Below, in pieces: positions 1 to 64,000 of a stretch of 64,000 bases of DNA. The notes under the pieces were generated by a model. It was not told the origin of the DNA and did no database searches. It saw only the letters and a list, made by a program, of their open reading frames with translations. Numbering within the stretch: position 1 is the stretch's first letter; every line of letters begins with the position of its first letter. The DNA lies in NCBI GenBank assembly GCA_028554795.2, contig CM068839.1, forward strand, positions 89,066,182 through 89,130,181, in the 5' to 3' direction. The position numbers were made by a program, and so were the translations under genes. Source of the stretch: Sinohyriopsis cumingii (taxonomy: Eukaryota; Mollusca; Bivalvia; Unionida; Unionidae).

Positions 1-299
1 TCTATGTATTTATGTTTCAAATAAAAATATGGTAAGCTAATGAGACTGCATTGTTATACTTATATTTTTCGTCCTTGTATTCAGCTGGATCTGAATCACA
101 TCCTTATGTTAACGACAAATCACTGCTACATGTATTGATATGTTGCTAGTTTTCTCATTTGACCCACTTTCGGTTCTAATCATTCATTTTTCAAAGTAGA
201 CGCAAAATAAATTATAATCAATCCTTACTTGATGTTGTATGATGTTTCTGCATCACATTGTTGTAATGTATATTTAATTTAATTATTTGTTTGTTAGTT
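1..299. other. host intergenic DNA, nothing recognised
   Basis: AT-rich sequence with no open frame, RNA gene or repeat that I can support. Confidence 0.6.
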
Positions 300-1190
300 T
301 TAAAAACAATTTATTTCATTACATGCTTTTGTAATGTTACGTTGTATCCTGGACTTGAAAATGTCCAAAACCGACCTGCTTGACCTGACTGAATTTTATT
401 TATTGCATTTTATGTAAATAACTAATACATATCTCAATTATTCTCTCAGTGTATGGGCTTAATATCAGGATCATTGTTAATAAAAGAAGCAACTATATTT
501 ATTCGAGTCAAAGTTTTGGAATTTCCTAAGTGAATTAAAGATAATCCAGGTTATTGTTTTGTAAACACCAGGATCATTCTGGAATGTTATTTTCCATTAG
601 TTAATGTTATTTTCCATTAGTTAATGTTATTTTTTAGAACATGCTGATTGTGACCTCAGGTCAAGTAGAGAACTATATGTCCTGCAAAACATGTAGCACT
701 TTCAATTTGTATAGTATATGCTGTGGCCAGTAGTTTGGGGCTGGAATCATTTTTGCTTAAGTCATTGAATTCAAGTGATTATTGAATTCAAGTGAGTATT
801 GTCTCTGGAAATACAAAAGCGCTCTGATAAAATTCTTGGATAGAGACATTCACTGAAATTTATATTGCATTCAAACCTGGAATTATATTACTGTGATTCA
901 ACAAAAGACTGTTGATACAATAACACTCTATAAACTATAACAGACACGTCATCGTCTTCAGTTTTGGATTTCTTCGGGACTTCTACTGAGTTTAATTCAT
1001 GACTTTAATTTACTAGGACTTGTGTCTGTAAATCTTGGATTTTTGGGGGATTTAATTCGCAATTCCGTAAGTTCTCTTCTCTTATTCTCACTTTGTATTC
1101 TTGGGAACTAAATCATTTGTTAAATTTTACAAAGCTTTTTGTCTTTCACTCTTTTCTGTTACTTATTTTGAGAGTACAGACTAGTAACAT
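300..1190 (+). repeat. dispersed AT-rich repeat, copy 1
   Basis: This stretch shares blocks with 30,420-30,970, 36,060-36,610 and, inverted, 35,131-35,655. Shared blocks include TGTGATTCAACAAA, GTCATCG followed by a TTTTGGATTTC block, and TTGTTAAATTTTACAAAGCTT near the right end. I do not recognise the family and see no coding capacity. Boundaries are approximate because they come from reading by eye. Confidence 0.6.
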
Positions 1191-1923
1191 TATATACTGG
1201 AATTTGTTACAAGTCACGATGTTACATTATAGGCCTTACGGAATGCGTATTGTGCCGTTTAAAGTTTCAGCCTGATTCAAATCGTTTTCAGCGTTTGATT
1301 TAATAAACAGTCTTTTATATTGTTATGTAAATCTTGCAACCGCATACACCCCATAAGTTTAAGAAGCTTGTACACATGATCTAAATGATGTCTTCCTAAG
1401 ATCGTGTAATTCGATTCACAAACAAAAGACAGAATATGTTCTTACTAGAAATATGATATAATGTAAACATATATAAATGCAAACATAAAAAGACATATAA
1501 AGAAAGTAATGTATCACAAAATCGAATTGAAAATATTAAACAGTGAGAGAAAAACATTTAACAATAGAGTAGTATATCCCCTTAAGAAGAAATGAAAACT
1601 GCAAGGTAGAAAAATGACAACTTTAATATATTATCCGAACAAAAGGACAAATAATGTATAACAAAATTAACTTTACAATAATGGCATGGTTCTGGTTCAC
1701 AAGCATTAAGATTACTCTCTTAGATAACTCTTTGTTTGTTGGATTTTCGTTTTTACACATTACCATTACACAAGGCCATCTTCATAAGCAATAACGTTAT
1801 ATAATGCGTAAAAGTTGTTAATTCTATTTTGTGTTTGCATTAGTCAAATCAGTTTTATTATTTAATATTCCTTTGTCAATAAGAATTACTCATTAGGCAA
1901 CATTTGTAACTATATCAAAATTT
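1191..1923. other. host DNA 3' of the peroxidase relic
   Basis: AT-rich sequence lying downstream of the last exon of the minus-strand peroxidase relic; it may hold the old 3' UTR. I see no gene here. Confidence 0.5.
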
Positions 1924-4900
1924 TTATAATACATTTTGCGACGAAAACCTCTGGAGTACATTCTGAGCCGTATCGATGTCAACAACAGTATTTTTCTGTT
2001 GCCCAGCTAGTACTGACTCCAATGTCTGGACGAGGACCTGAATCCTGGGTATATCCGCCTTGTTGTAAGAAACACACATTTGCACTTCGAAAGCATTTCC
2101 AATACAGACATTGGCGCCACAGGGCTTTTGCTGCCTGCATGTGCGCAAACGAAACCCGATGAAGTTTTCGCATATTGTCCATGGTCCCCAATTAGATCAG
2201 CCACACTTCCACTGATTATAATCGATATCAGAGACACCGTTGCAGGACATCATGCGGTTGCTGAGAACAGAAATATATGAACAACGCTGTTTTGTTGATG
2301 TGCTTGAAAAAAGGAATGCAAGGAGAAAGCATCATTTGCAACTTGGTAGCCCAGAGCTCTTGTTCACTGATTTTATTGGTCCCTAGTGAACAAACGTTTC
2401 AATAACTTAACATATTTTGTCTATCTTCTTAATACAAAGCTATAATTCATCCCCTACTATGAATGAAAGTCGCTTCCTCCATTTGCGGCATCCATCGCCT
2501 TGTCTGCACGCACCAACCACAATACCATCTCGACTCAGCACTAATCCTTAAAATAGGATTGATCTCATTGATTCATGCATTCACGAGAGGCGACATGGTA
2601 TATCCGGTAATTATCTCTGCTCTGAATTCACTGTCACGATTATAGGACACACGGTACTACTTGTATGGAGAAATGGGTACCAGCCTGGAAATAGGTGAAC
2701 ATAAAATAGAGTATATATGGGTTTGGGTGGCCAGGATTAGTTTATAATGAAAGTTATTTTATTGGAAAAAAATCTTTTGAGAGCTTATCCTAGTTGTAAC
2801 TTAAAAAATAGAGACTGTTTTCTTGATGGAATTTCAGTCCTTTAACAGTCTTGAGTTTGGAACACTCATTACTGAAATTATCACCTGGCTCTTTGGTGCA
2901 GAATTGAAAGCACATGTTTCAAACACACGTAGGTCCACAAAATGCCGCGGCTTATATCCTTTTTTCTTTACAGAAGCCGTCATCCGGGTTCCATCTATGC
3001 TAATAAATATAGGTTGATCATGAGCACTCAGAAATTTAAAGTTACTGAAGTTTTAATATCATGGTGTTTCCATAGGTTTACTATGGAAACTGAATTAGTG
3101 CAGTGAATCCAATGTGGTCCTTTCTATGGGGCATATACATACATATACCGAGCACAAAATTGTAATAATACGTATATAAGAAGGAAATCGGTGCATAGCT
3201 CTCCAGCTTTGCAACTTGGTGAATTAGTGTTCGAATCCTGCATTGAGCAGTCAGTGTCTGCTTCTATGGTATATTCATGGGCAAGATATTTTAAATAAAG
3301 TGTCTACAAAAGATATAATAATCTAAATATTGATAGGTCGTTAAACACAAATCGATCACCAGATCGGTATATAATGACAATAAGGTGACACTGAACGAGT
3401 ATGGTTAATATACTGCCTGCATTTCTATTCTAGCTAAGAAATCAAGTCTTTTCTATGTAGATGATAACGTCTAAGACTGTAGTTTAACTCGTAAATAATG
3501 TGAGATCCTTAGGTTTTCTTTACAAACTCGTTAGTTTTTATTCCATTTTGGAAAGATTTACCCATGGGCAAAGTAAAGTACATACCTGGGACCGGTGTTT
3601 TTAACGAAGGCGTTCGTCGGGATAGGTATTATTCCTGTATTTCTGCAGATGACTTTTGACGGTTGTTTTTCGTATCTCGTCTAATTGTGCTAGGAGAGAT
3701 AACATAATACAAAAAAAAAATGAACATTTTAGGAAACAAAATGGAACTATTTATACGAATAAGCACACATATGTCTAACGGATCTAGACGACATTATGTA
3801 TTGCTACTGATTTAACTCTAGACAAAGTACGTTGTCAATCACAGAATTAAGATAATACTGGAGGTGATGACAAATGACAATGAAGCTCAATAGATCAATA
3901 TCACTATCTCTTTCCACCTTTCCACTAAATTAAGCAAGAAACAGCTAGCAGCCGTGAGGATATCTTCCTCCGTAGCCTAAAGGGCTCATGAATCGATGTT
4001 TCTGAATCACATCCTTGATTTAAATTTAAAAAAACTTTTGTTGCAAGAACATTGCACAAACTGCCTGCATCTTGTATCATAATGTTGTCATTATAGCCGC
4101 TTAAAGTTGAATGTCTTTACCACATTTTTGACGTCGTTTTGCATTAAGATTATTAGGTCTATTAGTCGGAACATAAGCTTCCCCTTAAAACAAAATATGT
4201 AAATTAAACGTAAAAATGACAAAAAAATCTGTTGTTATTCTATACGCTCTACTGAGTCATACTCGCACGATTACTAATATTTTATCCACCGATCAGGTAG
4301 AACTCCTATTTCGCATCGACAGCAATTAGAAATTGACAGAGCAACTAAAACTTTTATACTTTGGCCAGACTATGGCCACTCTAGCAGCAATGCTCATAAT
4401 CAGCGGACAAGTTAGAACACTATGATGTAAGCTATCTTTTCTTATAACATATTTTGGGTTATTCTAATACAAAGGCGTTCCAGTTGTTGCATAACAAATG
4501 AAGTAGAAACAAGATACAAATAAAGCTGGTGGTAGAGAAATTGGCAGCCTAACTGCATGCACTTTATTTTTAATGACGATGTTACGTTTTTTGTTGGATG
4601 AAACAGTGGTTCATTCAACAATAGTTTATATTCTACACTTGTTTCCAACGTATTTTAAAACTAGTGACAACACAACTGGAAGCTGAGCAATTACGTTATA
4701 CTATCAATATTTAACTTACCAGGTGCAAATGCCTGGTTACCAGAATTTTCGTAGTAGTATCTATCTCCTTTCTTCAAAGATTGAAATTGCTTAGCAATGA
4801 TACATGCAAACGTTGGCCCAATTTCTCCTCCAGCAACAGGGTTCTCAGAAATTCCTCCAGAGAACAGGTCGATGTCAAACCGTGTCCTAGAAAGACAAAA

Positions 4901-7900
4901 ACAACCCTAAAAAACAACAACAATATCAACTTGGAGTATATTTTATGGTTTCAAGCAAGACCATTGCAGCAGGCCAAGTAAAACAGTATACACTCGATTC
5001 AGTTGGTTGTAACCAAGGAATAGGTTAGAAGATTGTTCCAGACACATACACATCGCTGCACCATCAATGGATTTGATCTTTAACATTGGAACAGATAAAA
5101 AAAAAGAATTAGTTACGATTCTCAGTCCCCCATTAATCGGATCGAAATTTTGTAACAATGCCTTCTTTGGATGCAGAAAAATATGCTCGATCTAAATAAA
5201 AACAAACACTGTCAAGTAATCTCCATATTATATGAGTCAATATATTTCTTTATATAACGTTCCAGATCTGCAACGTTCGAAACTATGTATGGATCTAGAA
5301 TATATAATACATTGCAAACACAACAAAACGTTGATCATTAACTCACAAGTAATAAAATATTAGCAATACGTTGTTTAAGGATCCACATATATTAAGGTAA
5401 TCGTTTGTTTAAATTTCATTTCAAATCGACTTACTGATAGACAGCGTTGAGCGCATTCCAGACGGTTGGATTGTGGACGGTGCCGCTGACGTTACAGATT
5501 GCCTTGAGCAGCAGATAGAACGGGATGCCATGGTCCCTCCCTCTCTGTATGTTAACAGCAGCCAAATCACCCCCAAACCCTGGCTGCTGCTCAAACAAAT
5601 GACGGGTAAGCTGGTGGCTTAAGCGTTCATCAACCTGTTGAATTATAATCTTCATCATTCAGACTTCAAAATAGATTCGATTGTATTTGTATTGAGTTAA
5701 ACGATACATTCATTTGTATTTGGCATCAAGTGACATTCATTTGTATTTATATTGGGTTTCATTGTGCATTTATTTACACCTGCATTTGACTCCAAGAAAC
5801 ATTCACTTTTACTATGGGATAATTAACGAGTCCATTTCGTAACCAAAAAGTTTTCATCCGATAGACAAGAGACTTTTAAAGCTAAATATCAGGCTTCAGA
5901 ATTACTTGTGTGTTCTGCACGTAAAGATTAAGTAAATTACAAAGAACGAAAGTTGAAAATAAATGTTCTTTATTGGCTCTATTCGTTTGCTATTGTTACA
6001 TATTACAAATTTATTGAAAGGACAGTTTGTTTGCACAAATAACGTGCTCCTTCAAAGAATTACTTGTAGTTGTCAATAAAAAAAATCTGATCTCAGTGAT
6101 GAAATTTGTGTTTCGCAAGTTTGTTTTGGCATCTTTCGGATGTATTAGTAAACTATAAATATGGAACACAACGTCAATCGGATCGTATTTCTTCCGCTGG
6201 TGAGTTATGATATGATTATCCTCCGTCATTCTAGCTTAAAACCCTTATTTATAATAAAGTGGGTATCACACTAAAAACGTCTATAAAAATTAAAGACATA
6301 AAAAGTCGCATTTGAACCCGACAGAGTACTTTACATGGAACCCTACAGAGTACTTTACATGGAACCCGACAGAGTACTTTACATGGAAAAGGGTACTTGA
6401 GGATTAATAGAGTATTTCCTACCTTTTGAGAATATGGGTCTGTGAGACCTTTGGTGATGCTATCTACTCCTCCAGCAGGATCGTACACTAAGTCAGGCTT
6501 GAGAAAGATATCTTTGAACAAGTGTGAGATGTGCTGCTGTACTTCAGCGAATCGTGGACCATCTAAATGCGGCTGCAGAAAATTCATTCTTAATAGCCGG
6601 ATTTACATTACTGTCATACCCGTTGAAGTACCCACTTGTGAAAGGTTTGAGTCCATAAGAAGTCATGATGGCGTCGCCGAGGATTGCTTGAAGAAACTCG
6701 TTGTATGTAATGTGCTGAAGAATGGCACCAACGATCTTTCTGGCTTCATCGTATAGAATCTGGTCCTACCATCCATTGTACAGGGCTGAGAGTCCTGCAG
6801 CAATTCTGTTATGCTCCCTCATAAAGATTGTGTGGAGTGAGATGAGAGCCGGTTGTTGATTGACACGAACGTTCCCTGAAATGACGATCTAAAGTTTTAT
6901 TCATGAATATAATTCATGTTTTGTGGATCAAGCAATCTTCTGTTAAGACAATATGTACGATGTTCATGTCGTAAAAGGATTTTTGAGACAAAGTGTAAAG
7001 ATTTAATCCAACTGAATTCTACTTGTATATGAACAGTCCAAGATATAAAAAACCAAGATAGGTAGACAGATAGATAGATTGACATGTCAACTAGATAGAT
7101 ACAAAAATTGCAGCTGCCAGCTAAGAAGCACTTGACGTTTGGGTTGGCCTGGGGTAAAACGCAAGTGGCGTTGTTATTTATGTCCTTTGGCAGCAGATTT
7201 GGAATGTTAGGATCCGCTCCAGTTTGAAGTTTACCTGCACATAAATAAAGACTGTTATCATTCTCACGAAATAACACAAGAAAATCTGAGCTCCTCAGAA
7301 AATGTTTAAATTGTATGTATTTCGCGTATCACTCTTAAGTAAATCATATAACGCTGAGGAATGCACATACAAAAGTAAACAGTTAATCTTACTTTTGCAT
7401 GCTGAATATAGCATTCTAAATCATTTCTATCCCTATCATTTTCATAAATAAAATGTCACTTGGATTTACAAGAGCATTAAATGGAATAATTCCAAATTAA
7501 ATACAAGTCCCGAGTACGCAGCGGATTTAATAAATATATGCATCTAGTGATCAATTCTTGTTCAAGCGTAACAGGATTTCACTGAACAGTGACCGTTTCT
7601 TTTACATGGAAATGAGACAATCCAAGCTCGTTGTTTGTTAATGTGCAATATCAACAGAAATTATTATTGGCATTATTATTATTATTATTTACCTCCACTG
7701 AATGTCCTAAAGGAGTTGCTTGCCTGTACGTCTGATCCGTAGATCTGGGACCCGTCGATATAATGAGCATTTTGATTCAATTGCTGTCTTTGACCTGTAT
7801 AAAAGAATAAATATGTTAGCAAGAAATCAGACTTTACTTCATACATCAGTAATAAATCCATAGTTCCAGCATTTCTGCCCTTTTTCGCTTGCTTCATGAT

Positions 7901-9396
7901 CGGTTGTAATATTCATAATTCCACGAACAATGGTCAAAGTTGTTAAGTATGAACCTGGTCTTTAATCGGTCTAGCTCTTGACCATTCCCCATGAACACAC
8001 ACACACGTACACACACAAACATCTTTTTTTTGGGCCATTTTCAAATACTGTACTAAACCAGTTATGATAACATACAAGTGCAATCGGGAGCATAGGAGTT
8101 AATGAACCTTGATCTGTTGTCATCCGTTGGTTTTGTCAATTTACATTGTCTGTGGCAATTATCTTGCAGTCTCACTTGAATAAAGCTAAACCCAATATTC
8201 TATAATTATGAATTCTAGGTATTTTTTAATTTACTGTTGAATATGATGTGCACTTTTGTATGTAAGTCTATTTATTTCTGACGTAAATACATTATAAAGG
8301 TTAAGGAGCGAATTGAATTTTGTTGTAATCTAACAAGTGACTTACCCATAGAACAATCTAGTTTTTGGGTTGGAAGAGCCCTGACAAAGCTCATGCATGT
8401 TCTGTTGAACTGTGAGTAATAGGGATCATCAGTTGATAGTGTCTGCGAAAATAATTCTATAATTCAATATTAGACATTTTTATTATGACATTTGTTCGTC
8501 TGGAATTAATTCAGCATTGCTATACTTATTTTAACTTATCACATATTGTTTCTTCTAATTCGTCTTACAAGATAAACACTAGAAAGGTTATTTGAACACT
8601 GAGTCTATGTTTTGGCACGTGTAATCCTTTTAACCTTGACTACAGCTAAAGAAAAATGAAAAATGTCCTTGCGTCAGTTAATAGAACCAGTGCTTTGTCC
8701 GTATTTGGCATTAACTTAAACTGAACTCATTTCAGTTACTTTACTATAAATGCGTAAAACTATAATCCTGTTAAAGTTAAATTTGATTCATTACATTCTC
8801 TTTGTTTCCATTCAAAATTTATATTTTCTGGAACTCTGAAAATTGAACAATACAATTCATTCCTGCTAAATAATGAAGAAGTAGGTTGGTCAATATAGAA
8901 TAAATCTGTGATTTAGATAACAACGACTTTTTCCACACAGTAATTTGGGATGAATACTAAAAATACAATACGTAAATCTCTACACATCCTGATCGAAGAA
9001 AGCTTTGTCTTGAGCGTCAGCCGCCTGAATAGTTCTTTCTACGGTGGACAGAGATGCCGACACGATCCTTTCAAGGATGGCGTCTTTCTCGGCTTGCTCT
9101 TCAGGCGTGACATCCACTTTCTCAAAAAGAGTTCTTTTGAAGTTGTCAATTTGCTGGGCTGTGGTATTCAATGGTTCGATGGGTTGCTTGGTGATTGGAT
9201 CCAATGGTTCTATGGGTTGCTTGGTGATGGGATGGAAAGGTTTGAAGTGTTGCCCAATGGTGCGATCCAAGGGTTCAATGTGTTCCTCCGCTTGCCGTAT
9301 CCCTTCCGCCCATGTTATTAATACCAAAGATCCAAGTAGTAAAGGAAGCTTCCCTGAAAATATAAGTAATATATTGTCAATACATTCACCACCCAA
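1924..9396 (-). pseudogene. haem peroxidase with C-terminal thrombospondin type-1 module, broken
   Basis: Animal haem peroxidase relic (peroxinectin-like family, secreted oxidases). Exons read from the minus strand at about 9,353-8,980 (hydrophobic leader, then two PITKQPIEPL repeats), 8,442-8,346, 7,794-7,693 (YIDGSQIYGSDVQ), 7,234-7,118, 6,875-6,423 (LHTIFMREHNRIA with the conserved Arg and Glu), 5,634-5,435 (NIQRGRDHGIPFY), 4,886-4,720 (DIDLFSGG, GPTFACIIAKQF), 3,689-3,586 and 2,260-1,924. Most flanks show AG acceptors and GT donors, and phases match across introns. The last exon has WGPWTIC and spaced cysteines typical of a TSP1 repeat. Breaks: TAG at 6,766-6,768; loss of frame near 6,560-6,575 that removes the proximal-histidine RFGH segment; a one-base shift near 3,660; TGA just before the TSP1 module. 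No exon for the distal-histidine region lies between 8,443 and 8,979. The 7,118 donor would have to be GC. A single-copy assembly error cannot explain all of these, so I call it a pseudogene. Confidence 0.85.
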
Positions 9397-9471
9397 GGAT
9401 TTCTTTCATTCCATGATTTCATATAAATTACAATACACTGCTTACAAAATGAAATACACTATACGTGCATG

Positions 9472-9473
<2 letters not shown>

Positions 9474-9540
<67 letters not shown>
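9474..9540. repeat. (TA)n microsatellite
   Basis: About 33 uninterrupted TA units followed by a short (GT)n run, lying between the peroxidase relic and element 1. Confidence 0.97.
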
Positions 9541-9542
<2 letters not shown>

Positions 9543-9683
9543 GTGTGTGTGTGTGTAAATCAGAGTCTTTGAGAAATAATCTGGATTATTTTGGTGTGAA
9601 AATAGATATATATTGATTGCGTTAATACGGTGACTAACAGTTATGCTTATTGATTTCAAAACAACATCTTGATGCTGATGTAC

Positions 9684-9689
9684 AATGTC
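9684..9689. repeat. target-site duplication, left copy
   Basis: AATGTC directly precedes the left TIR and is repeated directly after the right TIR at 26,445-26,450. A 6-bp duplication is the usual size for Maverick/Polinton integrases. Confidence 0.93.
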
Positions 9690-9710
9690 AGTAGTTAAGT
9701 GGGATACTAT

Positions 9711-9898
9711 AGGGACAATGGGACTTAGCATTAAAAAGACCCCTGGGACACTTTAGGGACAATGGAAATTTAACATGGAGAAAAATCGTGGGTCACTTTA
9801 GGGACAATGGGAATTTAACATAGAGTTTGGGTCTGTCTAGGGACAAGGGAAATTAACATGGGAATAGAGTTTGGGTTTGTCTAGGGACAAGGGGAATT
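9711..9898 (+). repeat. five AGGGACAA motifs at ~44-bp spacing in the TIR
   Basis: The octamer AGGGACAA starts at 9,711, 9,755, 9,800, 9,839 and 9,883, usually inside a wider TTTAGGGACAATGGRAATT block. The same array occurs inverted in the right TIR. The position at the genome end suggests binding sites for the integrase, terminal protein or a replication factor; that role is inference. Confidence 0.85.
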
Positions 9899-10013
9899 GA
9901 ATATGGGATTTTTTTTTTTTTTTTTTTAAAGTTTTTTTTAAATTTAAGTTTAAATTTAAATTTAGAAAAAGGGTAAGCAATGGAAAGGCTATCTCTTTTC
10001 GAGAAATATGGCT

Positions 10014-10029
10014 GGCCCTGAAAAGGGCC
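10014..10029 (-). terminator. histone-type 3' stem-loop, left TIR
   Basis: On the minus strand the sequence is CCCAAAGGCCCTTTTCAGGG followed by CCAGCC: a GGCCCT/AGGGCC stem with a TTTC loop and the upstream CCAAA flank of histone mRNAs. A purine block CGAAAAGAGATAG follows about 14 nt later, placed like a histone downstream element. It lies 24 nt after the stop of the TIR frame. Confidence 0.8.
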
Positions 10030-10053
10030 TTTGGGTTTATGTTAATATTAATA

Positions 10054-10280
10054 TTAACATAGATGGCATCTGTCACATCTTCTTCTTCTTCTTCTTCTTA
10101 AACTCCTTCTAACTACCGGTCCATACACAAGTACCCTCTTGAGACATCCTTGTCTTTCTATGTAAACTCTCCTCATCCATTGACTAGTATCTGTCCTATC
10201 AACAACAGTCCACTTGGACCTGACATACATGAGCATGTCCGTCCTAAACATCATGGAAGACACAAGGGTGGATGACTCAA
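10054..10280 (-). pseudogene. left-TIR copy of the CxxCxxC small gene, start lost
   Basis: Inverted duplicate of the 77-residue gene at 25,857-26,090. The coding part inside the TIR is kept and ends in CDRCHLC, two codons earlier than the right copy because CAA is TAA here. The TIR identity stops shortly after the position of the original start codon and TATA box, so this copy has no equivalent promoter or native start. Its frame runs into the minisatellite instead. The run of arginines before CDRCHLC is longer here because of a (CTT)n expansion. Confidence 0.7.
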
Positions 10281-10860
10281 TGAGCGGGTACAAACACAAA
10301 CACACAAACACAAACACACAAACACAAATACACAAACACATACGCTAAGAAACAATAAACAAATCCATAATCTACTATCCACACAATCGTACGTGAGCGG
10401 GTACAAACACAAACACACAAACACAAACACACAAACACAAACACACAAACACACACGCTAAGAAACAATAAACAAATCCATAATCTACTATCCACACAAT
10501 TGTACGTGAGCGGGTACAAACACAAACACACAAACACAAATACACAAACACATACGCTAAGAAACAATAAACAAATCCATAATCTACTATCCACACAATC
10601 TTACGTGAGCGGGTACAAACACAAACACACAAACACAAACACACAAACACATACGCTAAGAAACGATAAACAAATCCATAATCTACTATCCACACAATCT
10701 TACGTGAGCGGGTACAAACACAAACACACAAACACAAACACACAAACACATACGCTAAGAAACGATAAACAAATCCATAATCTACTATCCACACAATCGT
10801 ACATGAGCGGGTACAAACACAAACACACAAACACAAACACACAAACACATACCCTCACAC
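10281..10860. repeat. minisatellite, 99/113-bp units
   Basis: Six TGAGCGGGTAC-headed units start at 10,281, 10,394, 10,507, 10,606, 10,705 and 10,804. Period is 113 bp then 99 bp; the difference is the number of ACAAACAC subrepeats. It begins exactly at the inner edge of the left TIR and has no counterpart on the right. Long frames read through it on both strands are by-products of the repeat. Confidence 0.95.
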
Positions 10861-10949
10861 TATCTTAAAAAAGAGTTAGTGTTTATATTCACACTACTCT
10901 ACCTACACATTGGCAAATTGATGGTTATTTCTTTTCTAGAGTATTGGGT

Positions 10950-10965
10950 AGCCCTGAAAAGGGCT
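10950..10965 (-). terminator. histone-type 3' stem-loop after the 11,378 gene
   Basis: Minus strand AGCCCTTTTCAGGGCT, followed by the canonical ACCCA flank and then AGAAAAGAAATAA. The hairpin lies 29 nt after the stop codon at 10,995. No AATAAA is seen in the interval. Confidence 0.82.
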
Positions 10966-10994
10966 GTTGTTTTTGGAACTTCATGGACACCTGG

Positions 10995-11378
10995 TTAATG
11001 GTGGCACCTTCCAGGCCTGGCGCCACATACACATCTTATCCCCCAGTTACTTTTTACTTTTTTGGGGGAGAGAGCAGAGGCAGGATATGTCGCTTCAGAA
11101 TCCCAATTTTCGCTCTCTGGGATTCTGAAATTTATTCTTCTTCTCTTCTTTTCCTTCTCCTCCTCCTCTTCTTTGTTTCTTCTCTCCTCCTCTTTGTATC
11201 TTCTTTCCTCTTCTTCTTCTTTATATCTTCTCTCCTCCTCTTCTTTTTTTCTTCTTTCCTCCTCCTCTCTTATCCTTCCCTCCTCCACAATGGCTTCCGC
11301 GGCCAGTTCATTCAACAGGCGCCTGGCATATTCCAGATGCACATGAAGTTCCAACAGGTTAGACAGTCTCGTGTTCAT
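10995..11378 (-). CDS. accessory protein, Glu/Lys/Arg-rich coiled coil, 127 aa
   Basis: I do not recognise a family. The N-terminus (about residues 1-35) is helical with leucines. Residues 36-80 are an almost uninterrupted EEERRYKEEE-type charged helix, and the C-terminus has four cysteines/histidines in CVCGARPGRCHH. A TATA-like CTATAAATT stands at about 11,428-11,437 on the minus strand, 50 nt before the start, just downstream of a 30-bp block shared with the 12,230 gene. The mRNA would end at a histone-type stem-loop 29 nt after the stop. The charged repeat comes from a (CTT/CCT)n purine tract and may vary in length. Being in the arm outside the core genes, it is likely an accessory or host-interaction gene; no function is claimed. 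Confidence 0.65.
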   Translation of the reverse strand: MNTRLSNLLELHVHLEYARRLLNELAAEAIVEEGRIREEEERRKKEEEERRYKEEEEERRYKEEERRNKEEEEEKEKKRRRINFRIPESENWDSEATYPASALSPKKVKSNWGIRCVCGARPGRCHH

Positions 11379-11427
11379 TTTTGGTGTTGATCAATCAACA
11401 AGGGTAGCTAGACTGCCCAGCGAGTTT

Positions 11428-11437
11428 CAATTTATAG
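11428..11437 (-). promoter_or_regulatory. TATA box of the 11,378 gene
   Basis: CTATAAATTG on the minus strand, about 50 nt upstream of the ATG at 11,378 and immediately downstream of the shared 30-bp block at 11,440-11,469. Confidence 0.65.
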
Positions 11438-11439
11438 TG

Positions 11440-11469
11440 AAAGCGCGGACGTGAAGGAAAACATCCCCC
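11440..11469 (-). promoter_or_regulatory. 30-bp shared upstream element, copy 1
   Basis: Identical over 30 bp to 12,269-12,298, with core GCGCGGACGTGAAGG. Both copies sit upstream of an accessory gene on the minus strand, so a common promoter element is likely. Confidence 0.75.
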
Positions 11470-11826
11470 TAAAAAAACATAAAATTGATGTTACCTACAT
11501 CATGACCAAAAACAACATCGCGCGGACCTAAAAGAAACACTCACTCACTTTTTTATGCTACCCATCACTATTTTAAAATTTTTTATAAATCACTTCAATA
11601 GACTATCCACATACGCAAAGCAATCCAATCTAACTCCAAATATACACCTCAAACACCAAAAAAACATGATTTTAATCTACTATTCATACCAACTTACTTA
11701 AGCACTTACTAACACACAAACACATACCCTCACATTTTTTAAAAAAGAGTTAGTGTTTATTTTCAAACTACTCTACCTACACACATTGGCAAATCGATCG
11801 TTATTTCTTTTCTAGAGTATTGGGGT
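11470..11826. other. spacer with duplicated 3' cassette sequence
   Basis: No gene. From about 11,713 it repeats 10,845-10,950: ACACATACCCTCACA, an AAAAAAGAGTTAGTGTTTAT block, and a TTTCTTTTCTAGAGTATTGG block leading into the stem-loop. This suggests duplication of a whole gene cassette including its 3' processing signals. Confidence 0.7.
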
Positions 11827-11842
11827 AGCCCTGAAAAGGGCT
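11827..11842 (-). terminator. histone-type 3' stem-loop after the 12,230 gene
   Basis: Minus strand AGCCCTTTTCAGGGCT, flanked by ACCCC and, about 14 nt on, AGAAAAGAAATAACG. It follows by 33 nt the TAA at 11,876-11,878 that closes one of the two frames leaving the CAG tract. Confidence 0.8.
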
Positions 11843-11875
11843 GTTTTTTTGTTTGCTATGTATGGCATTCTTTTT

Positions 11876-12230
11876 TTAGTTTCTAAGAATGCGATGTCCT
11901 CTGAGGATAAACTTTCTGGCGATAGGTCTGCTTCTTCGGAAAGAAAAGAAGAACTCTTTGGTGTCGATACGGCAATCGACAAAGCCTCTGTCAGGTTCAG
12001 GTTGCTGCTGCTGCTGCTGTTGTTGCTGCTGTTGTCCATTCTTCTTTCTCCCTGTTCATTTCTTCTCTGAAGAGCTCTTCTATCAGGTCTTCAGTGATTT
12101 TTAACATTCTCACATTCTCTATTTCTTCTGGCTTCGGTATCAGACTGTGTCTGACCCTATGCAAATTCACGTAGGCTTCGTTGAGTTTAGCTAGTTTGGA
12201 GCACATCTTCTTCGGAGGATGAGTCGACAA
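11876..12230 (-). CDS. accessory gene with CAG microsatellite, frame uncertain
   Basis: The start at 12,230 opens a helical, charged N-terminal part ([27 protein letters not shown]). It runs into an imperfect CAG/CAA tract at about 12,003-12,040 and stops at 11,997 in the assembled frame. Both other frames stay open beyond the tract. One encodes polyglutamine then a basic tail ending at 11,876, 33 nt before the stem-loop. The other is Ser-rich and reads through the stem-loop to 11,812. A unit-length error or slippage in the tract most likely explains the break, and the polyglutamine frame is the better fit because the 25,637 gene also has polyglutamine. No family is recognised. Confidence 0.55.
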
Positions 12231-12268
12231 TGGATGGTTAGACTGGAAACAACCCGGTTCTTAAAGTC

Positions 12269-12298
12269 AAAGCGCGGACGTGAAGGAAAACATCCCCC
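12269..12298 (-). promoter_or_regulatory. 30-bp shared upstream element, copy 2
   Basis: Same 30-bp block as 11,440-11,469, here 39 bp upstream of the start at 12,230. No strong TATA box follows; CTTTAAGA is the nearest match. Confidence 0.7.
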
Positions 12299-12425
12299 AC
12301 ACGGTTTTTGAGTCGCAACTTTTAGTGAGTGTCATGAGAGGGATAGTAAGAAATGAAAGAGCATCAATCCAACATTCTTATAGCTAAACAAAAGACAAAG
12401 GCATTTTTTTCAAAACACAACATTT

Positions 12426-12431
12426 TTTATT
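12426..12431 (-). terminator. AATAAA polyadenylation signal for the capsid gene
   Basis: AATAAA on the minus strand about 105 nt after the major capsid stop at 12,537. It shows that the core genes use ordinary polyadenylation, unlike the accessory genes. Confidence 0.65.
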
Positions 12432-12536
12432 CAAAAATCACTTAACACTAAACAACAACTCTAACATTTTTTAACAACAATGCAACACTAAAAGTTTCTC
12501 CACTAGGTAAAGAGGGATAACAGTCTTCCATGGTTT

Positions 12537-13850
12537 CTAGTAATCTAGGATGACTTCTCTCAAACTGTTGATTTCTATGGTATTATCGAATTCTGCATAC
12601 AGGATGACGTTCACCGTTTCATCAGGGTCTCGGTCTTTAAACTGAATTTCCACACGAATCTGGCCGGATTTTATAGGGTGGAAATGTCCCTCGTCGCTGC
12701 CTTGGTCCGGAGTGAAATCGAAAGCCCACAAAGCGTAGCCTCCTGCATAATCCTCGTACGTAATACCGTGACTGGTATTGGTTCCTAACTGTCCGGTGGC
12801 TTCGTACAGGGACAAGTACGATCTCAAGTAATTCTTCTTGGTAAAGTCAGGTTCGAAAGGTCGGGTACACAAGGTCTTGCCATCGCGACTGACTTCGATT
12901 TTGGACACGCCAAAGTGTTGAAAGTAGAAAGGATTTTTTTCGGCAGCTCCGTTGAAGGCTGTATTCTCGACGATACCAACGATCAAACGTTTGGGTAACT
13001 GTCCTTGGAACAGATGATCTTCGATCATGGATCGCTGTCCCTTGGGAATGGTGAAGGTTTTCACTTCCACGCGTCGCATGGGATACTTGGCGGTCGTTCT
13101 GCTCAACGTCTGACTGATGTCGTTTCCCACTTTAGGTAACACTTCCACACGGCGTACGTAGAGTCTGGCTTCTTGGATTTTGGTTTTGTAACCGTCACTA
13201 TCAGCCATCAAATGGAAAGCGGTACTGCTACGATTCAGCCTCAGATGGACATCCACCCCGTTCAGCAAATACTTTTCTTGCAACCACATGTCCAAATGCA
13301 AACGATCTATCAGTTCTAAACTTGTGTCGGCTCCCGTGATTCTCTTTCTTCGTTCTACAAATCCATCATTGTTGTCTTTCTTTTCATCAGTTTCCAATAT
13401 TTCAAACTTGGTAGGTTCGTCAGCTTCCCATACCACACAGGCATTGAGATGAGTGTTCTTGGCATCTATTCCGTACGTCAAGAGATTTTCCAGGTAGGCA
13501 CGATAAGGGTAAGTATCCATGCTGCTACTGACCAGTTTGTTATTCAAGTACAAGTCCACTCCACTGAACAAGGAATGCATGAAATTGTTGACGGGAGCTA
13601 CTGCTTCATCGTCTATAGCACCTCCAGTCTTATCTAGAATTTTGACTTTCAGGTACAAGTAACTGCTATTCAGATCGATGTAATCTTCGGGCTGTCCTTT
13701 GATTTCAAACTCGATGGGAGCGGAATCGGTCAGTGAGGAGACGGGGTGAAATTCCACCCACTGGGATTCTTTCATCGTCATCATCGCGGGGGGCATGGCA
13801 AACAGATCCAGTTCCGTCTTGGAACAAGCGCAAGATTCTCGGTGCATCAT
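12537..13850 (-). CDS. major capsid protein (Polinton F54H12.2-like group)
   Basis: Full-length 437-residue protein of the Polinton/adintovirus major capsid group, often labelled F54H12.2-like in animal genomes. The family is predicted to form double jelly-roll trimers of an icosahedral shell. Recognisable features are the N-terminal EFEIKGQPEDYIDLNSSYL stretch, the middle RRVEVKTFTIPKGQ segment, and the late GGYALWAFDFTPDQ signature followed by an IRVEIQF strand. The start at 13,850 follows MCP-group practice; a cysteine-rich first dozen residues precede the conserved part. Downstream is an AATAAA signal. No break is visible. It follows the pVI-like and penton-like genes on the same strand, a typical morphogenesis cluster. 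Confidence 0.93.
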   Translation of the reverse strand: MMHRESCACSKTELDLFAMPPAMMTMKESQWVEFHPVSSLTDSAPIEFEIKGQPEDYIDLNSSYLYLKVKILDKTGGAIDDEAVAPVNNFMHSLFSGVDLYLNNKLVSSSMDTYPYRAYLENLLTYGIDAKNTHLNACVVWEADEPTKFEILETDEKKDNNDGFVERRKRITGADTSLELIDRLHLDMWLQEKYLLNGVDVHLRLNRSSTAFHLMADSDGYKTKIQEARLYVRRVEVLPKVGNDISQTLSRTTAKYPMRRVEVKTFTIPKGQRSMIEDHLFQGQLPKRLIVGIVENTAFNGAAEKNPFYFQHFGVSKIEVSRDGKTLCTRPFEPDFTKKNYLRSYLSLYEATGQLGTNTSHGITYEDYAGGYALWAFDFTPDQGSDEGHFHPIKSGQIRVEIQFKDRDPDETVNVILYAEFDNTIEINSLREVILDY

Positions 13851-13977
13851 TTTTTTTTGGTCTCTTTTCTCAATAATCGAAAACGTCTAAGTCAAGAACG
13901 GTTCTTCTTTTCTTGGCCTTTCTAGCTTGAAGTCTGGTGAAAGGGTGTTTTCTTCGTCGTCTCTTTCTGCCTTGTCC

Positions 13978-14286
13978 TTACTGAATGTCTGACTCGGTAG
14001 CGTGCAGGGCATTTATAGGTGTTTCTCGTTGGCCTAAAATGTCTTTGCCCGTTTGCAGCAAGATATTTTTGCCTGCCCTCATGAAGGCTTCTTTAGGGTT
14101 TTGTTTGTCGATGATGACATTTTGGAGAAATTCTTTGCCTTGCATCAGTGCCGCATCTTTCAAGGCGTGCAATCCGCGTGTCACCATCGGTTTCAACACC
14201 GGGGCCACCGAACGAAAGGCCGATTTTAACATATCTCCTAAACCGTGTCCTCGCTGTCGAGCAACGCCTCGGTACACTGGATACAT
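13978..14286 (-). CDS. pVI-like minor virion protein, basic tail cut off by a stop
   Basis: Short protein beginning MYPVYRGVARQRGHGLGDML, matching the GDGLGD-type amphipathic N-terminus of adenovirus pVI-like Polinton proteins. The corresponding gene of element 2 at 60,414 has the same YRATYGDGLGDV pattern. The family is thought to act in membrane disruption and capsid assembly. After the TAA at 13,978 the same frame stays open to TGA at 13,870-13,872 and is very basic (RKRRRRK, RKAKKRR). The stop may therefore have removed a DNA-binding tail, or the tail may be a separate peptide lacking an obvious start. The first 49 nt overlap the 3' end of the penton-like gene. Confidence 0.72.
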   Translation of the reverse strand: MYPVYRGVARQRGHGLGDMLKSAFRSVAPVLKPMVTRGLHALKDAALMQGKEFLQNVIIDKQNPKEAFMRAGKNILLQTGKDILGQRETPINALHATESDIQ

Positions 14287-15211
14287 GACTTACGAATCGT
14301 GAGAAAACCGTTTTCAAAATGAAGTTTCACCGTGACTTTTCCTTTGGTGAATGGAATATTTTGTCCCAAATCTCCTTTTATAGTAATGTTGACCGTGTCC
14401 AAATACGACTTACTGACAGGCAAATAGTGAGGATGGACAAATTCGCGGTGGACGTGGTAAGTGTTTCCACCTTCCTCGTCAGTGTTCGTGGCAGAATCCA
14501 CTTTGAAAGGAATGACACGCAGTAACGGTACGGAGGTGTGTCCCACCACGTTATACTGCACCACATCGGAGTACACAAACATCAAATTCAGTCCTTGGTT
14601 CAGTTCTACCGGGGCACGAAATAACTTGCTAAAAGACTCGTTGTCGTAAACGATGGGTAATTCGCTTTTCTTCATCATGCTCATTCTCAGGTTCATGTCT
14701 CCGCCCAACATGTCATACAATTCAGGACAAAATAAAATGGACAGGATTTTACTCCGTTCAAATTTCATCAAGAAGCGACGAGCTGTTTTGTGGTACTCCA
14801 TGGTGACACTTTTGTTAACATGCTCCAAAGCTTTCAGAAACACGGCATTAAACCTGGAGGCTATGGTGCTGACCAAATGTTGACCACTAAAATAATAGCC
14901 TGGGGAAATGAACAAGTGATAGGTGGTGTACTTTTGTGTACGGGTTTTCTTGTCATATTTGACATTGCTATCCATCCACTGTTGCAATTGTTCGTCATGA
15001 ACTTCACATCAAAAAAATTTTGATTGGGAAGGACATTGAGGACTTGGGTCGGGTGAATCATTTCTACTAAAGCCACTTCCCAATGGGCTTCGTGATCTAA
15101 GGGGATGGCTTGAGGTAATTTGGCCGTGTAACAGCACAACGTGTTCTTGGGAAACACCTCCATGGAACTGTCACTGGGTAAGGTTAAGTAAAATTGGTTT
15201 TGGTGACTCAT
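14238..15211 (-). pseudogene. penton-like minor capsid gene, one frameshift
   Basis: The N-terminal half starts at 15,211 with FYLTLPSDSSM, then HWEVALVEMIHP, the usual opening of Polinton penton-like (single jelly-roll) proteins. The remaining ~245 codons continue in another frame to 14,238 (FISPGYYFSGQHLVSTI, VPLLRVIPF, VNITIKGDLGQNIPF). The switch lies near 14,995-15,015, next to a T7 run, so it is either a real one-base indel or a homopolymer assembly error. The start overlaps the stop of the upstream membrane gene as ATGA, and the end overlaps the pVI-like gene, which suggests a compact polycistronic or alternatively spliced unit. Confidence 0.82.
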
Positions 15212-15624
15212 AATTCCAGAGTTCTGTGGCTGTCCGAGGGGTTAGTGGACGTCAGAGGCGTGTCTCCTTCTAAAATGGGGTTCTGATTGTGATTGAAGTG
15301 GTGACTGGCACTGGCACTGGACACAAGGTTCCCGGGGTTCCCGTTCGAGGTGAATTTCAGGGAGGGATTAGGAAGCAGGTAACCGATGCAACTGCTCAAT
15401 AAAATGGTCCACAATTGTTTGTCTCCTTGTTGCAAACTCAAATTGGCGATGGCTGCCCCGATGACACAATACACCACGAAGATTTGGCAGAAAAAGACGA
15501 TTTGCGTTTTAGGCACACGTTCTCCACACCACACCCACAAGGGTTGTTTTTGTAAATCTTGCACAGAAGAACTAGGTGAAGGAGGAGTGGTCGACGTAGC
15601 TGCGTCTGCTGTGTGAAAGGGCAT
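15208..15624 (-). CDS. two-pass membrane protein conserved in Polintons
   Basis: About 138 residues from the ATG at 15,624. Residues ~45-65 (IVFFCQIFVVYCVIGAAIA) and ~80-95 (WTILLSSCIGYLLPNP) are hydrophobic and fit two membrane spans with a short polar loop. The LWT-LLSSC-GYLLPNP segment is one I associate with a small membrane protein next to the integrase in Polintons; function unknown. It starts six bases after the integrase stop and ends in an ATGA overlap with the penton-like gene. Confidence 0.75.
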   Translation of the reverse strand: MPFHTADAATSTTPPSPSSSVQDLQKQPLWVWCGERVPKTQIVFFCQIFVVYCVIGAAIANLSLQQGDKQLWTILLSSCIGYLLPNPSLKFTSNGNPGNLVSSASASHHFNHNQNPILEGDTPLTSTNPSDSHRTLEL

Positions 15625-15629
15625 GATGG

Positions 15630-16739
15630 TCACTTCTTTTTATAGTCGATGACTTGCGAAGCGTCGATCCAAGAATCGAAACTGGGGGGATATCCTTTCC
15701 AACGTACTTTGACTTCTTTGACACGTCGTTTGCCCACTTTACGGGTTCTGCGTTCGAGAATGCTTTCGATGTCGTACACGTAGTCTTCTTTTTTGGTGAC
15801 ACGTTGTAACTCGGGCAAATAAAACGTTCCTTTGAGCACTTCTCCGTTCATGTCTTCCAATTTATAGACGGCAGGATGACGGCCATGCACTCGTCCAGTG
15901 ACGCGAAACAATTCGGTCGTCCAGTTAGGTAAGTAACCTTTGTCGAAAGTGCGTTTGGTTTTGCCAATGCGTACCCAATCTCCTACGGCCAACATTCCAC
16001 TTTTCTCGGGGACAGCCCTCGTCGGGGACGTACCAAACAGGCGCTCAAACACCAACACTTCGTTGTCGGGAGTCACGTATTGCGGGGCACATCCGATGCT
16101 TCGATGGTAAGATTGGTTGTACGCTTGCACCAGGTGCGGTAAGATGTCGATGTACTTCAGAGTGTGGTGATGCGTAAAATATTTCCACATGCGTTCTTTC
16201 AAAGTGCGTTGAAAACGTTCAACGATGCTGGCTTTGGTTTCGGGATTCTCGGTGGTAAAAAAATGAATGTCACATTTCTTTAATGCTTTTTGGAAAGCTT
16301 GGTTCAGAAATTCGGTGCCTTTGTCCGTTTGCCATCGAAGAGGGTGACGACCGCTTTGTTTCAACACCCGTTGCAGGGCTCGCACTAACTCGCTGCTCGA
16401 TTTGGAAGTCAAGGGTACGACCCAGGCAAATTTGGAAAAGACGTCGATGACACAAAACAAATATTTGTAGCCACGATTGTAGCTGACCAAATGAGAGACA
16501 TCGGCTAAATCGGCTTGCCATTGATGATCGATGCCTTCCACTCGGGTGCGACTTCTGGCAAACTTGCGTGGAATGGATTTGTGTAAAGTGTAGGTAGCTT
16601 GTTCTTGTAACCATGGTTGCACTTGAGGTAAACGGAGACTTTTCAGTCGCGTTTTGGCAGCACGATACAATTTTTGAACTCCTGCGTAACCTGCAGGATG
16701 GGAGGGATCGTAGTAAATGCTGGCTAAGACTTTTTCCAT
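15630..16739 (-). CDS. retroviral-type integrase with chromodomain
   Basis: About 369 residues from the methionine at 16,739 (MEKVLASIYYDP); an upstream methionine at 16,775 adds 12 residues but fits the family start less well. The catalytic core has the DDE residues in QADLADVS, QTDKGTEF and ASIVERFQRTLKERMW. A C-terminal SH3-like region (VGDWVRIGK) precedes a chromodomain from about residue 315 (YDIESILERR, VRWKGYPPSFDSWI). The enzyme would join linear element DNA to the host genome, producing the observed 6-bp duplication, and the chromodomain may guide it to chromatin. No catalytic residue is missing. Confidence 0.96.
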   Translation of the reverse strand: MEKVLASIYYDPSHPAGYAGVQKLYRAAKTRLKSLRLPQVQPWLQEQATYTLHKSIPRKFARSRTRVEGIDHQWQADLADVSHLVSYNRGYKYLFCVIDVFSKFAWVVPLTSKSSSELVRALQRVLKQSGRHPLRWQTDKGTEFLNQAFQKALKKCDIHFFTTENPETKASIVERFQRTLKERMWKYFTHHHTLKYIDILPHLVQAYNQSYHRSIGCAPQYVTPDNEVLVFERLFGTSPTRAVPEKSGMLAVGDWVRIGKTKRTFDKGYLPNWTTELFRVTGRVHGRHPAVYKLEDMNGEVLKGTFYLPELQRVTKKEDYVYDIESILERRTRKVGKRRVKEVKVRWKGYPPSFDSWIDASQVIDYKKK

Positions 16740-16759
16740 TTTTTGTGTTGGTTGGTGTG

Positions 16760-17404
16760 TTAATAAGACACCCACTCTTGGAGGATGCTACTCTTTTTCT
16801 CTTGGGATATTTTCTTGGATTGCAATGCTTTGCGTGTGCGGCCAGCAATAGGTGTCGAAGAGGAGAAGGATGTCTGAGCGGGGGATATCGGTTCTTGTTT
16901 CACTTCTGTCTTCACTTCTGTCTTCACTTTCTTTTTCTCTTGTGATGAAGAAGGGGTGACCATCATCTTTTTAATCCATCCAATTCTGGAGGTAGGTGGT
17001 GTTGTTAACTTGCGTACTTTTTCTGGTGGAGTTTGAAACCCTTCCTCTTCTTCTCCTTTTTCTGTCTTGGTCACGGGTACTGGTGGTACTGGTACTGGTA
17101 CTGGTACTGGTGATGGTGCTGGACTTTTCATCAAGGTCTTAAAATCTTTCAGAGTGGGTAGAGCTGTTTCGTCTAAAGCTTTCTGGTGAAAGAGTTGCAG
17201 TCGTTGCAAGAGTTGACCGTACTTTTGCGATTTTTCTGTTTCGGACAAATCTTGGCGATCCATTAAGGACTGCAATTCGTGTTGTAACTGGGACATCTCG
17301 CTCAAATGGGGATTGGGAGGTAAATGCGGAGTGTGTTGTTCTTGCCACCGATGGTATTCCATCCATCGTTTGTAAGGCACTAAAGCTAGTTTTCGTCCTT
17401 CCAT
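16760..17404 (-). CDS. Polinton coiled-coil protein of unknown role
   Basis: 214 residues starting MEGRKLALVPYKRWMEYHRW. The opening resembles a common Polinton protein that begins with a K-M/L-x-LVP motif and carries a coiled coil. Here residues ~35-75 are helical (LQHELQSLMDRQDLSETEKS). The middle is proline/valine-rich from a (GGTACT)n repeat (VPVPVPVPPVPV), and the C-terminus is basic. A TATA-like GATAAAAAGG lies at about 17,450 on the minus strand, ~45 nt before the start. The gene ends 20 bp before the integrase start. No biochemical function is known to me. Confidence 0.68.
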   Translation of the reverse strand: MEGRKLALVPYKRWMEYHRWQEQHTPHLPPNPHLSEMSQLQHELQSLMDRQDLSETEKSQKYGQLLQRLQLFHQKALDETALPTLKDFKTLMKSPAPSPVPVPVPVPPVPVTKTEKGEEEEGFQTPPEKVRKLTTPPTSRIGWIKKMMVTPSSSQEKKKVKTEVKTEVKQEPISPAQTSFSSSTPIAGRTRKALQSKKISQEKKSSILQEWVSY

Positions 17405-17452
17405 GGGGTTGTCAGGGGTCGATTCTGAGATCTTGGAACTTACGAGGCCTTT

Positions 17453-17839
17453 TTATCTTGCTCCCACCAGTCCTCCCAACATGGTTCCCAAGACTCCTTT
17501 CAGTATGGGGCCTAACAAGAGAGGTAAAATACCTCCACGTTGCACTAACATATTCTTTTTTTGACGAATGGGAATTTTCTTTTGAACCATTTGGCGAAGA
17601 ACGTGACGATGTTTGCCTAAGCATTGTTTCTGGTGTTTGGACAAAGGGATCGTGCCTTTCAAAACGTTCAAACAACATTCGCACACGGTATCGATGACCT
17701 CTTTGGAGGCTGTTTGAATGAGTTTTTTTCGTAGGGGTGGAGAAGCTTTGGACAGGACAGATAACATGTCCCCATGTTTGGCTAAACGTGGTGGCAGTCC
17801 TTTCCTTTTCTTTCCTTGGGGTTTTCTGGAGGGTGACAT
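17453..17839 (-). CDS. conserved Polinton protein with hydrophobic C-terminus
   Basis: About 128 residues from MSPSRKPQGKKRK. I prefer this methionine because GTATAAAAAAG at about 17,893-17,903 puts the likely transcription start below the upstream methionine at 17,890. The body has the pattern LSKASPPLRKKLIQTASKEVIDTVCECCLNVLKG, two cysteines plus a KHQKQCLGKHRH stretch, then VQRGGILPLLLGPILKG. This is a recurring Polinton protein; the role is not established. The glycine/leucine-rich end could insert into membrane or pack in the virion. Confidence 0.75.
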   Translation of the reverse strand: MSPSRKPQGKKRKGLPPRLAKHGDMLSVLSKASPPLRKKLIQTASKEVIDTVCECCLNVLKGTIPLSKHQKQCLGKHRHVLRQMVQKKIPIRQKKNMLVQRGGILPLLLGPILKGVLGTMLGGLVGAR

Positions 17840-17899
17840 CTTTGAGTCTTCAGGAGCACCAAAAAAACACTGATACCCCGACTTGGTCACAGGTCTTTT

Positions 17900-18820
17900 T
17901 TATACTGGAACGCGTCGCCACTGATTGTCTTTACGTCGTATCAGTTTGAGGACAGGCATGACACGTCGTGCAGGGGTACGTAATGGACTAAATCGAGCCA
18001 GTTCTTGCTTGGACAAATCCAGTAAACTTTGTAACATGCCCGATCTTTCTTGAACTTTGATTTTGGGAGAAGGTACTTTGTGAGCAGCAGCCACTGCCAC
18101 TAAATTGGAAGGTCCTGCCACTGGGGAAGTTCTTTTGGGGGTCATCAACGGAGAAGTTCTTGGTGTGATCAACGTCTCCAAGTACTCTTCAGTTCTGGGT
18201 GTCATTAACGGAGAAGTGGACAAACGTGAAGCTGCCGGAGACGCAGTCACCGCCGTGGCAGGTCGTGGTTTGCGAGTGTAAGGTTGCGTCCTGGCCGAAG
18301 TGCCTCTCTTGCGACTAGTTTTCTGTGGACTTTTCTTTTTCTGGGGGCTTCTTTTCTTTTTCCGGGGTGGTGGTGTTGTCTGGTCAGAGGAGGGTCCTGC
18401 CACTGGAGAAGTTCTCCTTGGGGACCTGGTCTTTTTCTTCTTGGGGCTTCGTTGGACTTTTGTCTTGGGGATAACTTTGGGGGCATTAGGATCCCATCTT
18501 AAGAGTGAGCGAATGATGACCCCTCCTAGAGTACCGCTCCCTCCAGGTTTCAAAATGATTTGTTTTTTGGTTTGAGTGTCGATGCGGGGATCGGCCAGTT
18601 GGACCAAAGCGACTTTGTTTCGATCGAAAAAGCGTTTGGTTTGATGAGGAATCTAAATGATTCCTTGAAGTAATTGACGTGCCGTCACCGTGAACCATCG
18701 TAAGACTTCTTTGAGACTAGCTTCTAAGACACGAGCTCGTGTTTGTGGATCTTTTTCTCGACTGATGCCATACAAGGCACGAATCAATTTGACGGGAAGA
18801 TGCGACTGAAGGGACGTCAT
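17900..18820 (-). pseudogene. basic SPKKKK-repeat protein, one in-frame stop
   Basis: The frame opens at 18,820 (MTSLQSHLPVKLIRALYG) with a folded-looking N-terminal ~55 residues, meets TAG at 18,653-18,655 and then stays open in the same frame to 17,900. The second part includes LVQLADPRIDTQTKKQIILK, a long lysine/arginine/proline region with SPKKKK- and SPRR-type repeats like those of histone H1 tails, and a conserved-looking C-terminus. The TATA box CTATAAAAACC at about 18,862-18,871 fits the 18,820 start. It may condense DNA in the virion, by analogy with core proteins; that is inference from composition. The family is not recognised with confidence. Confidence 0.65.
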
Positions 18821-18861
18821 GTTCGCACTGAGAGTGAGACAGACGAAAAAGGGTCTGAGGT

Positions 18862-18872
18862 TTTTATAGATT
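18862..18872 (-). promoter_or_regulatory. TATA box of the 18,820 gene
   Basis: CTATAAAAACC on the minus strand, ~42 nt upstream of the ATG at 18,820; it also lies within the 3' end of the preceding ATPase region. Confidence 0.65.
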
Positions 18873-18875
18873 TTT

Positions 18876-19619
18876 TTATGGTGAGTGAAATGAAGTCGAG
18901 GACGGAGACGTGTACAGGACAGGCCCTCCGTCTTGGCACCAGTGGTGAAACAAGTGGGTACGAAATCGCAAATCCTCGGGAGTCGTAGGTTTCAAATCGA
19001 CGAGTAAATAGGCGTGTGGCGTTTGAGTGGCATCGTCGTACGCCTGAGCCAGCCAAGGCGTTCCTAACTGTTTGGCTAAGACTTGCACTTGCGATTTATC
19101 TCGAGGGCTTTTAAACAAGACCACGTAATGCGCATTGAGACTGATGGTGCGATGGGCTTTACTTTGTTGAAACAAATTTTGGGTGATGTAAACGACACTG
19201 GCATTACGGTGATGCCCTTTGCGCGTGAACCACAGTTTAATTTCTTCTTCGTCTTCTCCTAACATGTCGTCGAAAATGACCAAATGGGTTAGACGGGAGT
19301 CAGAGACGTTGCCATCGTCTTCTTTAGGAATGCCTTCCACAAACACGATGGAATCGCCTTGACTTTCTCGCAAGAGGCTGTACGCCAATTGCCACTCTTT
19401 GTAACACCACACGATTCGTTGAGGGGGTCGATCGATCAAATGATGTTTATGTTCGATCAAACGTTTGACGAATTCGGTTTTGCCTGAACCGCTAGGTCCA
19501 GCAATGAGCATGTTAAAGGGATGGCGAAGATACAAAGCCTCCCAATTGGCACGATCTAAGTGTTCGTCGATGACTTTGACAGTAGAGGAAGAGGGAGCAG
19601 AGACAGCAGAGGTAGCCAT
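18876..19619 (-). CDS. A32/FtsK-HerA-like packaging ATPase
   Basis: About 247 residues from MATSAVSAPSSSTVKV. A TATA box (GTATATAAAC, 19,666-19,675) would place the transcription start near 19,640, so the longer frame beginning at 19,658 is unlikely to be used. Walker A is IAGPSGSGKTEF and Walker B is VIFDDMLGED, followed by the VVYITQNLF segment typical of viral genome-packaging ATPases of Polintons and large DNA viruses. The protein would drive DNA into the capsid. Intact. Confidence 0.94.
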   Translation of the reverse strand: MATSAVSAPSSSTVKVIDEHLDRANWEALYLRHPFNMLIAGPSGSGKTEFVKRLIEHKHHLIDRPPQRIVWCYKEWQLAYSLLRESQGDSIVFVEGIPKEDDGNVSDSRLTHLVIFDDMLGEDEEEIKLWFTRKGHHRNASVVYITQNLFQQSKAHRTISLNAHYVVLFKSPRDKSQVQVLAKQLGTPWLAQAYDDATQTPHAYLLVDLKPTTPEDLRFRTHLFHHWCQDGGPVLYTSPSSTSFHSP

Positions 19620-19665
19620 GGTGTGAGAAATGTCACTTGTGACACGAAAAACAAACAAGACAGGA

Positions 19666-19675
19666 GTTTATATAC
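19666..19675 (-). promoter_or_regulatory. TATA box of the ATPase gene
   Basis: GTATATAAAC on the minus strand. It decides the ATPase start in favour of the ATG at 19,619. Confidence 0.7.
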
Positions 19676-19689
19676 TTTTTCAGAACACG

Positions 19690-19695
19690 TTTATT
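19690..19695 (-). terminator. AATAAA signal after the PolB transcription unit
   Basis: AATAAA on the minus strand 52 nt after the stop of the 20,109 gene, just before the ATPase promoter. Confidence 0.6.
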
Positions 19696-19746
19696 GAATG
19701 TTTCAAACATGAATACGAAAGACAAAAATGCATAAAAGCCAAAGGC

Positions 19747-20109
19747 TTAAGTACAAGAATAAAAGGCACATGATAACCATGAACGAGGAATAAACACAAG
19801 TGTCTGTACAACATGTTTTGGGTAAAGTTCTAACCAGTTCAATAGTTGGGGTAAGGTCACACAAGTGTCCTCCCGAAAGGGTCTTTCAGGCCTGTCCACG
19901 ACAGTCCTGTCCTGGGTGACGGGTTCTTCTGGCACCGTCACTAACACAGGTTGAAAAGTAACTTTTTTCCTTGAATAACTCTCGTGCATACTGGGCCACC
20001 TCTTGTGTCCAAGCCTCAAAACCCTGGTCTCGGTGATGTCCAACATTTGACTCCTAACCAATCTGGTTTCTTCTTCGTCAACGACATGGTAAGTTACTTC
20101 AATGAACAA
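19747..20109 (-). CDS. hypothetical protein after PolB
   Basis: 120-residue frame starting 5 bp after the PolB stop, so probably on the same transcript. It is rich in charged residues and ends in SWLSCAFYSCT. No motif is recognised. It could be a separate small protein or noise in a 3' UTR; the close spacing and following AATAAA favour a real gene modestly. Confidence 0.45.
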   Translation of the reverse strand: MFIEVTYHVVDEEETRLVRSQMLDITETRVLRLGHKRWPSMHESYSRKKVTFQPVLVTVPEEPVTQDRTVVDRPERPFREDTCVTLPQLLNWLELYPKHVVQTLVFIPRSWLSCAFYSCT

Positions 20110-20113
20110 TGAA

Positions 20114-23100
20114 CTATCGATCTTGCCTAGGGTTCCTTTTCATATACAGACCAATACCTACGTGAACGTACGGTAAGGTGAAGTGATTGGGAAGTCGCAC
20201 TCGCTTCTGGTATACAATTTGATAGACTTTTTCCAAGGGTCGACTGACGATGTGGTGAGTGGGTAAACGTACAATCTTGTTCGGTTGATAGGTGGTCACT
20301 TTAAAGTTTCCATCCTCTCCCGATTGCAAGGCTTCTTTCAATACCCCAAAGTTGACCACTCGACTGGTACGATGATTCAGAGTCAGTCCTTTCACTTTGC
20401 ACGTCGTGTGCACTTCTCCTTGTTTGTCACGGTATTCGTAGCCGTTATTTCTGGGACCACCACTGACGAAACTTAGAATCTTGTCGTCGGGATGCTCGTC
20501 TGTCCAGGCTCCTAAACGGTCTCCTTCGATGTCAGGGTGCTGTTGAATCGGATGATGGATGTAAATGCAACTGTCCGTGTCAAAGTACAGGACGCGTTCT
20601 TCTAACAGTTCTAAAGCTTCGTACAATTTTAAGCGAGCATGAGCTGTCACGTAAGCCGCAATGATGACGTTTCCAAAAGGGTCGTCTTGTACAAAGTCCA
20701 GATCTTCTTCGTAATTGACCAAGATCAAATCCTCTCGAACGACGTCCACGTGTTTCATGTATTTGGTTTTGTCGTGAATCATCTGGAAGTAGCGGGAAGG
20801 TTCTGTCAAATATTCCGTCTTGGGTAAACACGGTCGTTGTGCCATTTTACCCCACAAGCAATTTAACATCACTTTGGCAAACGATCGCCTACCTTCGTTT
20901 TTTTCGATATGGTCTAAGGAGATGCCTTCTTGTGCGTAGTATTTCTCTTTGAATTGTATTTGGTCTTCGGGAGTGTGACACCAGGAAGGATAGCCGCTGG
21001 CTTCTTGTTTCAGTTTCAAAAAGGCATCCACGTAGTCAGCGAAAATGCCTTTCTGAGTAGGGTCACCCTTGTGGTACTGTTGTGTCTTGGGAAAGTGGCA
21101 AATTTCGTACACTTCTACCAGTTGGTATCCCATGTCCAGAGCTTTGAACAATTCCACGCTGACCCAGGTTCCCGTCAAGGCACGTTCTTCCTGGCTGTGA
21201 TGGCAAGGTTGGTCCTGGTTGCACGTTTCGGCACAAGTACGGCACAAGGGAAACATCAGTTTGCCTTGACAATGGTGAGGTAAGACGGGATGGTATAGGT
21301 TCGTGGGAGGCAAAACTTTACACTTGATCAAGCCTTCGTATTGTCGAATGTTTTTCAGGTCGATGTGTTCCGTGAACAATTGCGGGTGCCCTACAGGAAA
21401 GCGACAATATTTGCACACGTAGGGATACAGCGAACACACGTCCAAGTATTTGATTTCTTCTCCTTTCTCTTCGTCGGCTTGGTACAGCAAACAGGTGGCA
21501 TTGGTCCTTCCTCCGTACAAACTATCCCTCGGGTTCAGCGGGTCCATGAACTGGTAACTTTCCACGAGGCGTTTAAACTCGGGATCGGTTTTCAAACGGT
21601 GATCGTACTCGTGTTCCCACATTTCCACCACTTGGTATCCTTGCTGTTCTAACTTTAGGCGTCGCTGACAAGTGTCCTGGTACAAGTCTTCCATGGTTCG
21701 TTGCAAAAACTGATTTTTAGTGCCACGGTCAGGGTAACAGACGGGACATCCGTGAAATAAGCAACCGTTAAACTCGTACACGATCTTGGGGTTTTCTAAG
21801 TCCCAGCCATCTACCGAATACGTTCCGATGGTCTTTTCGCCTCCTCCGTTGCGGGCATGCTGAATCCATTTGTCTTCCTTGTCGCACAAGTAATGTAACC
21901 AACGTAGGGCTTTGACCGAGTATTGACGCTTGACATAGTTGGTCGTTTGAGGACTGATGACAGCCACGGTGTTTTCAGGCATGAATCGTTGGCGGTACAC
22001 TAAGTAACACGCTTTGGCAATGGTGCAAGCTTCTTTCAAAGGATCGACCCCTCCGTGTTCCATGAACAGTTCTCGAAATTTTCCACAGCAACGCCGTAAA
22101 ATGTCCACGTCGGAACGACAATACTTTAACATTTCTTCCTGAAAGTCGAAAGGGTCGGAGGCGTGAGCCTGGTACCAAGCGTAGAAAGCTTCTCGTTGTT
22201 CGGTACGCATGTTGTCGGGGTGGTAATAGTGAGCCTCAGGCAAATGGGGTAGAACAGCATGTTGATTGGCTTCCGTATTGAAAAAGTGTGGAAAGTACCC
22301 TTTAGCCATTTCTGTCATTCCAAACGTTTTAGGCATTCGGCTCAAAGGCATGGCCAAGTAACTCATCAAATCTTTAAACTGTACTTGTCCCACTTGCATG
22401 AAAATGATTTTGGCTCCGTTCAAAATCACTTTAGGACGTTCGGTGCCATGTTCCGTATAGTACCTCAAAAGAAACTGTCCATCGTATCCGGAGAAATTGT
22501 GAGCCATCACCGTGGCATGACGATGACAATTTCCGTAACGTTCGATGTCCTCTTGGCTCCACGTCTTGTCGATGGGGTCTAAGACCCATTGGGCAAAATC
22601 GGCTAACGTGTTTGGTCCCCGAAAGATTTTTTCACGCCCTCCAGGAATCTTGCTGCAGTGAGGGCAATGACTGAAGATAGGTTCTTGAATGCACTTCTCG
22701 CACGCTCGATGAGCCACACAGAAATTAGGGATGTGAATGCCAGTCTCTTGCATGCATTCGAAATCGAAAAAGATGAAATTGCCTTTCTTCTTGTGACCGT
22801 CCTCTTTCTCTGGTGGGGGTTGGTATTTTTGCACGTAGCATTCGTGTTCCAAGTCCACGATGTGGTGACAAATGTGACATTTTTTCTTTCCTCGACATAC
22901 GTGTGCCTTGGCATTGTTGGTAAGTATGCCTTGTCCACAGGTAGGGCACAATCTCAAGAGTTGACAAGCACATTTCTGCTGTGAACCTTGCGTCTTCAGA
23001 TGTTGCTGGTAACAGGCAGGGCTGACAAACGTACGCAGACAAGTTGAACAAGGCAGTGGTTCTTCGCTCAGACAGGGTGGAGAGGCCAAACATCCTGGGC

Positions 23101-24178
23101 ATTTCAATCCACAATGCTTGTGTTGCTCTCGATTGTTATAACCATAATCACATTTCTCACAATAATAACCGTATCCCAGGAATCCAGTGATACTGGTAAT
23201 GGTATCGAAATGGTCATCGTGATGATAGACATGAATGTATTTTCCGTCCTTAAAGTCTTGGCCTCGAAACAACAGAGACCCGCGCATTTCTTGAGGGTGC
23301 ACTTTCAAGGTGTAGCGTGGAGCTAGGGCATCTTGCAATTTTTGCATCTCAGGAATGCCACAGGGTGTGTCTTTGGACAGGCCAGCTTGTTGCAATAGGA
23401 GTTCTGCTTCGTTTCGTTGTTTGGTTCGGTTCGATTTTCGAATGTTCTCCCAGGTTCTTTTCCATTCTACCGTGTCGTTCTTGTTGGCATAGGTTCGTCC
23501 CACCACGATGGCACGGGCTAAGCACATCTGGTCTTGAGGGTTGTTAATTCGGACAAGACTACGCTTAATGTTGCGAAGGTCGTCCACCAATAACATCTTT
23601 TTGCGTCCTGTCCCTTGAGGAAGAGAGACGTGAGCCATTTTCAGTGTGGCTTTACCATCGGTGATGTCAAACTGGTCATTAGATTGTTGTACGTGTTGAA
23701 TCTTGTCCATGACTTTGGAAGGGGTTAGTTCTGCAGGTCTGCTAAACTCGATCCAAACAGGGGATTTCAAACCGTCGTGATCTATGGATAGTGTCAAGCG
23801 ATCGTCTTCTTTGGGTTGACATTGTCGCTTGAGTGAGGTGAGCAAAGAATCCCACATCTCGGTGATAAACCCTTCTGCTTTCTCCAAGGGTACGTCGGTC
23901 TTGAAATCTTTAAACTTCACCGTGTAGGTGTAAGCCGTGGTTCTAAATTTTCTAGAGGAGCGCTTTTCCGTCTCTCGAATGGAATAGTACTTTTCAGGGT
24001 TGACTAAGGGTGGTGAACTTGGTTTAGAGGGTTCGGATTCTGGTTCACTCATGTCCTCTTCAAAATCACTGGCATGAATTTGTGCCAAGATTTCAGCCCT
24101 GGTGCGAGGCGATAGATCACGTTTCTGCCTCTTACTTTCTTCTTCTTCTTTCTTCTCGAATGAATGGGATCGTTTCAT
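20114..24178 (-). CDS. polB: family B DNA polymerase, protein-primed type
   Basis: Intact 1,354-residue polymerase of the Polinton type, which replicates the linear genome from its TIR ends, probably using a protein primer. An N-terminal ~330-residue region of unknown role is followed by cysteine/histidine pairs of zinc-finger type (CPTCGQGI, CHICHHIVDLEHEC). Exonuclease motifs are IFFDFECMQETG, SGYDGQFLLRYY and YCRSDVDIL. Polymerase motif A is YLDVCSLYPYV, motif B VMLNCLWGKMA and motif C YFDTDSCIYI. The start MKRSHSFEKKEEE follows a nuclear-localisation-like basic stretch and lies 46 bp after a TATA box on the same strand. No catalytic residue is lost. Confidence 0.97.
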   Translation of the reverse strand: MKRSHSFEKKEEEESKRQKRDLSPRTRAEILAQIHASDFEEDMSEPESEPSKPSSPPLVNPEKYYSIRETEKRSSRKFRTTAYTYTVKFKDFKTDVPLEKAEGFITEMWDSLLTSLKRQCQPKEDDRLTLSIDHDGLKSPVWIEFSRPAELTPSKVMDKIQHVQQSNDQFDITDGKATLKMAHVSLPQGTGRKKMLLVDDLRNIKRSLVRINNPQDQMCLARAIVVGRTYANKNDTVEWKRTWENIRKSNRTKQRNEAELLLQQAGLSKDTPCGIPEMQKLQDALAPRYTLKVHPQEMRGSLLFRGQDFKDGKYIHVYHHDDHFDTITSITGFLGYGYYCEKCDYGYNNREQHKHCGLKCPGCLASPPCLSEEPLPCSTCLRTFVSPACYQQHLKTQGSQQKCACQLLRLCPTCGQGILTNNAKAHVCRGKKKCHICHHIVDLEHECYVQKYQPPPEKEDGHKKKGNFIFFDFECMQETGIHIPNFCVAHRACEKCIQEPIFSHCPHCSKIPGGREKIFRGPNTLADFAQWVLDPIDKTWSQEDIERYGNCHRHATVMAHNFSGYDGQFLLRYYTEHGTERPKVILNGAKIIFMQVGQVQFKDLMSYLAMPLSRMPKTFGMTEMAKGYFPHFFNTEANQHAVLPHLPEAHYYHPDNMRTEQREAFYAWYQAHASDPFDFQEEMLKYCRSDVDILRRCCGKFRELFMEHGGVDPLKEACTIAKACYLVYRQRFMPENTVAVISPQTTNYVKRQYSVKALRWLHYLCDKEDKWIQHARNGGGEKTIGTYSVDGWDLENPKIVYEFNGCLFHGCPVCYPDRGTKNQFLQRTMEDLYQDTCQRRLKLEQQGYQVVEMWEHEYDHRLKTDPEFKRLVESYQFMDPLNPRDSLYGGRTNATCLLYQADEEKGEEIKYLDVCSLYPYVCKYCRFPVGHPQLFTEHIDLKNIRQYEGLIKCKVLPPTNLYHPVLPHHCQGKLMFPLCRTCAETCNQDQPCHHSQEERALTGTWVSVELFKALDMGYQLVEVYEICHFPKTQQYHKGDPTQKGIFADYVDAFLKLKQEASGYPSWCHTPEDQIQFKEKYYAQEGISLDHIEKNEGRRSFAKVMLNCLWGKMAQRPCLPKTEYLTEPSRYFQMIHDKTKYMKHVDVVREDLILVNYEEDLDFVQDDPFGNVIIAAYVTAHARLKLYEALELLEERVLYFDTDSCIYIHHPIQQHPDIEGDRLGAWTDEHPDDKILSFVSGGPRNNGYEYRDKQGEVHTTCKVKGLTLNHRTSRVVNFGVLKEALQSGEDGNFKVTTYQPNKIVRLPTHHIVSRPLEKVYQIVYQKRVRLPNHFTLPYVHVGIGLYMKRNPRQDR

Positions 24179-24313
24179 CTTGAGTGCAAAACGTCAAATG
24201 ACTCAAGTTTAAACACCACAGACTAATTTATAGTCTTGGCAAACCAGCGTATATAAAAAGGGTGTGTGTCTTGTCCTTTCACTATTCATTTCACTCTCAA
24301 GCTGAGCACAACG
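24179..24313. promoter_or_regulatory. divergent promoter between polB and the zinc-knuckle gene
   Basis: A 135-bp region holds two opposed TATA boxes: CTATAAATTA on the minus strand (24,224-24,233) for polB and TATATAAAAAGG on the plus strand (24,250-24,261) for the 24,314 gene. The boxes are 17 bp apart, so the two genes are probably co-regulated. Confidence 0.8.
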
Positions 24314-24784
24314 ATGGAAGAGACTACCCAGATGGAACGTTTCGTCAGAGCTTTGCGAGGGGTCATTAGAAAATTCTCTTCAGACCAGCCGACGGACTAC
24401 TCTCCTTCCTTTCGAGATAAAAGTCAAGATACTTGCTATATCTGTCAGAAGAAAGGGCATTGGTCTTCAGAGTGTCCAGACCGTCAAAAAAGAACAAAAA
24501 CAGGGACTAAAAGAGACAAAAGTCAAGATACCTGTTATTATTGTAAAGAAAAAGGACATTGGTCTCCAGATTGCCCAAAAAAGAAACAAGAGGAGTCAGA
24601 AGAAAAGAAGGATTCTTCAAAAGAAGAGAGGGATTCTTCGGAAGAAGAGAGGGATTCTTCAGAGGAAGAAGAGGAAGAAAGAAGACAATTCTATTTAAAA
24701 GAAGCAAAGAAACAGGAGAAGAAAAGAAGAAGGGAAGAAAATGAGGTAAAAACGGTGAAGAAATTAAAAAAACAGAGAGACTAA
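24314..24784 (+). CDS. CCHC zinc-knuckle protein with charged tail
   Basis: About 156 residues. The methionine at 24,314 (MEETTQMERF) is preferred over 24,266 because the latter lies only a few bases after the TATA box. Two CCHC knuckles are clear: CYICQKKGHWSSEC and CYYCKEKGHWSPDC. The rest is an acidic SSEEERD repeat then a lysine/arginine helix ending KKLKKQRD. CCHC knuckles bind single-stranded nucleic acid, so roles in replication or RNA handling are plausible. This is the only core-region gene on the plus strand, and it shares a promoter with polB. The repeats suggest recent internal expansion. Confidence 0.8.
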   Translation: MEETTQMERFVRALRGVIRKFSSDQPTDYSPSFRDKSQDTCYICQKKGHWSSECPDRQKRTKTGTKRDKSQDTCYYCKEKGHWSPDCPKKKQEESEEKKDSSKEERDSSEEERDSSEEEEEERRQFYLKEAKKQEKKRRREENEVKTVKKLKKQRD

Positions 24785-25035
24785 ACAAGGTGAAAGAAGA
24801 AGTCAATGAACTTTTAATTAAAGTGTTCTGTGGTGAATTGTGAATTGGATTGTAAAAAAATGGATAAAAGAATACATGAATGATATAAGGTAAGTGTCTT
24901 TGAGTTTTGATTTTAAAATAAGAAGCTACACTCACGCACTCATACACAGACACGTACTATAAGGGTAAAATGGGTGGGGTTTATTTTTGAGTTATTCGCA
25001 AATTGAAATTGTATTTCTTTTCGAGAAATGTGGGT
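24785..25035. other. spacer between convergent genes
   Basis: No gene. It holds the 3' region of the zinc-knuckle gene (an ATTAAA at about 24,816) and the purine block of the histone-type signal at its right edge. Confidence 0.6.
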
Positions 25036-25051
25036 GGCCCTGAAAAGGGCC
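25036..25051 (-). terminator. histone-type 3' stem-loop after the 25,637 gene
   Basis: Minus strand GGCCCTTTTCAGGGCC followed by ACCCACA, an exact match to the animal histone mRNA consensus including the 3' flank. CGAAAAGAAATAC follows 14 nt later. It lies 25 nt after the stop at 25,077. Confidence 0.88.
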
Positions 25052-25076
25052 TTTTCATTTTGGTGTAGGAGTGAGT

Positions 25077-25637
25077 TTAACCAATCAACTTTAACTGCCT
25101 TAAGCCTTTGCCACGGCCAAGGCCTACTTCTGATGATTGGGTTGAAATCACTAAGGGTGGTACGACAGGCTTAGTCACAGGGTTGGCGTGTTTAGCTCGG
25201 GAAGGTCGTATTCTCTTCGGTCGTGATAAAGAAGTCTGATACATTTGTTTCAGACTTCTTAACTCCGCTAAAATGTCCAACAGTACCGTAGCCGTTTGAT
25301 TTTCACCCTCTTGTTTCTTTGCTGCTACTTCTTCTTGCTGCTGTTGCTGTTGTTTTTTTCTTACCTCTTCTTGTTGCTGTTGCTGTTGCTGTAGGAGAAA
25401 AGCTTGTTCCGCTTCCTTTTGTCGTTGCATAAATTTCTCCAATTCTTCTTTCTGTCTCTGTCTAAAATTCTCCACTTGCGGTAATGAAGAAGGTAACGAA
25501 GGTTCTGGAACAAATTCTTGCGAGGTAAGAAAATCCACAAAATCCCAGTGTACCTCTTCTGAAAGTAAGTCCGGGTTCCCTTGGGCAGTCTCCCCTGCTG
25601 GTGCACCCCAATGGATCGTTTTCTGAGTTTCCGTCAT
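25077..25637 (-). CDS. accessory protein with polyglutamine coiled coil, 186 aa
   Basis: I do not recognise the family. Residues ~55-120 form a long helix rich in Gln, Glu and Lys with two polyglutamine runs. It is followed by LLDILAELRSLKQMYQ, then a basic segment (RPKRIRPSRAKHA) and a hydrophobic-basic tail. The promoter has a TATA box (TCTATATAG, minus strand 25,684-25,692) preceded by an overlapping E-box CACGTG and cyclic-AMP-response-type TGACGTCA. The mRNA would end at the best-matching histone-type stem-loop. The location in the right arm, outside the conserved core, fits an accessory regulator. Confidence 0.72.
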   Translation of the reverse strand: MTETQKTIHWGAPAGETAQGNPDLLSEEVHWDFVDFLTSQEFVPEPSLPSSLPQVENFRQRQKEELEKFMQRQKEAEQAFLLQQQQQQQEEVRKKQQQQQQEEVAAKKQEGENQTATVLLDILAELRSLKQMYQTSLSRPKRIRPSRAKHANPVTKPVVPPLVISTQSSEVGLGRGKGLRQLKLIG

Positions 25638-25683
25638 GTTGAATCACTGTTGCATAGATTGACTGCACACAAGCGCTAACGAA

Positions 25684-25706
25684 TCTATATAGACCACGTG
25701 ACGTCA
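25684..25706 (-). promoter_or_regulatory. TATA, E-box and CRE-like promoter
   Basis: TATA-like TCTATATAG at 25,684-25,692, E-box CACGTG at 25,695-25,700 and palindromic TGACGTCA at 25,699-25,706, about 50-70 nt upstream of the 25,637 start. The site layout suggests control by host bZIP or bHLH factors. Confidence 0.65.
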
Positions 25707-25803
25707 CAGACTGCTCTCTTCGGATTGGATGCGAGCTGACTGAATTTTGTAACGCGTGTTCGGATTGGTGAATGAATTCAATCCGTTTCAATCCTTCCTG
25801 TAC

Positions 25804-25812
25804 CTATAAATA
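25804..25812 (+). promoter_or_regulatory. TATA box of the right-TIR gene
   Basis: CTATAAATA 45-53 nt before the ATG at 25,857, just outside the TIR, so only the right TIR copy of the gene has it. Confidence 0.7.
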
Positions 25813-25856
25813 AGCACAGTTCACTGCATTGATTCACCTATTCTCGTCGCTTCAAG

Positions 25857-26090
25857 ATGTGGACCACAGTTGAGTCATCCACCCTTGTGTCTTCCATGAT
25901 GTTTAGGACGGACATGCTCATGTATGTCAGGTCCAAGTGGACTGTTGTTGATAGGATAGATACTAGTCAATGGATGAGGAGAGTTTACATAGAAAGACAA
26001 GGATGTCTCAAGAGGGTACTTGTGTATGGACCGGTAGTTAGAAGGAGTTTAAGAAGAAGATGTGACAGATGCCATCTATGTCAATATTAA
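25857..26090 (+). CDS. small CxxCxxC protein, mostly inside the right TIR
   Basis: 77-residue frame starting MWTTVESSTLV. It has an even spread of hydrophobic residues (SSMMFRTDMLMYVRSKWTVV), a basic stretch and CDRCHLCQY at the end. The first four or five codons and the promoter are unique; the rest lies in the TIR and is duplicated at the left end. A histone-type stem-loop stands 18 nt after the stop. The small size, basic character and clustered cysteines would suit a nucleic-acid-binding peptide, but no homologue is recognised. Confidence 0.65.
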   Translation: MWTTVESSTLVSSMMFRTDMLMYVRSKWTVVDRIDTSQWMRRVYIERQGCLKRVLVYGPVVRRSLRRRCDRCHLCQY

Positions 26091-26444
26091 TATTAACATA
26101 AACCCAAAGGCCCTTTTCAGGGCCAGCCATATTTCTCGAAAAGAGATAGCCTTTCCATTGCTTACCCCTTTTCTAAATTTAAATTTAAATTTAAATTTAA
26201 AAAAAACTTTAAAAAAAAAAAAAAATCCCATATTCAATTCCCCTTGTCCCTAGACAAACCCAAACTCTATTCCCATGTTAATTTCCCTTGTCCCTAGACA
26301 GACCCAAACTCTATGTTAAATTCCCATTGTCCCTAAAGTGACCCACGATTTTTCTCCATGTTAAATTTCCATTGTCCCTAAAGTGTCCCAGGGGTCTTTT
26401 TAATGCTAAGTCCCATTGTCCCTATAGTATCCCACTTAACTACT
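25870..26444 (-). repeat. right terminal inverted repeat of element 1
   Basis: Reverse complement of 9,690-10,280 with few differences, mainly fewer (AAG) units and shorter homopolymers. It contains the body of the small CxxCxxC gene, a histone-type stem-loop and five AGGGACAA motifs in inverted orientation, and ends in CTTAACTACT. Confidence 0.95.
26109..26124 (+). terminator. histone-type 3' stem-loop, right TIR
   Basis: CCCAAAGGCCCTTTTCAGGG followed by CCAGCC on the plus strand, 18 nt after the stop of the TIR gene. The purine block CGAAAAGAGATAG follows about 14 nt later, matching the U7-pairing region of histone downstream elements in position and composition. Confidence 0.82.
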
Positions 26445-26450
26445 AATGTC
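26445..26450. repeat. target-site duplication, right copy
   Basis: AATGTC, identical to 9,684-9,689. Confidence 0.93.
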
Positions 26451-27194
26451 TCTGTAATATGGCAGAAATGTGTTTGACATATGAGATAAATTATTTTAGC
26501 ACAATCTTTTTGTATGAAAACAATTAAAATGATTTAAATAAAAGACTAATGCAAAGATCATTTATATTTAATAGATACTATTGAAATGTAGCTTTCACCC
26601 ATGTCGGATCACAAATAACGATAATTCGGAGTTTTCCAAATAAGGTGTCAACGCTGGTTTGAATCTTTTCTTTGGTTTTAGGACACAGTGTTCGTGCTTA
26701 TATACTGAGTTAGAACAAAGAAAGTTTATGAGTTGGCATTTTCTTACGGAAAAAGTTTAAAATCCGGATCTTTTAGATCAACGAGGACAAGGCGTGAAAT
26801 CTAGGCACTTACCCTTTTAACGAATATCCATTTTCTTTGATACCTACCTTTTAGTGTGTCACGACCGAGTGAATATCAATAGGAAGTACTGTGTACAGAT
26901 CATTTTTATTAAAACACCCCCATTGGTTGTTCGATCAACGGTTGATATTGCGAGATAAAAAATAGACTAGCTTATATCTAGACACAACACATGTAAACAA
27001 ACATGCATTTTCAAGACCAATAAAGTTATTAAACATCTTTCTGAGTACCAGGCTAAAGTAACTAATTAAAACTGGACAGAAACGTACCCAATATAGGCCA
27101 AGTACTGTATGTTATGTAAGTGCATCAATATATGGATATATAAATTGGGTGTTTGTGTGTCTTTTGAATGTTAACGTGACTTTGACAATTTTTC

Positions 27195-27322
27195 AGTCGT
27201 ATCGCTACGATGTCTGCAGCGTGGCAGTTTATAGTGATGTCTAGCACTGGGCGTCATGCCGCAGACACGTAGTATCATGTCCCACCCAGCCACATTATCC
27301 TGACACCAGGCCAACCAGTCCT
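27195..27322 (-). repeat. SINE fragment, family A
   Basis: About 85-90% match by eye to 31,438-31,575, including ATCGCTACGATGTCTGCAG and GTGATGTCTAGCACTGGG. The tRNA-like head is missing here. Confidence 0.7.
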
Positions 27323-28489
27323 AAAGCACAAGATGTCTTCTAGTGCTGCATCATTATAAACTTTAACGAATTCACGTTAAAAAAAACCCACCAAACTGGA
27401 AACCAACATACTCGACAAAAATGTATTCCAGTCTTTGCGAACATCGGAAAGGTATGCCGAAAATTGCGGTTCCCCTCTCAGTAGATATTCTTAAATCGGG
27501 TATGCGCCTTATACGTGATTAGCAAAATATTACCTCATATATGAACTTTATCTTTCTGAGACATGCTCCTCTGCAATGATGGGTTAGATGATGCGAGGCC
27601 TTTTTTTCTTCTTTCTTTTTTTTTTTTTGGGGGGGGGGGAGTTTTAATTCTACGTCTTTCGCTGAGTATACAGAACATATGAATTTACACAATATTTACA
27701 GTCACGGTGAATGGAATTTTCCATTCGGAAGCGGGTAATTGAAGGACAGCAATGGCTGTTTTTCTGATCTTTCACTCCACTCCAAGCCCCAGTTTCAATG
27801 TAACTAGGTAGGCAATAGTACAAAACAATTTTTTCCATAGACTTTATGAACAAATCATGTTTCTATAAAATATGGAATATGAATGTGTAGGTAGTGGTGT
27901 GTGTTTGCCCCATAGTAATTCTGTGACTTTTGGGGGAGGTGACTCCGAGGTATTAAATATGTGGAAGAAATGTTAGTTTCAGGTCGCAAAAAAAAGCATA
28001 GAAATTAAATTTTATCTCCTCCACGACATGAATAAGTCAAATGAAAATGCTACATAAGACAACGGTCCCTTAATATAAAGCCGTACTGAATACCGCTGAC
28101 CTGTTTAAACACGCATTTGGTCATATATCTCATTTTAATTTCTTCACTTAATAATATTTCTTGACTGATGAGAACCAATTATTATGTGATCTCATTTAAA
28201 ATAAATAAAAATGATATTTTTGTGTTTTATGCGCTCTTGGGAAGTTGGAACACCCCGCGGTACAGGGCTCTCACGAATAACCCTCACGATTTCAATGAAC
28301 AGCGTTAGAAAGTGGAAAATGTTTTCGGAGCATCCCTTCAGGGGAGATGTCATACAAGGCAACAATTCTTTGAAAGTCATGCAAAATTAAACAAACTGAT
28401 TAATCTGTTTTTTTAGTTGCAACTGTCTGTTTCGGATTAAAAAATCTCATATGCGTGAGATTAAAAATGTCAGGTTATAATTTCTTTCA

Positions 28490-28554
28490 TATTTTATCGA
28501 ACCTGCGACCCTTTAATTATAAGTCAGATGCTCTACCAACGGAGCTACCGCGGC
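28490..28554 (-). tRNA. tRNA-like sequence, probably an Ile(UAU) pseudogene
   Basis: On the minus strand GCCGCGGTAGCTCCGTTGGT gives a good A box and D arm. It is followed by an anticodon arm with loop CTTATAA and the B box GGTTCGA. The 3' half of the T arm and the acceptor stem do not pair, so this is a pseudogene or SINE head rather than a working tRNA. Confidence 0.5.
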
Positions 28555-30419
28555 TTCCCTGCAGTGTTTGCCATGCCTCAAAATTGGAATTCAAAGTTCA
28601 GTCATTAGTACGAATGGTTAAATCTTAAATACGTGAACATGCTCGAACTAATCGGGTTTGTCGTTTATTTTTCATGCTTCAGTTCAAGGGCAAACAAACA
28701 CTATGCTCTATGCACATGCACAGAAATGCACACAACTCATCCAGTAAACGTTTTACCCCACATCATGTTGTGATCGGACATAACAGAGTATTTGTTATTA
28801 AAAGGGTTAGATTTTCCTTTTATGTAAAGGTTGTGGATTTTTTCTTTGACAAAACATGTGCACCGGGTCATTTATATAATTTTGAACATTTCATAAATCA
28901 TTTAAGTATGCACTTCCTTTCTATTTTGTAAAACTGCTGTCGTTGGAACTGTACCACACTGGATGGATCGACAGCGTTTTCATGCTACACAGGAAACAAA
29001 TGCATATTTGTGCAGACAAACGCAATAAAAGGGGTCGTATGGTTTAATTTTAGCAATTTTCGAACCTTGGCAACAAATTGCAAGATACTGAATTTTGAGA
29101 AACCGAATAATTAAAGAATGCATTATTTCATATCGGAAATCCCCTTTTCGCGTTCTAAAATGGCCAAATATATACCATCACATAAAAGCTAAGGTGGCGC
29201 TCTACAGTTTCGTATTTTGCATAGGTTTGGATTTTAAAGAAAAAGAATTTCCCCGGCTTTCCTCACTGGTTATACTGGATATTTAAAAAAGACCTTGTAT
29301 ATCTTAGATATAATGCAAAGAACCTTTAATTCCCTTTATTTTGGTGTATGATTGATGGGTGTAATATGGGTTATAGAGTATACAGCTTGGCCTTACTTCA
29401 AATGTGCATCTTTCAAAAAAGTGCTAGCTCTACTTGGTCATTTTCACTTCCTGAACTTCAGAGGTCAATTGTATAAAAAAAGAGCCGATAACTTATTTTA
29501 CATTTTATATATTTGGTAATTCATTCATTGCACTTTCAGAAGCTGGTATTGTCTAGTCTGGCAAAATTCATTTTCCCTATTTTAATAGCTGCTATGTATA
29601 GTGCACTTTAGACTAATTCAGACTGATTTTTTAACACAAGGGAGCAGTCATTTTAGTTAGCAGTGTGCTTAAATCATGTAAAATTTCCAAAAGTACAATG
29701 TCCAAAAGAAATATCATCCAAATTACATTAATGTAGCATAGAGGTATGCAAACATCCTCTCCACTGTGCATGTTTTAAATGCGAACTACTTCACCTTATA
29801 TACGTCACTGTAACAAAAGTACATATTTGGTGAGCGCCACCTAAGAAGGCATGAGATTGTAAGACGCTTTTATAAAAGCGTCCACAACACATAGAGACCA
29901 CTTATGACGTCACCCAAAGCAACGTCAAACAGTAAAAAATGGGGGACTAACGGGGATTGATTTTTATCGTCATCGTAAGTATCTCCAAATTGCTGTTATA
30001 TTCTTACGTAAGCCGAACATAACATTGCGTTCATCAGGTACATCTGATCAAAGGATCAATTGATTTTAAGTTTAATAAATATTTTAAGTATCGTACGGGT
30101 ATTCCTTTTTCTTCGAGCTAGATAACTATGTTACAGTTAGCTTTACGCCAGAAAAGCCAACCAAACAAACCAATATTCGTAGTGAAAATTGTTTTCGTCG
30201 CTGCTTTCTCTGCAAAGAGAATTACTGTCTATTTTTTTAACTGTACATATAACCACCATCATCATCCGTTTTGTATTGTTCTACAACAATAAAAAAGAAC
30301 ACCCAAAAAAAAAACAAGCGGGAATAGGTTTAATTATTCTTATTTTTAATGGTACGTATGCTTAATTTGCATTGTTTTCTAGTTATTTTTTATTTTTTTT
30401 ATTTCAGTTTATTCTGTGT

Positions 30420-30970
30420 TTTATGTAAAATTGTAATTTTGAAGCTGACCATGTCCAAAATCAAATCAACTGCGTATCTGAACAAAATCATTTATTATAT
30501 TTTATTTTTTTAATTCTGTAAACAACTAATACATAGCTAATATTTTCTCTTGGTCTGAATCACTGACATCGCGTTTACCATGTTCTTCATAACAATTTTA
30601 GTAACAGAGTTTATCTTGCAAAAATTTGGAACCTTCTAGAATGAAATTTTCCATTACGTAATGGTTCTTTTTTTAAGAATATGCTAATTGTGACCTAGGT
30701 CAGGTAGAGGATAAACAAATCTTGTTCACGGGGAAATTTATTTATTTCTGCAATAGCATCTGAAGCAGAAAACAGTCTTTTTGCTGTGTACAGTATTTCA
30801 TTTGAGCTGGAATTTATTTATTCAAATTATTTATTCACTGTAAATACAAAGTGCTCATCTAAAATAATATTTTCACCTTGTATTTTAGGGAATTACATTT
30901 TTTGTTGAATGTTACAGAACTTGTTAGTTTTCATTCGTTTCTATTATTTATTTTAAGACCATAGAGTGGT
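30420..30970 (+). repeat. dispersed AT-rich repeat, copy 2
   Basis: Aligned by eye with copy 1: AACAACTAATACATAGCTAA, TTTTCCATTA, ATGCTAATTGTGACCTAGGT. More diverged than the 36-kb copy. Confidence 0.55.
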
Positions 30971-31246
30971 ATTAATATATTGAACCGATCAATAACATTG
31001 CTTGATGGCTGTGATGATGAATTGCCGCACTTGCTGTGTCACGTTCTTTATTCATAATATTAATTTAACACCTGACAGGCAATACAATTTTAATAATAAA
31101 GCAGTAGAAAGAGATAACATTTCCATGTCAATGCAAACTTTGAATAGTTTTTGTGTTAAATTACTAGATGTTTTGTGCTAGACGGCTATAAATCTCGAGG
31201 AAAGAATGAGAAAAAGAAAGCAACAAATGCATGAAATATATGTATG

Positions 31247-31397
31247 TACATATGAATGTATGTATGTATGCATGTATGTATGTACGTACGTACGTACGGA
31301 TGGATGGATGCATGCATGCATGCATGCATGTATGTATGTATGTATGTATGTATGTATGTATGTATGTATGTATGTATGTATGTATGTATGTATGTGT
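31247..31397. repeat. (TATG)n microsatellite
   Basis: Long TATG array with short GTAC, GATG and CATG interruptions. It lies at the 3' tail of the adjoining minus-strand SINE. Frames read through it are artefacts. Confidence 0.95.
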
Positions 31398-31404
31398 GTT
31401 GTGA

Positions 31405-31716
31405 TGTGATTTGGATTTTTAACGTAGCTTTAACAATTTTTCAGCCATATCGCTACGATGTCTGCAGTGTGGCAGTTTATAGTGATGTCTAGCACTGGGG
31501 CATCATGCCGCAGACATGTAGCGTGATGTCCCACCCAGTCACATTATCCTGACACCAGGCCGACCAGTCCTAACACTAACCTCTTAATGCTGAGCGCCAA
31601 GCGAGGCAGCTGTTAGTACCATTTTTTTTAAGTCTTTGGTATGACTCAGTCGGGGATTGAATCCATGACCTCCCGCATCCGAGGCGGACGCTCTAACCAC
31701 TAGGCCACCGGAGCCT
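31405..31716 (-). repeat. tRNA-derived SINE, family A, near full length
   Basis: The minus strand starts with a tRNA-like head GGCTCCGGTGGCCTAGTGG carrying an A box, with the B box GGATTCAATCC about 45 nt later. The body is shared with 27,195-27,322, and the tail GTTAAAAATCCAAATC runs into (CATA)n. It lies in the 5' flank of the host gene. Confidence 0.75.
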
Positions 31717-31849
31717 TATGTATGTATGTATCTATGTGTGTATGTATGTATGTATGTATGTAGGTATGTATGTAGGTATGTATGTACCAATGAATAAATA
31801 CGTAAGCCTGAATAAATATGTGGTTTCAAACATAAATTCGTTCGTATAT

Positions 31850-31850
31850 A

Positions 31851-31937
<87 letters not shown>
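31850..31937. repeat. (AT)n microsatellite
   Basis: About 43 AT units preceded by a second (TATG)n tract at 31,717-31,790. Confidence 0.97.
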
Positions 31938-31939
<2 letters not shown>

Positions 31940-32089
31940 TGTTCATTTATTCATTCTTAATATTTTATTTAATTAAATAATTCGTTCATGAAAAGAGTAT
32001 GTAAAAGCTTATCTGTAATAGTGTCATGGATAATTTACATACATATTTTCTGCATTGGAATTAATTTGTAGTTTTCAGAACAAGGTTAA

Positions 32090-32189
32090 ATGAACTCAGT
32101 CACTTTCCCCAGACCACTTTCACCTATCTCAGAGGAAGAAGAATGTGACCACGCTCTTTCCGAATATGATGACGATAAATTACAAGCAG
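32090..32189 (+). CDS. host gene of unknown function, coding exon 1
   Basis: Starts at ATG after an in-frame TAA and an AG acceptor at about 32,077, so a non-coding exon probably lies upstream. Encodes MNSVTFPRPLSPISEEEE and an acidic tail. The donor is CAG/GTATTT at 32,190. One base (G) is carried into exon 2. The join reads through in frame, which supports the model. Confidence 0.75.
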
Positions 32190-32471
32190 GTATTTAAATG
32201 GTTTATTTTGTTTGTATATGAAAATACTTAACGATGAGAATAATCGGTGTTCTTTGAAATAAATTTTATTGAGACGGGTGCCATTTAGATTGAATTTATT
32301 GCAGATAGATGTTACTATCATGTCACCTGTGGGCAAGGTTGAAATTTTGAATCTATAGCAAACTGAATTTTCCCACTCTTCTTGGTAATTAACCATTTGT
32401 TCTTCCTCTGTCTCACTACTCGTGCCATCCAGTCTCAGGTCTGGACATAAATCATATGTACAGAACCTTAA

Positions 32472-32745
32472 TGTTGTTGTTGTTGTGGGGTTTAAAACCA
32501 TTTTTCAGCACACGATAGGCTATGCATGGCGGCCAGCATTATTGGTGGAGTAAGAACCCGGGAAAACCCCGGGAAGAACCACCGACCCACGAGAAGCTAT
32601 TGGCGAGCTTTCTCACATGCCCACATTGGCCGAATCCTAGACTCGAACCCACGCAGAGAGAGGTGAGATGGCAGTGATCCGTAACGGACAGCGCTTTAGA
32701 CCACTCGGCCACTCTGGGCTTTAGACCACTCGGCCACTCGGGGTC
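32472..32745 (-). repeat. tRNA-derived SINE, family B, in intron 1
   Basis: Minus-strand tRNA-like head with GAGTGGCCGAGTGGTCTAAA, present twice (partial head duplication). B box GGGTTCGAGTC follows, then a body with CCCGGGAAAACCCCGGG-type palindromes and a (CAA)n tail. A diverged copy lies at 38,965-39,187. Confidence 0.75.
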
Positions 32746-33331
32746 CCCGAACCTTAATGAAGACCTACATCACTTCATAATCTTAAGTCATTGCCAAAAT
32801 TTAAGTTCCAATGTCAGATGGTGTAGGTAGTGTATGATTGTCAGGAACATCGCTTGGCATGCTCATGTACTCACTTGAGTGCCCATTATATACGCTGGAA
32901 GCAGCTTCTTGATGTCGGCTTCACATTTATATATTTTTATACAATATACATTGGCTAGTTCCATAAGTGCACAATCGTTTAGTCCCAGTTAAATAACGGA
33001 GGAGCGGTGGGACGAATGAACCGCTTTGCTTGCCTGTTTACTAAAACAATTGACCACGCTTTTTTTCAATTGTCAAACAAACCTTGATTAAAAACAATAA
33101 CATATATTTGTTATAAATTGTACGGCCAACGAGAAGATAAATAAGCAGTGAGGAAATTGCTCATTTATTTATTTATTTACATTCATCTTCCATGTAGGCA
33201 ACCACTGTTCTTCAAAGTTTTTAGGACATGCGTTTTGAAAACCAGTTAACAGAAAAGTAAAAACAAATATAACTGAAACAAACTATGTATTAAGCATGGT
33301 TCAGTAGTAAGTATTTTTGTCTTTAAAACAG

Positions 33332-33416
33332 GTGACCGGAAAATCAATCCCCTGGAACCAACAAACAACTCAGCAATTAATACAACTGAAGAGGCCGATT
33401 TATCGTATAACTCAAA
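33332..33416 (+). CDS. host gene of unknown function, coding exon 2
   Basis: Bounded by the acceptor TTAAAACAG and the donor GTAAGTAA. The 85 nt encode a polar stretch (KINPLEPTNNSAINTTEEAD). Two bases are carried over to exon 3, giving an uninterrupted frame across the 6.3-kb intron. Confidence 0.78.
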
Positions 33417-35130
33417 GTAAGTAAATTGTCTATCGCTATATGGTTTGAAAGTACTGTTGAGCGAGTGGGGGAGGGGTAGATTGGTTCTCTATTTCAGAAG
33501 TATTTACTCATTAGCAGAATCCCTGAAAGAAGAAAATATAAGATTTATATAATATTGACAATGTGCAAACGCCATCTAAACGAATAATATTTGTGCGGTG
33601 TTGAACTAGATAACAGAAAAAAGCGAAAACTAACAGGTTTCGTAAAATTCAACAAATAGTTCAGTTTCTTTGAACACAAGGTGAAAATTTAAAAAAAGAA
33701 CTTACAATATTGTGAAGTAATTTCCAAATTGTTATAAAAGTTCTATCACAAGTCCAAAAGCATAGAGTGCTCAGAACGAATTTCAGTATTAAATGTGCTG
33801 ATGTCCATGTAACTTTGAATGTGGCGACGTGCCAAACGTATTGCTGTATTGCAATGATATAATCCAGAATGTCTTCGAATGAATTCACAATAATCCCCAA
33901 ATCACATCACAGCTAAATTATATTGTTCATTTGTAAACGTTGGGATATGGTAACCGAACTAGTAGTTATGATACTATTCTGGCCAAAGATGATTTCCTTG
34001 ACAATACTGAGCTGGATAGGCAAAGGTGACTGTTTTCGTTTTTAATCAGTGACATTATTGTGCATCTGTTAAAGAACAGTGACACAATCCATCGACTGAT
34101 TGATGCTATAGATGAGATTTCAGCTAATACATCGAAGCTGAATTCAAAAGTCTGTTTGCCGTAGGGAAAGACGCTGTTCAAAGTTGATAAACAAGAAAAC
34201 TACACGTCCTCAAAGCAAGGGGGACGAGAAGATACCAGAACTAGTAAAACAGCAAACTTAAGGAACATGGAATCAAAATAGATGTTGATGGTACTATTGT
34301 GGGAAGATATGGGAAGAAGGACATTATATGGTGACAGACGGAAACAAGCTGCCCTTGCAGACCTGGTGGAATTATCATAACATGAATGAGTGAAGGCATG
34401 CATTATATTTAAATCTGGGCTAACCACAAAACTTGAAAGCAAAATAAAAAAGTACGCCCCAAAACATAGCCACTAAATAACATAGGTAGCACATAGCGAA
34501 TTGTTGTCATTTATCATGGTATATTTTTAATCCAACAGGCATTGACACTACATCTTTAGTATGACCTTGTATGTCAGGTTGATTACATAAATATATATCA
34601 AAAGAATTGTGGCAGCAAATTAAATAGGACAAAAGAACCATCCCACAGTAACTCTATCGTTAATAGCAAAGGCGACAGGAATCTGGTTGGTCTTGCTGAA
34701 CGCCAGCTTTATGCAGAAAATAATTGTGAGAATTGAGTTTGAGAGATGTAGTTGTTATGGTAGGTTACTTAATTATGAATAACTCTTCATGGACATCCAC
34801 TTGGCAATTCCTAAAACATGTAATTGTGCGGGGAAAACGATCGTAGCCCACTTTTCTATCAACGTTTTATATATTTCAGTTCCGCTTGATAAGCCTTTTA
34901 CTGACGTCATTCTCGCGAGTTCGTTCGCTGCTTATCTGTAATGAGGTAGAAATTGTAGAGTTTTACTGATTTATATTCACTGTTGGACAGTGGGTTGGTG
35001 TGAAAATAAATGGGTCATAAAACCTGAGTAAATGTAGATCATGCACACGTCATATTTACACAAGTTGTTTGTCCTCTAACGAACATATATATATTTATTT
35101 TGTATATTTATTTATTTATTGTTACATTTT

Positions 35131-35655
35131 AGGCTCTTTAAAACAGTAACAAGAAAAGAATGAAGATAACAAGCTTTGTAAAATTTAACAAATAATTTAT
35201 TTCCCTAGAAAAACAAGGTAAAAATGAGAAAAAGAACTTACGGTTCTACGAATCAAATCCTAAATTAATCCAAGAATAATCCCAGAATTAAAAATTAGAA
35301 GTCCTAGAAATAAAAGGTCTTAAAAGAATCTGAGTTGGTGTCCTGATAAAAACTCCAAGATAGAGAACGATGACGTATGCAATAGTCAGTTTTGCCCTGA
35401 TGATCAACAGTTCCTTGTTGAACCACAGAAAATAATATTCCAGTTTTCAATTCCGAATAAAATTTCAATAAATGTCATTATCCAAACATTCTGTATGAGC
35501 ACTTAAATATTCCCAGGGAAAAGAATTCATAATTCCATAAAACAGAATTTCAACTCAAACTGGTCACAACAAAACACTTTTAAGTGTTAATGGTTTATAG
35601 CCCAACTGACTCAATTCTCTACAGAAAAGAGTTATACACTACTTTAAGCATGTAT
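35131..35655 (-). repeat. dispersed AT-rich repeat, inverted copy
   Basis: Reverse complement of 36,060-36,610, starting with the complement of TTAAAGAGCC and including ACAGTTCCTTGTTGAACCAC. It forms a large inverted pair with the next copy. Confidence 0.7.
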
Positions 35656-35714
35656 TGAAATAAAGAAATTAAAACTAACAAACAAACAATTAAATTAAAT
35701 CAAATATAAATGAA

Positions 35715-35718
<4 letters not shown>

Positions 35719-35792
<74 letters not shown>

Positions 35793-35815
35793 CATACATA
35801 CATACATACATATAC
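35719..35815. repeat. (AT)n and (CATA)n microsatellite
   Basis: About 35 AT units followed by CATA units, in the spacer between the inverted repeat copies. Confidence 0.95.
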
Positions 35816-36059
35816 TTTAATTACTGGATTTGACATTTTCCAGAAATTCAGTTTGACCTGACTGTTTTTCGTTAACACCTAATAACAGAAACTTTGTATC
35901 TAATACTGACCCAGTTCCTGACCTTGATTCATAATCAGTACGTGTTGGAGTAAAAAACTTTTTTTATTCTTTCCCAGAGTAAAAATCATTGGTTTTAGTC
36001 GAGGCCATATGCGTAATGTTAGGCATGTAAAAGCTTCTATGTTGTTTTAGAAGGGTGAT

Positions 36060-36610
36060 CATGTGACCCTCATACGGGAATCTGTTTTTGCGTCTTAAAT
36101 TAGTGTATAACTGTTTTCTATAGAGACTTTGGGAAGTCGGGCTTTAAACCATTGACACAAAAAGGTGTTTTGTTACATTTTCTTCAAATTATTTGGATAC
36201 CAAGAGATTATTTTTCCCTGGAAATACTTGTGCTCTAGATTAATTCCTTGACAAAGATAGCTATAGAAATTTACACAGAATTCTAACACTGGAATATTAT
36301 TTTCTGTGATTCAACAAAGAACTGTTGACACATCAGTACGACGCTGACCACAGCATACGTCATCGCCTTCCATTTTGGATTTCATTGGGATTCGAACTCA
36401 GTTTCATTTTAACTTTTATTACTAAGACTTATATTGTTTAATTCTTGGATTATTCTTGGATTATTTTTGGATTTGAATTGTAGAACCGTAATTTCTTTTT
36501 CTCATTTTAACCTTCTTTTTCTAGGGCAATAAATTATTTGTTAAATTTTACAAAGCTTGATGTCTTCACTCTTTTCTTGTTACTGTTTTAAAGAGCCTTA
36601 AAAGTAACTG
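36060..36610 (+). repeat. dispersed AT-rich repeat, copy 3
   Basis: Matches 860-1,190 (CTGTGATTCAACAAAGAACT, ACGTCATCG, TTGTTAAATTTTACAAAGCTT) and, inverted, 35,131-35,655. It ends in (GT)n at 36,607-36,631. Confidence 0.7.
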
Positions 36611-38178
36611 TGTGTGTGTGTGTGTGTGTGTGTTTTGATGGTTTCTTTATGCTGTATTGCACTGGACTGATTTTAATCTGACATGTTGCATGCAATAAAG
36701 TGGACCATGCCTTACACTATATCTTGATACAAAAATTGTACACATCAAAAACATAATAGGGCTATTACAATGTACAAAGTAAAGGGCGACGACAATGTAC
36801 ACAAAGTCCTATCATGGTAATACATGACAACACGTTAGAAATTTAAAGAATAGGATAAAAAAAAATATAAATTTGATTCCAAAATCAACTCCAGGAGGTT
36901 GAAAACGATATTAGAGTGTTAAACGTCACAGCTAGTGTATATTTTATATAAAATAAAGGTAAAAAAATAGCATAACTGTTAATGTACCCATGGTGATGTT
37001 TAAACTCCAGTGTTTAAACTTAAATTATACATACAAGTGTGCATTTTTCCCAGACAAACTTTTGTTCCCAAAATATTACAGCAAAATTAACTAAAGTCAG
37101 GAAGTATTACTACGCCATTATATAAGCACAGTCAGTTGTACAATGTTACAAATCGAACGTATTAAACTGGCAGAAGAAATTGAAAAACAAAATTCAAAGT
37201 ACCAGAAATGTAAAACATGTAAAATCAACGAGATGATAACAGTATTACAGTGAAGAAACTGAAACGATAACAGAAAGATAAAAGGAGAAGGGTTGAAATA
37301 GAGAACGCCAAAGACTAGATAAAGTCAAGTCCAAAAATATCAATAGTTGTTAACATTACCAGGCTTACACCCCAACAATACGTGGATCACAAATTTAGCT
37401 AGTACATTGAAATCAACTGATGCATCGTCGAAACAGTGTGGTCAAAGATGTGTTGATACTCAAATACGTAATTGATTAGAGGATCAGTAATTTCACAGGT
37501 AATTGAAAATGGATAATTGGACCAGGAAATAACACGTAGATATTTAATTAGCAGGTATTGTAAAGAGCTGTAATAAAGGAGCTGACAAAAAGAGTTTTAA
37601 AAAATTCATGAGAACAGAAGTTTCAGATGCCTAAGATTTGTTTTAACAGCAAGTCAACAATTTCTCTAAAAATGTGCAAGCCTTTCAACCAGCAAGGGAA
37701 AAATTAGACAAAATGTCTAAGGTTCAGACTTTGGACACTACATCACATTGAATAATATTTACAACCAACTGAGCAACGGACTAAGAGTGAAATATGCGCT
37801 TTGGAGAATACAATTTTTTTTTGGGGGGGGGGGGTGTTGGAAAAAAGAAAGCACTCTGGAAGACTGTGACACTTTACAATCTCAAGTGGAACAATAACGT
37901 CAGTGAAATCCAATAAAACAATATTACTAACTTGTAAATCAACATCCATACCAATGGTAATGCCTTGTTAGATGAATGTTTTAAAAGACAAAAACTAAAA
38001 GTATGTAGGACAAAAAAGACAATATAAATATTAATGAAAGCATGACAAAAGGCATGAAGACAGTATGTAATGAAGGAAGCATATAAAACCGCTCTATTAC
38101 TGGGTTTGATAATAAGATCTGAATATGTTATCCATCAAGAATTTCGCATTTAGTTATTTGCTGAAGTTGTGTGTATAA

Positions 38179-38209
38179 GCGCGCGCGCGCGCGCGTGTGT
38201 GTGTGTGTA

Positions 38210-38254
<45 letters not shown>
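38179..38254. repeat. compound (GC)n(GT)n(GA)n microsatellite with SINE tail
   Basis: (GC)n, (GT)n and (GA)n in series, followed at 38,255-38,300 by GATTTGGATTTTTAACGTAG, the 3' end of SINE family A, truncated. Confidence 0.9.
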
Positions 38255-38261
<7 letters not shown>

Positions 38262-38964
38262 ATTTTTAACGTAGCATTAACAATTATTCAGCCATAATAG
38301 TATTAGTTTGAAACTACACTCCAGACAACTAACAGTTATAGGTTTAACTTCGCTTCATCACGTTTTTACGGAAAAACGATTTATTAGAGCAATATGTTAT
38401 TCAAATGAAAAAATCAGCTTATGATATGCATATTTAATTTACACTGTGTACCCAACTTTTGTCATCACTGAGGTTGTGTCTACCTGATTTATATCATGAT
38501 TCTAAAAGTAAACAGGGTGTTTACTAAACTTAAAGTTCAAGACCTGGCCTTGTTTACGACTTAGTGAATTTTTCCATTACAAATGCTTAGATTTCCAGAA
38601 CATTCTTTTGCGTCGTGATTACACTATGCAATATACTGAACCAAAAATGACTTTTGTCATATGTCACTGCTCTTTATACTGTGACAGCGTGACGCTATCA
38701 GCCTACTTGTGACTATCATGGTCTACATCGTTAACATTTTATCTTTATGATTCTTGACGGTATGTCACCCAAATAAGGTCGTAAAGACATTTAGAATATT
38801 AGCGCATTTAATATTAAAGAAAATGTGCACATCCAATTATTCGCATGAAATCTGAAGACATCAAATCACAGTATTCAATATCAAACACAAATAATTCTGA
38901 GAGAAATATTGCCAGTAACAAAGATTCAACTTAAAATACGCATTCAAAATAAATAGTTGTTTTT

Positions 38965-39187
38965 ATTATTGTTGTGGGTTCTGCGCGATATTTTAGCACA
39001 TGATGCATGGCCGCCAGAATAGCTGGCGGAAAAGGAGACCGGGAATAGCCTGGTAAGAACTACCGACCGAAGGGAGACTACTACTAACGACCGACGGGAG
39101 ACTACTGGCAAGTTTTGTTACATACTCATAGCAGTGAGATGGTTGTAATCGGCAAAGGCGAGCGTTTTAGACCACACGGCCACACGG
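38965..39187 (-). repeat. SINE family B, diverged copy
   Basis: Shares ATGCATGGCCGCCAG, AAGAACTACCGACC and TTTTAGACCACACGGCCAC with 32,472-32,745. Confidence 0.65.
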
Positions 39188-39699
39188 AAGCAGATGCAGC
39201 AAAACTGTCTTTCGTAAAATGTAATATTTCGAGTGAAAAAAATTGGTACCTACCTTAAAAAAAATTAGCAGCAATGTCAAATTAGCTGAGTTTTTATAAA
39301 TGTTAAAAAGTAAAAACAAAATAGGAAAATAAACACGAACAAGACAGGCATATTTTCAAAAATAGTTTTTGCGTTAACAGTGTGATCAGACTGGTTTGCC
39401 GACTTATAGTATCCTTGAATTCCAAACACAGTAACGTGGCATAAATACTAAATAACAGTATCAGAACCGCGACGATCTTAAAACTTATATCTGCTGTTTT
39501 ATGGCAATTTTCTATCAGACATTTTGCTGGGTAAACATGCTGCTGAAGAGTGTTATTTAATGAGCGTAATGATTATGTTTCAATCAGCATTTTCAAAATG
39601 GAAGAATTTGGAAATTAAAATCTGAACATATTGAGATAAAGTATAACTATGAGTTGTATACTGAATGTTTTGATGTTCTTTCTCGTCTTGTCATTACAG

Positions 39700-42600
39700 T
39701 TCCAACAAGATCAGTAAGGCGTCGGAGTCCAAGTCCAATAATACCTCTAGAAATCCTACAAACACAACCCCAAATCTCAATTATGTACAGAATCAAATAT
39801 ACTTCAACAACAAACTCAGTGATCTAACTATCATGGTTGAGGAACAGATGCCTCAATTTGAAGTTGGACACACAGTCACAAATGTGTCGTTGAACTTGCC
39901 AGTAAAACTGCCATCTATGGAAGAAACGTCTAAGGACAATACGTTAGAACCGGAGGCCAAGGTAGCTGATGCAACTATTCAAACCTCAGTTTTTTCTAGA
40001 AAGAACTACAGTACTGGTGACTTAATCAGTCTTCTAACGTACTCGGGCAAGAGGATAATAATGACATACCCGACGAATTTGGGAGCACCATTCAGTTGTC
40101 CCAGCCTGAAGACGGAAAGAGAGAATCCAGATAGGGTAACTGAAGGGTCACTTATACAAACTGGAAAGGTTTATCAGTTTGGGAAAGATGCAATATTTGT
40201 GAGTCCATCCAGAAAACGTCTGCTAGATTTCATCGATAATTTATCGAGTAAAGGCGAATTAAGCCCTGTATTAAATAAAATGCCTTGTATGAATACTGAA
40301 ACAACACCCACAGGAGAGCTATTAGAAGAAATTGAAGAAGAAAGCAACGATAGAGAGTCAGCTAGCTCCACGGAGTGCGAAGGATTTAGCAATATGCATG
40401 ACATCAGTGGTGCAGATGACGTCACAGAGAATGATTCTGGAACAATCACATGGGAGCGAGAAAAAGAGATCTGCAAAAACTTTATCAGAAGGAACGAACT
40501 AACCCACTGTAATCCAACATATTGCGAGGAGGTGGGATTCAGTCAGAATGTAGACTCTGTCCTAGTGGGAGTTAATAACTCAGTAACAACCAGGTCATGG
40601 AAAAATAGTTTGGAGAAAGGACCCTTTTGTTGTGGGCCCGAAAATAAGGTAGCGTTCCAACGACACACCAACTATTTGTTATTAAATAAGATCAACGATG
40701 AAGCAAATAATTTTATTAGAGAAATAGCTGAAAAGGTAGCCGAAATCTTGAACTATCAGAAGACAGTTACAAATAGAAGAAGTGATGATCTGGAACCGTC
40801 TGCCAATACAATTGGTGTACAAATGGATGCGACAAAGTCCTCAGTCAGAAGTGTAGATGTGTCATCTTTCAAAGTTTCTAAAACTTCAGAAACAGTCAAA
40901 GATGATGGGTCATCGTCTCCTGAAAGTAGTATTGATAAGAAAGTAACACAGCAGGAGTCAAACAAAGCTAAATTAAAATCAAAGAAGAAAAAACTTAAGA
41001 CCTCGGTGAAGGGTGTAAATAAGGAACCATTTATACATACTAAATTCAAATCCTCTCCTGACTCTACAATATCAACAAATGTAATTATTGGCCAGAAGGA
41101 TCCCAATAAACGCAATGACGTCTCGCTTGAAAGCAAATCGGCCACAGTTTGCAAATCTTGTAAATCTGCTGATTCTACGATGCTGATATTGAAGAGAATC
41201 AAATCGTCTTTCGACCTTTGTGGGTGGTCGGCACCTTTGGAAAGCCAAGATATCCTCCTGCCTTCAACAGAAACGCTCCATCCATTTGAATCAAAAGATA
41301 GAATGAAGGGAAATGTTCAAGATTCAAGCAGCATTTGTGACCATTCTGGACAGAAAGTTAAGGGACCAGTCGCAGCAAATAAAATGGATCGAAAGAAAAA
41401 CAAGAAAGAGCAAAACCCAGCTCGAAGGTTTACCAAAAGAGGCAGGAATACCGGTAACATTAGTTTGGAAAGAGAAAAAAGAAAATCTAAAGATGCAATC
41501 TTGAAACTGAAAAACATATACGGGTATGGAGAAAGATGCAGTAATCATACCTTAGGAGGACAGCCGTCGTTTGTTACATTCCTCAAAGCCAAGGCAATTC
41601 AGTCATCAGAGACAGCCAAAGCGGGCCAATCAACAAAGACTATGAACAAACTCTGCACAAGATCATCAGAAAGTTTAAAACACTTTCCTTTGCGTGATCA
41701 TTGTAGACAGATATTGCAACATTATGAAGTGCCAGAATCTACATATATACCGAGCAAGCTGAATGAAATATGCGACAGTAATCTAAAACATATGTCTGAT
41801 ATTTGTATGGACGCACAGATGTTGTCAGACTTACAGAGAGTTTCAAATAAGTATCTTCACGATAAACTTGCCAAACAACAGGGGCCACAAAGGAAAGACC
41901 AAATAGTTCTTCCGCATGTAACCAACATATCTAATCCCTGGATCCCTGCGGCTTCCCATGTTTGTGGTTTAGATGCTAATAAGACTACATCAGTTGTTGA
42001 AAGCGTGAATGATGATGCAAATAAAAAAAATAATCTCCTCAGTGGTAAAGGTTTCAACAGTACACAGCAGAACGCGAAATCGAAGCCGTCAAAGAATCAG
42101 AGCGAATTGTTACCGCCAATCACGAAAAGTATTGCAAATACACCTGTGCCCAGCAAGGAAGGAAGAGAGGACGTAAAGCTTCCTCCTGTCTACAGCACGG
42201 GGGGCAAAACTGAAACATCTGATTTAATTTTAATGAGAAAACAATCCTTTTTGTCCGTCACATCATTGAAAGCATTCATGGTGAATGAAAAGAAGCAGTT
42301 AAATGCTAGATTCCAACCCCTCATTGGTGATAATCAAGAAGAGGAGATAAACAACAGAAGACATCCATCCATTTGTTGTTCTCAGATGATGTATAAGCCT
42401 GTCACAATGAATATTCATTTGTCTCCATTGACGCACCGGAACAACAACGATGATCTCGTTGTCACTGCGAAGTCATTTCCAAAATTAGACGCTATTCAGC
42501 TGCATGACAGGAAAAGTGGTAGCGCGCACTCCGAACCTAAACACCAATGCGCTGTAAAGCAGCGATATCGCACAAAAGACATGAAGTCACACCATTATAT

Positions 42601-42925
42601 TAAACGCCGCCAATCCCCTAAATGGCACCAATACGCAAACGGCCAGGTTCTGTATCTATCCAAGGCTCCTCTCTCTGATACTCATGATGTAGTTGAACCT
42701 TTGAAGGATGAAGATGTTGGACTGGCCATACGTGGTTTGTATCCATCCCTAAATATTATTCAAAACGAGCATGAAATGAAGTCTAACAAGATGAATCAGA
42801 TGGGTCGATCATCTGCATTCAGTGTTTCTTTGGAGAGAACGAAGAAACTTCACATTAGGCAGGCTCGGTGGCCATTCTCGAGATTTCTTTCAAAAACCTC
42901 AAATAAAAGCCTATATGACAAATAG
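39700..42925 (+). CDS. host gene of unknown function, coding exon 3 (1,136 aa total)
   Basis: 3,226-nt exon after the acceptor CATTACAG, continuing the frame of exon 2 and ending at TAG (42,923). The three exons give 1,136 residues. I recognise no domain. The protein is mostly polar and low in hydrophobic order, with lysine-rich patches (KLKSKKKKLKTS, KMDRKKNKKEQNPARR), serine/threonine-rich stretches and a C-terminal RPFSRF-like end (ARWPFSRFLSKTSNKS). It is probably an intrinsically disordered nuclear or cytoskeletal protein; that is inference from composition. The length of open frame in AT-rich DNA argues for selection. The same frame reopens beyond the stop (next entry). Confidence 0.78.
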
Positions 42926-43024
42926 GGCTCCATAGCACCTCTTTTAGGAAAACAAGTCTGAAGATCATTTGGGGTCGATTTATAGAACATTCTGTAACGT
43001 GAATATCAGAACGCGAATGAGTAA

Positions 43025-43402
43025 GCTGACGGGCATAGTCAATATAGACCGATTCACCACTTTCACTTTAAAAAAAAACGATATAGTTTGTCAGAACTGG
43101 CGTCCAAACTGTCTGTATCTGGAAGAAGATTGGAAAGGAGATGTCAAGATATTGGCACTATTGATGAAGTGTCAGAGGACAATTCATCCCAACACGAAAG
43201 GAAACGAGAGGCTAGACTATTGTTAAACGAATATATTAGATAAATAGGCAGATGTGGTCCCTTCAAAAAGCAGCAGAGATTGTTAGATCAATTCATATCT
43301 GCGGAACAAATACCTCCACCGATGAAGAAACACGAAAAACAATACCTTGCAAAGAAAAGCAAAGTTTCCACTTTGATAAATTCTTTGGAAATCAGCCAGT
43401 AA
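43025..43402 (+). pseudogene. in-frame coding-like tail beyond the host gene stop
   Basis: After five stops between 42,923 and 43,024, the exon-3 frame is open for 72 codons (43,025-43,240), has one TAA, then is open for 52 codons to TAA at 43,400. Both parts look coding: SLSELASKLSVSGRRLE, HERKREARLLLNEYI, then KKQQRLLDQFISAEQIPPP. It is either a decayed C-terminus or an alternative last exon. No convincing donor is visible upstream. Confidence 0.4.
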
Positions 43403-43455
43403 ATCTATAGTTGTGTAATATTAATCCTCTATATAAAACTTATAAACTACACACT

Positions 43456-43508
<53 letters not shown>

Positions 43509-43961
43509 GTACACACATTAAATCACGTCCTTTTATGTTTAAACAAATAAATGTAAATAACAGACTTTATTCAGTACGTTATAAAATAAATTCTCGAGTT
43601 TTGAAGCCTAAATAGATAGATTTGTTTTAGGACATTATGTATTTTTCCATCACTCAAAGCACTCCTACCTGGTTACCGTCATTACACCTGTTCCATGTAA
43701 CGTCAGATTACATCATGAGAAAAACTAAATATATTATTATATTCTCCCTTAGGAGCTATTCTCCTGGTATTATCTTGTAGGCTAACGTGTCACTGACTTC
43801 GACTGGGACACTCAACCGACCAGACAACTCTGTAGGACAACAGTTTCAAACGGAGAAGACACTAATCGAATATCACACCTAGTACCTGCACCATTTGTAA
43901 GAAATATTCTTTTCTTACCATTTTTCACCCAATATTAGACTTAGAAGTAAGAACGTTAACG

Positions 43962-44037
<76 letters not shown>

Positions 44038-45136
44038 TAGAAAGACATTTTGGTTTACGACATATGACTTCCCAAAACGACAACAAAGTTATATCCATGT
44101 GTCGATATTTGCTAACGCAAACTGAACAAAAGTTAATGACAGTCCATGGTAACTAAAACTGAACAATTATTACCCACTAAATAAGCATTCTCACAGGTGT
44201 CAAGTTGAGGCTTGATTGATTTGTACTACTTTATTATCAAGTAATCTAGAGATTGGTTGTGGCTTCCTGGATTTCTTCAAAATTGTTTGTCTCATAAGCC
44301 ATGGTGTATGCTTCAGAATGGAGAGGGAACTATTTTTTACGAAATCGTTGGCGTCACTCTTTCTGGAAAAAAGGTTTCACTCCACAGTTATTAGATACTT
44401 CGGAAAGAGGGGCATGTAACAGGTGAAAATAAGTGCATTTGCAACAAGCATAGTAGAGACAATGTCGGTGTATTTGTATGGAATTTTCATTTGGTGTAAT
44501 TGGTACTTATTTATTTGAGCTACTAGGGAAACGGACAGATGACATGAAGGGCTGCTTTCTTGTGCTCAAGAAATGAATCTGAAATAATCCAAAGTATAGT
44601 GACTTCAGCAGTTATTCAAATAGGGGAAAAATAATGTTGCTAGACGATACTTAAGTTATTTGGTAGCTAATTTTGTTGTTGTTGTTGTATTTTCTGTTTG
44701 ATTTTGTTCCCTTTTGCCTTAAAAATTTGCCTCCCAAGTCAATCGACAACTTATCGGTCAATTGCATGGAGCATACTTCAAATGTATTCCATAACCATAT
44801 GTGCCATTCGGGCTTCTATTTAGCAAGCAACAATAGACCGAGAAATTACGAATGCATCGAAGTAGTATGTTAAAAGAGGGATATGAAATCACCGAACACA
44901 TTTTTCTATTATCTCTTCGCGCTTTTTCCGTATACTCTGAGATCACAAGCAATGATCGTTTTCCTTGAGAGAATGAAAACGCCGCCATGGGTGACTCTGG
45001 GTTGGCCACAGTTCATGGTACCTATCGATTGGCATCACCAGAAGACGTAGCCTGAAGAAAAATGTGTGGCACGCAGAAAGTATTGTAACCTTTTCATGGG
45101 AAACATTATCGGAGCCCATTATCAGAATTCGTATTG
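43403..45136. other. host DNA left of element 2
   Basis: Contains (CT)n at 43,456-43,505 and (TA)n at 43,964-44,035. No gene is supported; short frames near 44,216 and 44,758 lack coding character. Confidence 0.55.
45132..45136. repeat. target-site duplication of element 2, left copy
   Basis: TATTG precedes the left TIR and follows the right TIR at 62,526-62,530. If the terminal A of the TIR is shared the duplication could be counted as TATTGA. Confidence 0.75.
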
Positions 45137-45699
45137 AGCAGCAGGGAGGGTGATCAGACCACTTAAGGGAGTGGTCACCCTTATGTTTGGACCCCAAAAA
45201 ATAGTGACCCCTCATAGAGGTCAATACCACATCTACGATTATTGTTTGTCCCAAACAGAATTGTAGACGCCCCCCCCCCCCCCCCCCCGCTGCTCAATAA
45301 TCCTGGGAATCTTCATCTGAATCCTGGGAATCTTCATCTGAATCCTGGGAATTTGTTCTATGTTTCAAGTAATATTCAAGTTCTGATGGTGGTTTTTCTA
45401 TTTTTGGATTTATGTTCTTTCTTTTTCTGTAATATATCATTAAACTTCTGTATCGATCTCCACCGCAATTTTTGCAAATCTGATATAATCCTCTAACGCC
45501 GTTGTTACAACCAACACAACTACGTGGACCAGCATGAGGGTTTTTCTTTATAAGATAATTATGTTTTTTACAATATTCTCCACGACATTTTTTATCACAT
45601 TTGTTAGTGGTTCCTTGACGCAACCACGCACAGTTGTTCATTATATTAATGATATCTATTTAATTCAATTTAATTTTATCATCACCCCTCTCTACTGCT
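45137..45699 (+). repeat. left terminal inverted repeat of element 2
   Basis: Inverted copy of 61,968-62,525. It contains a C18 run and a complete 115-residue cysteine-rich gene. Both the outer and inner edges carry a version of AGCAGCAGGGAGGGTGAT facing each other, so the TIR is itself a small inverted-repeat-bounded unit. Confidence 0.93.
45294..45641 (-). CDS. TIR-encoded cysteine-rich zinc-binding protein, 115 aa
   Basis: Identical at protein level to 62,026-62,373. Cysteines and histidine are spaced C-W, CDKKC, EYCKKH, then CVGC and CKNCGG, suggesting two zinc sites. The first half resembles the C3H pattern of zf-C3Hc3H-type DNA-binding fingers (inference). The tail has three SQDSDED repeats from an 18-bp tandem repeat. 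A paralogue of 99 residues lies at 51,341. It is the outermost gene and points to the terminus, which would suit a regulator or terminus-binding factor. The start follows an ATTAATATA box directly. Confidence 0.78.
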   Translation of the reverse strand: MNNCAWLRQGTTNKCDKKCRGEYCKKHNYLIKKNPHAGPRSCVGCNNGVRGLYQICKNCGGDRYRSLMIYYRKRKNINPKIEKPPSELEYYLKHRTNSQDSDEDSQDSDEDSQDY

Positions 45700-45710
45700 C
45701 ATCAGAAACG

Positions 45711-46373
45711 TTAAAAGATTTTATCAAGATCCGCACGATATCTTGTTCTTGGATCATGTAAATTTATTGTTATAAACCCATGCGGAGTAGCTTGCGCTCG
45801 TGAGAAGAAATTTCTGAATTTAATTATATCCATGTCACCACCACACCAAGTTTGCTGAATATTTCGCAGCGTGTGTGTGTCTACACCATTAAACACAACT
45901 AAAATATTACAGTTGTCCCTGATTACTTTTGGTATTTGTGTATATCGTTGAGTAACATAGATCACATCTGTATTTTTATGTCTACCGCGAGAAAATATTC
46001 TGGCTGGATTTGATTGTTTATCTAGCATCACATCATCATACACAACTAAATTATTAATAAATCCGTCCAAAACATCAACTGACGGTGCTTCATCAATATC
46101 GGTTATAAACTCTATAACATCATTACCTTCATCCAGTAATCGCGCGTTTTCACTGAAATCTTTAAGTACATCATAACATCGTTGATCATCAGCGGATGGT
46201 GCTACTAAATATAATTTATCCCATTTCAACCATCGCATTATCAAATTAAGTAATAATTGCGTCTTACCCGATCCAGATGGTCCCATGATAATCATTCTGA
46301 TGGAGTTGAGTAGCGCAGGATGATGCTTAACAGGTTCTCGTTTTCTTGTCGCTGAGAAATCAATTATATCCAT
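45711..46373 (-). CDS. A32/FtsK-like packaging ATPase
   Basis: 220 residues, intact. Walker A is MGPSGSGKTQLLLN and Walker B is NLVVYDDVML, followed by VIYVTQRYTQIPKVIRDNC. This order and length fit viral genome-packaging ATPases. It is transcribed toward the left TIR and shares a 12-bp spacer with the divergent PLA2 gene. Confidence 0.93.
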   Translation of the reverse strand: MDIIDFSATRKREPVKHHPALLNSIRMIIMGPSGSGKTQLLLNLIMRWLKWDKLYLVAPSADDQRCYDVLKDFSENARLLDEGNDVIEFITDIDEAPSVDVLDGFINNLVVYDDVMLDKQSNPARIFSRGRHKNTDVIYVTQRYTQIPKVIRDNCNILVVFNGVDTHTLRNIQQTWCGGDMDIIKFRNFFSRAQATPHGFITINLHDPRTRYRADLDKIF

Positions 46374-46385
46374 ATATATTATATC
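46374..46385. promoter_or_regulatory. 12-bp AT spacer between divergent starts
   Basis: ATATATTATATC is all that separates the ATG of the ATPase (minus) from the ATG of the PLA2 gene (plus). If both starts are correct, the mRNAs must begin at or very near the start codons, or within the opposite gene. Confidence 0.7.
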
Positions 46386-46889
46386 ATGAGTTTATATTGT
46401 TTACGTTGTAGATTTAAAACTCCAACTGTTGATTTAGCTACGGTTACAACAAAAAATAAAAATATAGCGTATGGTGGAAAATGTTCTGTGTGCGGTAGGA
46501 AGAAATTTTCGTTTTTACCTAATAAGCGCGGTGGTGATATTGCTAATTTGATGTCAAAGTTTCCAGGTACTCCATGGGCTAAATACAGCGGAGAAAAACA
46601 TCTACCAGGATATAATTATTGCGGTCCTGGTACCAGACTTGATATCAGGCTCGATAATCAAGATCAACCAAAACCAGGCGAGGAACCAGTAAACGCTATT
46701 GATCGAGCTTGTCATGTTCATGATGTTGCGTATAAGAGTAAAAATCTACAAGACAGGCATATTGCAGATGTGAAATTAATTCATGCATTAAATTCTATAA
46801 AAAATAAAAATATGAGAGAATCATTAGCTAATTGGTTAGTAAGATCCGCGATGAAAAGTAAATTAGCGTTTGGGTCTGGTAGTATATAA
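46386..46889 (+). CDS. zinc ribbon fused to parvovirus-type phospholipase A2
   Basis: 167 residues, intact. Residues 1-43 form a two-pair zinc ribbon (CLRC and CSVCG), the DUF5679-like domain I associate with adintoviruses. Residues ~75-140 carry a PLA2 domain of the parvovirus VP1u type: the calcium-loop-like YNYCGPGTRLDIRL and the catalytic CHVHDVAYKS (HDxxY). In parvoviruses this enzyme opens endosomal membranes during entry. The C-terminus is basic. The TAA overlaps the integrase start (TAATGG). Confidence 0.88.
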   Translation: MSLYCLRCRFKTPTVDLATVTTKNKNIAYGGKCSVCGRKKFSFLPNKRGGDIANLMSKFPGTPWAKYSGEKHLPGYNYCGPGTRLDIRLDNQDQPKPGEEPVNAIDRACHVHDVAYKSKNLQDRHIADVKLIHALNSIKNKNMRESLANWLVRSAMKSKLAFGSGSI

Positions 46890-47858
46890 TGGAATCAATT
46901 TATTATTCACCAAGAGGATATTGGAGAGGCAAAGCAGCAATTGGTAAACTTGCTGATGCAGCAGCGGTTAAACATTCTACTGCTAAAGCGTGGTTATCCA
47001 AACAGGCAATATGGCAAATTTATCTACCACCACCGAAACAAATTCAGTACGCGTATTTCGATGTTAGTGTTCCTAATGAAGTTCATCAAGCTGATATTCT
47101 GTTTTTACCACATGATACTGTGCGTGGAAAAACGTACAAGTACGCGTTAACCGTAGTTGATGTTGCAAGTAGATATAAAGAAGCAGAACCGTCATCGACG
47201 AAAACATAATCTGAAGTAGCCGATGCGTTTGAACGAATTTATCAACGAGGTGGTGGACCACGAGGTGGTCTGCGATGGCCACAGCTGCTACAGGTTGATC
47301 CTGGTAAGGAATTTCTTGGTCCAGTATCATCGTTGATGAAACGACATAATACCAAAATACGACGAGGGCATACTGCAATTCATCGTGATCAGGCAATTGT
47401 TGAGCGATTTAATCGAACACTTGCTGAGCGGTTATTTGGATATCAATACGCGAGGGAATTTATTCAGGATAAAAGATCTCGCGAATGGGTTGCAAGATTA
47501 CCAAGCGTGATAGCTGCATTAAATAATGAGATTACACGAACAACCAACATGAAACCCATTAATGCAGTCACAAAAAAAAATATACCAACACAACGAAAAG
47601 ATGTTGAAAAACAGAAAATATTGGGTGATGTCACAGTCAGATATTTATACGAGCCTGGTGAACTTGAAGGTGTAAAAAAAAAGAGCGACCGATCCTATTT
47701 GGAGTGTTACCACACACAAAATATCCACCGTGACAAGATCCTCAGGTAGACCTGCAATCTACAGGTTGGATTCAACTGCTCCTCAACGTGGATTCACGAG
47801 TGAACAATTACAAGTAATTCCCGAGGATACACAATTACCACCCCGATCACTTAACTAG
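46889..47858 (+). pseudogene. retroviral-type integrase, one stop and one frameshift
   Basis: N-terminal part to 47,209 includes the first catalytic Asp (VHQADILFLPH). TAA at 47,207-47,209 interrupts, then the same frame continues with VDPGKEFLG (second Asp) and DQAIVERFNRTLAERL (Glu). After an A9 run at about 47,672-47,680 the family-like C-terminus (HKISTVTRSSGRPAIYRL) lies in another frame and ends at 47,858. There is no chromodomain, unlike element 1. The A-run shift may be an assembly error; the TAA is not homopolymer-related. Confidence 0.9.
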
Positions 47859-48064
47859 CGCCGCGACGTCGATTACACTCAAGACAGGTCAACATCGTAT
47901 TTTCGCGTGTATGACCGCGACTGTTATCTTTTCTATCTACGGTAAATTGTCTTGAATTTTTATTCGAATACTACCATAGCATTATACAATTGCAACTTGT
48001 GCAATGATTATTCTGCTGCTGTTTTAACTCAATAATAAATTCAACATCAAGATCAAAGTCGCGT

Positions 48065-51000
48065 TTATTTTTTTAAATCAGATTGTTTATATCCGATTAA
48101 TTTGTTTCTTATTATATCATCATCGATGATGTTAAATTTATCAACGATTTCAGGAATTATAATTCTACGTAATTGAGATATCTTTCTCACCCTCGATACC
48201 GCTAAATAGACTAAATTTGACCACTCGATGTGATCGTCTACAATCCAGACTCGTGTGTCAGAAATAGTTAATCCCTGAGACGAGTGGATCGTCATAGCGT
48301 ATCCCAACACCCATGGAGATTTGTCAGCGCGTAATGCATCTTCGACCACACTGATATCAACGGCGACAATATCATTTAATACGAGATTCTGTTTCTCAGT
48401 CTGCCCTGGAATATCAACATTAATATTCTGTTTTCGTGTATCTGATGGTCTATAACACAACGGTACGGGTAATTCTGAATATTTTTCTTTATGTAGTTGA
48501 AATAACTGCTGTTGTAAATCGTCTCTGATTATTTTTCTGCTTGCTACGATCAAATCGTTGGGTCTCCATAAATTCAAAAAATCACCCACTGAGGTCTCTG
48601 AGATTACTCGGCGTAATATTTCACACTGAATTTTGTTTGATTGTAATCTGATTAATTTTTTAAACTCCTTCAAATTTGCATCGAGAGCTCTATGATCATC
48701 ATCTATTTCTTCGTAATAATCAACGAAATTTTTTAACCAATCATGTGGAGATGGTCCAACAAAAGGCGGCGGTTGACCATGATCGCCACATATTATTATA
48801 GCGGTATTTTTCGTCAACAACCAATCAAGAAACGTTTTTAATGTATCCAATGACACCGTACATATCTCATCCCAAATAATTATTTTAGGTATATATTTTT
48901 CTCCCATTCGTTCAGGAGTCCATGTATCCCCGCGCCACCGAAAGAAACTATGATACGTGTACGATTGTACTTACCGTTGTTTCATCTCGCGTGCAAGTCT
49001 ATGTGTGGGTGTCAGCACGATCATATCTGAATTTCTAAAAACATTAATCGCTCGAGTCGTTTTGCCGCATCCACCAGGTCCATTGAGATATACTGTCTTA
49101 TATCTGGTTATTGGATCACTCACCGGCGGCGCTTTCGACATTTCTGATATTTTATTACCCTCACGATAAAAATCTCTCATTGGAACATCTGCTGATTCTG
49201 TGTAATTGTGTAATATTTCTTTTTTTATTCTCCACGAACCCCATCGTTCATCATTACTTGTAAATTTCATAACAGATTCTAAATATTTACTCGAAATATA
49301 AAACGAATATGTTGCGACTCTGACTGCGGTCTTGGGAAATCTATTAATCATCGATAATAAATTTATAGAAACATAAGCCAACATGGAAGATCTTAGATGA
49401 GTATACTGTGGGGAGACGTCATTTATGTAACTAACGATCGTGCCCAATTTTGTTCAGTCGGATAAATAAACATTTTCTCGATTTACAAATATATTTCTCG
49501 CTGTTGTATCAGCGATTATAAAATCGTACTCGGCATCATCTAATTTTAATCGTGTGTGATGTCTTTTATGATCATATGCACCACCTTGAGTAAATTTACC
49601 TATAATTCTTCTACCGAGATCTTTTGCCGTTTTAAGTTTAATCTCGAGAATTTTAGGATCTTCTTTGATAATATCATCTTCGGAAACATCAGGACATTTT
49701 TCCTTAAACTCTCTAATAACTTCATCGAGATTGATATAATCTGGCATGGGCAACCAAACTTCGGTCTGCGCGTGATATGATATAATTGCCTCACTGACAA
49801 CCAACGATGTCAGTATCGCACAATCTAGCATATATCGTAACAAAACTATAGGTGCCCAACGTTTTTCACAAAAATGTCTGCCAAACTAAACATAACAAAT
49901 CTTGTGAAAATTTTCGTTAAACTCGAATGATTCAATACAAGCAAATCCAGTCAGATCAAAATCAGGTAATGGCCCATTAATTGCCACTCGCGTCATCTCG
50001 TTTGTAGGGTGACCGAATCTTTTAAAGTATACAGAACAATCTCCGTATCCTAGAAAACTTCCTGGATAACATGCAACCATATCAACCGAAATAACATCAT
50101 CGTAATTATATTTGGTATTCCACAATCCGCCGTGTCCGTATTCGACGCAACTTGCGCGTACGTCCTCGAGTAAATCAAATCGTGTTGGTTTCCATGAATT
50201 TCGTTCTCTGGCGAAATGCGCCGCAACAGATGGAACGGTAAAACAATTAGTTAGTAATTTGTCAGTATTTTCCGCGAAAAACCTATCCGCAAGATTTTTC
50301 ATCTCGTCATGGAGAGATTCTGTTCGATATATTTCACCATTTGGTCTAACAAACTGATCAAATTCACCTTCCTCATTACTTTTAAATAACCATACCGATA
50401 CAGGATCGTTTTTATTTATTTCGTTGATAAAATCAAACATGCTATCTGGGGGGTACAATCTAACAGTTCGATCACGTGGAAATATTGTTACTGCGCTGGT
50501 CCATGCATGCGCGTTGTGATCAATAATATTTATTGAAGCTCCTTTCGATTTATATTTCGATTCGTACAGTACCTCCCCCGTTATTGTCGCTACAGTTATT
50601 GGAAATTTTAATATTTTTCCTAGTTCAGCAACATCTTTTATTGTAGCACCGGTATCCTTAACTGAATCAGCCCACGAGTTTATTTTTTTACGTCTTAAAT
50701 CAGTTAATCCATTTCCACGCATCGCGTTTGTGAAGTGTTCTATTACTCGTTCGGCTACACAATTTAACCTTGAAAATTTCATTGGTGCCAGTTTATCAAC
50801 GTTGGGTTTTTTATTTATCTCATAGATTCCATAAATAACCGCTGTTACAGGATACGCTCGCTCATAATACGGTTTATCAATACCCGTCAGTAGACCCGGT
50901 CTGGAATTTTTACTTAATATGACAGTTTTATTATTACCAAGGACAGGATCATATTTGTCACGGATAATCCAACTACCTGTTTCTGTTAATACAATAAATT

Positions 51001-51298
51001 TTACTTTGAGGAAATATTTTTGATTGCCCTCGTATTCAGTGATGTAGTTAATGATAGTAGCCGCTCGCTTGTCATTCATTGTGGCGTCCTTGACAGTATT
51101 GCGAATAATCTTGAACGTTGACCATGTGTGAGATGCACCATCTGTGTAAAATTCCTTCTTGGCGTCGTGAATTTTCGAGATCAGACTTTTATTTTTCGGA
51201 TCAACCAGATCTCATACTGGTAAGTCAGAAGATAATCTGTCGAGGTTGAATTTATACTTAACAGGCCTAGCTTGGGATAATTTCTCAAACTCGTTCAT
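48065..51298 (-). pseudogene. DNA polymerase B fused to SF1 helicase, four in-frame stops
   Basis: One reading frame of 1,078 codons runs from the ATG at 51,298 to 48,065 with no frameshift but four stops: TGA 51,212-51,214, TAG 49,886-49,888, TGA 49,454-49,456 and TAA 48,971-48,973. Polymerase motif A is SVDMVACYPGSFLGYG. Motif C reads RVATYSFYIS where the family has TDS, a lost catalytic Asp (codon 49,307-49,309). Just upstream of the helicase is SPQYTHLRSSMLAY. The helicase half has Walker A GPGGCGKTTRAI, Walker B IIIWDEICTV, motif III CGDHGQPPPF, motif V GYAMTIHSSQGLTI and motif VI LVYLAVSRVR, of the Pif1/RecD kind. It would have replicated the element; it is inactive as assembled. Confidence 0.88.
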
Positions 51299-51340
51299 AT
51301 AATTAAAACAAATATTTAAATAAAAAATATTATATATACA

Positions 51341-51640
51341 ATGTCTCAATGCAGATGGTTGATGATAGGTTCAGTAAATCGATGCAATAAATCCTGTAGA
51401 GGCGAATTTTGTTGGATGCACTTACAAAGTATACGACGAGGAAGTCTAGGACCAATACCGTGTCTGCGGTGTGGTGTTGGAGTACGAGGCAAAACAAAAT
51501 TATGTGGAAAGTGCGGGGGAAAACGGTTCAGAGAGCTTAAAAGATATTATGACAAAAAAAATAATAATAGTGAAAACGCTATAAAATCCGTGGAGGATTA
51601 TATATCAAGATTTCAGACAAACAATGATTTAAACAAATAA
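51341..51640 (+). CDS. cysteine-rich zinc-binding protein, paralogue of the TIR gene
   Basis: 99 residues beginning MSQCRWLMIGSVNRCNKSCR. Cys/His spacing (CNKSC, EFCWMH, CLRCG, CGKCGG, then KRFRELKRYY) matches the 115-residue TIR protein point for point, so the element has two versions of this family. It lacks the SQDSDED tail. The start follows ATTATATATACA, 42 bp from the divergent polymerase start. Confidence 0.75.
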   Translation: MSQCRWLMIGSVNRCNKSCRGEFCWMHLQSIRRGSLGPIPCLRCGVGVRGKTKLCGKCGGKRFRELKRYYDKKNNNSENAIKSVEDYISRFQTNNDLNK

Positions 51641-51650
51641 TATTATTATA

Positions 51651-52154
51651 ATGGAGCAAAATATATTTGTCCCACATCCTGTCGTAACAAATTACGAATC
51701 AGATCGTAATGGTGTCATCAGAAATTGCAGGTTGAAGAGACCAGTTGGTCATATTAATAATCATGGTTATCTCATGTTCACATACGATGGAGGAAAGAAA
51801 CATTATCTATATCATAGATTTACGTACGAGTGTTTCTTCGGAGTGATCAATGACGGTCTTGTGATCGATCACATTGACGGGAACACTCAAAACAATAATT
51901 TATCCAATTTACAAGCTATCTCACAGAGCGAGAATAATACACGTGGTAATACTGGAAGATGTAAGACAGTTTCTAGAAGGGTGGTAAATTCCACAAACAC
52001 AGAAACTGGCAAAGTAATTATATTTCGTTCGATGTGTGCTGCTGCGAAATATTATGATATTCACTCACATTCAGTACAAAAAGTAGCAGAAAATATATAT
52101 AAAACCGCTTTCTCAAAGAAATATAAGCAGAAAATCATCTTTCAGTATCAATAA
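51651..52154 (+). CDS. HNH endonuclease of homing type
   Basis: 167 residues, intact. The core HNH motif is YHRFTYECFFG...VIDHIDGNTQNNNLSNL, preceded by a NUMOD4-like start and followed by an IENR1-like region (FRSMCAAAKYYDIHSHSVQK). Such enzymes usually cut to spread their own gene. Here it is a free-standing gene 10 bp after the zinc protein, not in an intron, so it may serve the element or be a hitch-hiker. Confidence 0.85.
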   Translation: MEQNIFVPHPVVTNYESDRNGVIRNCRLKRPVGHINNHGYLMFTYDGGKKHYLYHRFTYECFFGVINDGLVIDHIDGNTQNNNLSNLQAISQSENNTRGNTGRCKTVSRRVVNSTNTETGKVIIFRSMCAAAKYYDIHSHSVQKVAENIYKTAFSKKYKQKIIFQYQ

Positions 52155-52431
52155 TTATCATCACCACATTATTAACTATCATCACCACATTGAATTAATT
52201 TTTTTAATTTATGTCACAGTATGTCCTCCATACGCTACTGAATTTTTGATTATATAAGGGGGAGATTACTTTGTAATATATAGTTTTCTTCGTAGATTTT
52301 TGATTTTTTATGATCGTAATTAGTCAGTTTAACTAATTACGTCGTAATTAATTACTCGTAGAAGCATATTTATGGTTTTTAAATATTTCCCATCATACAA
52401 CATTACGAGAAATCAGGGCAATTTTACAACC

Positions 52432-52650
52432 GCTGTTATTGATCCGCAGGTAGCTGTATACAATCAGCTTAGAAACCGTTGTTATGGTGTATAGGTGTAT
52501 TTCACAATCCGTTATTGATTTCGCAGGTATTTGCAGTCTGCATAATACAGATATATTCAGAAACCGCTGTTATAATTCAGAAACCGTTATTTGAATGCAG
52601 GAGTAGTTATTTAAATGTAGAAATTATTATTATTCAGAAACCGCTATTTT
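52432..52650. repeat. degenerate CAGAAACCGYTRTT repeats
   Basis: About six copies of (T)CAGAAACCGCTGTTAT-like motifs at roughly 52,432, 52,471, 52,507, 52,559, 52,577 and 52,633. They are irregularly spaced in a non-coding stretch and could be iteron-like or regulatory sites. Confidence 0.5.
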
Positions 52651-52717
52651 AGTGTAAATATATTTGAAATTATTTCCTTAGTAATATATTAACTTTCGAA
52701 ACATATGTTTCTAACAA

Positions 52718-52823
52718 GATTTGATAGCTCAATCAGTATCGTATTGGACTGTGACGCTCGCGGTCCAGGATCGAATCCCATGACTGACAATTGGTCGGGT
52801 GGTTACGCATATTAGCGATTTTT
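52718..52823 (+). ncRNA. candidate Pol III transcript with A and B boxes
   Basis: A-box-like TAGCTCAATCAGT at 52,725 and B-box-like GGATCGAATCC at 52,768 are 43 bp apart, as in tRNA genes, and a T5 terminator follows at 52,819-52,823. The acceptor arms do not pair, so it is not a tRNA. The layout resembles small Pol III RNAs of DNA viruses. It may equally be a tRNA-SINE scrap. Confidence 0.4.
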
Positions 52824-52851
52824 ATAATTAATTGGGGCACCGCCAGCCCCT

Positions 52852-52955
52852 CTCCGCTGTCAGAACACCATCCTATCATGTCAAACGTGGTAGATACATG
52901 TTTTTGTATTTCCCACGGGTGATTATTTGGTGGGTGGGTGTTCTGTTCAGCGGAG
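52852..52955. repeat. imperfect inverted repeat
   Basis: 19-nt arms at 52,852-52,870 (CTCCGCTGTCAGAACACCA) and 52,937-52,955, with one mismatch region, around a 66-nt loop that contains a T5 run. Confidence 0.7.
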
Positions 52956-53065
52956 AAAATGGCATCATTTCATTCATTGCATCTCATTTCATTCATTCGT
53001 TACATCTCATTACATCTCATTATATATATTTCATTTCATTACATCTCATTACATACTTAATGAAC

Positions 53066-53475
53066 CTGCTAAAAGACTCGAATAGAGGTTCCATTTCATA
53101 ATATATGTTTGTGTCGTCATTCATTGCATACTTAAACCTGCTAAAAGACTCGAATAGAGGTTCCATTTCATAATATATGTGCCGTCCATGCATAATCTGA
53201 GCTCGCTAAAGACTCGATAGGGGCTCTTCATTCATTAAATGTTCTGTGTGCCTGGTGAACTTGGTAGAATGCGATGGCAATCTGCGAGTTCTTGGCTGTA
53301 CTGTCCATGCATAATTTGAGCTCGCTAAAGACTCGATAGGGGCTCTTCATTCATTAAATGTTCTGTGTGCCTGGTGAACTTGGTAGAATGCGATGGCAAT
53401 CTGCGAGTTCTTGGCTGTACTGTCCTTGAAACATCCCGACGAACTCGCTAAAGACTCGATAGGGGTTCTGTAGGG
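53066..53475. repeat. tandem repeats sharing GCTAAAGACTCGATAGGGG
   Basis: Five copies of the core motif (two as GCTAAAAGACTCGAATAGAGG). The last part is a 119-bp direct repeat (53,184 and 53,303) plus a partial third copy. Non-coding. Confidence 0.85.
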
Positions 53476-53512
53476 AAAATTTTTTTTTATTTTAAAGATT
53501 TATATATTATAT

Positions 53513-53889
53513 AATGAACCATGAAAATATCGAAGACATTATTTCTGCTATCAAAAAACTAGAAGAAAACAAAATTAATATATCTGATGAACTAAATCCT
53601 GAAAAAAATAATATCTGATTTTGAAACGTTAGAAGAGCTTAAGAACGAAAATAAGTACGTTCTATCATCTCAATATAAGTTCATAAAACGGATTCAGGCA
53701 GCTATGTTTCAGTCACTGGCTATGATGAGCGATGATCAAGTAAATAAATTTGTTCCTCTTTCTATCGCAGTAGAAAAGGTCAGATCGGGATTATCCAGCG
53801 AGTATCAAACGAAAAAGACAATCAGTACCCGCATAAGATACTTAACAAAAATTATGTCAGCGGGTAACGACCAAAGCACCCCTGTCTGA
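53513..53889 (+). pseudogene. small helical protein, one frameshift
   Basis: Starts directly after TATTATATA with MNHENIEDIISAIKKLEENK, shifts frame in an A6 run near 53,600, then continues as SDFETLEELKNENKYVL to the TGA at 53,889. Helical and charged, about 124 codons; no family recognised. The shift may be a homopolymer error. Confidence 0.55.
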
Positions 53890-54420
53890 ATTATTATTTA
53901 TTTATTCTGAAATATTTTATTTATTTCTGAAATATTTTATTTATTTCTGAATTATTATTTATTTATTCTGAATTATTATTTATTTATTCTGAGATTATAT
54001 TTATTCTGAGATTATATTTATTCTGAAATATTATATTTATTCTGAGATTATATTCTGAAATATTATCTTTATTCTGAAATATTTTATTTTTTTTCTGAAA
54101 TTGATGGGTTAGTTGGTATTCAGATTTATGTAAAATGATCAAATTTGCAATTTTGATGGGTTAGTTGGTACTCAGATTTATGTAAAATGATCAAATTTGC
54201 AATTTTGATGGGTTAGTTGGTACTCACATTTATTATATTTATTCTGAGATTATATTTATTCTGAAATATTATATATTTATTCTGAGATTGATGGGTTAGT
54301 TGGTACTCAGATTTATGTAAAATGATCAATTTCGTAATTTTGATGGGTTAGTTGGTACTCAGATTTATGTAAAATGATCAATTTCGTAATTTTGATGAGT
54401 TAGTTGGTACTCAGATTTAT
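53890..54420. repeat. TTTATTCTGAAAT repeats and 52-bp tandem repeats
   Basis: Short TTATTTATTCTGAAAT repeats to about 54,100, then six copies of a 52-53-bp unit beginning GATGGGTTAGTTGGTACTCA at 54,102, 54,154, 54,207, 54,290, 54,342 and 54,394. Non-coding, in the gap between convergent genes. Confidence 0.9.
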
Positions 54421-54441
54421 TATTTATTTTATTTTCTGAAT

Positions 54442-54676
54442 TATCCATCAGATCGTAGGGGTAAGTTGCTTGATTCTCTAATTGATTTCAATTGAATAAA
54501 ATACCAAAACCAACAAAAATTAGAAAAAATCAGTAAAATTAGCTCAAATATCAGTAAAATTATCTAAAAAAATATGTAATTTTTTACTGATTTACTGGCT
54601 TTTACTGGTTTTGATATTTTATTCAATTGAAATCAATTAGAGAATCAAGCAACTTACCCCAACGATCTAATGGATA
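54442..54676. repeat. long inverted repeat, 71-bp arms
   Basis: Arms 54,442-54,512 and 54,606-54,676 are almost perfectly complementary (core AAGTTGCTTGATTCTCTAAT) around a 93-nt loop with CAGTAAAATTA-type subrepeats. It lies between convergent genes and could act as a terminator, an origin or a double-stranded RNA source. Confidence 0.9.
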
Positions 54677-54823
54677 AAATCACCCAAAATGGGTAAAATA
54701 CCCATCAAAAACACGCAATTTGTTGATTTTTCACTGAAATTCAGAAGAAAAATATTTCTGATAAAATAAAATATTTCTGATAAAATAAAATAAAGTAAAA
54801 TATTTCTTAATCCGCTCCTTATT

Positions 54824-55096
54824 TTATTCATTCTGGAATATTATTTTTTTAAGTTGATCGGCTTTAATACAGGAGTGTGCATAATTTAGAATCTGATCTC
54901 TGCTACAAATGATCTCGATAATACGTTTTGGACGGAGCTCATCTAACTGTTCTTGTGTTAATAAGAAATCCTCACTTCCGTATTCATCAATAACTAAATT
55001 AACGTTAAATTGTTCCATGTTTTGTGAAAACGCTGTTCTGATGGCGTTTTCAAGTACTTCTTTGTCGTTTATAAAAACCCTCACGTGCTGGTACAT
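54824..55096 (-). CDS. hypothetical 90-aa protein
   Basis: Starts directly after ATATTATATA (MYQHVRVFINDKEVLENAIR). Predicted mixed alpha/beta with LTQEQLDELRPKRIIEIIC. No family is recognised. It follows the penton-like gene on the same strand 22 bp downstream, so it is likely real. Confidence 0.6.
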   Translation of the reverse strand: MYQHVRVFINDKEVLENAIRTAFSQNMEQFNVNLVIDEYGSEDFLLTQEQLDELRPKRIIEIICSRDQILNYAHSCIKADQLKKIIFQNE

Positions 55097-55118
55097 TATA
55101 TAATATTTACTTGATTAA

Positions 55119-56549
55119 TTAAGATTTCACATACAGATTTATCACAAGTTCTTCTCCACGTATGTCAATTAAGCGATTGAGGTGGTCTGTGAGCTTAAAA
55201 TTTATTCGTGTTAACATATTATTGTGACACCGCAGATAAACAGGATTAGTTGGTTCTTGCACGATTAAACTTCCAGGGGAAACTTGTGGTGTAAATGTAT
55301 ATAAAATATATCCTTGTTGAGCCTGATTTGATTTTCCGAGATCTATTTGATAACTACCATCGACTACGTCACAAAACAGATTGACCACGATCGTGCTGGT
55401 TATATTAACGATTCCCGGAGATATATGTCTGCCGCCGCCATGTGGATCATTATTATATCTGAGAACAGTTGGAGGTGGTATTAGTTTTTTCCACGCATCG
55501 AGTATTTTAGGAAAGTTTTCGTCGATAAGATCGTTTAATAATTTTACTAGTTCTCCAGCATCAATCCCCGGTATTACAAATGTTGGTAATTGTTGTTCAG
55601 TTATTTTGTAATGATTGAGAAACCATGGTTTAGCTTTATAATTATCAATATTTTCATCACCGTATTTAACCATGTTCACAATGATAGTTTTATTAGCGTA
55701 TCTAATATCTGATATGACCTGATTTAGATGTTTTATCGTCTCAATGATTTTTTGTTTTACGTCATCGCTGTAGCTATCAGAAAAGAAATTTCGTAGTTTG
55801 TTGATTGATTGTTTAAATTCAAAATTAACAGGATCAGAATATGATTTAATAAATTCTTCATCAACGAGTGGAGACACCCTAGCACCTGAATAAATATTAC
55901 GTACATTTTCTATTCTTTTAGGAAGGTTTTCACCATCAGGAGCCCTTATGAAAAAGGAAATACCACCGGCCCTCCGGCTCCACGGATATTTACCTCTATA
56001 TTCAGGAGTTGTTATAAATTTTGCTTCGTCCGTGAGAAAATCAGCCCGTGTTGGTTCAGGTGGTATCGATGTTATCGGTGGTGATATTTCAGGCCAACCT
56101 AGTACGGATCTTATCGTGGATTGATAAATATCAACGACGTATTCGGGAGAATGTATCTCAACCGTCGAAGATAGCGTCGGTTCATGAACGTTAATTGATA
56201 TTTTTGCTTCTTTTCCGGTTATTGATTTTATTCTACGCTGAAATTCCTCATTGATATCTTCAATCTCATAACTACCAGTGGGTATTCCAACATCTATCCA
56301 GTCAGGAGTACCATCTGGTTTGTTCTTGTTAGCAAATACGAGCGAATTATTTGCTGGTGTACCATGAAATGATTTTGATCTGATATTTGGCCAGCTGTAA
56401 TATACCCGTAATTGAGCTAACGCTATTTCTTTTACTGGAATTGCAGTAGGAAAATTAATACTAAATTCAGGATTAGATGAACTTACCGAGATCATCGTTA
56501 TCTTTGGCGGAGTTGTGTTAGTCACGATCTGCTGCAGTAATTCTGTCAT
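55119..56549 (-). CDS. penton-like capsid protein
   Basis: 476 residues, intact. The N-terminus has the penton-like pattern of Polintons/adintoviruses: FPTAIPVKEIALAQLRVYYS, then GSYEIEDINEEFQRRI. The C-terminus HNNMLTRINFKLTDHLNRLI and RGEELVINLYV matches the family end. The middle ~170 residues are a helical insertion (KQSINKLRNFFSDSYSDD) not present in element 1. It would form the fivefold vertices. Confidence 0.82.
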   Translation of the reverse strand: MTELLQQIVTNTTPPKITMISVSSSNPEFSINFPTAIPVKEIALAQLRVYYSWPNIRSKSFHGTPANNSLVFANKNKPDGTPDWIDVGIPTGSYEIEDINEEFQRRIKSITGKEAKISINVHEPTLSSTVEIHSPEYVVDIYQSTIRSVLGWPEISPPITSIPPEPTRADFLTDEAKFITTPEYRGKYPWSRRAGGISFFIRAPDGENLPKRIENVRNIYSGARVSPLVDEEFIKSYSDPVNFEFKQSINKLRNFFSDSYSDDVKQKIIETIKHLNQVISDIRYANKTIIVNMVKYGDENIDNYKAKPWFLNHYKITEQQLPTFVIPGIDAGELVKLLNDLIDENFPKILDAWKKLIPPPTVLRYNNDPHGGGRHISPGIVNITSTIVVNLFCDVVDGSYQIDLGKSNQAQQGYILYTFTPQVSPGSLIVQEPTNPVYLRCHNNMLTRINFKLTDHLNRLIDIRGEELVINLYVKS

Positions 56550-57002
56550 TATTAATATTTGTATCTTTAATACCGATACCTTCGTCGTATATTTTAGTCA
56601 CCATTGAAAACTCGAAATCGGATATAATTCCATCACTGAGACTCGCTGATAACAACGAGGATAATTTCGAGTATGCTACCGTCGCTGTGTGTAATTTTAT
56701 TATGTAATCGGATAATCTTTCGTTCGTGCAAGTACATATTTTTTTGCGATGATATTGAGCACACCTGCAATCGTTGTTGCCGCTGAAATACAAATAGTTA
56801 CAGCTACTGGTGCCATCATTGTCACCGCTGATAATATGACACCGGTTCCAGCAACAACAGCGGAAACTGAATAAACAATCACATCAACGATAACTAATCG
56901 TCGTCGATATGTTTTTACTTTTACTGTATATTGTTCGACTTGATCTTTTAGCGCCGCCTGCCATTCACGCGCTTGATTGTACCTGTATTGTGCACCATCC
57001 AT
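56545..57002 (-). pseudogene. membrane protein with helical tail, one frameshift
   Basis: Starts at 57,002 (MDGAQYRYNQAREWQAAL) with a coiled-coil-like segment, then two hydrophobic spans (VIVYSVSAVVAGTGVIL and VAVTICISAATTIAGVL). In an A7 run near 56,740 the frame shifts; the second part (LSDYIIKLHTATVAYSKLSSLL, then DGIISDFEFSMV) continues to the TGA at 56,518-56,545. This arrangement (helix, two spans, a helical end with an IS-EF segment) is one I associate with a recurring adintovirus protein near the penton gene. Role unknown. Confidence 0.68.
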
Positions 57003-57008
57003 ATATTT

Positions 57009-58031
57009 TTATGCAGTAACCAATTGAGGTGTTTCAGCTACAAATTCCAAACACCACCAGTAAGATGTTGCGGTTAATTTCTTATCAGCTGCTTCCAGAA
57101 TAAATATTTCTTCGGTTCCGCTATTTAATATAACAGATACAACCCCGGAAAACCTGTCGGTGGAATGACGCCATGGAAACGTTGTAAATATCTCAAATCG
57201 CGCAGCACTGAACACGAACAACCTGTACACGCCAGTGACTGTTGCAGTATAGCTAATAGTTTTATTTTGCTGCGACCATGTTGCAAATCCCGATGATACC
57301 GTGCACACGATGTTTGTGATATGTCCGTGAGTTATTCCGGTTGGAATTTTAATCAGACCGGTTTTGTTAACGATCTCAGGAATCGCCGCTACAATGTTTT
57401 GCTGTGTTTGTTTGATCGTGTCTAGGTTAGTTTTGATATCAACGAGTTTCATGTCAATGGCGTGCGGAGTGCCGAAGAATTTATCTATAGATTCGTCGGT
57501 TTTTTGAAAATTTCTTCGAAATCTTCCAAAAGCGCCTACGTGAACATCATACTCGGCCCGCAGCGTGGATAATTTATTATCTACGGTACCATAGCTAATG
57601 TCAACATACTTTTTTGTTGCTGCGTCTTCGCCGGATGTTGGATCTCTTAAAACCACTATTTTATTTCCGTTCATACTGAGTTCACCCGTCATTGTGTCGC
57701 CGGTGTTTCTCACACGATTAGCAACGCTTCTTGTCATTTCATCTCTGATGGTTGCAAACGATATACTTGAATCCCTGATTCTGCCGCCGTCAGTAAACAC
57801 AGGAATATTATCTGTAACTTCACCGAGTATTCGTCGAACTATATCATTCCATCTGATATTGCTCGTTTTTAGTTTACCATATCGATCTTGAAAAATAACA
57901 ACCTCATCTGGGTCAACTCCAGCCAGGTTCATAATATCAGCGAGGTCATCCTTAGTCGCGTACTTCGACAGATCAACATCGCCGGATGTTCTCTTAACAC
58001 GTGAAGAAGATCTTCCGTAAATATCAACCAT
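57009..58031 (-). CDS. fibre-like protein
   Basis: 340 residues, intact. The segment GDTMTGELSMNGNKIVVLRD...DAATKKYVD is the repeat found in phage tail fibres and adintovirus fibre-like proteins. A helical stalk region follows (~residues 160-230), then a beta-rich C-terminal part (TATVTGVYRLFVFSAARF) that could be the receptor-binding head. Its position beside the penton-like gene fits a vertex spike. Confidence 0.8.
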   Translation of the reverse strand: MVDIYGRSSSRVKRTSGDVDLSKYATKDDLADIMNLAGVDPDEVVIFQDRYGKLKTSNIRWNDIVRRILGEVTDNIPVFTDGGRIRDSSISFATIRDEMTRSVANRVRNTGDTMTGELSMNGNKIVVLRDPTSGEDAATKKYVDISYGTVDNKLSTLRAEYDVHVGAFGRFRRNFQKTDESIDKFFGTPHAIDMKLVDIKTNLDTIKQTQQNIVAAIPEIVNKTGLIKIPTGITHGHITNIVCTVSSGFATWSQQNKTISYTATVTGVYRLFVFSAARFEIFTTFPWRHSTDRFSGVVSVILNSGTEEIFILEAADKKLTATSYWWCLEFVAETPQLVTA

Positions 58032-58049
58032 TATAATAAGACCTGTTGT

Positions 58050-58490
58050 TTAAAACGCTTTACGCGAAACGAATCGGTTACTTGTATAATCATGCACGAC
58101 TTTATGTGGTGGTTTGGATGATTTTGATATAGCGTCGAGTACATTAATTACTTCACGGCCACATATTGGCGGATCTGTCATTGTTTGTGTGGGTAGCGTT
58201 GAATACCAAACTTTGGAACCTCTGGTTCTTGCGTGGAGTGGTGCGACATACTTGATAAATTCAACGGGTGGAGCTAACCCGTACGAATCAAAATAAACGA
58301 TTCCACGTGGATCAACCGCGTATGATACCCAATGAGTACGGGGTCCAGAACGTTCGTCTAGATTAATAATACCCGTTTCAAGTTTATTCGGTTGTTTTGG
58401 TAATTGATCTCGCATAAAAACACCTCTAAAGGCTTTTATTTTTTAATTTTTTAGCAGCATCAAGTAAATCAAAATTTGATGCTGAAGTAT
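58050..58490 (-). pseudogene. adenain-like cysteine protease, frameshifted near N-terminus
   Basis: The main frame (58,415 to 58,050) has INLDERSGPRTHWVSYAVD with the catalytic His, YFDSYGLAPP, and PICGREVINVLDAI with the catalytic Cys, typical of adenovirus-type maturation proteases. The expected N-terminus is split: FRGVFMRDQLP is preceded in frame by a stop, and FDLLDAAKKLK lies in another frame across an A-rich run at about 58,435-58,452. Such proteases cleave capsid and core precursors during virion maturation. No start codon is evident. Confidence 0.82.
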
Positions 58491-58933
58491 CTAACGTGGA
58501 AGCCTCAGACCTCTTCCCCAGCGAGATCCGGGTAATCTTAGACCGCGTCCCTTTTTTTGTATCCACTTCCAGTTGCTTTCTTTAGAGCCATTCCAGCAGC
58601 TGTTCCAACAGCACCTAGCGCGGCTGCTTTTGCTACGGCTGGAGCAGCAGCAGCTATTAATGCTGGTATAGCCGCAAGAAGTGGAAATATACCACCCGTT
58701 TTAACCATGTCTTTGATGGCGCTCGGGGAAAGATGAAATTGAACTCCAGTTTTTGATTCCAGGGCTTTATTGAAATGTTTAATCTGATTATTTGTCAACG
58801 ATAATTTGTTTGGACCACCACTAATCTGATCTCGTTTTAGTGATATTTTAGTTCCGCATTTGTTGGCGGTTTTTGATTGAAGCTTTTTTGCCTGACCAGG
58901 AGTCAGAGTAACATTAACATGACCATACGACAT
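58491..58933 (-). pseudogene. pX-like core protein, frame shift near C-terminus
   Basis: The 131-residue frame 58,933-58,538 has a lysine-rich start (HVNVTLTPGQAKKLQSK, then KISLKRDQISGG), the LSLTNNQIKHFNKAL segment, and a long alanine-rich hydrophobic stretch (LLAAIPALIAAAAPAVAKAA) then KKATGSGYKK. After an A7 run at 58,552-58,558 another frame encodes a basic RGLRLPGSRWGRG-type end to TAG at 58,491. It resembles the adintovirus core protein likened to adenovirus pX. The A-run shift may be an assembly error. Confidence 0.72.
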
Positions 58934-58967
58934 TTTTATATAAAATATATTTTTCTAAATAACATGA

Positions 58968-60392
58968 TTAAATATTTTCCACTGGTGCATCAACGACTCT
59001 CATTCGACCACTACCGCCTTCAAGTAACATGGCTTTATCGCTAAGTATGACCGCGATTGCTCTGTAGAAGGCACCAGCACCTGGTGGGTTAGTAACACGA
59101 GCTCGAAAGTGTATATCAACGACAGATTGTTTGGATAAATCAAGATGTTCTAGTGAAAAATAATAAATCGGATATAGACCTGTAAAATCTAATTGTAATA
59201 TTTGCAAACCAGTATCTATATTTTGATCACGTCCCATGAATGACATTAAACGATGATATGCACGCGCTACATGATTTTGATCAAAATTTAACAATATATC
59301 TTCATCTGGTTCTTGATGTCCATTTATCCGTAAGAAAACTTCATTAACTCCAAGATTGTCAAATATCATATGTGAATGTTCTTCATTATTCGTCCGATCA
59401 TTATTTTGCAGCGCAATAAAAATATGTCGTGATGAAGAAACACCCTGTTGTGATGCTATATGCCATGTAAATAAACCATTAACATTGCTTTGAATAGCAT
59501 CTGTGGTTACTGTTAACCATGATAACAATGATTTACCGCCTTGATCCATAAAAGAGAGTAATTTTTGTTCCTCAGTAATTGATGGTGTCATTACTGGCAT
59601 CCACAATGAAAGTTTTGATATATTTACTTTACCATCAGCAACACCAGCACCTCGCCAGATTACATCATTATCATCACCTTTTCTTACGAGCACAATTGTG
59701 TGTTTAGCTCCAAAGATGACCTTTCTAACATTTCTGCAAAATCCAAAGATGTGAGATAATGGAATTGCACATGAAAAATTTCTACTATCTCCCGACAGCG
59801 CTGCTCGGCGCGTTGCAAATCCTAGGTTGTAAGTCGCATTAACATTTTTTATAATATCAAAAGCAGCACCTGGTCTGTCTGCGTGTTCAAAATCAGCTGG
59901 TTGTGGATCAGATGCAGTATCTCGAGGTGTCAGTAATTTAGTATACTGAACATGATCAGCGTTGTTGGTAATATCCTTAGCAAACATCATTGTTGGACTG
60001 GCCGATCTTGTGAAGTCGTCAGAATATCTCGCTAGACTAATTATTGTTGTGGCAACATCAACATCTTTCTGAATTGATTCAATATTTTTTCCATCAATCG
60101 TGTATGTGGCGCTATCAAACAACGCCATAATCCCGTTGTTGACAAAACCAACACGCAAGTTGATACCATATGGCGTATTAGCTACAACATTCGTTACAAG
60201 TCTACCTTCTACCTCAATAAACGCCTCAGCGGGCAAGAAATATCTACTTGTATCATGAACCTGTAATTCGATTCTCCCCCGCTGATTTGGTTGTCTTGCG
60301 TCATAAGAATAAAACTGATAATCACGTATAGATTCGTACTTAAGGACAGGTGCCTCCATATCAAATGCTGGGTCTGATTCGTGCTTGAACAT
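58968..60392 (-). CDS. major capsid protein of element 2
   Basis: 474 residues from MFKHESDPAFDM, which directly follows ATTATAATAAAA; six extra codons upstream are less likely. Hexon-like family: IELQVHDTSRYFLPAEAFIEVEG early, NNGIMALFDSATYTIDGK, LQILQLDFTGLYPIYYFSL and a C-terminal VVDIHFRARV strand. It shares the double-jelly-roll role with the element 1 capsid but little sequence. Intact. Confidence 0.9.
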   Translation of the reverse strand: MFKHESDPAFDMEAPVLKYESIRDYQFYSYDARQPNQRGRIELQVHDTSRYFLPAEAFIEVEGRLVTNVVANTPYGINLRVGFVNNGIMALFDSATYTIDGKNIESIQKDVDVATTIISLARYSDDFTRSASPTMMFAKDITNNADHVQYTKLLTPRDTASDPQPADFEHADRPGAAFDIIKNVNATYNLGFATRRAALSGDSRNFSCAIPLSHIFGFCRNVRKVIFGAKHTIVLVRKGDDNDVIWRGAGVADGKVNISKLSLWMPVMTPSITEEQKLLSFMDQGGKSLLSWLTVTTDAIQSNVNGLFTWHIASQQGVSSSRHIFIALQNNDRTNNEEHSHMIFDNLGVNEVFLRINGHQEPDEDILLNFDQNHVARAYHRLMSFMGRDQNIDTGLQILQLDFTGLYPIYYFSLEHLDLSKQSVVDIHFRARVTNPPGAGAFYRAIAVILSDKAMLLEGGSGRMRVVDAPVENI

Positions 60393-60413
60393 TTTTATTA
60401 TAATTACCATTTT

Positions 60414-60878
60414 TCAAATGATGATCATCGTCGACGAAGACCGCTTCCTGCTATTAAATTTGCTGTTATATTTTTTTTCTGCTTCTTCAGATATCGCCGC
60501 TAGTTTTTGATTTGCAGCCTGATTTATTATTTTACTTACGTCTGCGGACATCACCTCAGTACTTGCCAGTTTCACCGGTGGTTGTTGTTTTCGTCGCAAT
60601 AATCGTGCTAGTCTTTCTTTGATTGCCGAGAATGCCTTACCAGCAACATTGACAATTGCTCCAGGAGCTTTATCACGAACAATATCAATAGCTTTCATCG
60701 ATAATTGTTTTGCAACAGGTATTGCTTTTGGAGCTATCCTTGTAAATAATCCCTGAATAACATCACCAAGTCCATCTCCGTAAGTAGCTCTGTAGATTGG
60801 TAATCGTGAGTTTACCGCTCTGACCTGCATGGGTTTACGATGATTATCATGTATGATCATCTTATTTTTATTTACCAT
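60414..60878 (-). CDS. pVI-like minor virion protein
   Basis: 154 residues. RLPIYRATYGDGLGDVIQGL followed by an amphipathic helix (FTRIAPKAIPVAKQLSMKA) matches the pVI-like pattern, and a basic RLARLLRRKQQP stretch and helical tail follow. The equivalent element 1 gene is at 14,286. A shorter start at the methionine of MQVRAV is possible. The family is linked to membrane lysis and capsid-core attachment. Confidence 0.75.
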   Translation of the reverse strand: MVNKNKMIIHDNHRKPMQVRAVNSRLPIYRATYGDGLGDVIQGLFTRIAPKAIPVAKQLSMKAIDIVRDKAPGAIVNVAGKAFSAIKERLARLLRRKQQPPVKLASTEVMSADVSKIINQAANQKLAAISEEAEKKYNSKFNSRKRSSSTMIII

Positions 60879-60889
60879 TTATTTAACAA

Positions 60890-61935
60890 CTAGTCATCAG
60901 CAAGTTCATCGATATGTTCTCGGTAAACGCCGATTTCCATGATACCACCTTGAAATAATCGCCGACAAATATCAGATGCTTCATTAATTATTTCTGGTGA
61001 ATTATTTCCGGCACGTTTTCCTCCTATGAGAACCTCTAACCGTGACACATCATTAATGATATTATCAGGACAAATAAAATTATTTCCCAGACCACTGCCA
61101 GTAGCTCCTTCGTCTGATTTTTTAGGTGATGTCGCTCCAAACATTTCTTTAATTTTCGACATCATCGGCGAATAAGAAGATTGTTTTTGTTCTATTTGTC
61201 GCATAGGTGGAGAAAGTTGATACTGGGAGAGTTCTCCTTGTTCCTCTCTCTCTCTATAAAGTCTTTTTACTTCTTTATAAAGAGCTTTATATTTCAAATC
61301 ATCCCCTCTAGCTTGTCCTTTATTTGCATGCATGGGATATATCCATTTAATAAAATTATCATCTTTTGTTTTTTCATAAGGGGGGTTTAAAACAGCAGAT
61401 TTGTCAGATATATAATCTAATATTTTTTCGGGTAATTTTTCTCTTTTAGTATTTATAACATCTTCGACAAACCCTTCCTTAAAATTTGTAATTAATTTTA
61501 TATTTTCCTTTATTGGCCAGGGTTCAGGTGTATGTTCTTCCTTCGCGCCGGTGACTTCAGTATAAAGTTTTCCGATACTTTCAAGTACTTCTTCGCCGAC
61601 AGGTGGAGGTTGAGCCGCAGCTATTTCCCTGGCTATGCCAGGTGGAAGATCTCGTAAAATCTTCTTTGTTTGTTTAGTTCTTCTTGCTATTTTTTCGGTT
61701 TGTTCTGCTGTTTGTTTTCATACCGGAAGAAGATCCTCCTTGATGACTGTTGCAACTTTCTCAGTAGCTGCAGTGACGGGCTTAAACAGTTTTTTAGTGT
61801 CTTCTTCGTACTCAACTTGTGCTTCTTGTTGCGCTTGTAGATTTTTTCTAAATGAATCTCGCACGGGAAGAAATTTTTAATTGCTTCTAATCGTTCTCGT
61901 GCTATTCTTGCAGTATGAGATTCTGGATGTACCAT
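60890..61935 (-). pseudogene. structural-type protein, one frameshift and one stop
   Basis: Starts at 61,935 (MVHPESHTARIARERLEAIK), shifts frame near 61,872, meets TGA at 61,718-61,720 and then is open to 60,890. The product is helical and charged, with QTEKIARRTKQTKK, a proline-rich middle and LYKEVKRLYREREE near the C-terminal third. It is in the capsid cluster, directly upstream of the pVI-like gene. I associate this layout with a recurring adintovirus protein but cannot name a function. Confidence 0.65.
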
Positions 61936-61967
61936 TATTTTTAATATAACAATATTTTAATTAATAT

Positions 61968-62525
61968 AGCAGCAGAGAGGGATGACGATAAAATTAAATT
62001 GAATTAAATAGATATCATTAATATAATGAACAACTGTGCGTGGTTGCGTCAAGGAACCACTAACAAATGTGATAAAAAATGTCGTGGAGAATATTGTAAA
62101 AAACATAATTATCTTATAAAGAAAAACCCTCATGCTGGTCCACGAAGTTGTGTTGGTTGTAACAACGGCGTTAGAGGATTATATCAGATTTGCAAAAATT
62201 GCGGTGGAGATCGATACAGAAGTTTAATGATATATTACAGAAAAAGAAAGAACATAAATCCAAAAATAGAAAAACCACCATCAGAACTTGAATATTACTT
62301 GAAACATAGAACAAATTCCCAGGATTCAGATGAAGATTCCCAGGATTCAGATGAAGATTCCCAGGATTATTGAGCAGCGGGGGGGGGGGGGGCGTCTACA
62401 ATTCTGTTTGGGACAAACAATAATCGTAGATGTGGTATTGACCTCTATGAGGGGTCACTATTTTTTTGGGTCCAAACATAAGGGTGACCACTCCCTTAAG
62501 TGGTCTGATCACCCTCCCTGCTGCT
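61968..62525 (-). repeat. right terminal inverted repeat of element 2
   Basis: Inverted copy of 45,137-45,699; the main difference is the G run length (about 14 against 18). The inner edge starts AGCAGCAGAGAGGG and the outer edge, on the minus strand, AGCAGCAGGGAGGG. Confidence 0.93.
62026..62373 (+). CDS. TIR-encoded cysteine-rich zinc-binding protein, right copy
   Basis: Protein identical to 45,294-45,641 (115 residues). The perfect amino-acid match between the two TIR copies implies recent duplication, ongoing conversion or recent insertion. Confidence 0.78.
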   Translation: MNNCAWLRQGTTNKCDKKCRGEYCKKHNYLIKKNPHAGPRSCVGCNNGVRGLYQICKNCGGDRYRSLMIYYRKRKNINPKIEKPPSELEYYLKHRTNSQDSDEDSQDSDEDSQDY

Positions 62526-62530
62526 TATTG
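62526..62530. repeat. target-site duplication of element 2, right copy
   Basis: TATTG, followed by A; matches 45,132-45,136. Confidence 0.75.
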
Positions 62531-62550
62531 AGATCAACATGGACGAGAAA

Positions 62551-62720
62551 GTGTAGGCTTCAGTTATAGTCCTGATGGCTACATAGTAGACAACAGTAAC
62601 ATGCTGCTTCCGGAATTTAAATGTCCCTTTTGTCAGGGATGTCAGCATGCTTCCTGATTACTATTTGTCGCAAGTATTATCTGGCTTAGCGGTATCAGTG
62701 ATTGCATCATTCACAATTTC
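62551..62720 (+). pseudogene. YqaJ-like exonuclease fragment
   Basis: GFSYSPDGYIVDN followed by LLPEFKCPF resembles the catalytic SPDG and E-x-KCP motifs of YqaJ recombinase-type nucleases. In another frame DYYLSQVLSGLAVSV resembles the downstream YYxQVQ segment. The frames do not join, so this is a remnant at best. It belongs to the host flank, not to element 2. Confidence 0.4.
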
Positions 62721-64000
62721 TCACAAGCGCTCGCTAGGCCAACTTGGGTTTTATTCCGAGTACGAGAAATTATTTCATAACAGATACTACGGTCAATATG
62801 AGAAAGATACGATCGTGATAAGTATCAAATCTTCCTTTGGTGACTGTTATGATTGTATTGACATTAGGGACTCGTTTAAAGCTGAGTTATCATTATGTCT
62901 GAAGAAATATCTGCAGGGAGAATACGGCTATGTTATCACAAGCGTCCAAGATCACCAGATTGTATTGCCACTGTGATCGATGACATCACTAAGTACCATC
63001 CTAAATGAAAGCTAGTTGTTGTATTGCCTTGAACGATATTTATGATCAAATACAATTACATTTCTCGAGTGTCAGGCTATGACAAAAATAGTCAAGAGCG
63101 CCATATCAAAATTGCGACGGATTCTGCTTGAATTAGAGACAAGAAAGGCACGGCAACATAATGTATGACTTTGGCTTAATCATAATAATGGCAGCATACG
63201 AGCACGAGTGCAATGCCAAAGTAATGTTTCCCATGACCTGGAATGAAGAAGACATCGGCAGGATGATACAAGAAATCAGCTCGTCAAAAATCGCGTACAA
63301 AATTGTCAAGGAAGCTATCAAAATAATTCAAAGGAACATCTGGACCACTTGATTTTTACGCAGAAATCGCTAACATACTGGAGAAATCCAGATGCAAGGA
63401 GAGTAGTACAATTTACTCGGAGGCAAAAAGTCGTTATATTATTTTGTCAGGACCAGTATCGACCAGGCCAAATTTTAATTCGGAGTCAACATGTACTTTC
63501 TCATGATATCATTTTATTTGTATTTCTCACTGAAGTCGACTTTATTATAGTAGCCACTATCAACGGTGCAGATGTCTTCAGTATACACTTTCTCATATTT
63601 TCCAGTGCACATGGGACTTAGTTTGACCACGATTGTGTCTACTATTCTAAATTCTTTAACTAAGCCTGCCATGTTAGAAAACAGAGCCACGAAAATAGGT
63701 CCGTCCTGATCTATGATTTTTGTATACGTGATGTAGGCGTACTTGTACGTACCCTTCTTACTTTAAGGATAAGGCTTCACCTTTCTAAATGCGGTCTGTG
63801 CTACGATTCCAAGGTCAGAAATGATCAGAAGAAATGGGTTTAAGAAAACCTCTGTACTTGCAATACACTCAGCTCCTAATGCCAATGGGATGCTGGCAAC
63901 AAACATGGCAGGTGCTTGTAATATCGGTAAGATTTCTTGAAGCAGCCTGCTCGTTTGTGATAGCTCAGTAATATGTAATGAATTCTTCGCTTTGTTCTTT
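62721..64000. other. host flank right of element 2
   Basis: Two open stretches have some coding character: plus strand to 62,976 (EYEKLFHNRYYGQYEKDTIV) and minus strand 63,762-63,514 (YTKIIDQDGPIFVALFSNMA, no start codon). Neither matches a family I know. They may be decayed exons of an older transposon. Confidence 0.35.

What the first reader, a model, noticed from the sequence alone, without database searches (positions are those of the whole stretch)
10014..26124. Histone-type mRNA 3' ends on the accessory genes of a Polinton
Five places in element 1 carry a 16-nt hairpin of the form RGCCCTTTTCAGGGCY (10,014; 10,950; 11,827; 25,036; 26,109). Each is transcribed in the sense of the preceding gene, and four lie 18-29 nt after the stop codon. 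Three carry the canonical ACCC 3' flank, and all five are followed about 14 nt later by CGAAAAGARATA or AGAAAAGAAATA. Stem length, TTTC loop, flank and spacer match metazoan replication-dependent histone mRNAs with their U7-pairing downstream element. The major capsid and polB units instead have AATAAA. The element may have captured the S-phase SLBP/U7 pathway for a gene subset, making non-polyadenylated mRNAs when host DNA is replicating. I know of no description of this in Polintons.
Basis: partly seen in the sequence, partly recalled or inferred. Interest (0 to 1): 0.92.

Follow-up and report, generated by a model that had tools for sequence, protein, structure and literature searches.

The report
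Polinton genes with histone-type gene signals
A very abundant virus-like mobile element in an animal genome ends several of its own genes with the same RNA hairpin and processing signal as the host's histone genes, and starts some of them with the same promoter element, which suggests that it ties these genes to the host's DNA-replication phase.

Summary
Five exact 16-nt hairpins, each followed 12-13 nt later by a GAAAAGA block, lie 18-33 nt after five gene ends of a Polinton (9690-26444; 6-bp target-site duplication AATGTC). All five match Rfam Histone3 (three above the gathering score); nothing else in the 64 kb does at E <= 1. The host genome (2.9 Gb, unnamed) is held, which allowed the decisive comparison. 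The host's own tandem H1, H2A, H2B, H3 and H4 genes carry the same 3' ends: same stem in four of five, same TTTN loop, same GAAAAG core 13-14 nt after the stem. The family is huge: 52,932 exact hairpin-plus-block and 32,541 promoter-motif matches genome-wide (reversed-pattern controls 0), so over 10,000 copies if at most five hairpins each. Hairpin and block are better conserved than other 3' UTR cells. Not shown: RNA ends, S-phase expression, host U7 and SLBP.

The parts
9690..26444 (.). Polinton (element 1), 16.8 kb, with terminal inverted repeats about 9690-10280 and 25870-26444, termini AGTAGTTAAG.../...CTTAACTACT
   Evidence: Inverted arms 96-100% complementary; 6-bp target-site duplication AATGTC at 9684-9689 and 26445-26450; integrase with chromodomain, PolB, A32-type ATPase; capsid fold
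10014..10029 (-). Histone-type stem-loop A (left terminal repeat)
   Evidence: Exact motif; Histone3 35.6 bits; 24 nt after the stop of a copy of gene E without start codon
9990..10001 (-). Downstream purine block A, CGAAAAGAGATA
10950..10965 (-). Histone-type stem-loop B
   Evidence: Exact motif; Histone3 31.2 bits, E 5.2e-5, below gathering; 29 nt after stop
10926..10937 (-). Downstream purine block B, AGAAAAGAAATA
10995..11378 (-). Gene B, 127 aa, intronless ORF, rich in charged repeats; N-terminus resembles gene C by eye
   Evidence: no Pfam match above cut-off
11442..11465 (-). Histone-type promoter element of gene B (GATGTTTTCCTTCACGTCCGCGCT), 64-87 nt upstream of the ATG
   Evidence: 1 mismatch to the host H2B element; 2 matches in window at <=3 mismatches, 0.00 in shuffles; host copies
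11827..11842 (-). Histone-type stem-loop C
   Evidence: Exact motif; Histone3 29.3 bits, E 2.7e-4, below gathering
11802..11813 (-). Downstream purine block C, AGAAAAGAAATA
11876..12206 (-). Gene C; its frame is broken in the window; one open frame in copies L084 and L088, with stop 29 and 32 nt before the hairpin
12271..12294 (-). Histone-type promoter element of gene C
25036..25051 (-). Histone-type stem-loop D
   Evidence: Exact motif; Histone3 39.3 bits; 25 nt after stop
25012..25023 (-). Downstream purine block D, CGAAAAGAAATA
25077..25637 (-). Gene D, 186 aa; conserved acidic N-terminal motif, one long predicted helix 53-137, basic C-terminal part; no fold assigned
   Evidence: 20 homologues, alignment of 17, model mean pLDDT 69
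26109..26124 (+). Histone-type stem-loop E (right terminal repeat)
   Evidence: Exact motif; Histone3 35.6 bits; 18 nt after stop
26137..26148 (+). Downstream purine block E, CGAAAAGAGATA
25857..26090 (+). Gene E, 77 aa, basic; all but its first 13 nt lie in the terminal repeat
   Evidence: 2 homologues
12537..13850 (-). Major capsid protein gene (double jelly-roll fold), no hairpin within 200 nt after the stop, AATAAA at 12431
20114..24178 (-). DNA polymerase B gene, no hairpin within 200 nt after the stop; AATAAA at 19695, about 420 nt after the stop

Best explanation
This Polinton family ends its accessory (non-capsid, non-polymerase) genes with the host's replication-dependent histone 3'-end signal. 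Transcripts of genes A-E are most likely cut by the host SLBP/U7 machinery a few nucleotides after the hairpin, giving short non-polyadenylated mRNAs that are stabilised and translated like histone mRNAs, mainly when the host replicates its DNA. Genes B and C (and, in other copies, a left-end gene) also begin with a promoter element shared with host H1 and H2B, so start and end of these units are both histone-like. The capsid and polymerase units have ordinary poly(A) signals instead. Shown here: sequence identity of the 3' ends and of the promoter element with host histone genes, position after stops, conservation across copies, number of copies of the signals. Inferred: cleavage by U7 snRNP, absence of poly(A), S-phase timing, benefit to the element.
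For: All five hairpins match Histone3. In three 10-kb stretches of the host histone array, the 18 complete histone gene ends (a 19th gene, cut by the end of a stretch, was dropped) each have a 6-bp/4-nt stem-loop 27-38 nt after the stop, with GAAAAG 13-14 nt after the stem, and all 18 are above the Histone3 cut-off; the element has 13-14 nt. Host H2B's hairpin is letter-identical to hairpins A, D and E. Promoter element: host H2B GATGTTTTCCATCACGTCCGCGCT against 11442-11465 and 12271-12294, 1 mismatch each, expected 0.00; 55 rows of it at up to 5 mismatches in the element copies, 52 distinct places because 3 were fetched twice. Genome-wide 52,932 hairpin+block matches against 0 for the reversed pattern (host H2B genes are included); 9 complete five-hairpin layouts among the first 100 listed places. 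In copies not brought in by the hairpin counted, hairpin+block cells depart from the majority in 11 of 586 (gene D, 21 rows) and 10 of 476 (gene B, 17 rows), against 163 of 1789 and 128 of 1437 in other 3' UTR cells. AATAAA after hairpin D is not conserved (1 of 21 rows). Two dissimilar left-end genes end 15-24 nt before the same terminal-repeat hairpin in 11 of 16 copies examined. All five hairpins are in the sense of the gene.
Against: No RNA data. Host U7 not found (RF00066: 0 matches, 65 of 801,960 candidates scored, and the tool's control rang nowhere; pattern searches inconclusive). The SLBP search did not complete. AATAAA follows hairpins C and D in the window, and AATATAAA is present after gene B in 16 of 17 copies, in a stretch about as conserved as the hairpin, so polyadenylation may be used too. 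By variable sites instead of cells, conservation is significant for D (7/28 v 51/89) but not for B (10/28 v 36/89). Cells are not independent, since copies share ancestry, and all copies read came from loci with a well-scoring hairpin somewhere. Of five copies fetched for gene C, three have hairpin C and two (L085, L087) have no match to the hairpin pattern there. Five of the 16 left-end copies have no open frame ending 15-24 nt before the hairpin. Genes D and E lack the promoter element. No IMG/VR contig matched a histone stem-loop pattern, so generality is unknown.
Confidence: 0.84

Rival explanations
1. Dual 3' ends: the hairpin units can be processed either by the histone route in cycling cells or at a nearby poly(A) signal in resting cells, as described for human H2AC18. 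The element would use the switch, not a pure histone mode. (A variant of the best explanation, not exclusive of it.)
For: AATAAA after hairpins C and D and ATATAAA after B; AATATAAA in 16 of 17 gene-B copies and a conserved stretch around it. Dual processing of H2AC18 is stated in the abstract of PMC9756948 (passages).
Against: AATAAA after hairpin D in 1 of 21 copies not brought in by that hairpin (6 of 31 in all) and none within 120 nt of A and E.
Confidence: 0.35
2. Relic: an ancestral element picked up a histone-gene end once, spread it by duplication, and the hairpins no longer matter; mRNAs are simply polyadenylated downstream.
For: Hairpins B and C lie in duplicated units (families D4, D11, D12); terminal-repeat copies A and E are kept alike as repeats; some copies have lost the hairpin pattern after gene C (2 of 5).
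Against: Hairpin and block are better conserved than surrounding 3' UTR cells; spacing of 13 nt in 21 of 21 gene-D rows and 13-14 in 17 of 17 gene-B rows; different genes at the left end keep the same hairpin.
Confidence: 0.07
3. DNA-level role: hairpins in or near the terminal repeats serve replication, packaging or integration.
For: Two of five lie in the terminal repeats.
Against: Three are internal; all are in gene sense and after stops; the asymmetric purine block and the identity with host histone ends have no DNA-level explanation.
Confidence: 0.03
4. The promoter element was not captured from the host's histone genes: it moved the other way, or both use a general promoter element of this animal.
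For: The motif is far more often found (32,541) than the histone genes scored (150, a lower bound); places outside the element and the histone array were not examined.
Against: In the 10-kb histone stretch it lies upstream of H2B and H1, and in weaker reverse form upstream of H2A; histone 3' stem-loops are a general animal feature (PMC7026596 passages), so for the 3' end the host is the likely source. Direction was not tested for the promoter element.
Confidence: 0.1

Closest known systems
Metazoan replication-dependent histone mRNA 3' ends (SLBP stem-loop + histone downstream element, Rfam RF00032)
   Same: 6-bp stem, 4-nt TTTC loop, purine block with AAAAGAG/AAAAGAA at the same distance; PMC7026596 names AAAGAG as the purine core of mouse H2a (passages); same form in the host's own genes
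   Different: Found on genes of a virus-like mobile element that are not histone genes; in two cases inside terminal inverted repeats
Polintons/Mavericks and adintoviruses
   Same: Terminal inverted repeats, 6-bp duplication, integrase with chromodomain, PolB, A32-type ATPase, double jelly-roll capsid
   Different: Histone-type gene ends and promoter elements; two papers on such elements, searched by terms only, had 0 occurrences of 'histone', 'polyadenyl' and 'stem-loop' (PMC8097293; PMC11071308). The second Polinton-like element in the same window has no Histone3 match at E <= 1.
Human H2AC18 with overlapping histone and poly(A) 3' signals (PMC9756948)
   Same: Possible coexistence of stem-loop and poly(A) signal (abstract and passages)
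   Different: A histone gene of the cell, not a mobile element

Membership tests
Rfam RF00032 Histone3 stem-loop | Score above the curated gathering threshold | tested here: inconclusive
   Met by A, D and E; not met by B (31.2) and C (29.3), cut-off 34; all five E <= 2.7e-4
Replication-dependent histone 3' end | 6-bp stem with 4-nt loop shortly after the stop codon | tested here: met
   18-33 nt after stops, host histones 27-38 nt
Replication-dependent histone 3' end | Purine-rich downstream element at fixed distance, like that of the host's own histone genes | tested here: met
   GAAAAG 13-14 nt after the stem in both
Replication-dependent histone 3' end | Pairing with host U7 snRNA | tested here: inconclusive
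   U7 not identified
Replication-dependent histone 3' end | Non-polyadenylated mRNA ending just after the stem-loop | not testable with these tools
   No RNA data
Replication-dependent histone gene | Encodes a histone | tested here: not met
   No Pfam histone match in genes B, D and E; gene C and the left-end genes were not scanned. The units work like histone mRNAs but are not histone genes
Polinton/Maverick | Terminal inverted repeats with AG...CT termini and 6-bp target-site duplication (definition recalled) | tested here: met
Polinton/Maverick | Retrovirus-like integrase, PolB, packaging ATPase | tested here: met
   PF00665 + PF00385, PF03175, PF04665
Polinton/Maverick | Double jelly-roll major capsid protein | tested here: met
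   No Pfam match, but the model (mean pLDDT 79) matches PBCV-1, iridovirus, Sputnik and mavirus capsids, best E 4.8e-16, TM-scores about 0.5-0.65
Polinton/Maverick | Maturation protease gene (recalled) | not tested
   Not looked for

The most novel reading that the evidence does not exclude
A Polinton family with more than 10,000 copies has taken over the host's histone expression programme for its accessory genes, at both ends (H1/H2B-type promoter element and SLBP/U7-type 3' end), so that these genes run in step with host DNA replication and outside poly(A) control. With tens of thousands of genomic stem-loops, its transcripts may also compete with histone mRNAs for SLBP and U7.
Probability: 0.6. 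Interest if true: 0.92.

Novelty: new variant of a known kind. Interest (0 to 1): 0.86.

Why it matters
Histone-type 3' ends make animal mRNAs without poly(A) and are normally a mark of replication-dependent histone genes (established knowledge; abstracts listed). A mobile element using them, together with a histone promoter element, would be a direct example of a virus-like DNA element that plugs into S-phase control through RNA processing. It also predicts a practical blind spot: poly(A)-selected RNA-seq would miss the transcripts of such genes. The claim can be tested with total RNA of the host.

Tried and rejected
Viral relatives: capsid and ATPase searches of viral contigs found no encoded relative, and a general histone stem-loop pattern gave 0 stretches. 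U7: Rfam model 0 matches (65 of 801,960 candidates scored); first pattern 18 hits against 32 for the reversed control, of which 6 of 18 were read and none had a convincing U7-like 3' hairpin; second pattern 264 hits against 131, many with one identical spacer that looks like a repeat, two better-looking candidates not read. The SLBP family search did not complete, so SLBP in this host is assumed from general knowledge. A total count of hairpins without the block did not complete. Gene D's structure model (mean pLDDT 69) shows only a long helix and was not searched further. Literature, listings only unless said: 'polinton' + 'histone stem-loop' 0 papers; 'adintovirus' + 'stem-loop' 1 paper, on protist PLVs; other listings showed no paper that joins the two subjects by title or opening abstract: 20 of 35 shown; 1 of 1; 12 of 5,690; 15 of 282; 12 of 25; 15 of 1,594; 12 of 12; 12 of 36; none of the 12 held both a Polinton term and a histone-processing term. 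Term searches inside PMC8097293, PMC11071308 and PMC10294476 found no 'histone' or 'stem-loop'. The adintovirus description paper is not held. No claim is made about papers outside this library. Host species: not named by the data; capsid relatives that carry organism names come mainly from bivalves (Mercenaria, Crassostrea, Ostrea, Saccostrea, best 120 of 532 shown), so a bivalve or other mollusc is likely, by inference.

Full report
Observation. The five hairpins are exact and beyond chance. Rfam's histone 3' model recognises all five (E 5.2e-8 to 2.7e-4), three above its curated threshold, and nothing else in 64 kb at E <= 1. They stand in the sense of the preceding gene, 18-33 nt after the stop. 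A and E lie in the two copies of one terminal inverted repeat, and B and C lie in related duplicated units, so the five are not independent.

The element. It runs from 9690 to 26444, with AGTAGTTAAG termini and a 6-bp duplication AATGTC on both sides. It encodes an integrase with chromodomain, PolB, an A32-type packaging ATPase and a capsid protein. The capsid has no Pfam match, but its model matches double jelly-roll capsids of PBCV-1, iridovirus, Sputnik and mavirus. This is a Polinton. Left end: genes C, B and a terminal slot A; right end: a zinc-knuckle gene, gene D and gene E. Hairpins follow slot A, B, C, D and E; none lies within 200 nt after the capsid, integrase, ATPase, PolB or zinc-knuckle gene. 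In the window, slot A holds a copy of gene E without promoter and start codon. Gene C is broken in the window. Of five other copies fetched, three have hairpin C: in L084 and L088 gene C is one open frame with its stop 29 and 32 nt before it, and in L086 the frame from the same start ends 23 nt before it in another reading frame; in L085 and L087 no hairpin match was found there.

Host comparison. The host genome is held as an unnamed 2.9-Gb assembly. A histone-family search scored 150 of 662 candidates, all matches, mostly in a tandem array with units of about 8.3 kb. In three stretches of 10 kb, 18 complete histone gene ends (H1, H2A, H2B, H3 and H4, several times each; one cut gene dropped) each have a 6-bp/4-nt hairpin 27-38 nt after the stop, all above the Histone3 cut-off. 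The stem is GGCCCT/AGGGCC in four of five genes and GGTCCT/AGGACC in H1; the loop is TTTC, TTTT or TTTA; GAAAAG begins 13-14 nt after the stem. The element's hairpins A, D and E are identical in all 16 letters to host H2B's; B and C differ in the first pair (A-T for G-C). Blocks B and C share CTAGAAAAGA with H1, H2B, H3 and H4; H2A has CCGAAAAGG, and A, D and E have TCGAAAAGA. So the likeness is to this host's own version of the signal, not only to a general animal one.

Promoter. Genes B and C share a 24-nt upstream element with host H2B (1 mismatch each) and H1 (2 mismatches). It occurs twice in the window and twice in a 10-kb histone stretch at up to 3 mismatches, with 0.00 expected in shuffles of either. 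A weaker form (4 mismatches) lies in reverse upstream of H2A. In other copies it recurs before gene B, before gene C and, often twice, before the left-end gene: 55 rows, 52 distinct places since 3 were fetched twice; 44 of the 55 have TATAA, TATAT or TTTAA within 30 nt. Genes D and E, and the capsid and PolB genes, lack it.

Copies. All 75 scored Histone3 candidates in the genome matched (589,472 candidates in the first look). Fifty of the 75 were read (30 fetched, 20). By inspection all 50 show the flanks of one of this element's hairpins, and none holds one of five short histone motifs. The one control genome that rang, of 14, was below the cut-off. Genome-wide, hairpin + spacer + GAAAAGA has 52,932 exact matches and the promoter motif 32,541, with 0 for each reversed pattern; host histone genes are part of these counts. 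The first 100 listed places, all on C1, hold 9 complete five-hairpin layouts of 16.8-20.9 kb and 18 divergent D/E-type pairs about 1.1 kb apart. At no more than five hairpins per copy, more than 10,000 copies follow by arithmetic.

Conservation. To avoid counting hairpins by which a locus was chosen, gene tails were found by protein similarity in loci L001-L050 and the window: 31 for gene D (10 dropped because the gene-D hairpin itself had brought the locus; 21 kept, window included) and 17 for gene B. The loci as such were still chosen by a well-scoring hairpin elsewhere in the same copy. Six standard pairs are kept in 17 of 21 and 14 of 17, five in the rest. Minority cells: 11 of 586 in hairpin and block against 163 of 1789 in other 3' UTR positions for D; 10 of 476 against 128 of 1437 for B. 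By variable sites the difference holds for D (7/28 v 51/89, p 0.004) but not for B (10/28 v 36/89, p 0.82). Shared ancestry makes the p-values optimistic. Spacing to the purine core is 13 nt in all 21 D rows and 13-14 in all 17 B rows. Meanwhile gene-B proteins in nearly full-length alignments are 41-61% identical to the window's. Thirteen open gene-D frames have median pairwise dN/dS 0.38 (only open frames were taken, which favours low values). The left-end gene comes in two versions that are dissimilar by eye; in 11 of 16 copies examined an open frame ends 15-24 nt before the terminal-repeat hairpin, in two it ends 60 and 66 nt before, in three none was found. This suggests that the 3' end is kept while genes change.

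Poly(A) signals. AATAAA follows the capsid gene (12431) and lies about 420 nt after PolB (19695), but also follows hairpins C and D in the window. After hairpin D it is present in 1 of 21 copies not brought in by that hairpin (6 of 31 in all); after gene B, AATATAAA is present in 16 of 17 copies within a stretch about as conserved as the hairpin. Dual processing, as described for human H2AC18 (PMC9756948, abstract and passages), is therefore a serious option.

Mechanism. From established knowledge (PMC7026596, passages): SLBP binds the stem-loop, U7 snRNP pairs with the downstream element, CPSF73 cuts between them, and the upstream product is the mature mRNA. The mouse H2a purine core is AAAGAG. 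The element's blocks contain AAAAGAG or AAAAGAA. I infer that its accessory transcripts enter this route. Not shown are cleavage, absence of poly(A), timing, and the host U7 and SLBP themselves (SLBP search unanswered).

Reach. Protein relatives of gene D exist in other sequence sets (20 proteins). One relative of gene D and one of gene E run past the usual stop and encode, in the right place, peptides compatible with most of the hairpin and block (P0133, P0142). This hints at the same ends in other genomes but is weak. No viral contig matched a histone stem-loop pattern.

Verdict. The finding is real and stronger than reported: the ends and, for part of the genes, the starts are histone-like in the host's own idiom. 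The functional claim awaits RNA.

Noticed in passing
45294-62373: A second, different Polinton-like element with inverted copies of the same ORF at both ends, a DJR-domain capsid and A32-type ATPase; it has no Histone3 match at E <= 1.
   Followed up: partly
G000:C1:5073951-5085078: Seven matches of a variant of the histone promoter motif about 1.85 kb apart on one strand, perhaps a tandem gene array; not read.
   Followed up: no
10205-10911: Minisatellite of 99-nt units between hairpin A and hairpin B in the left end of the element.
   Followed up: no
10090-10280 and 25870-26060: The left terminal repeat contains a copy of gene E without promoter and start codon, while many other copies have a different gene there; looks like conversion of one end by the other.
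   Followed up: partly
54445-54673: Imperfect palindrome in element 2 that matches a plant microRNA family on both strands far below its cut-off; likely just a palindrome.
   Followed up: no
31642-31714: tRNA-like sequence just above the Rfam cut-off, on the minus strand, between the two elements.
   Followed up: no
24314-24784: Plus-strand gene with two CCHC zinc knuckles next to PolB, without a histone-type hairpin within 200 nt after the stop.
   Followed up: no
10862-10905 (minus strand, after purine block B): Stretch with AATATAAA after the gene-B hairpin that is about as conserved across copies as the hairpin itself; may be a poly(A) signal or something else.
   Followed up: partly
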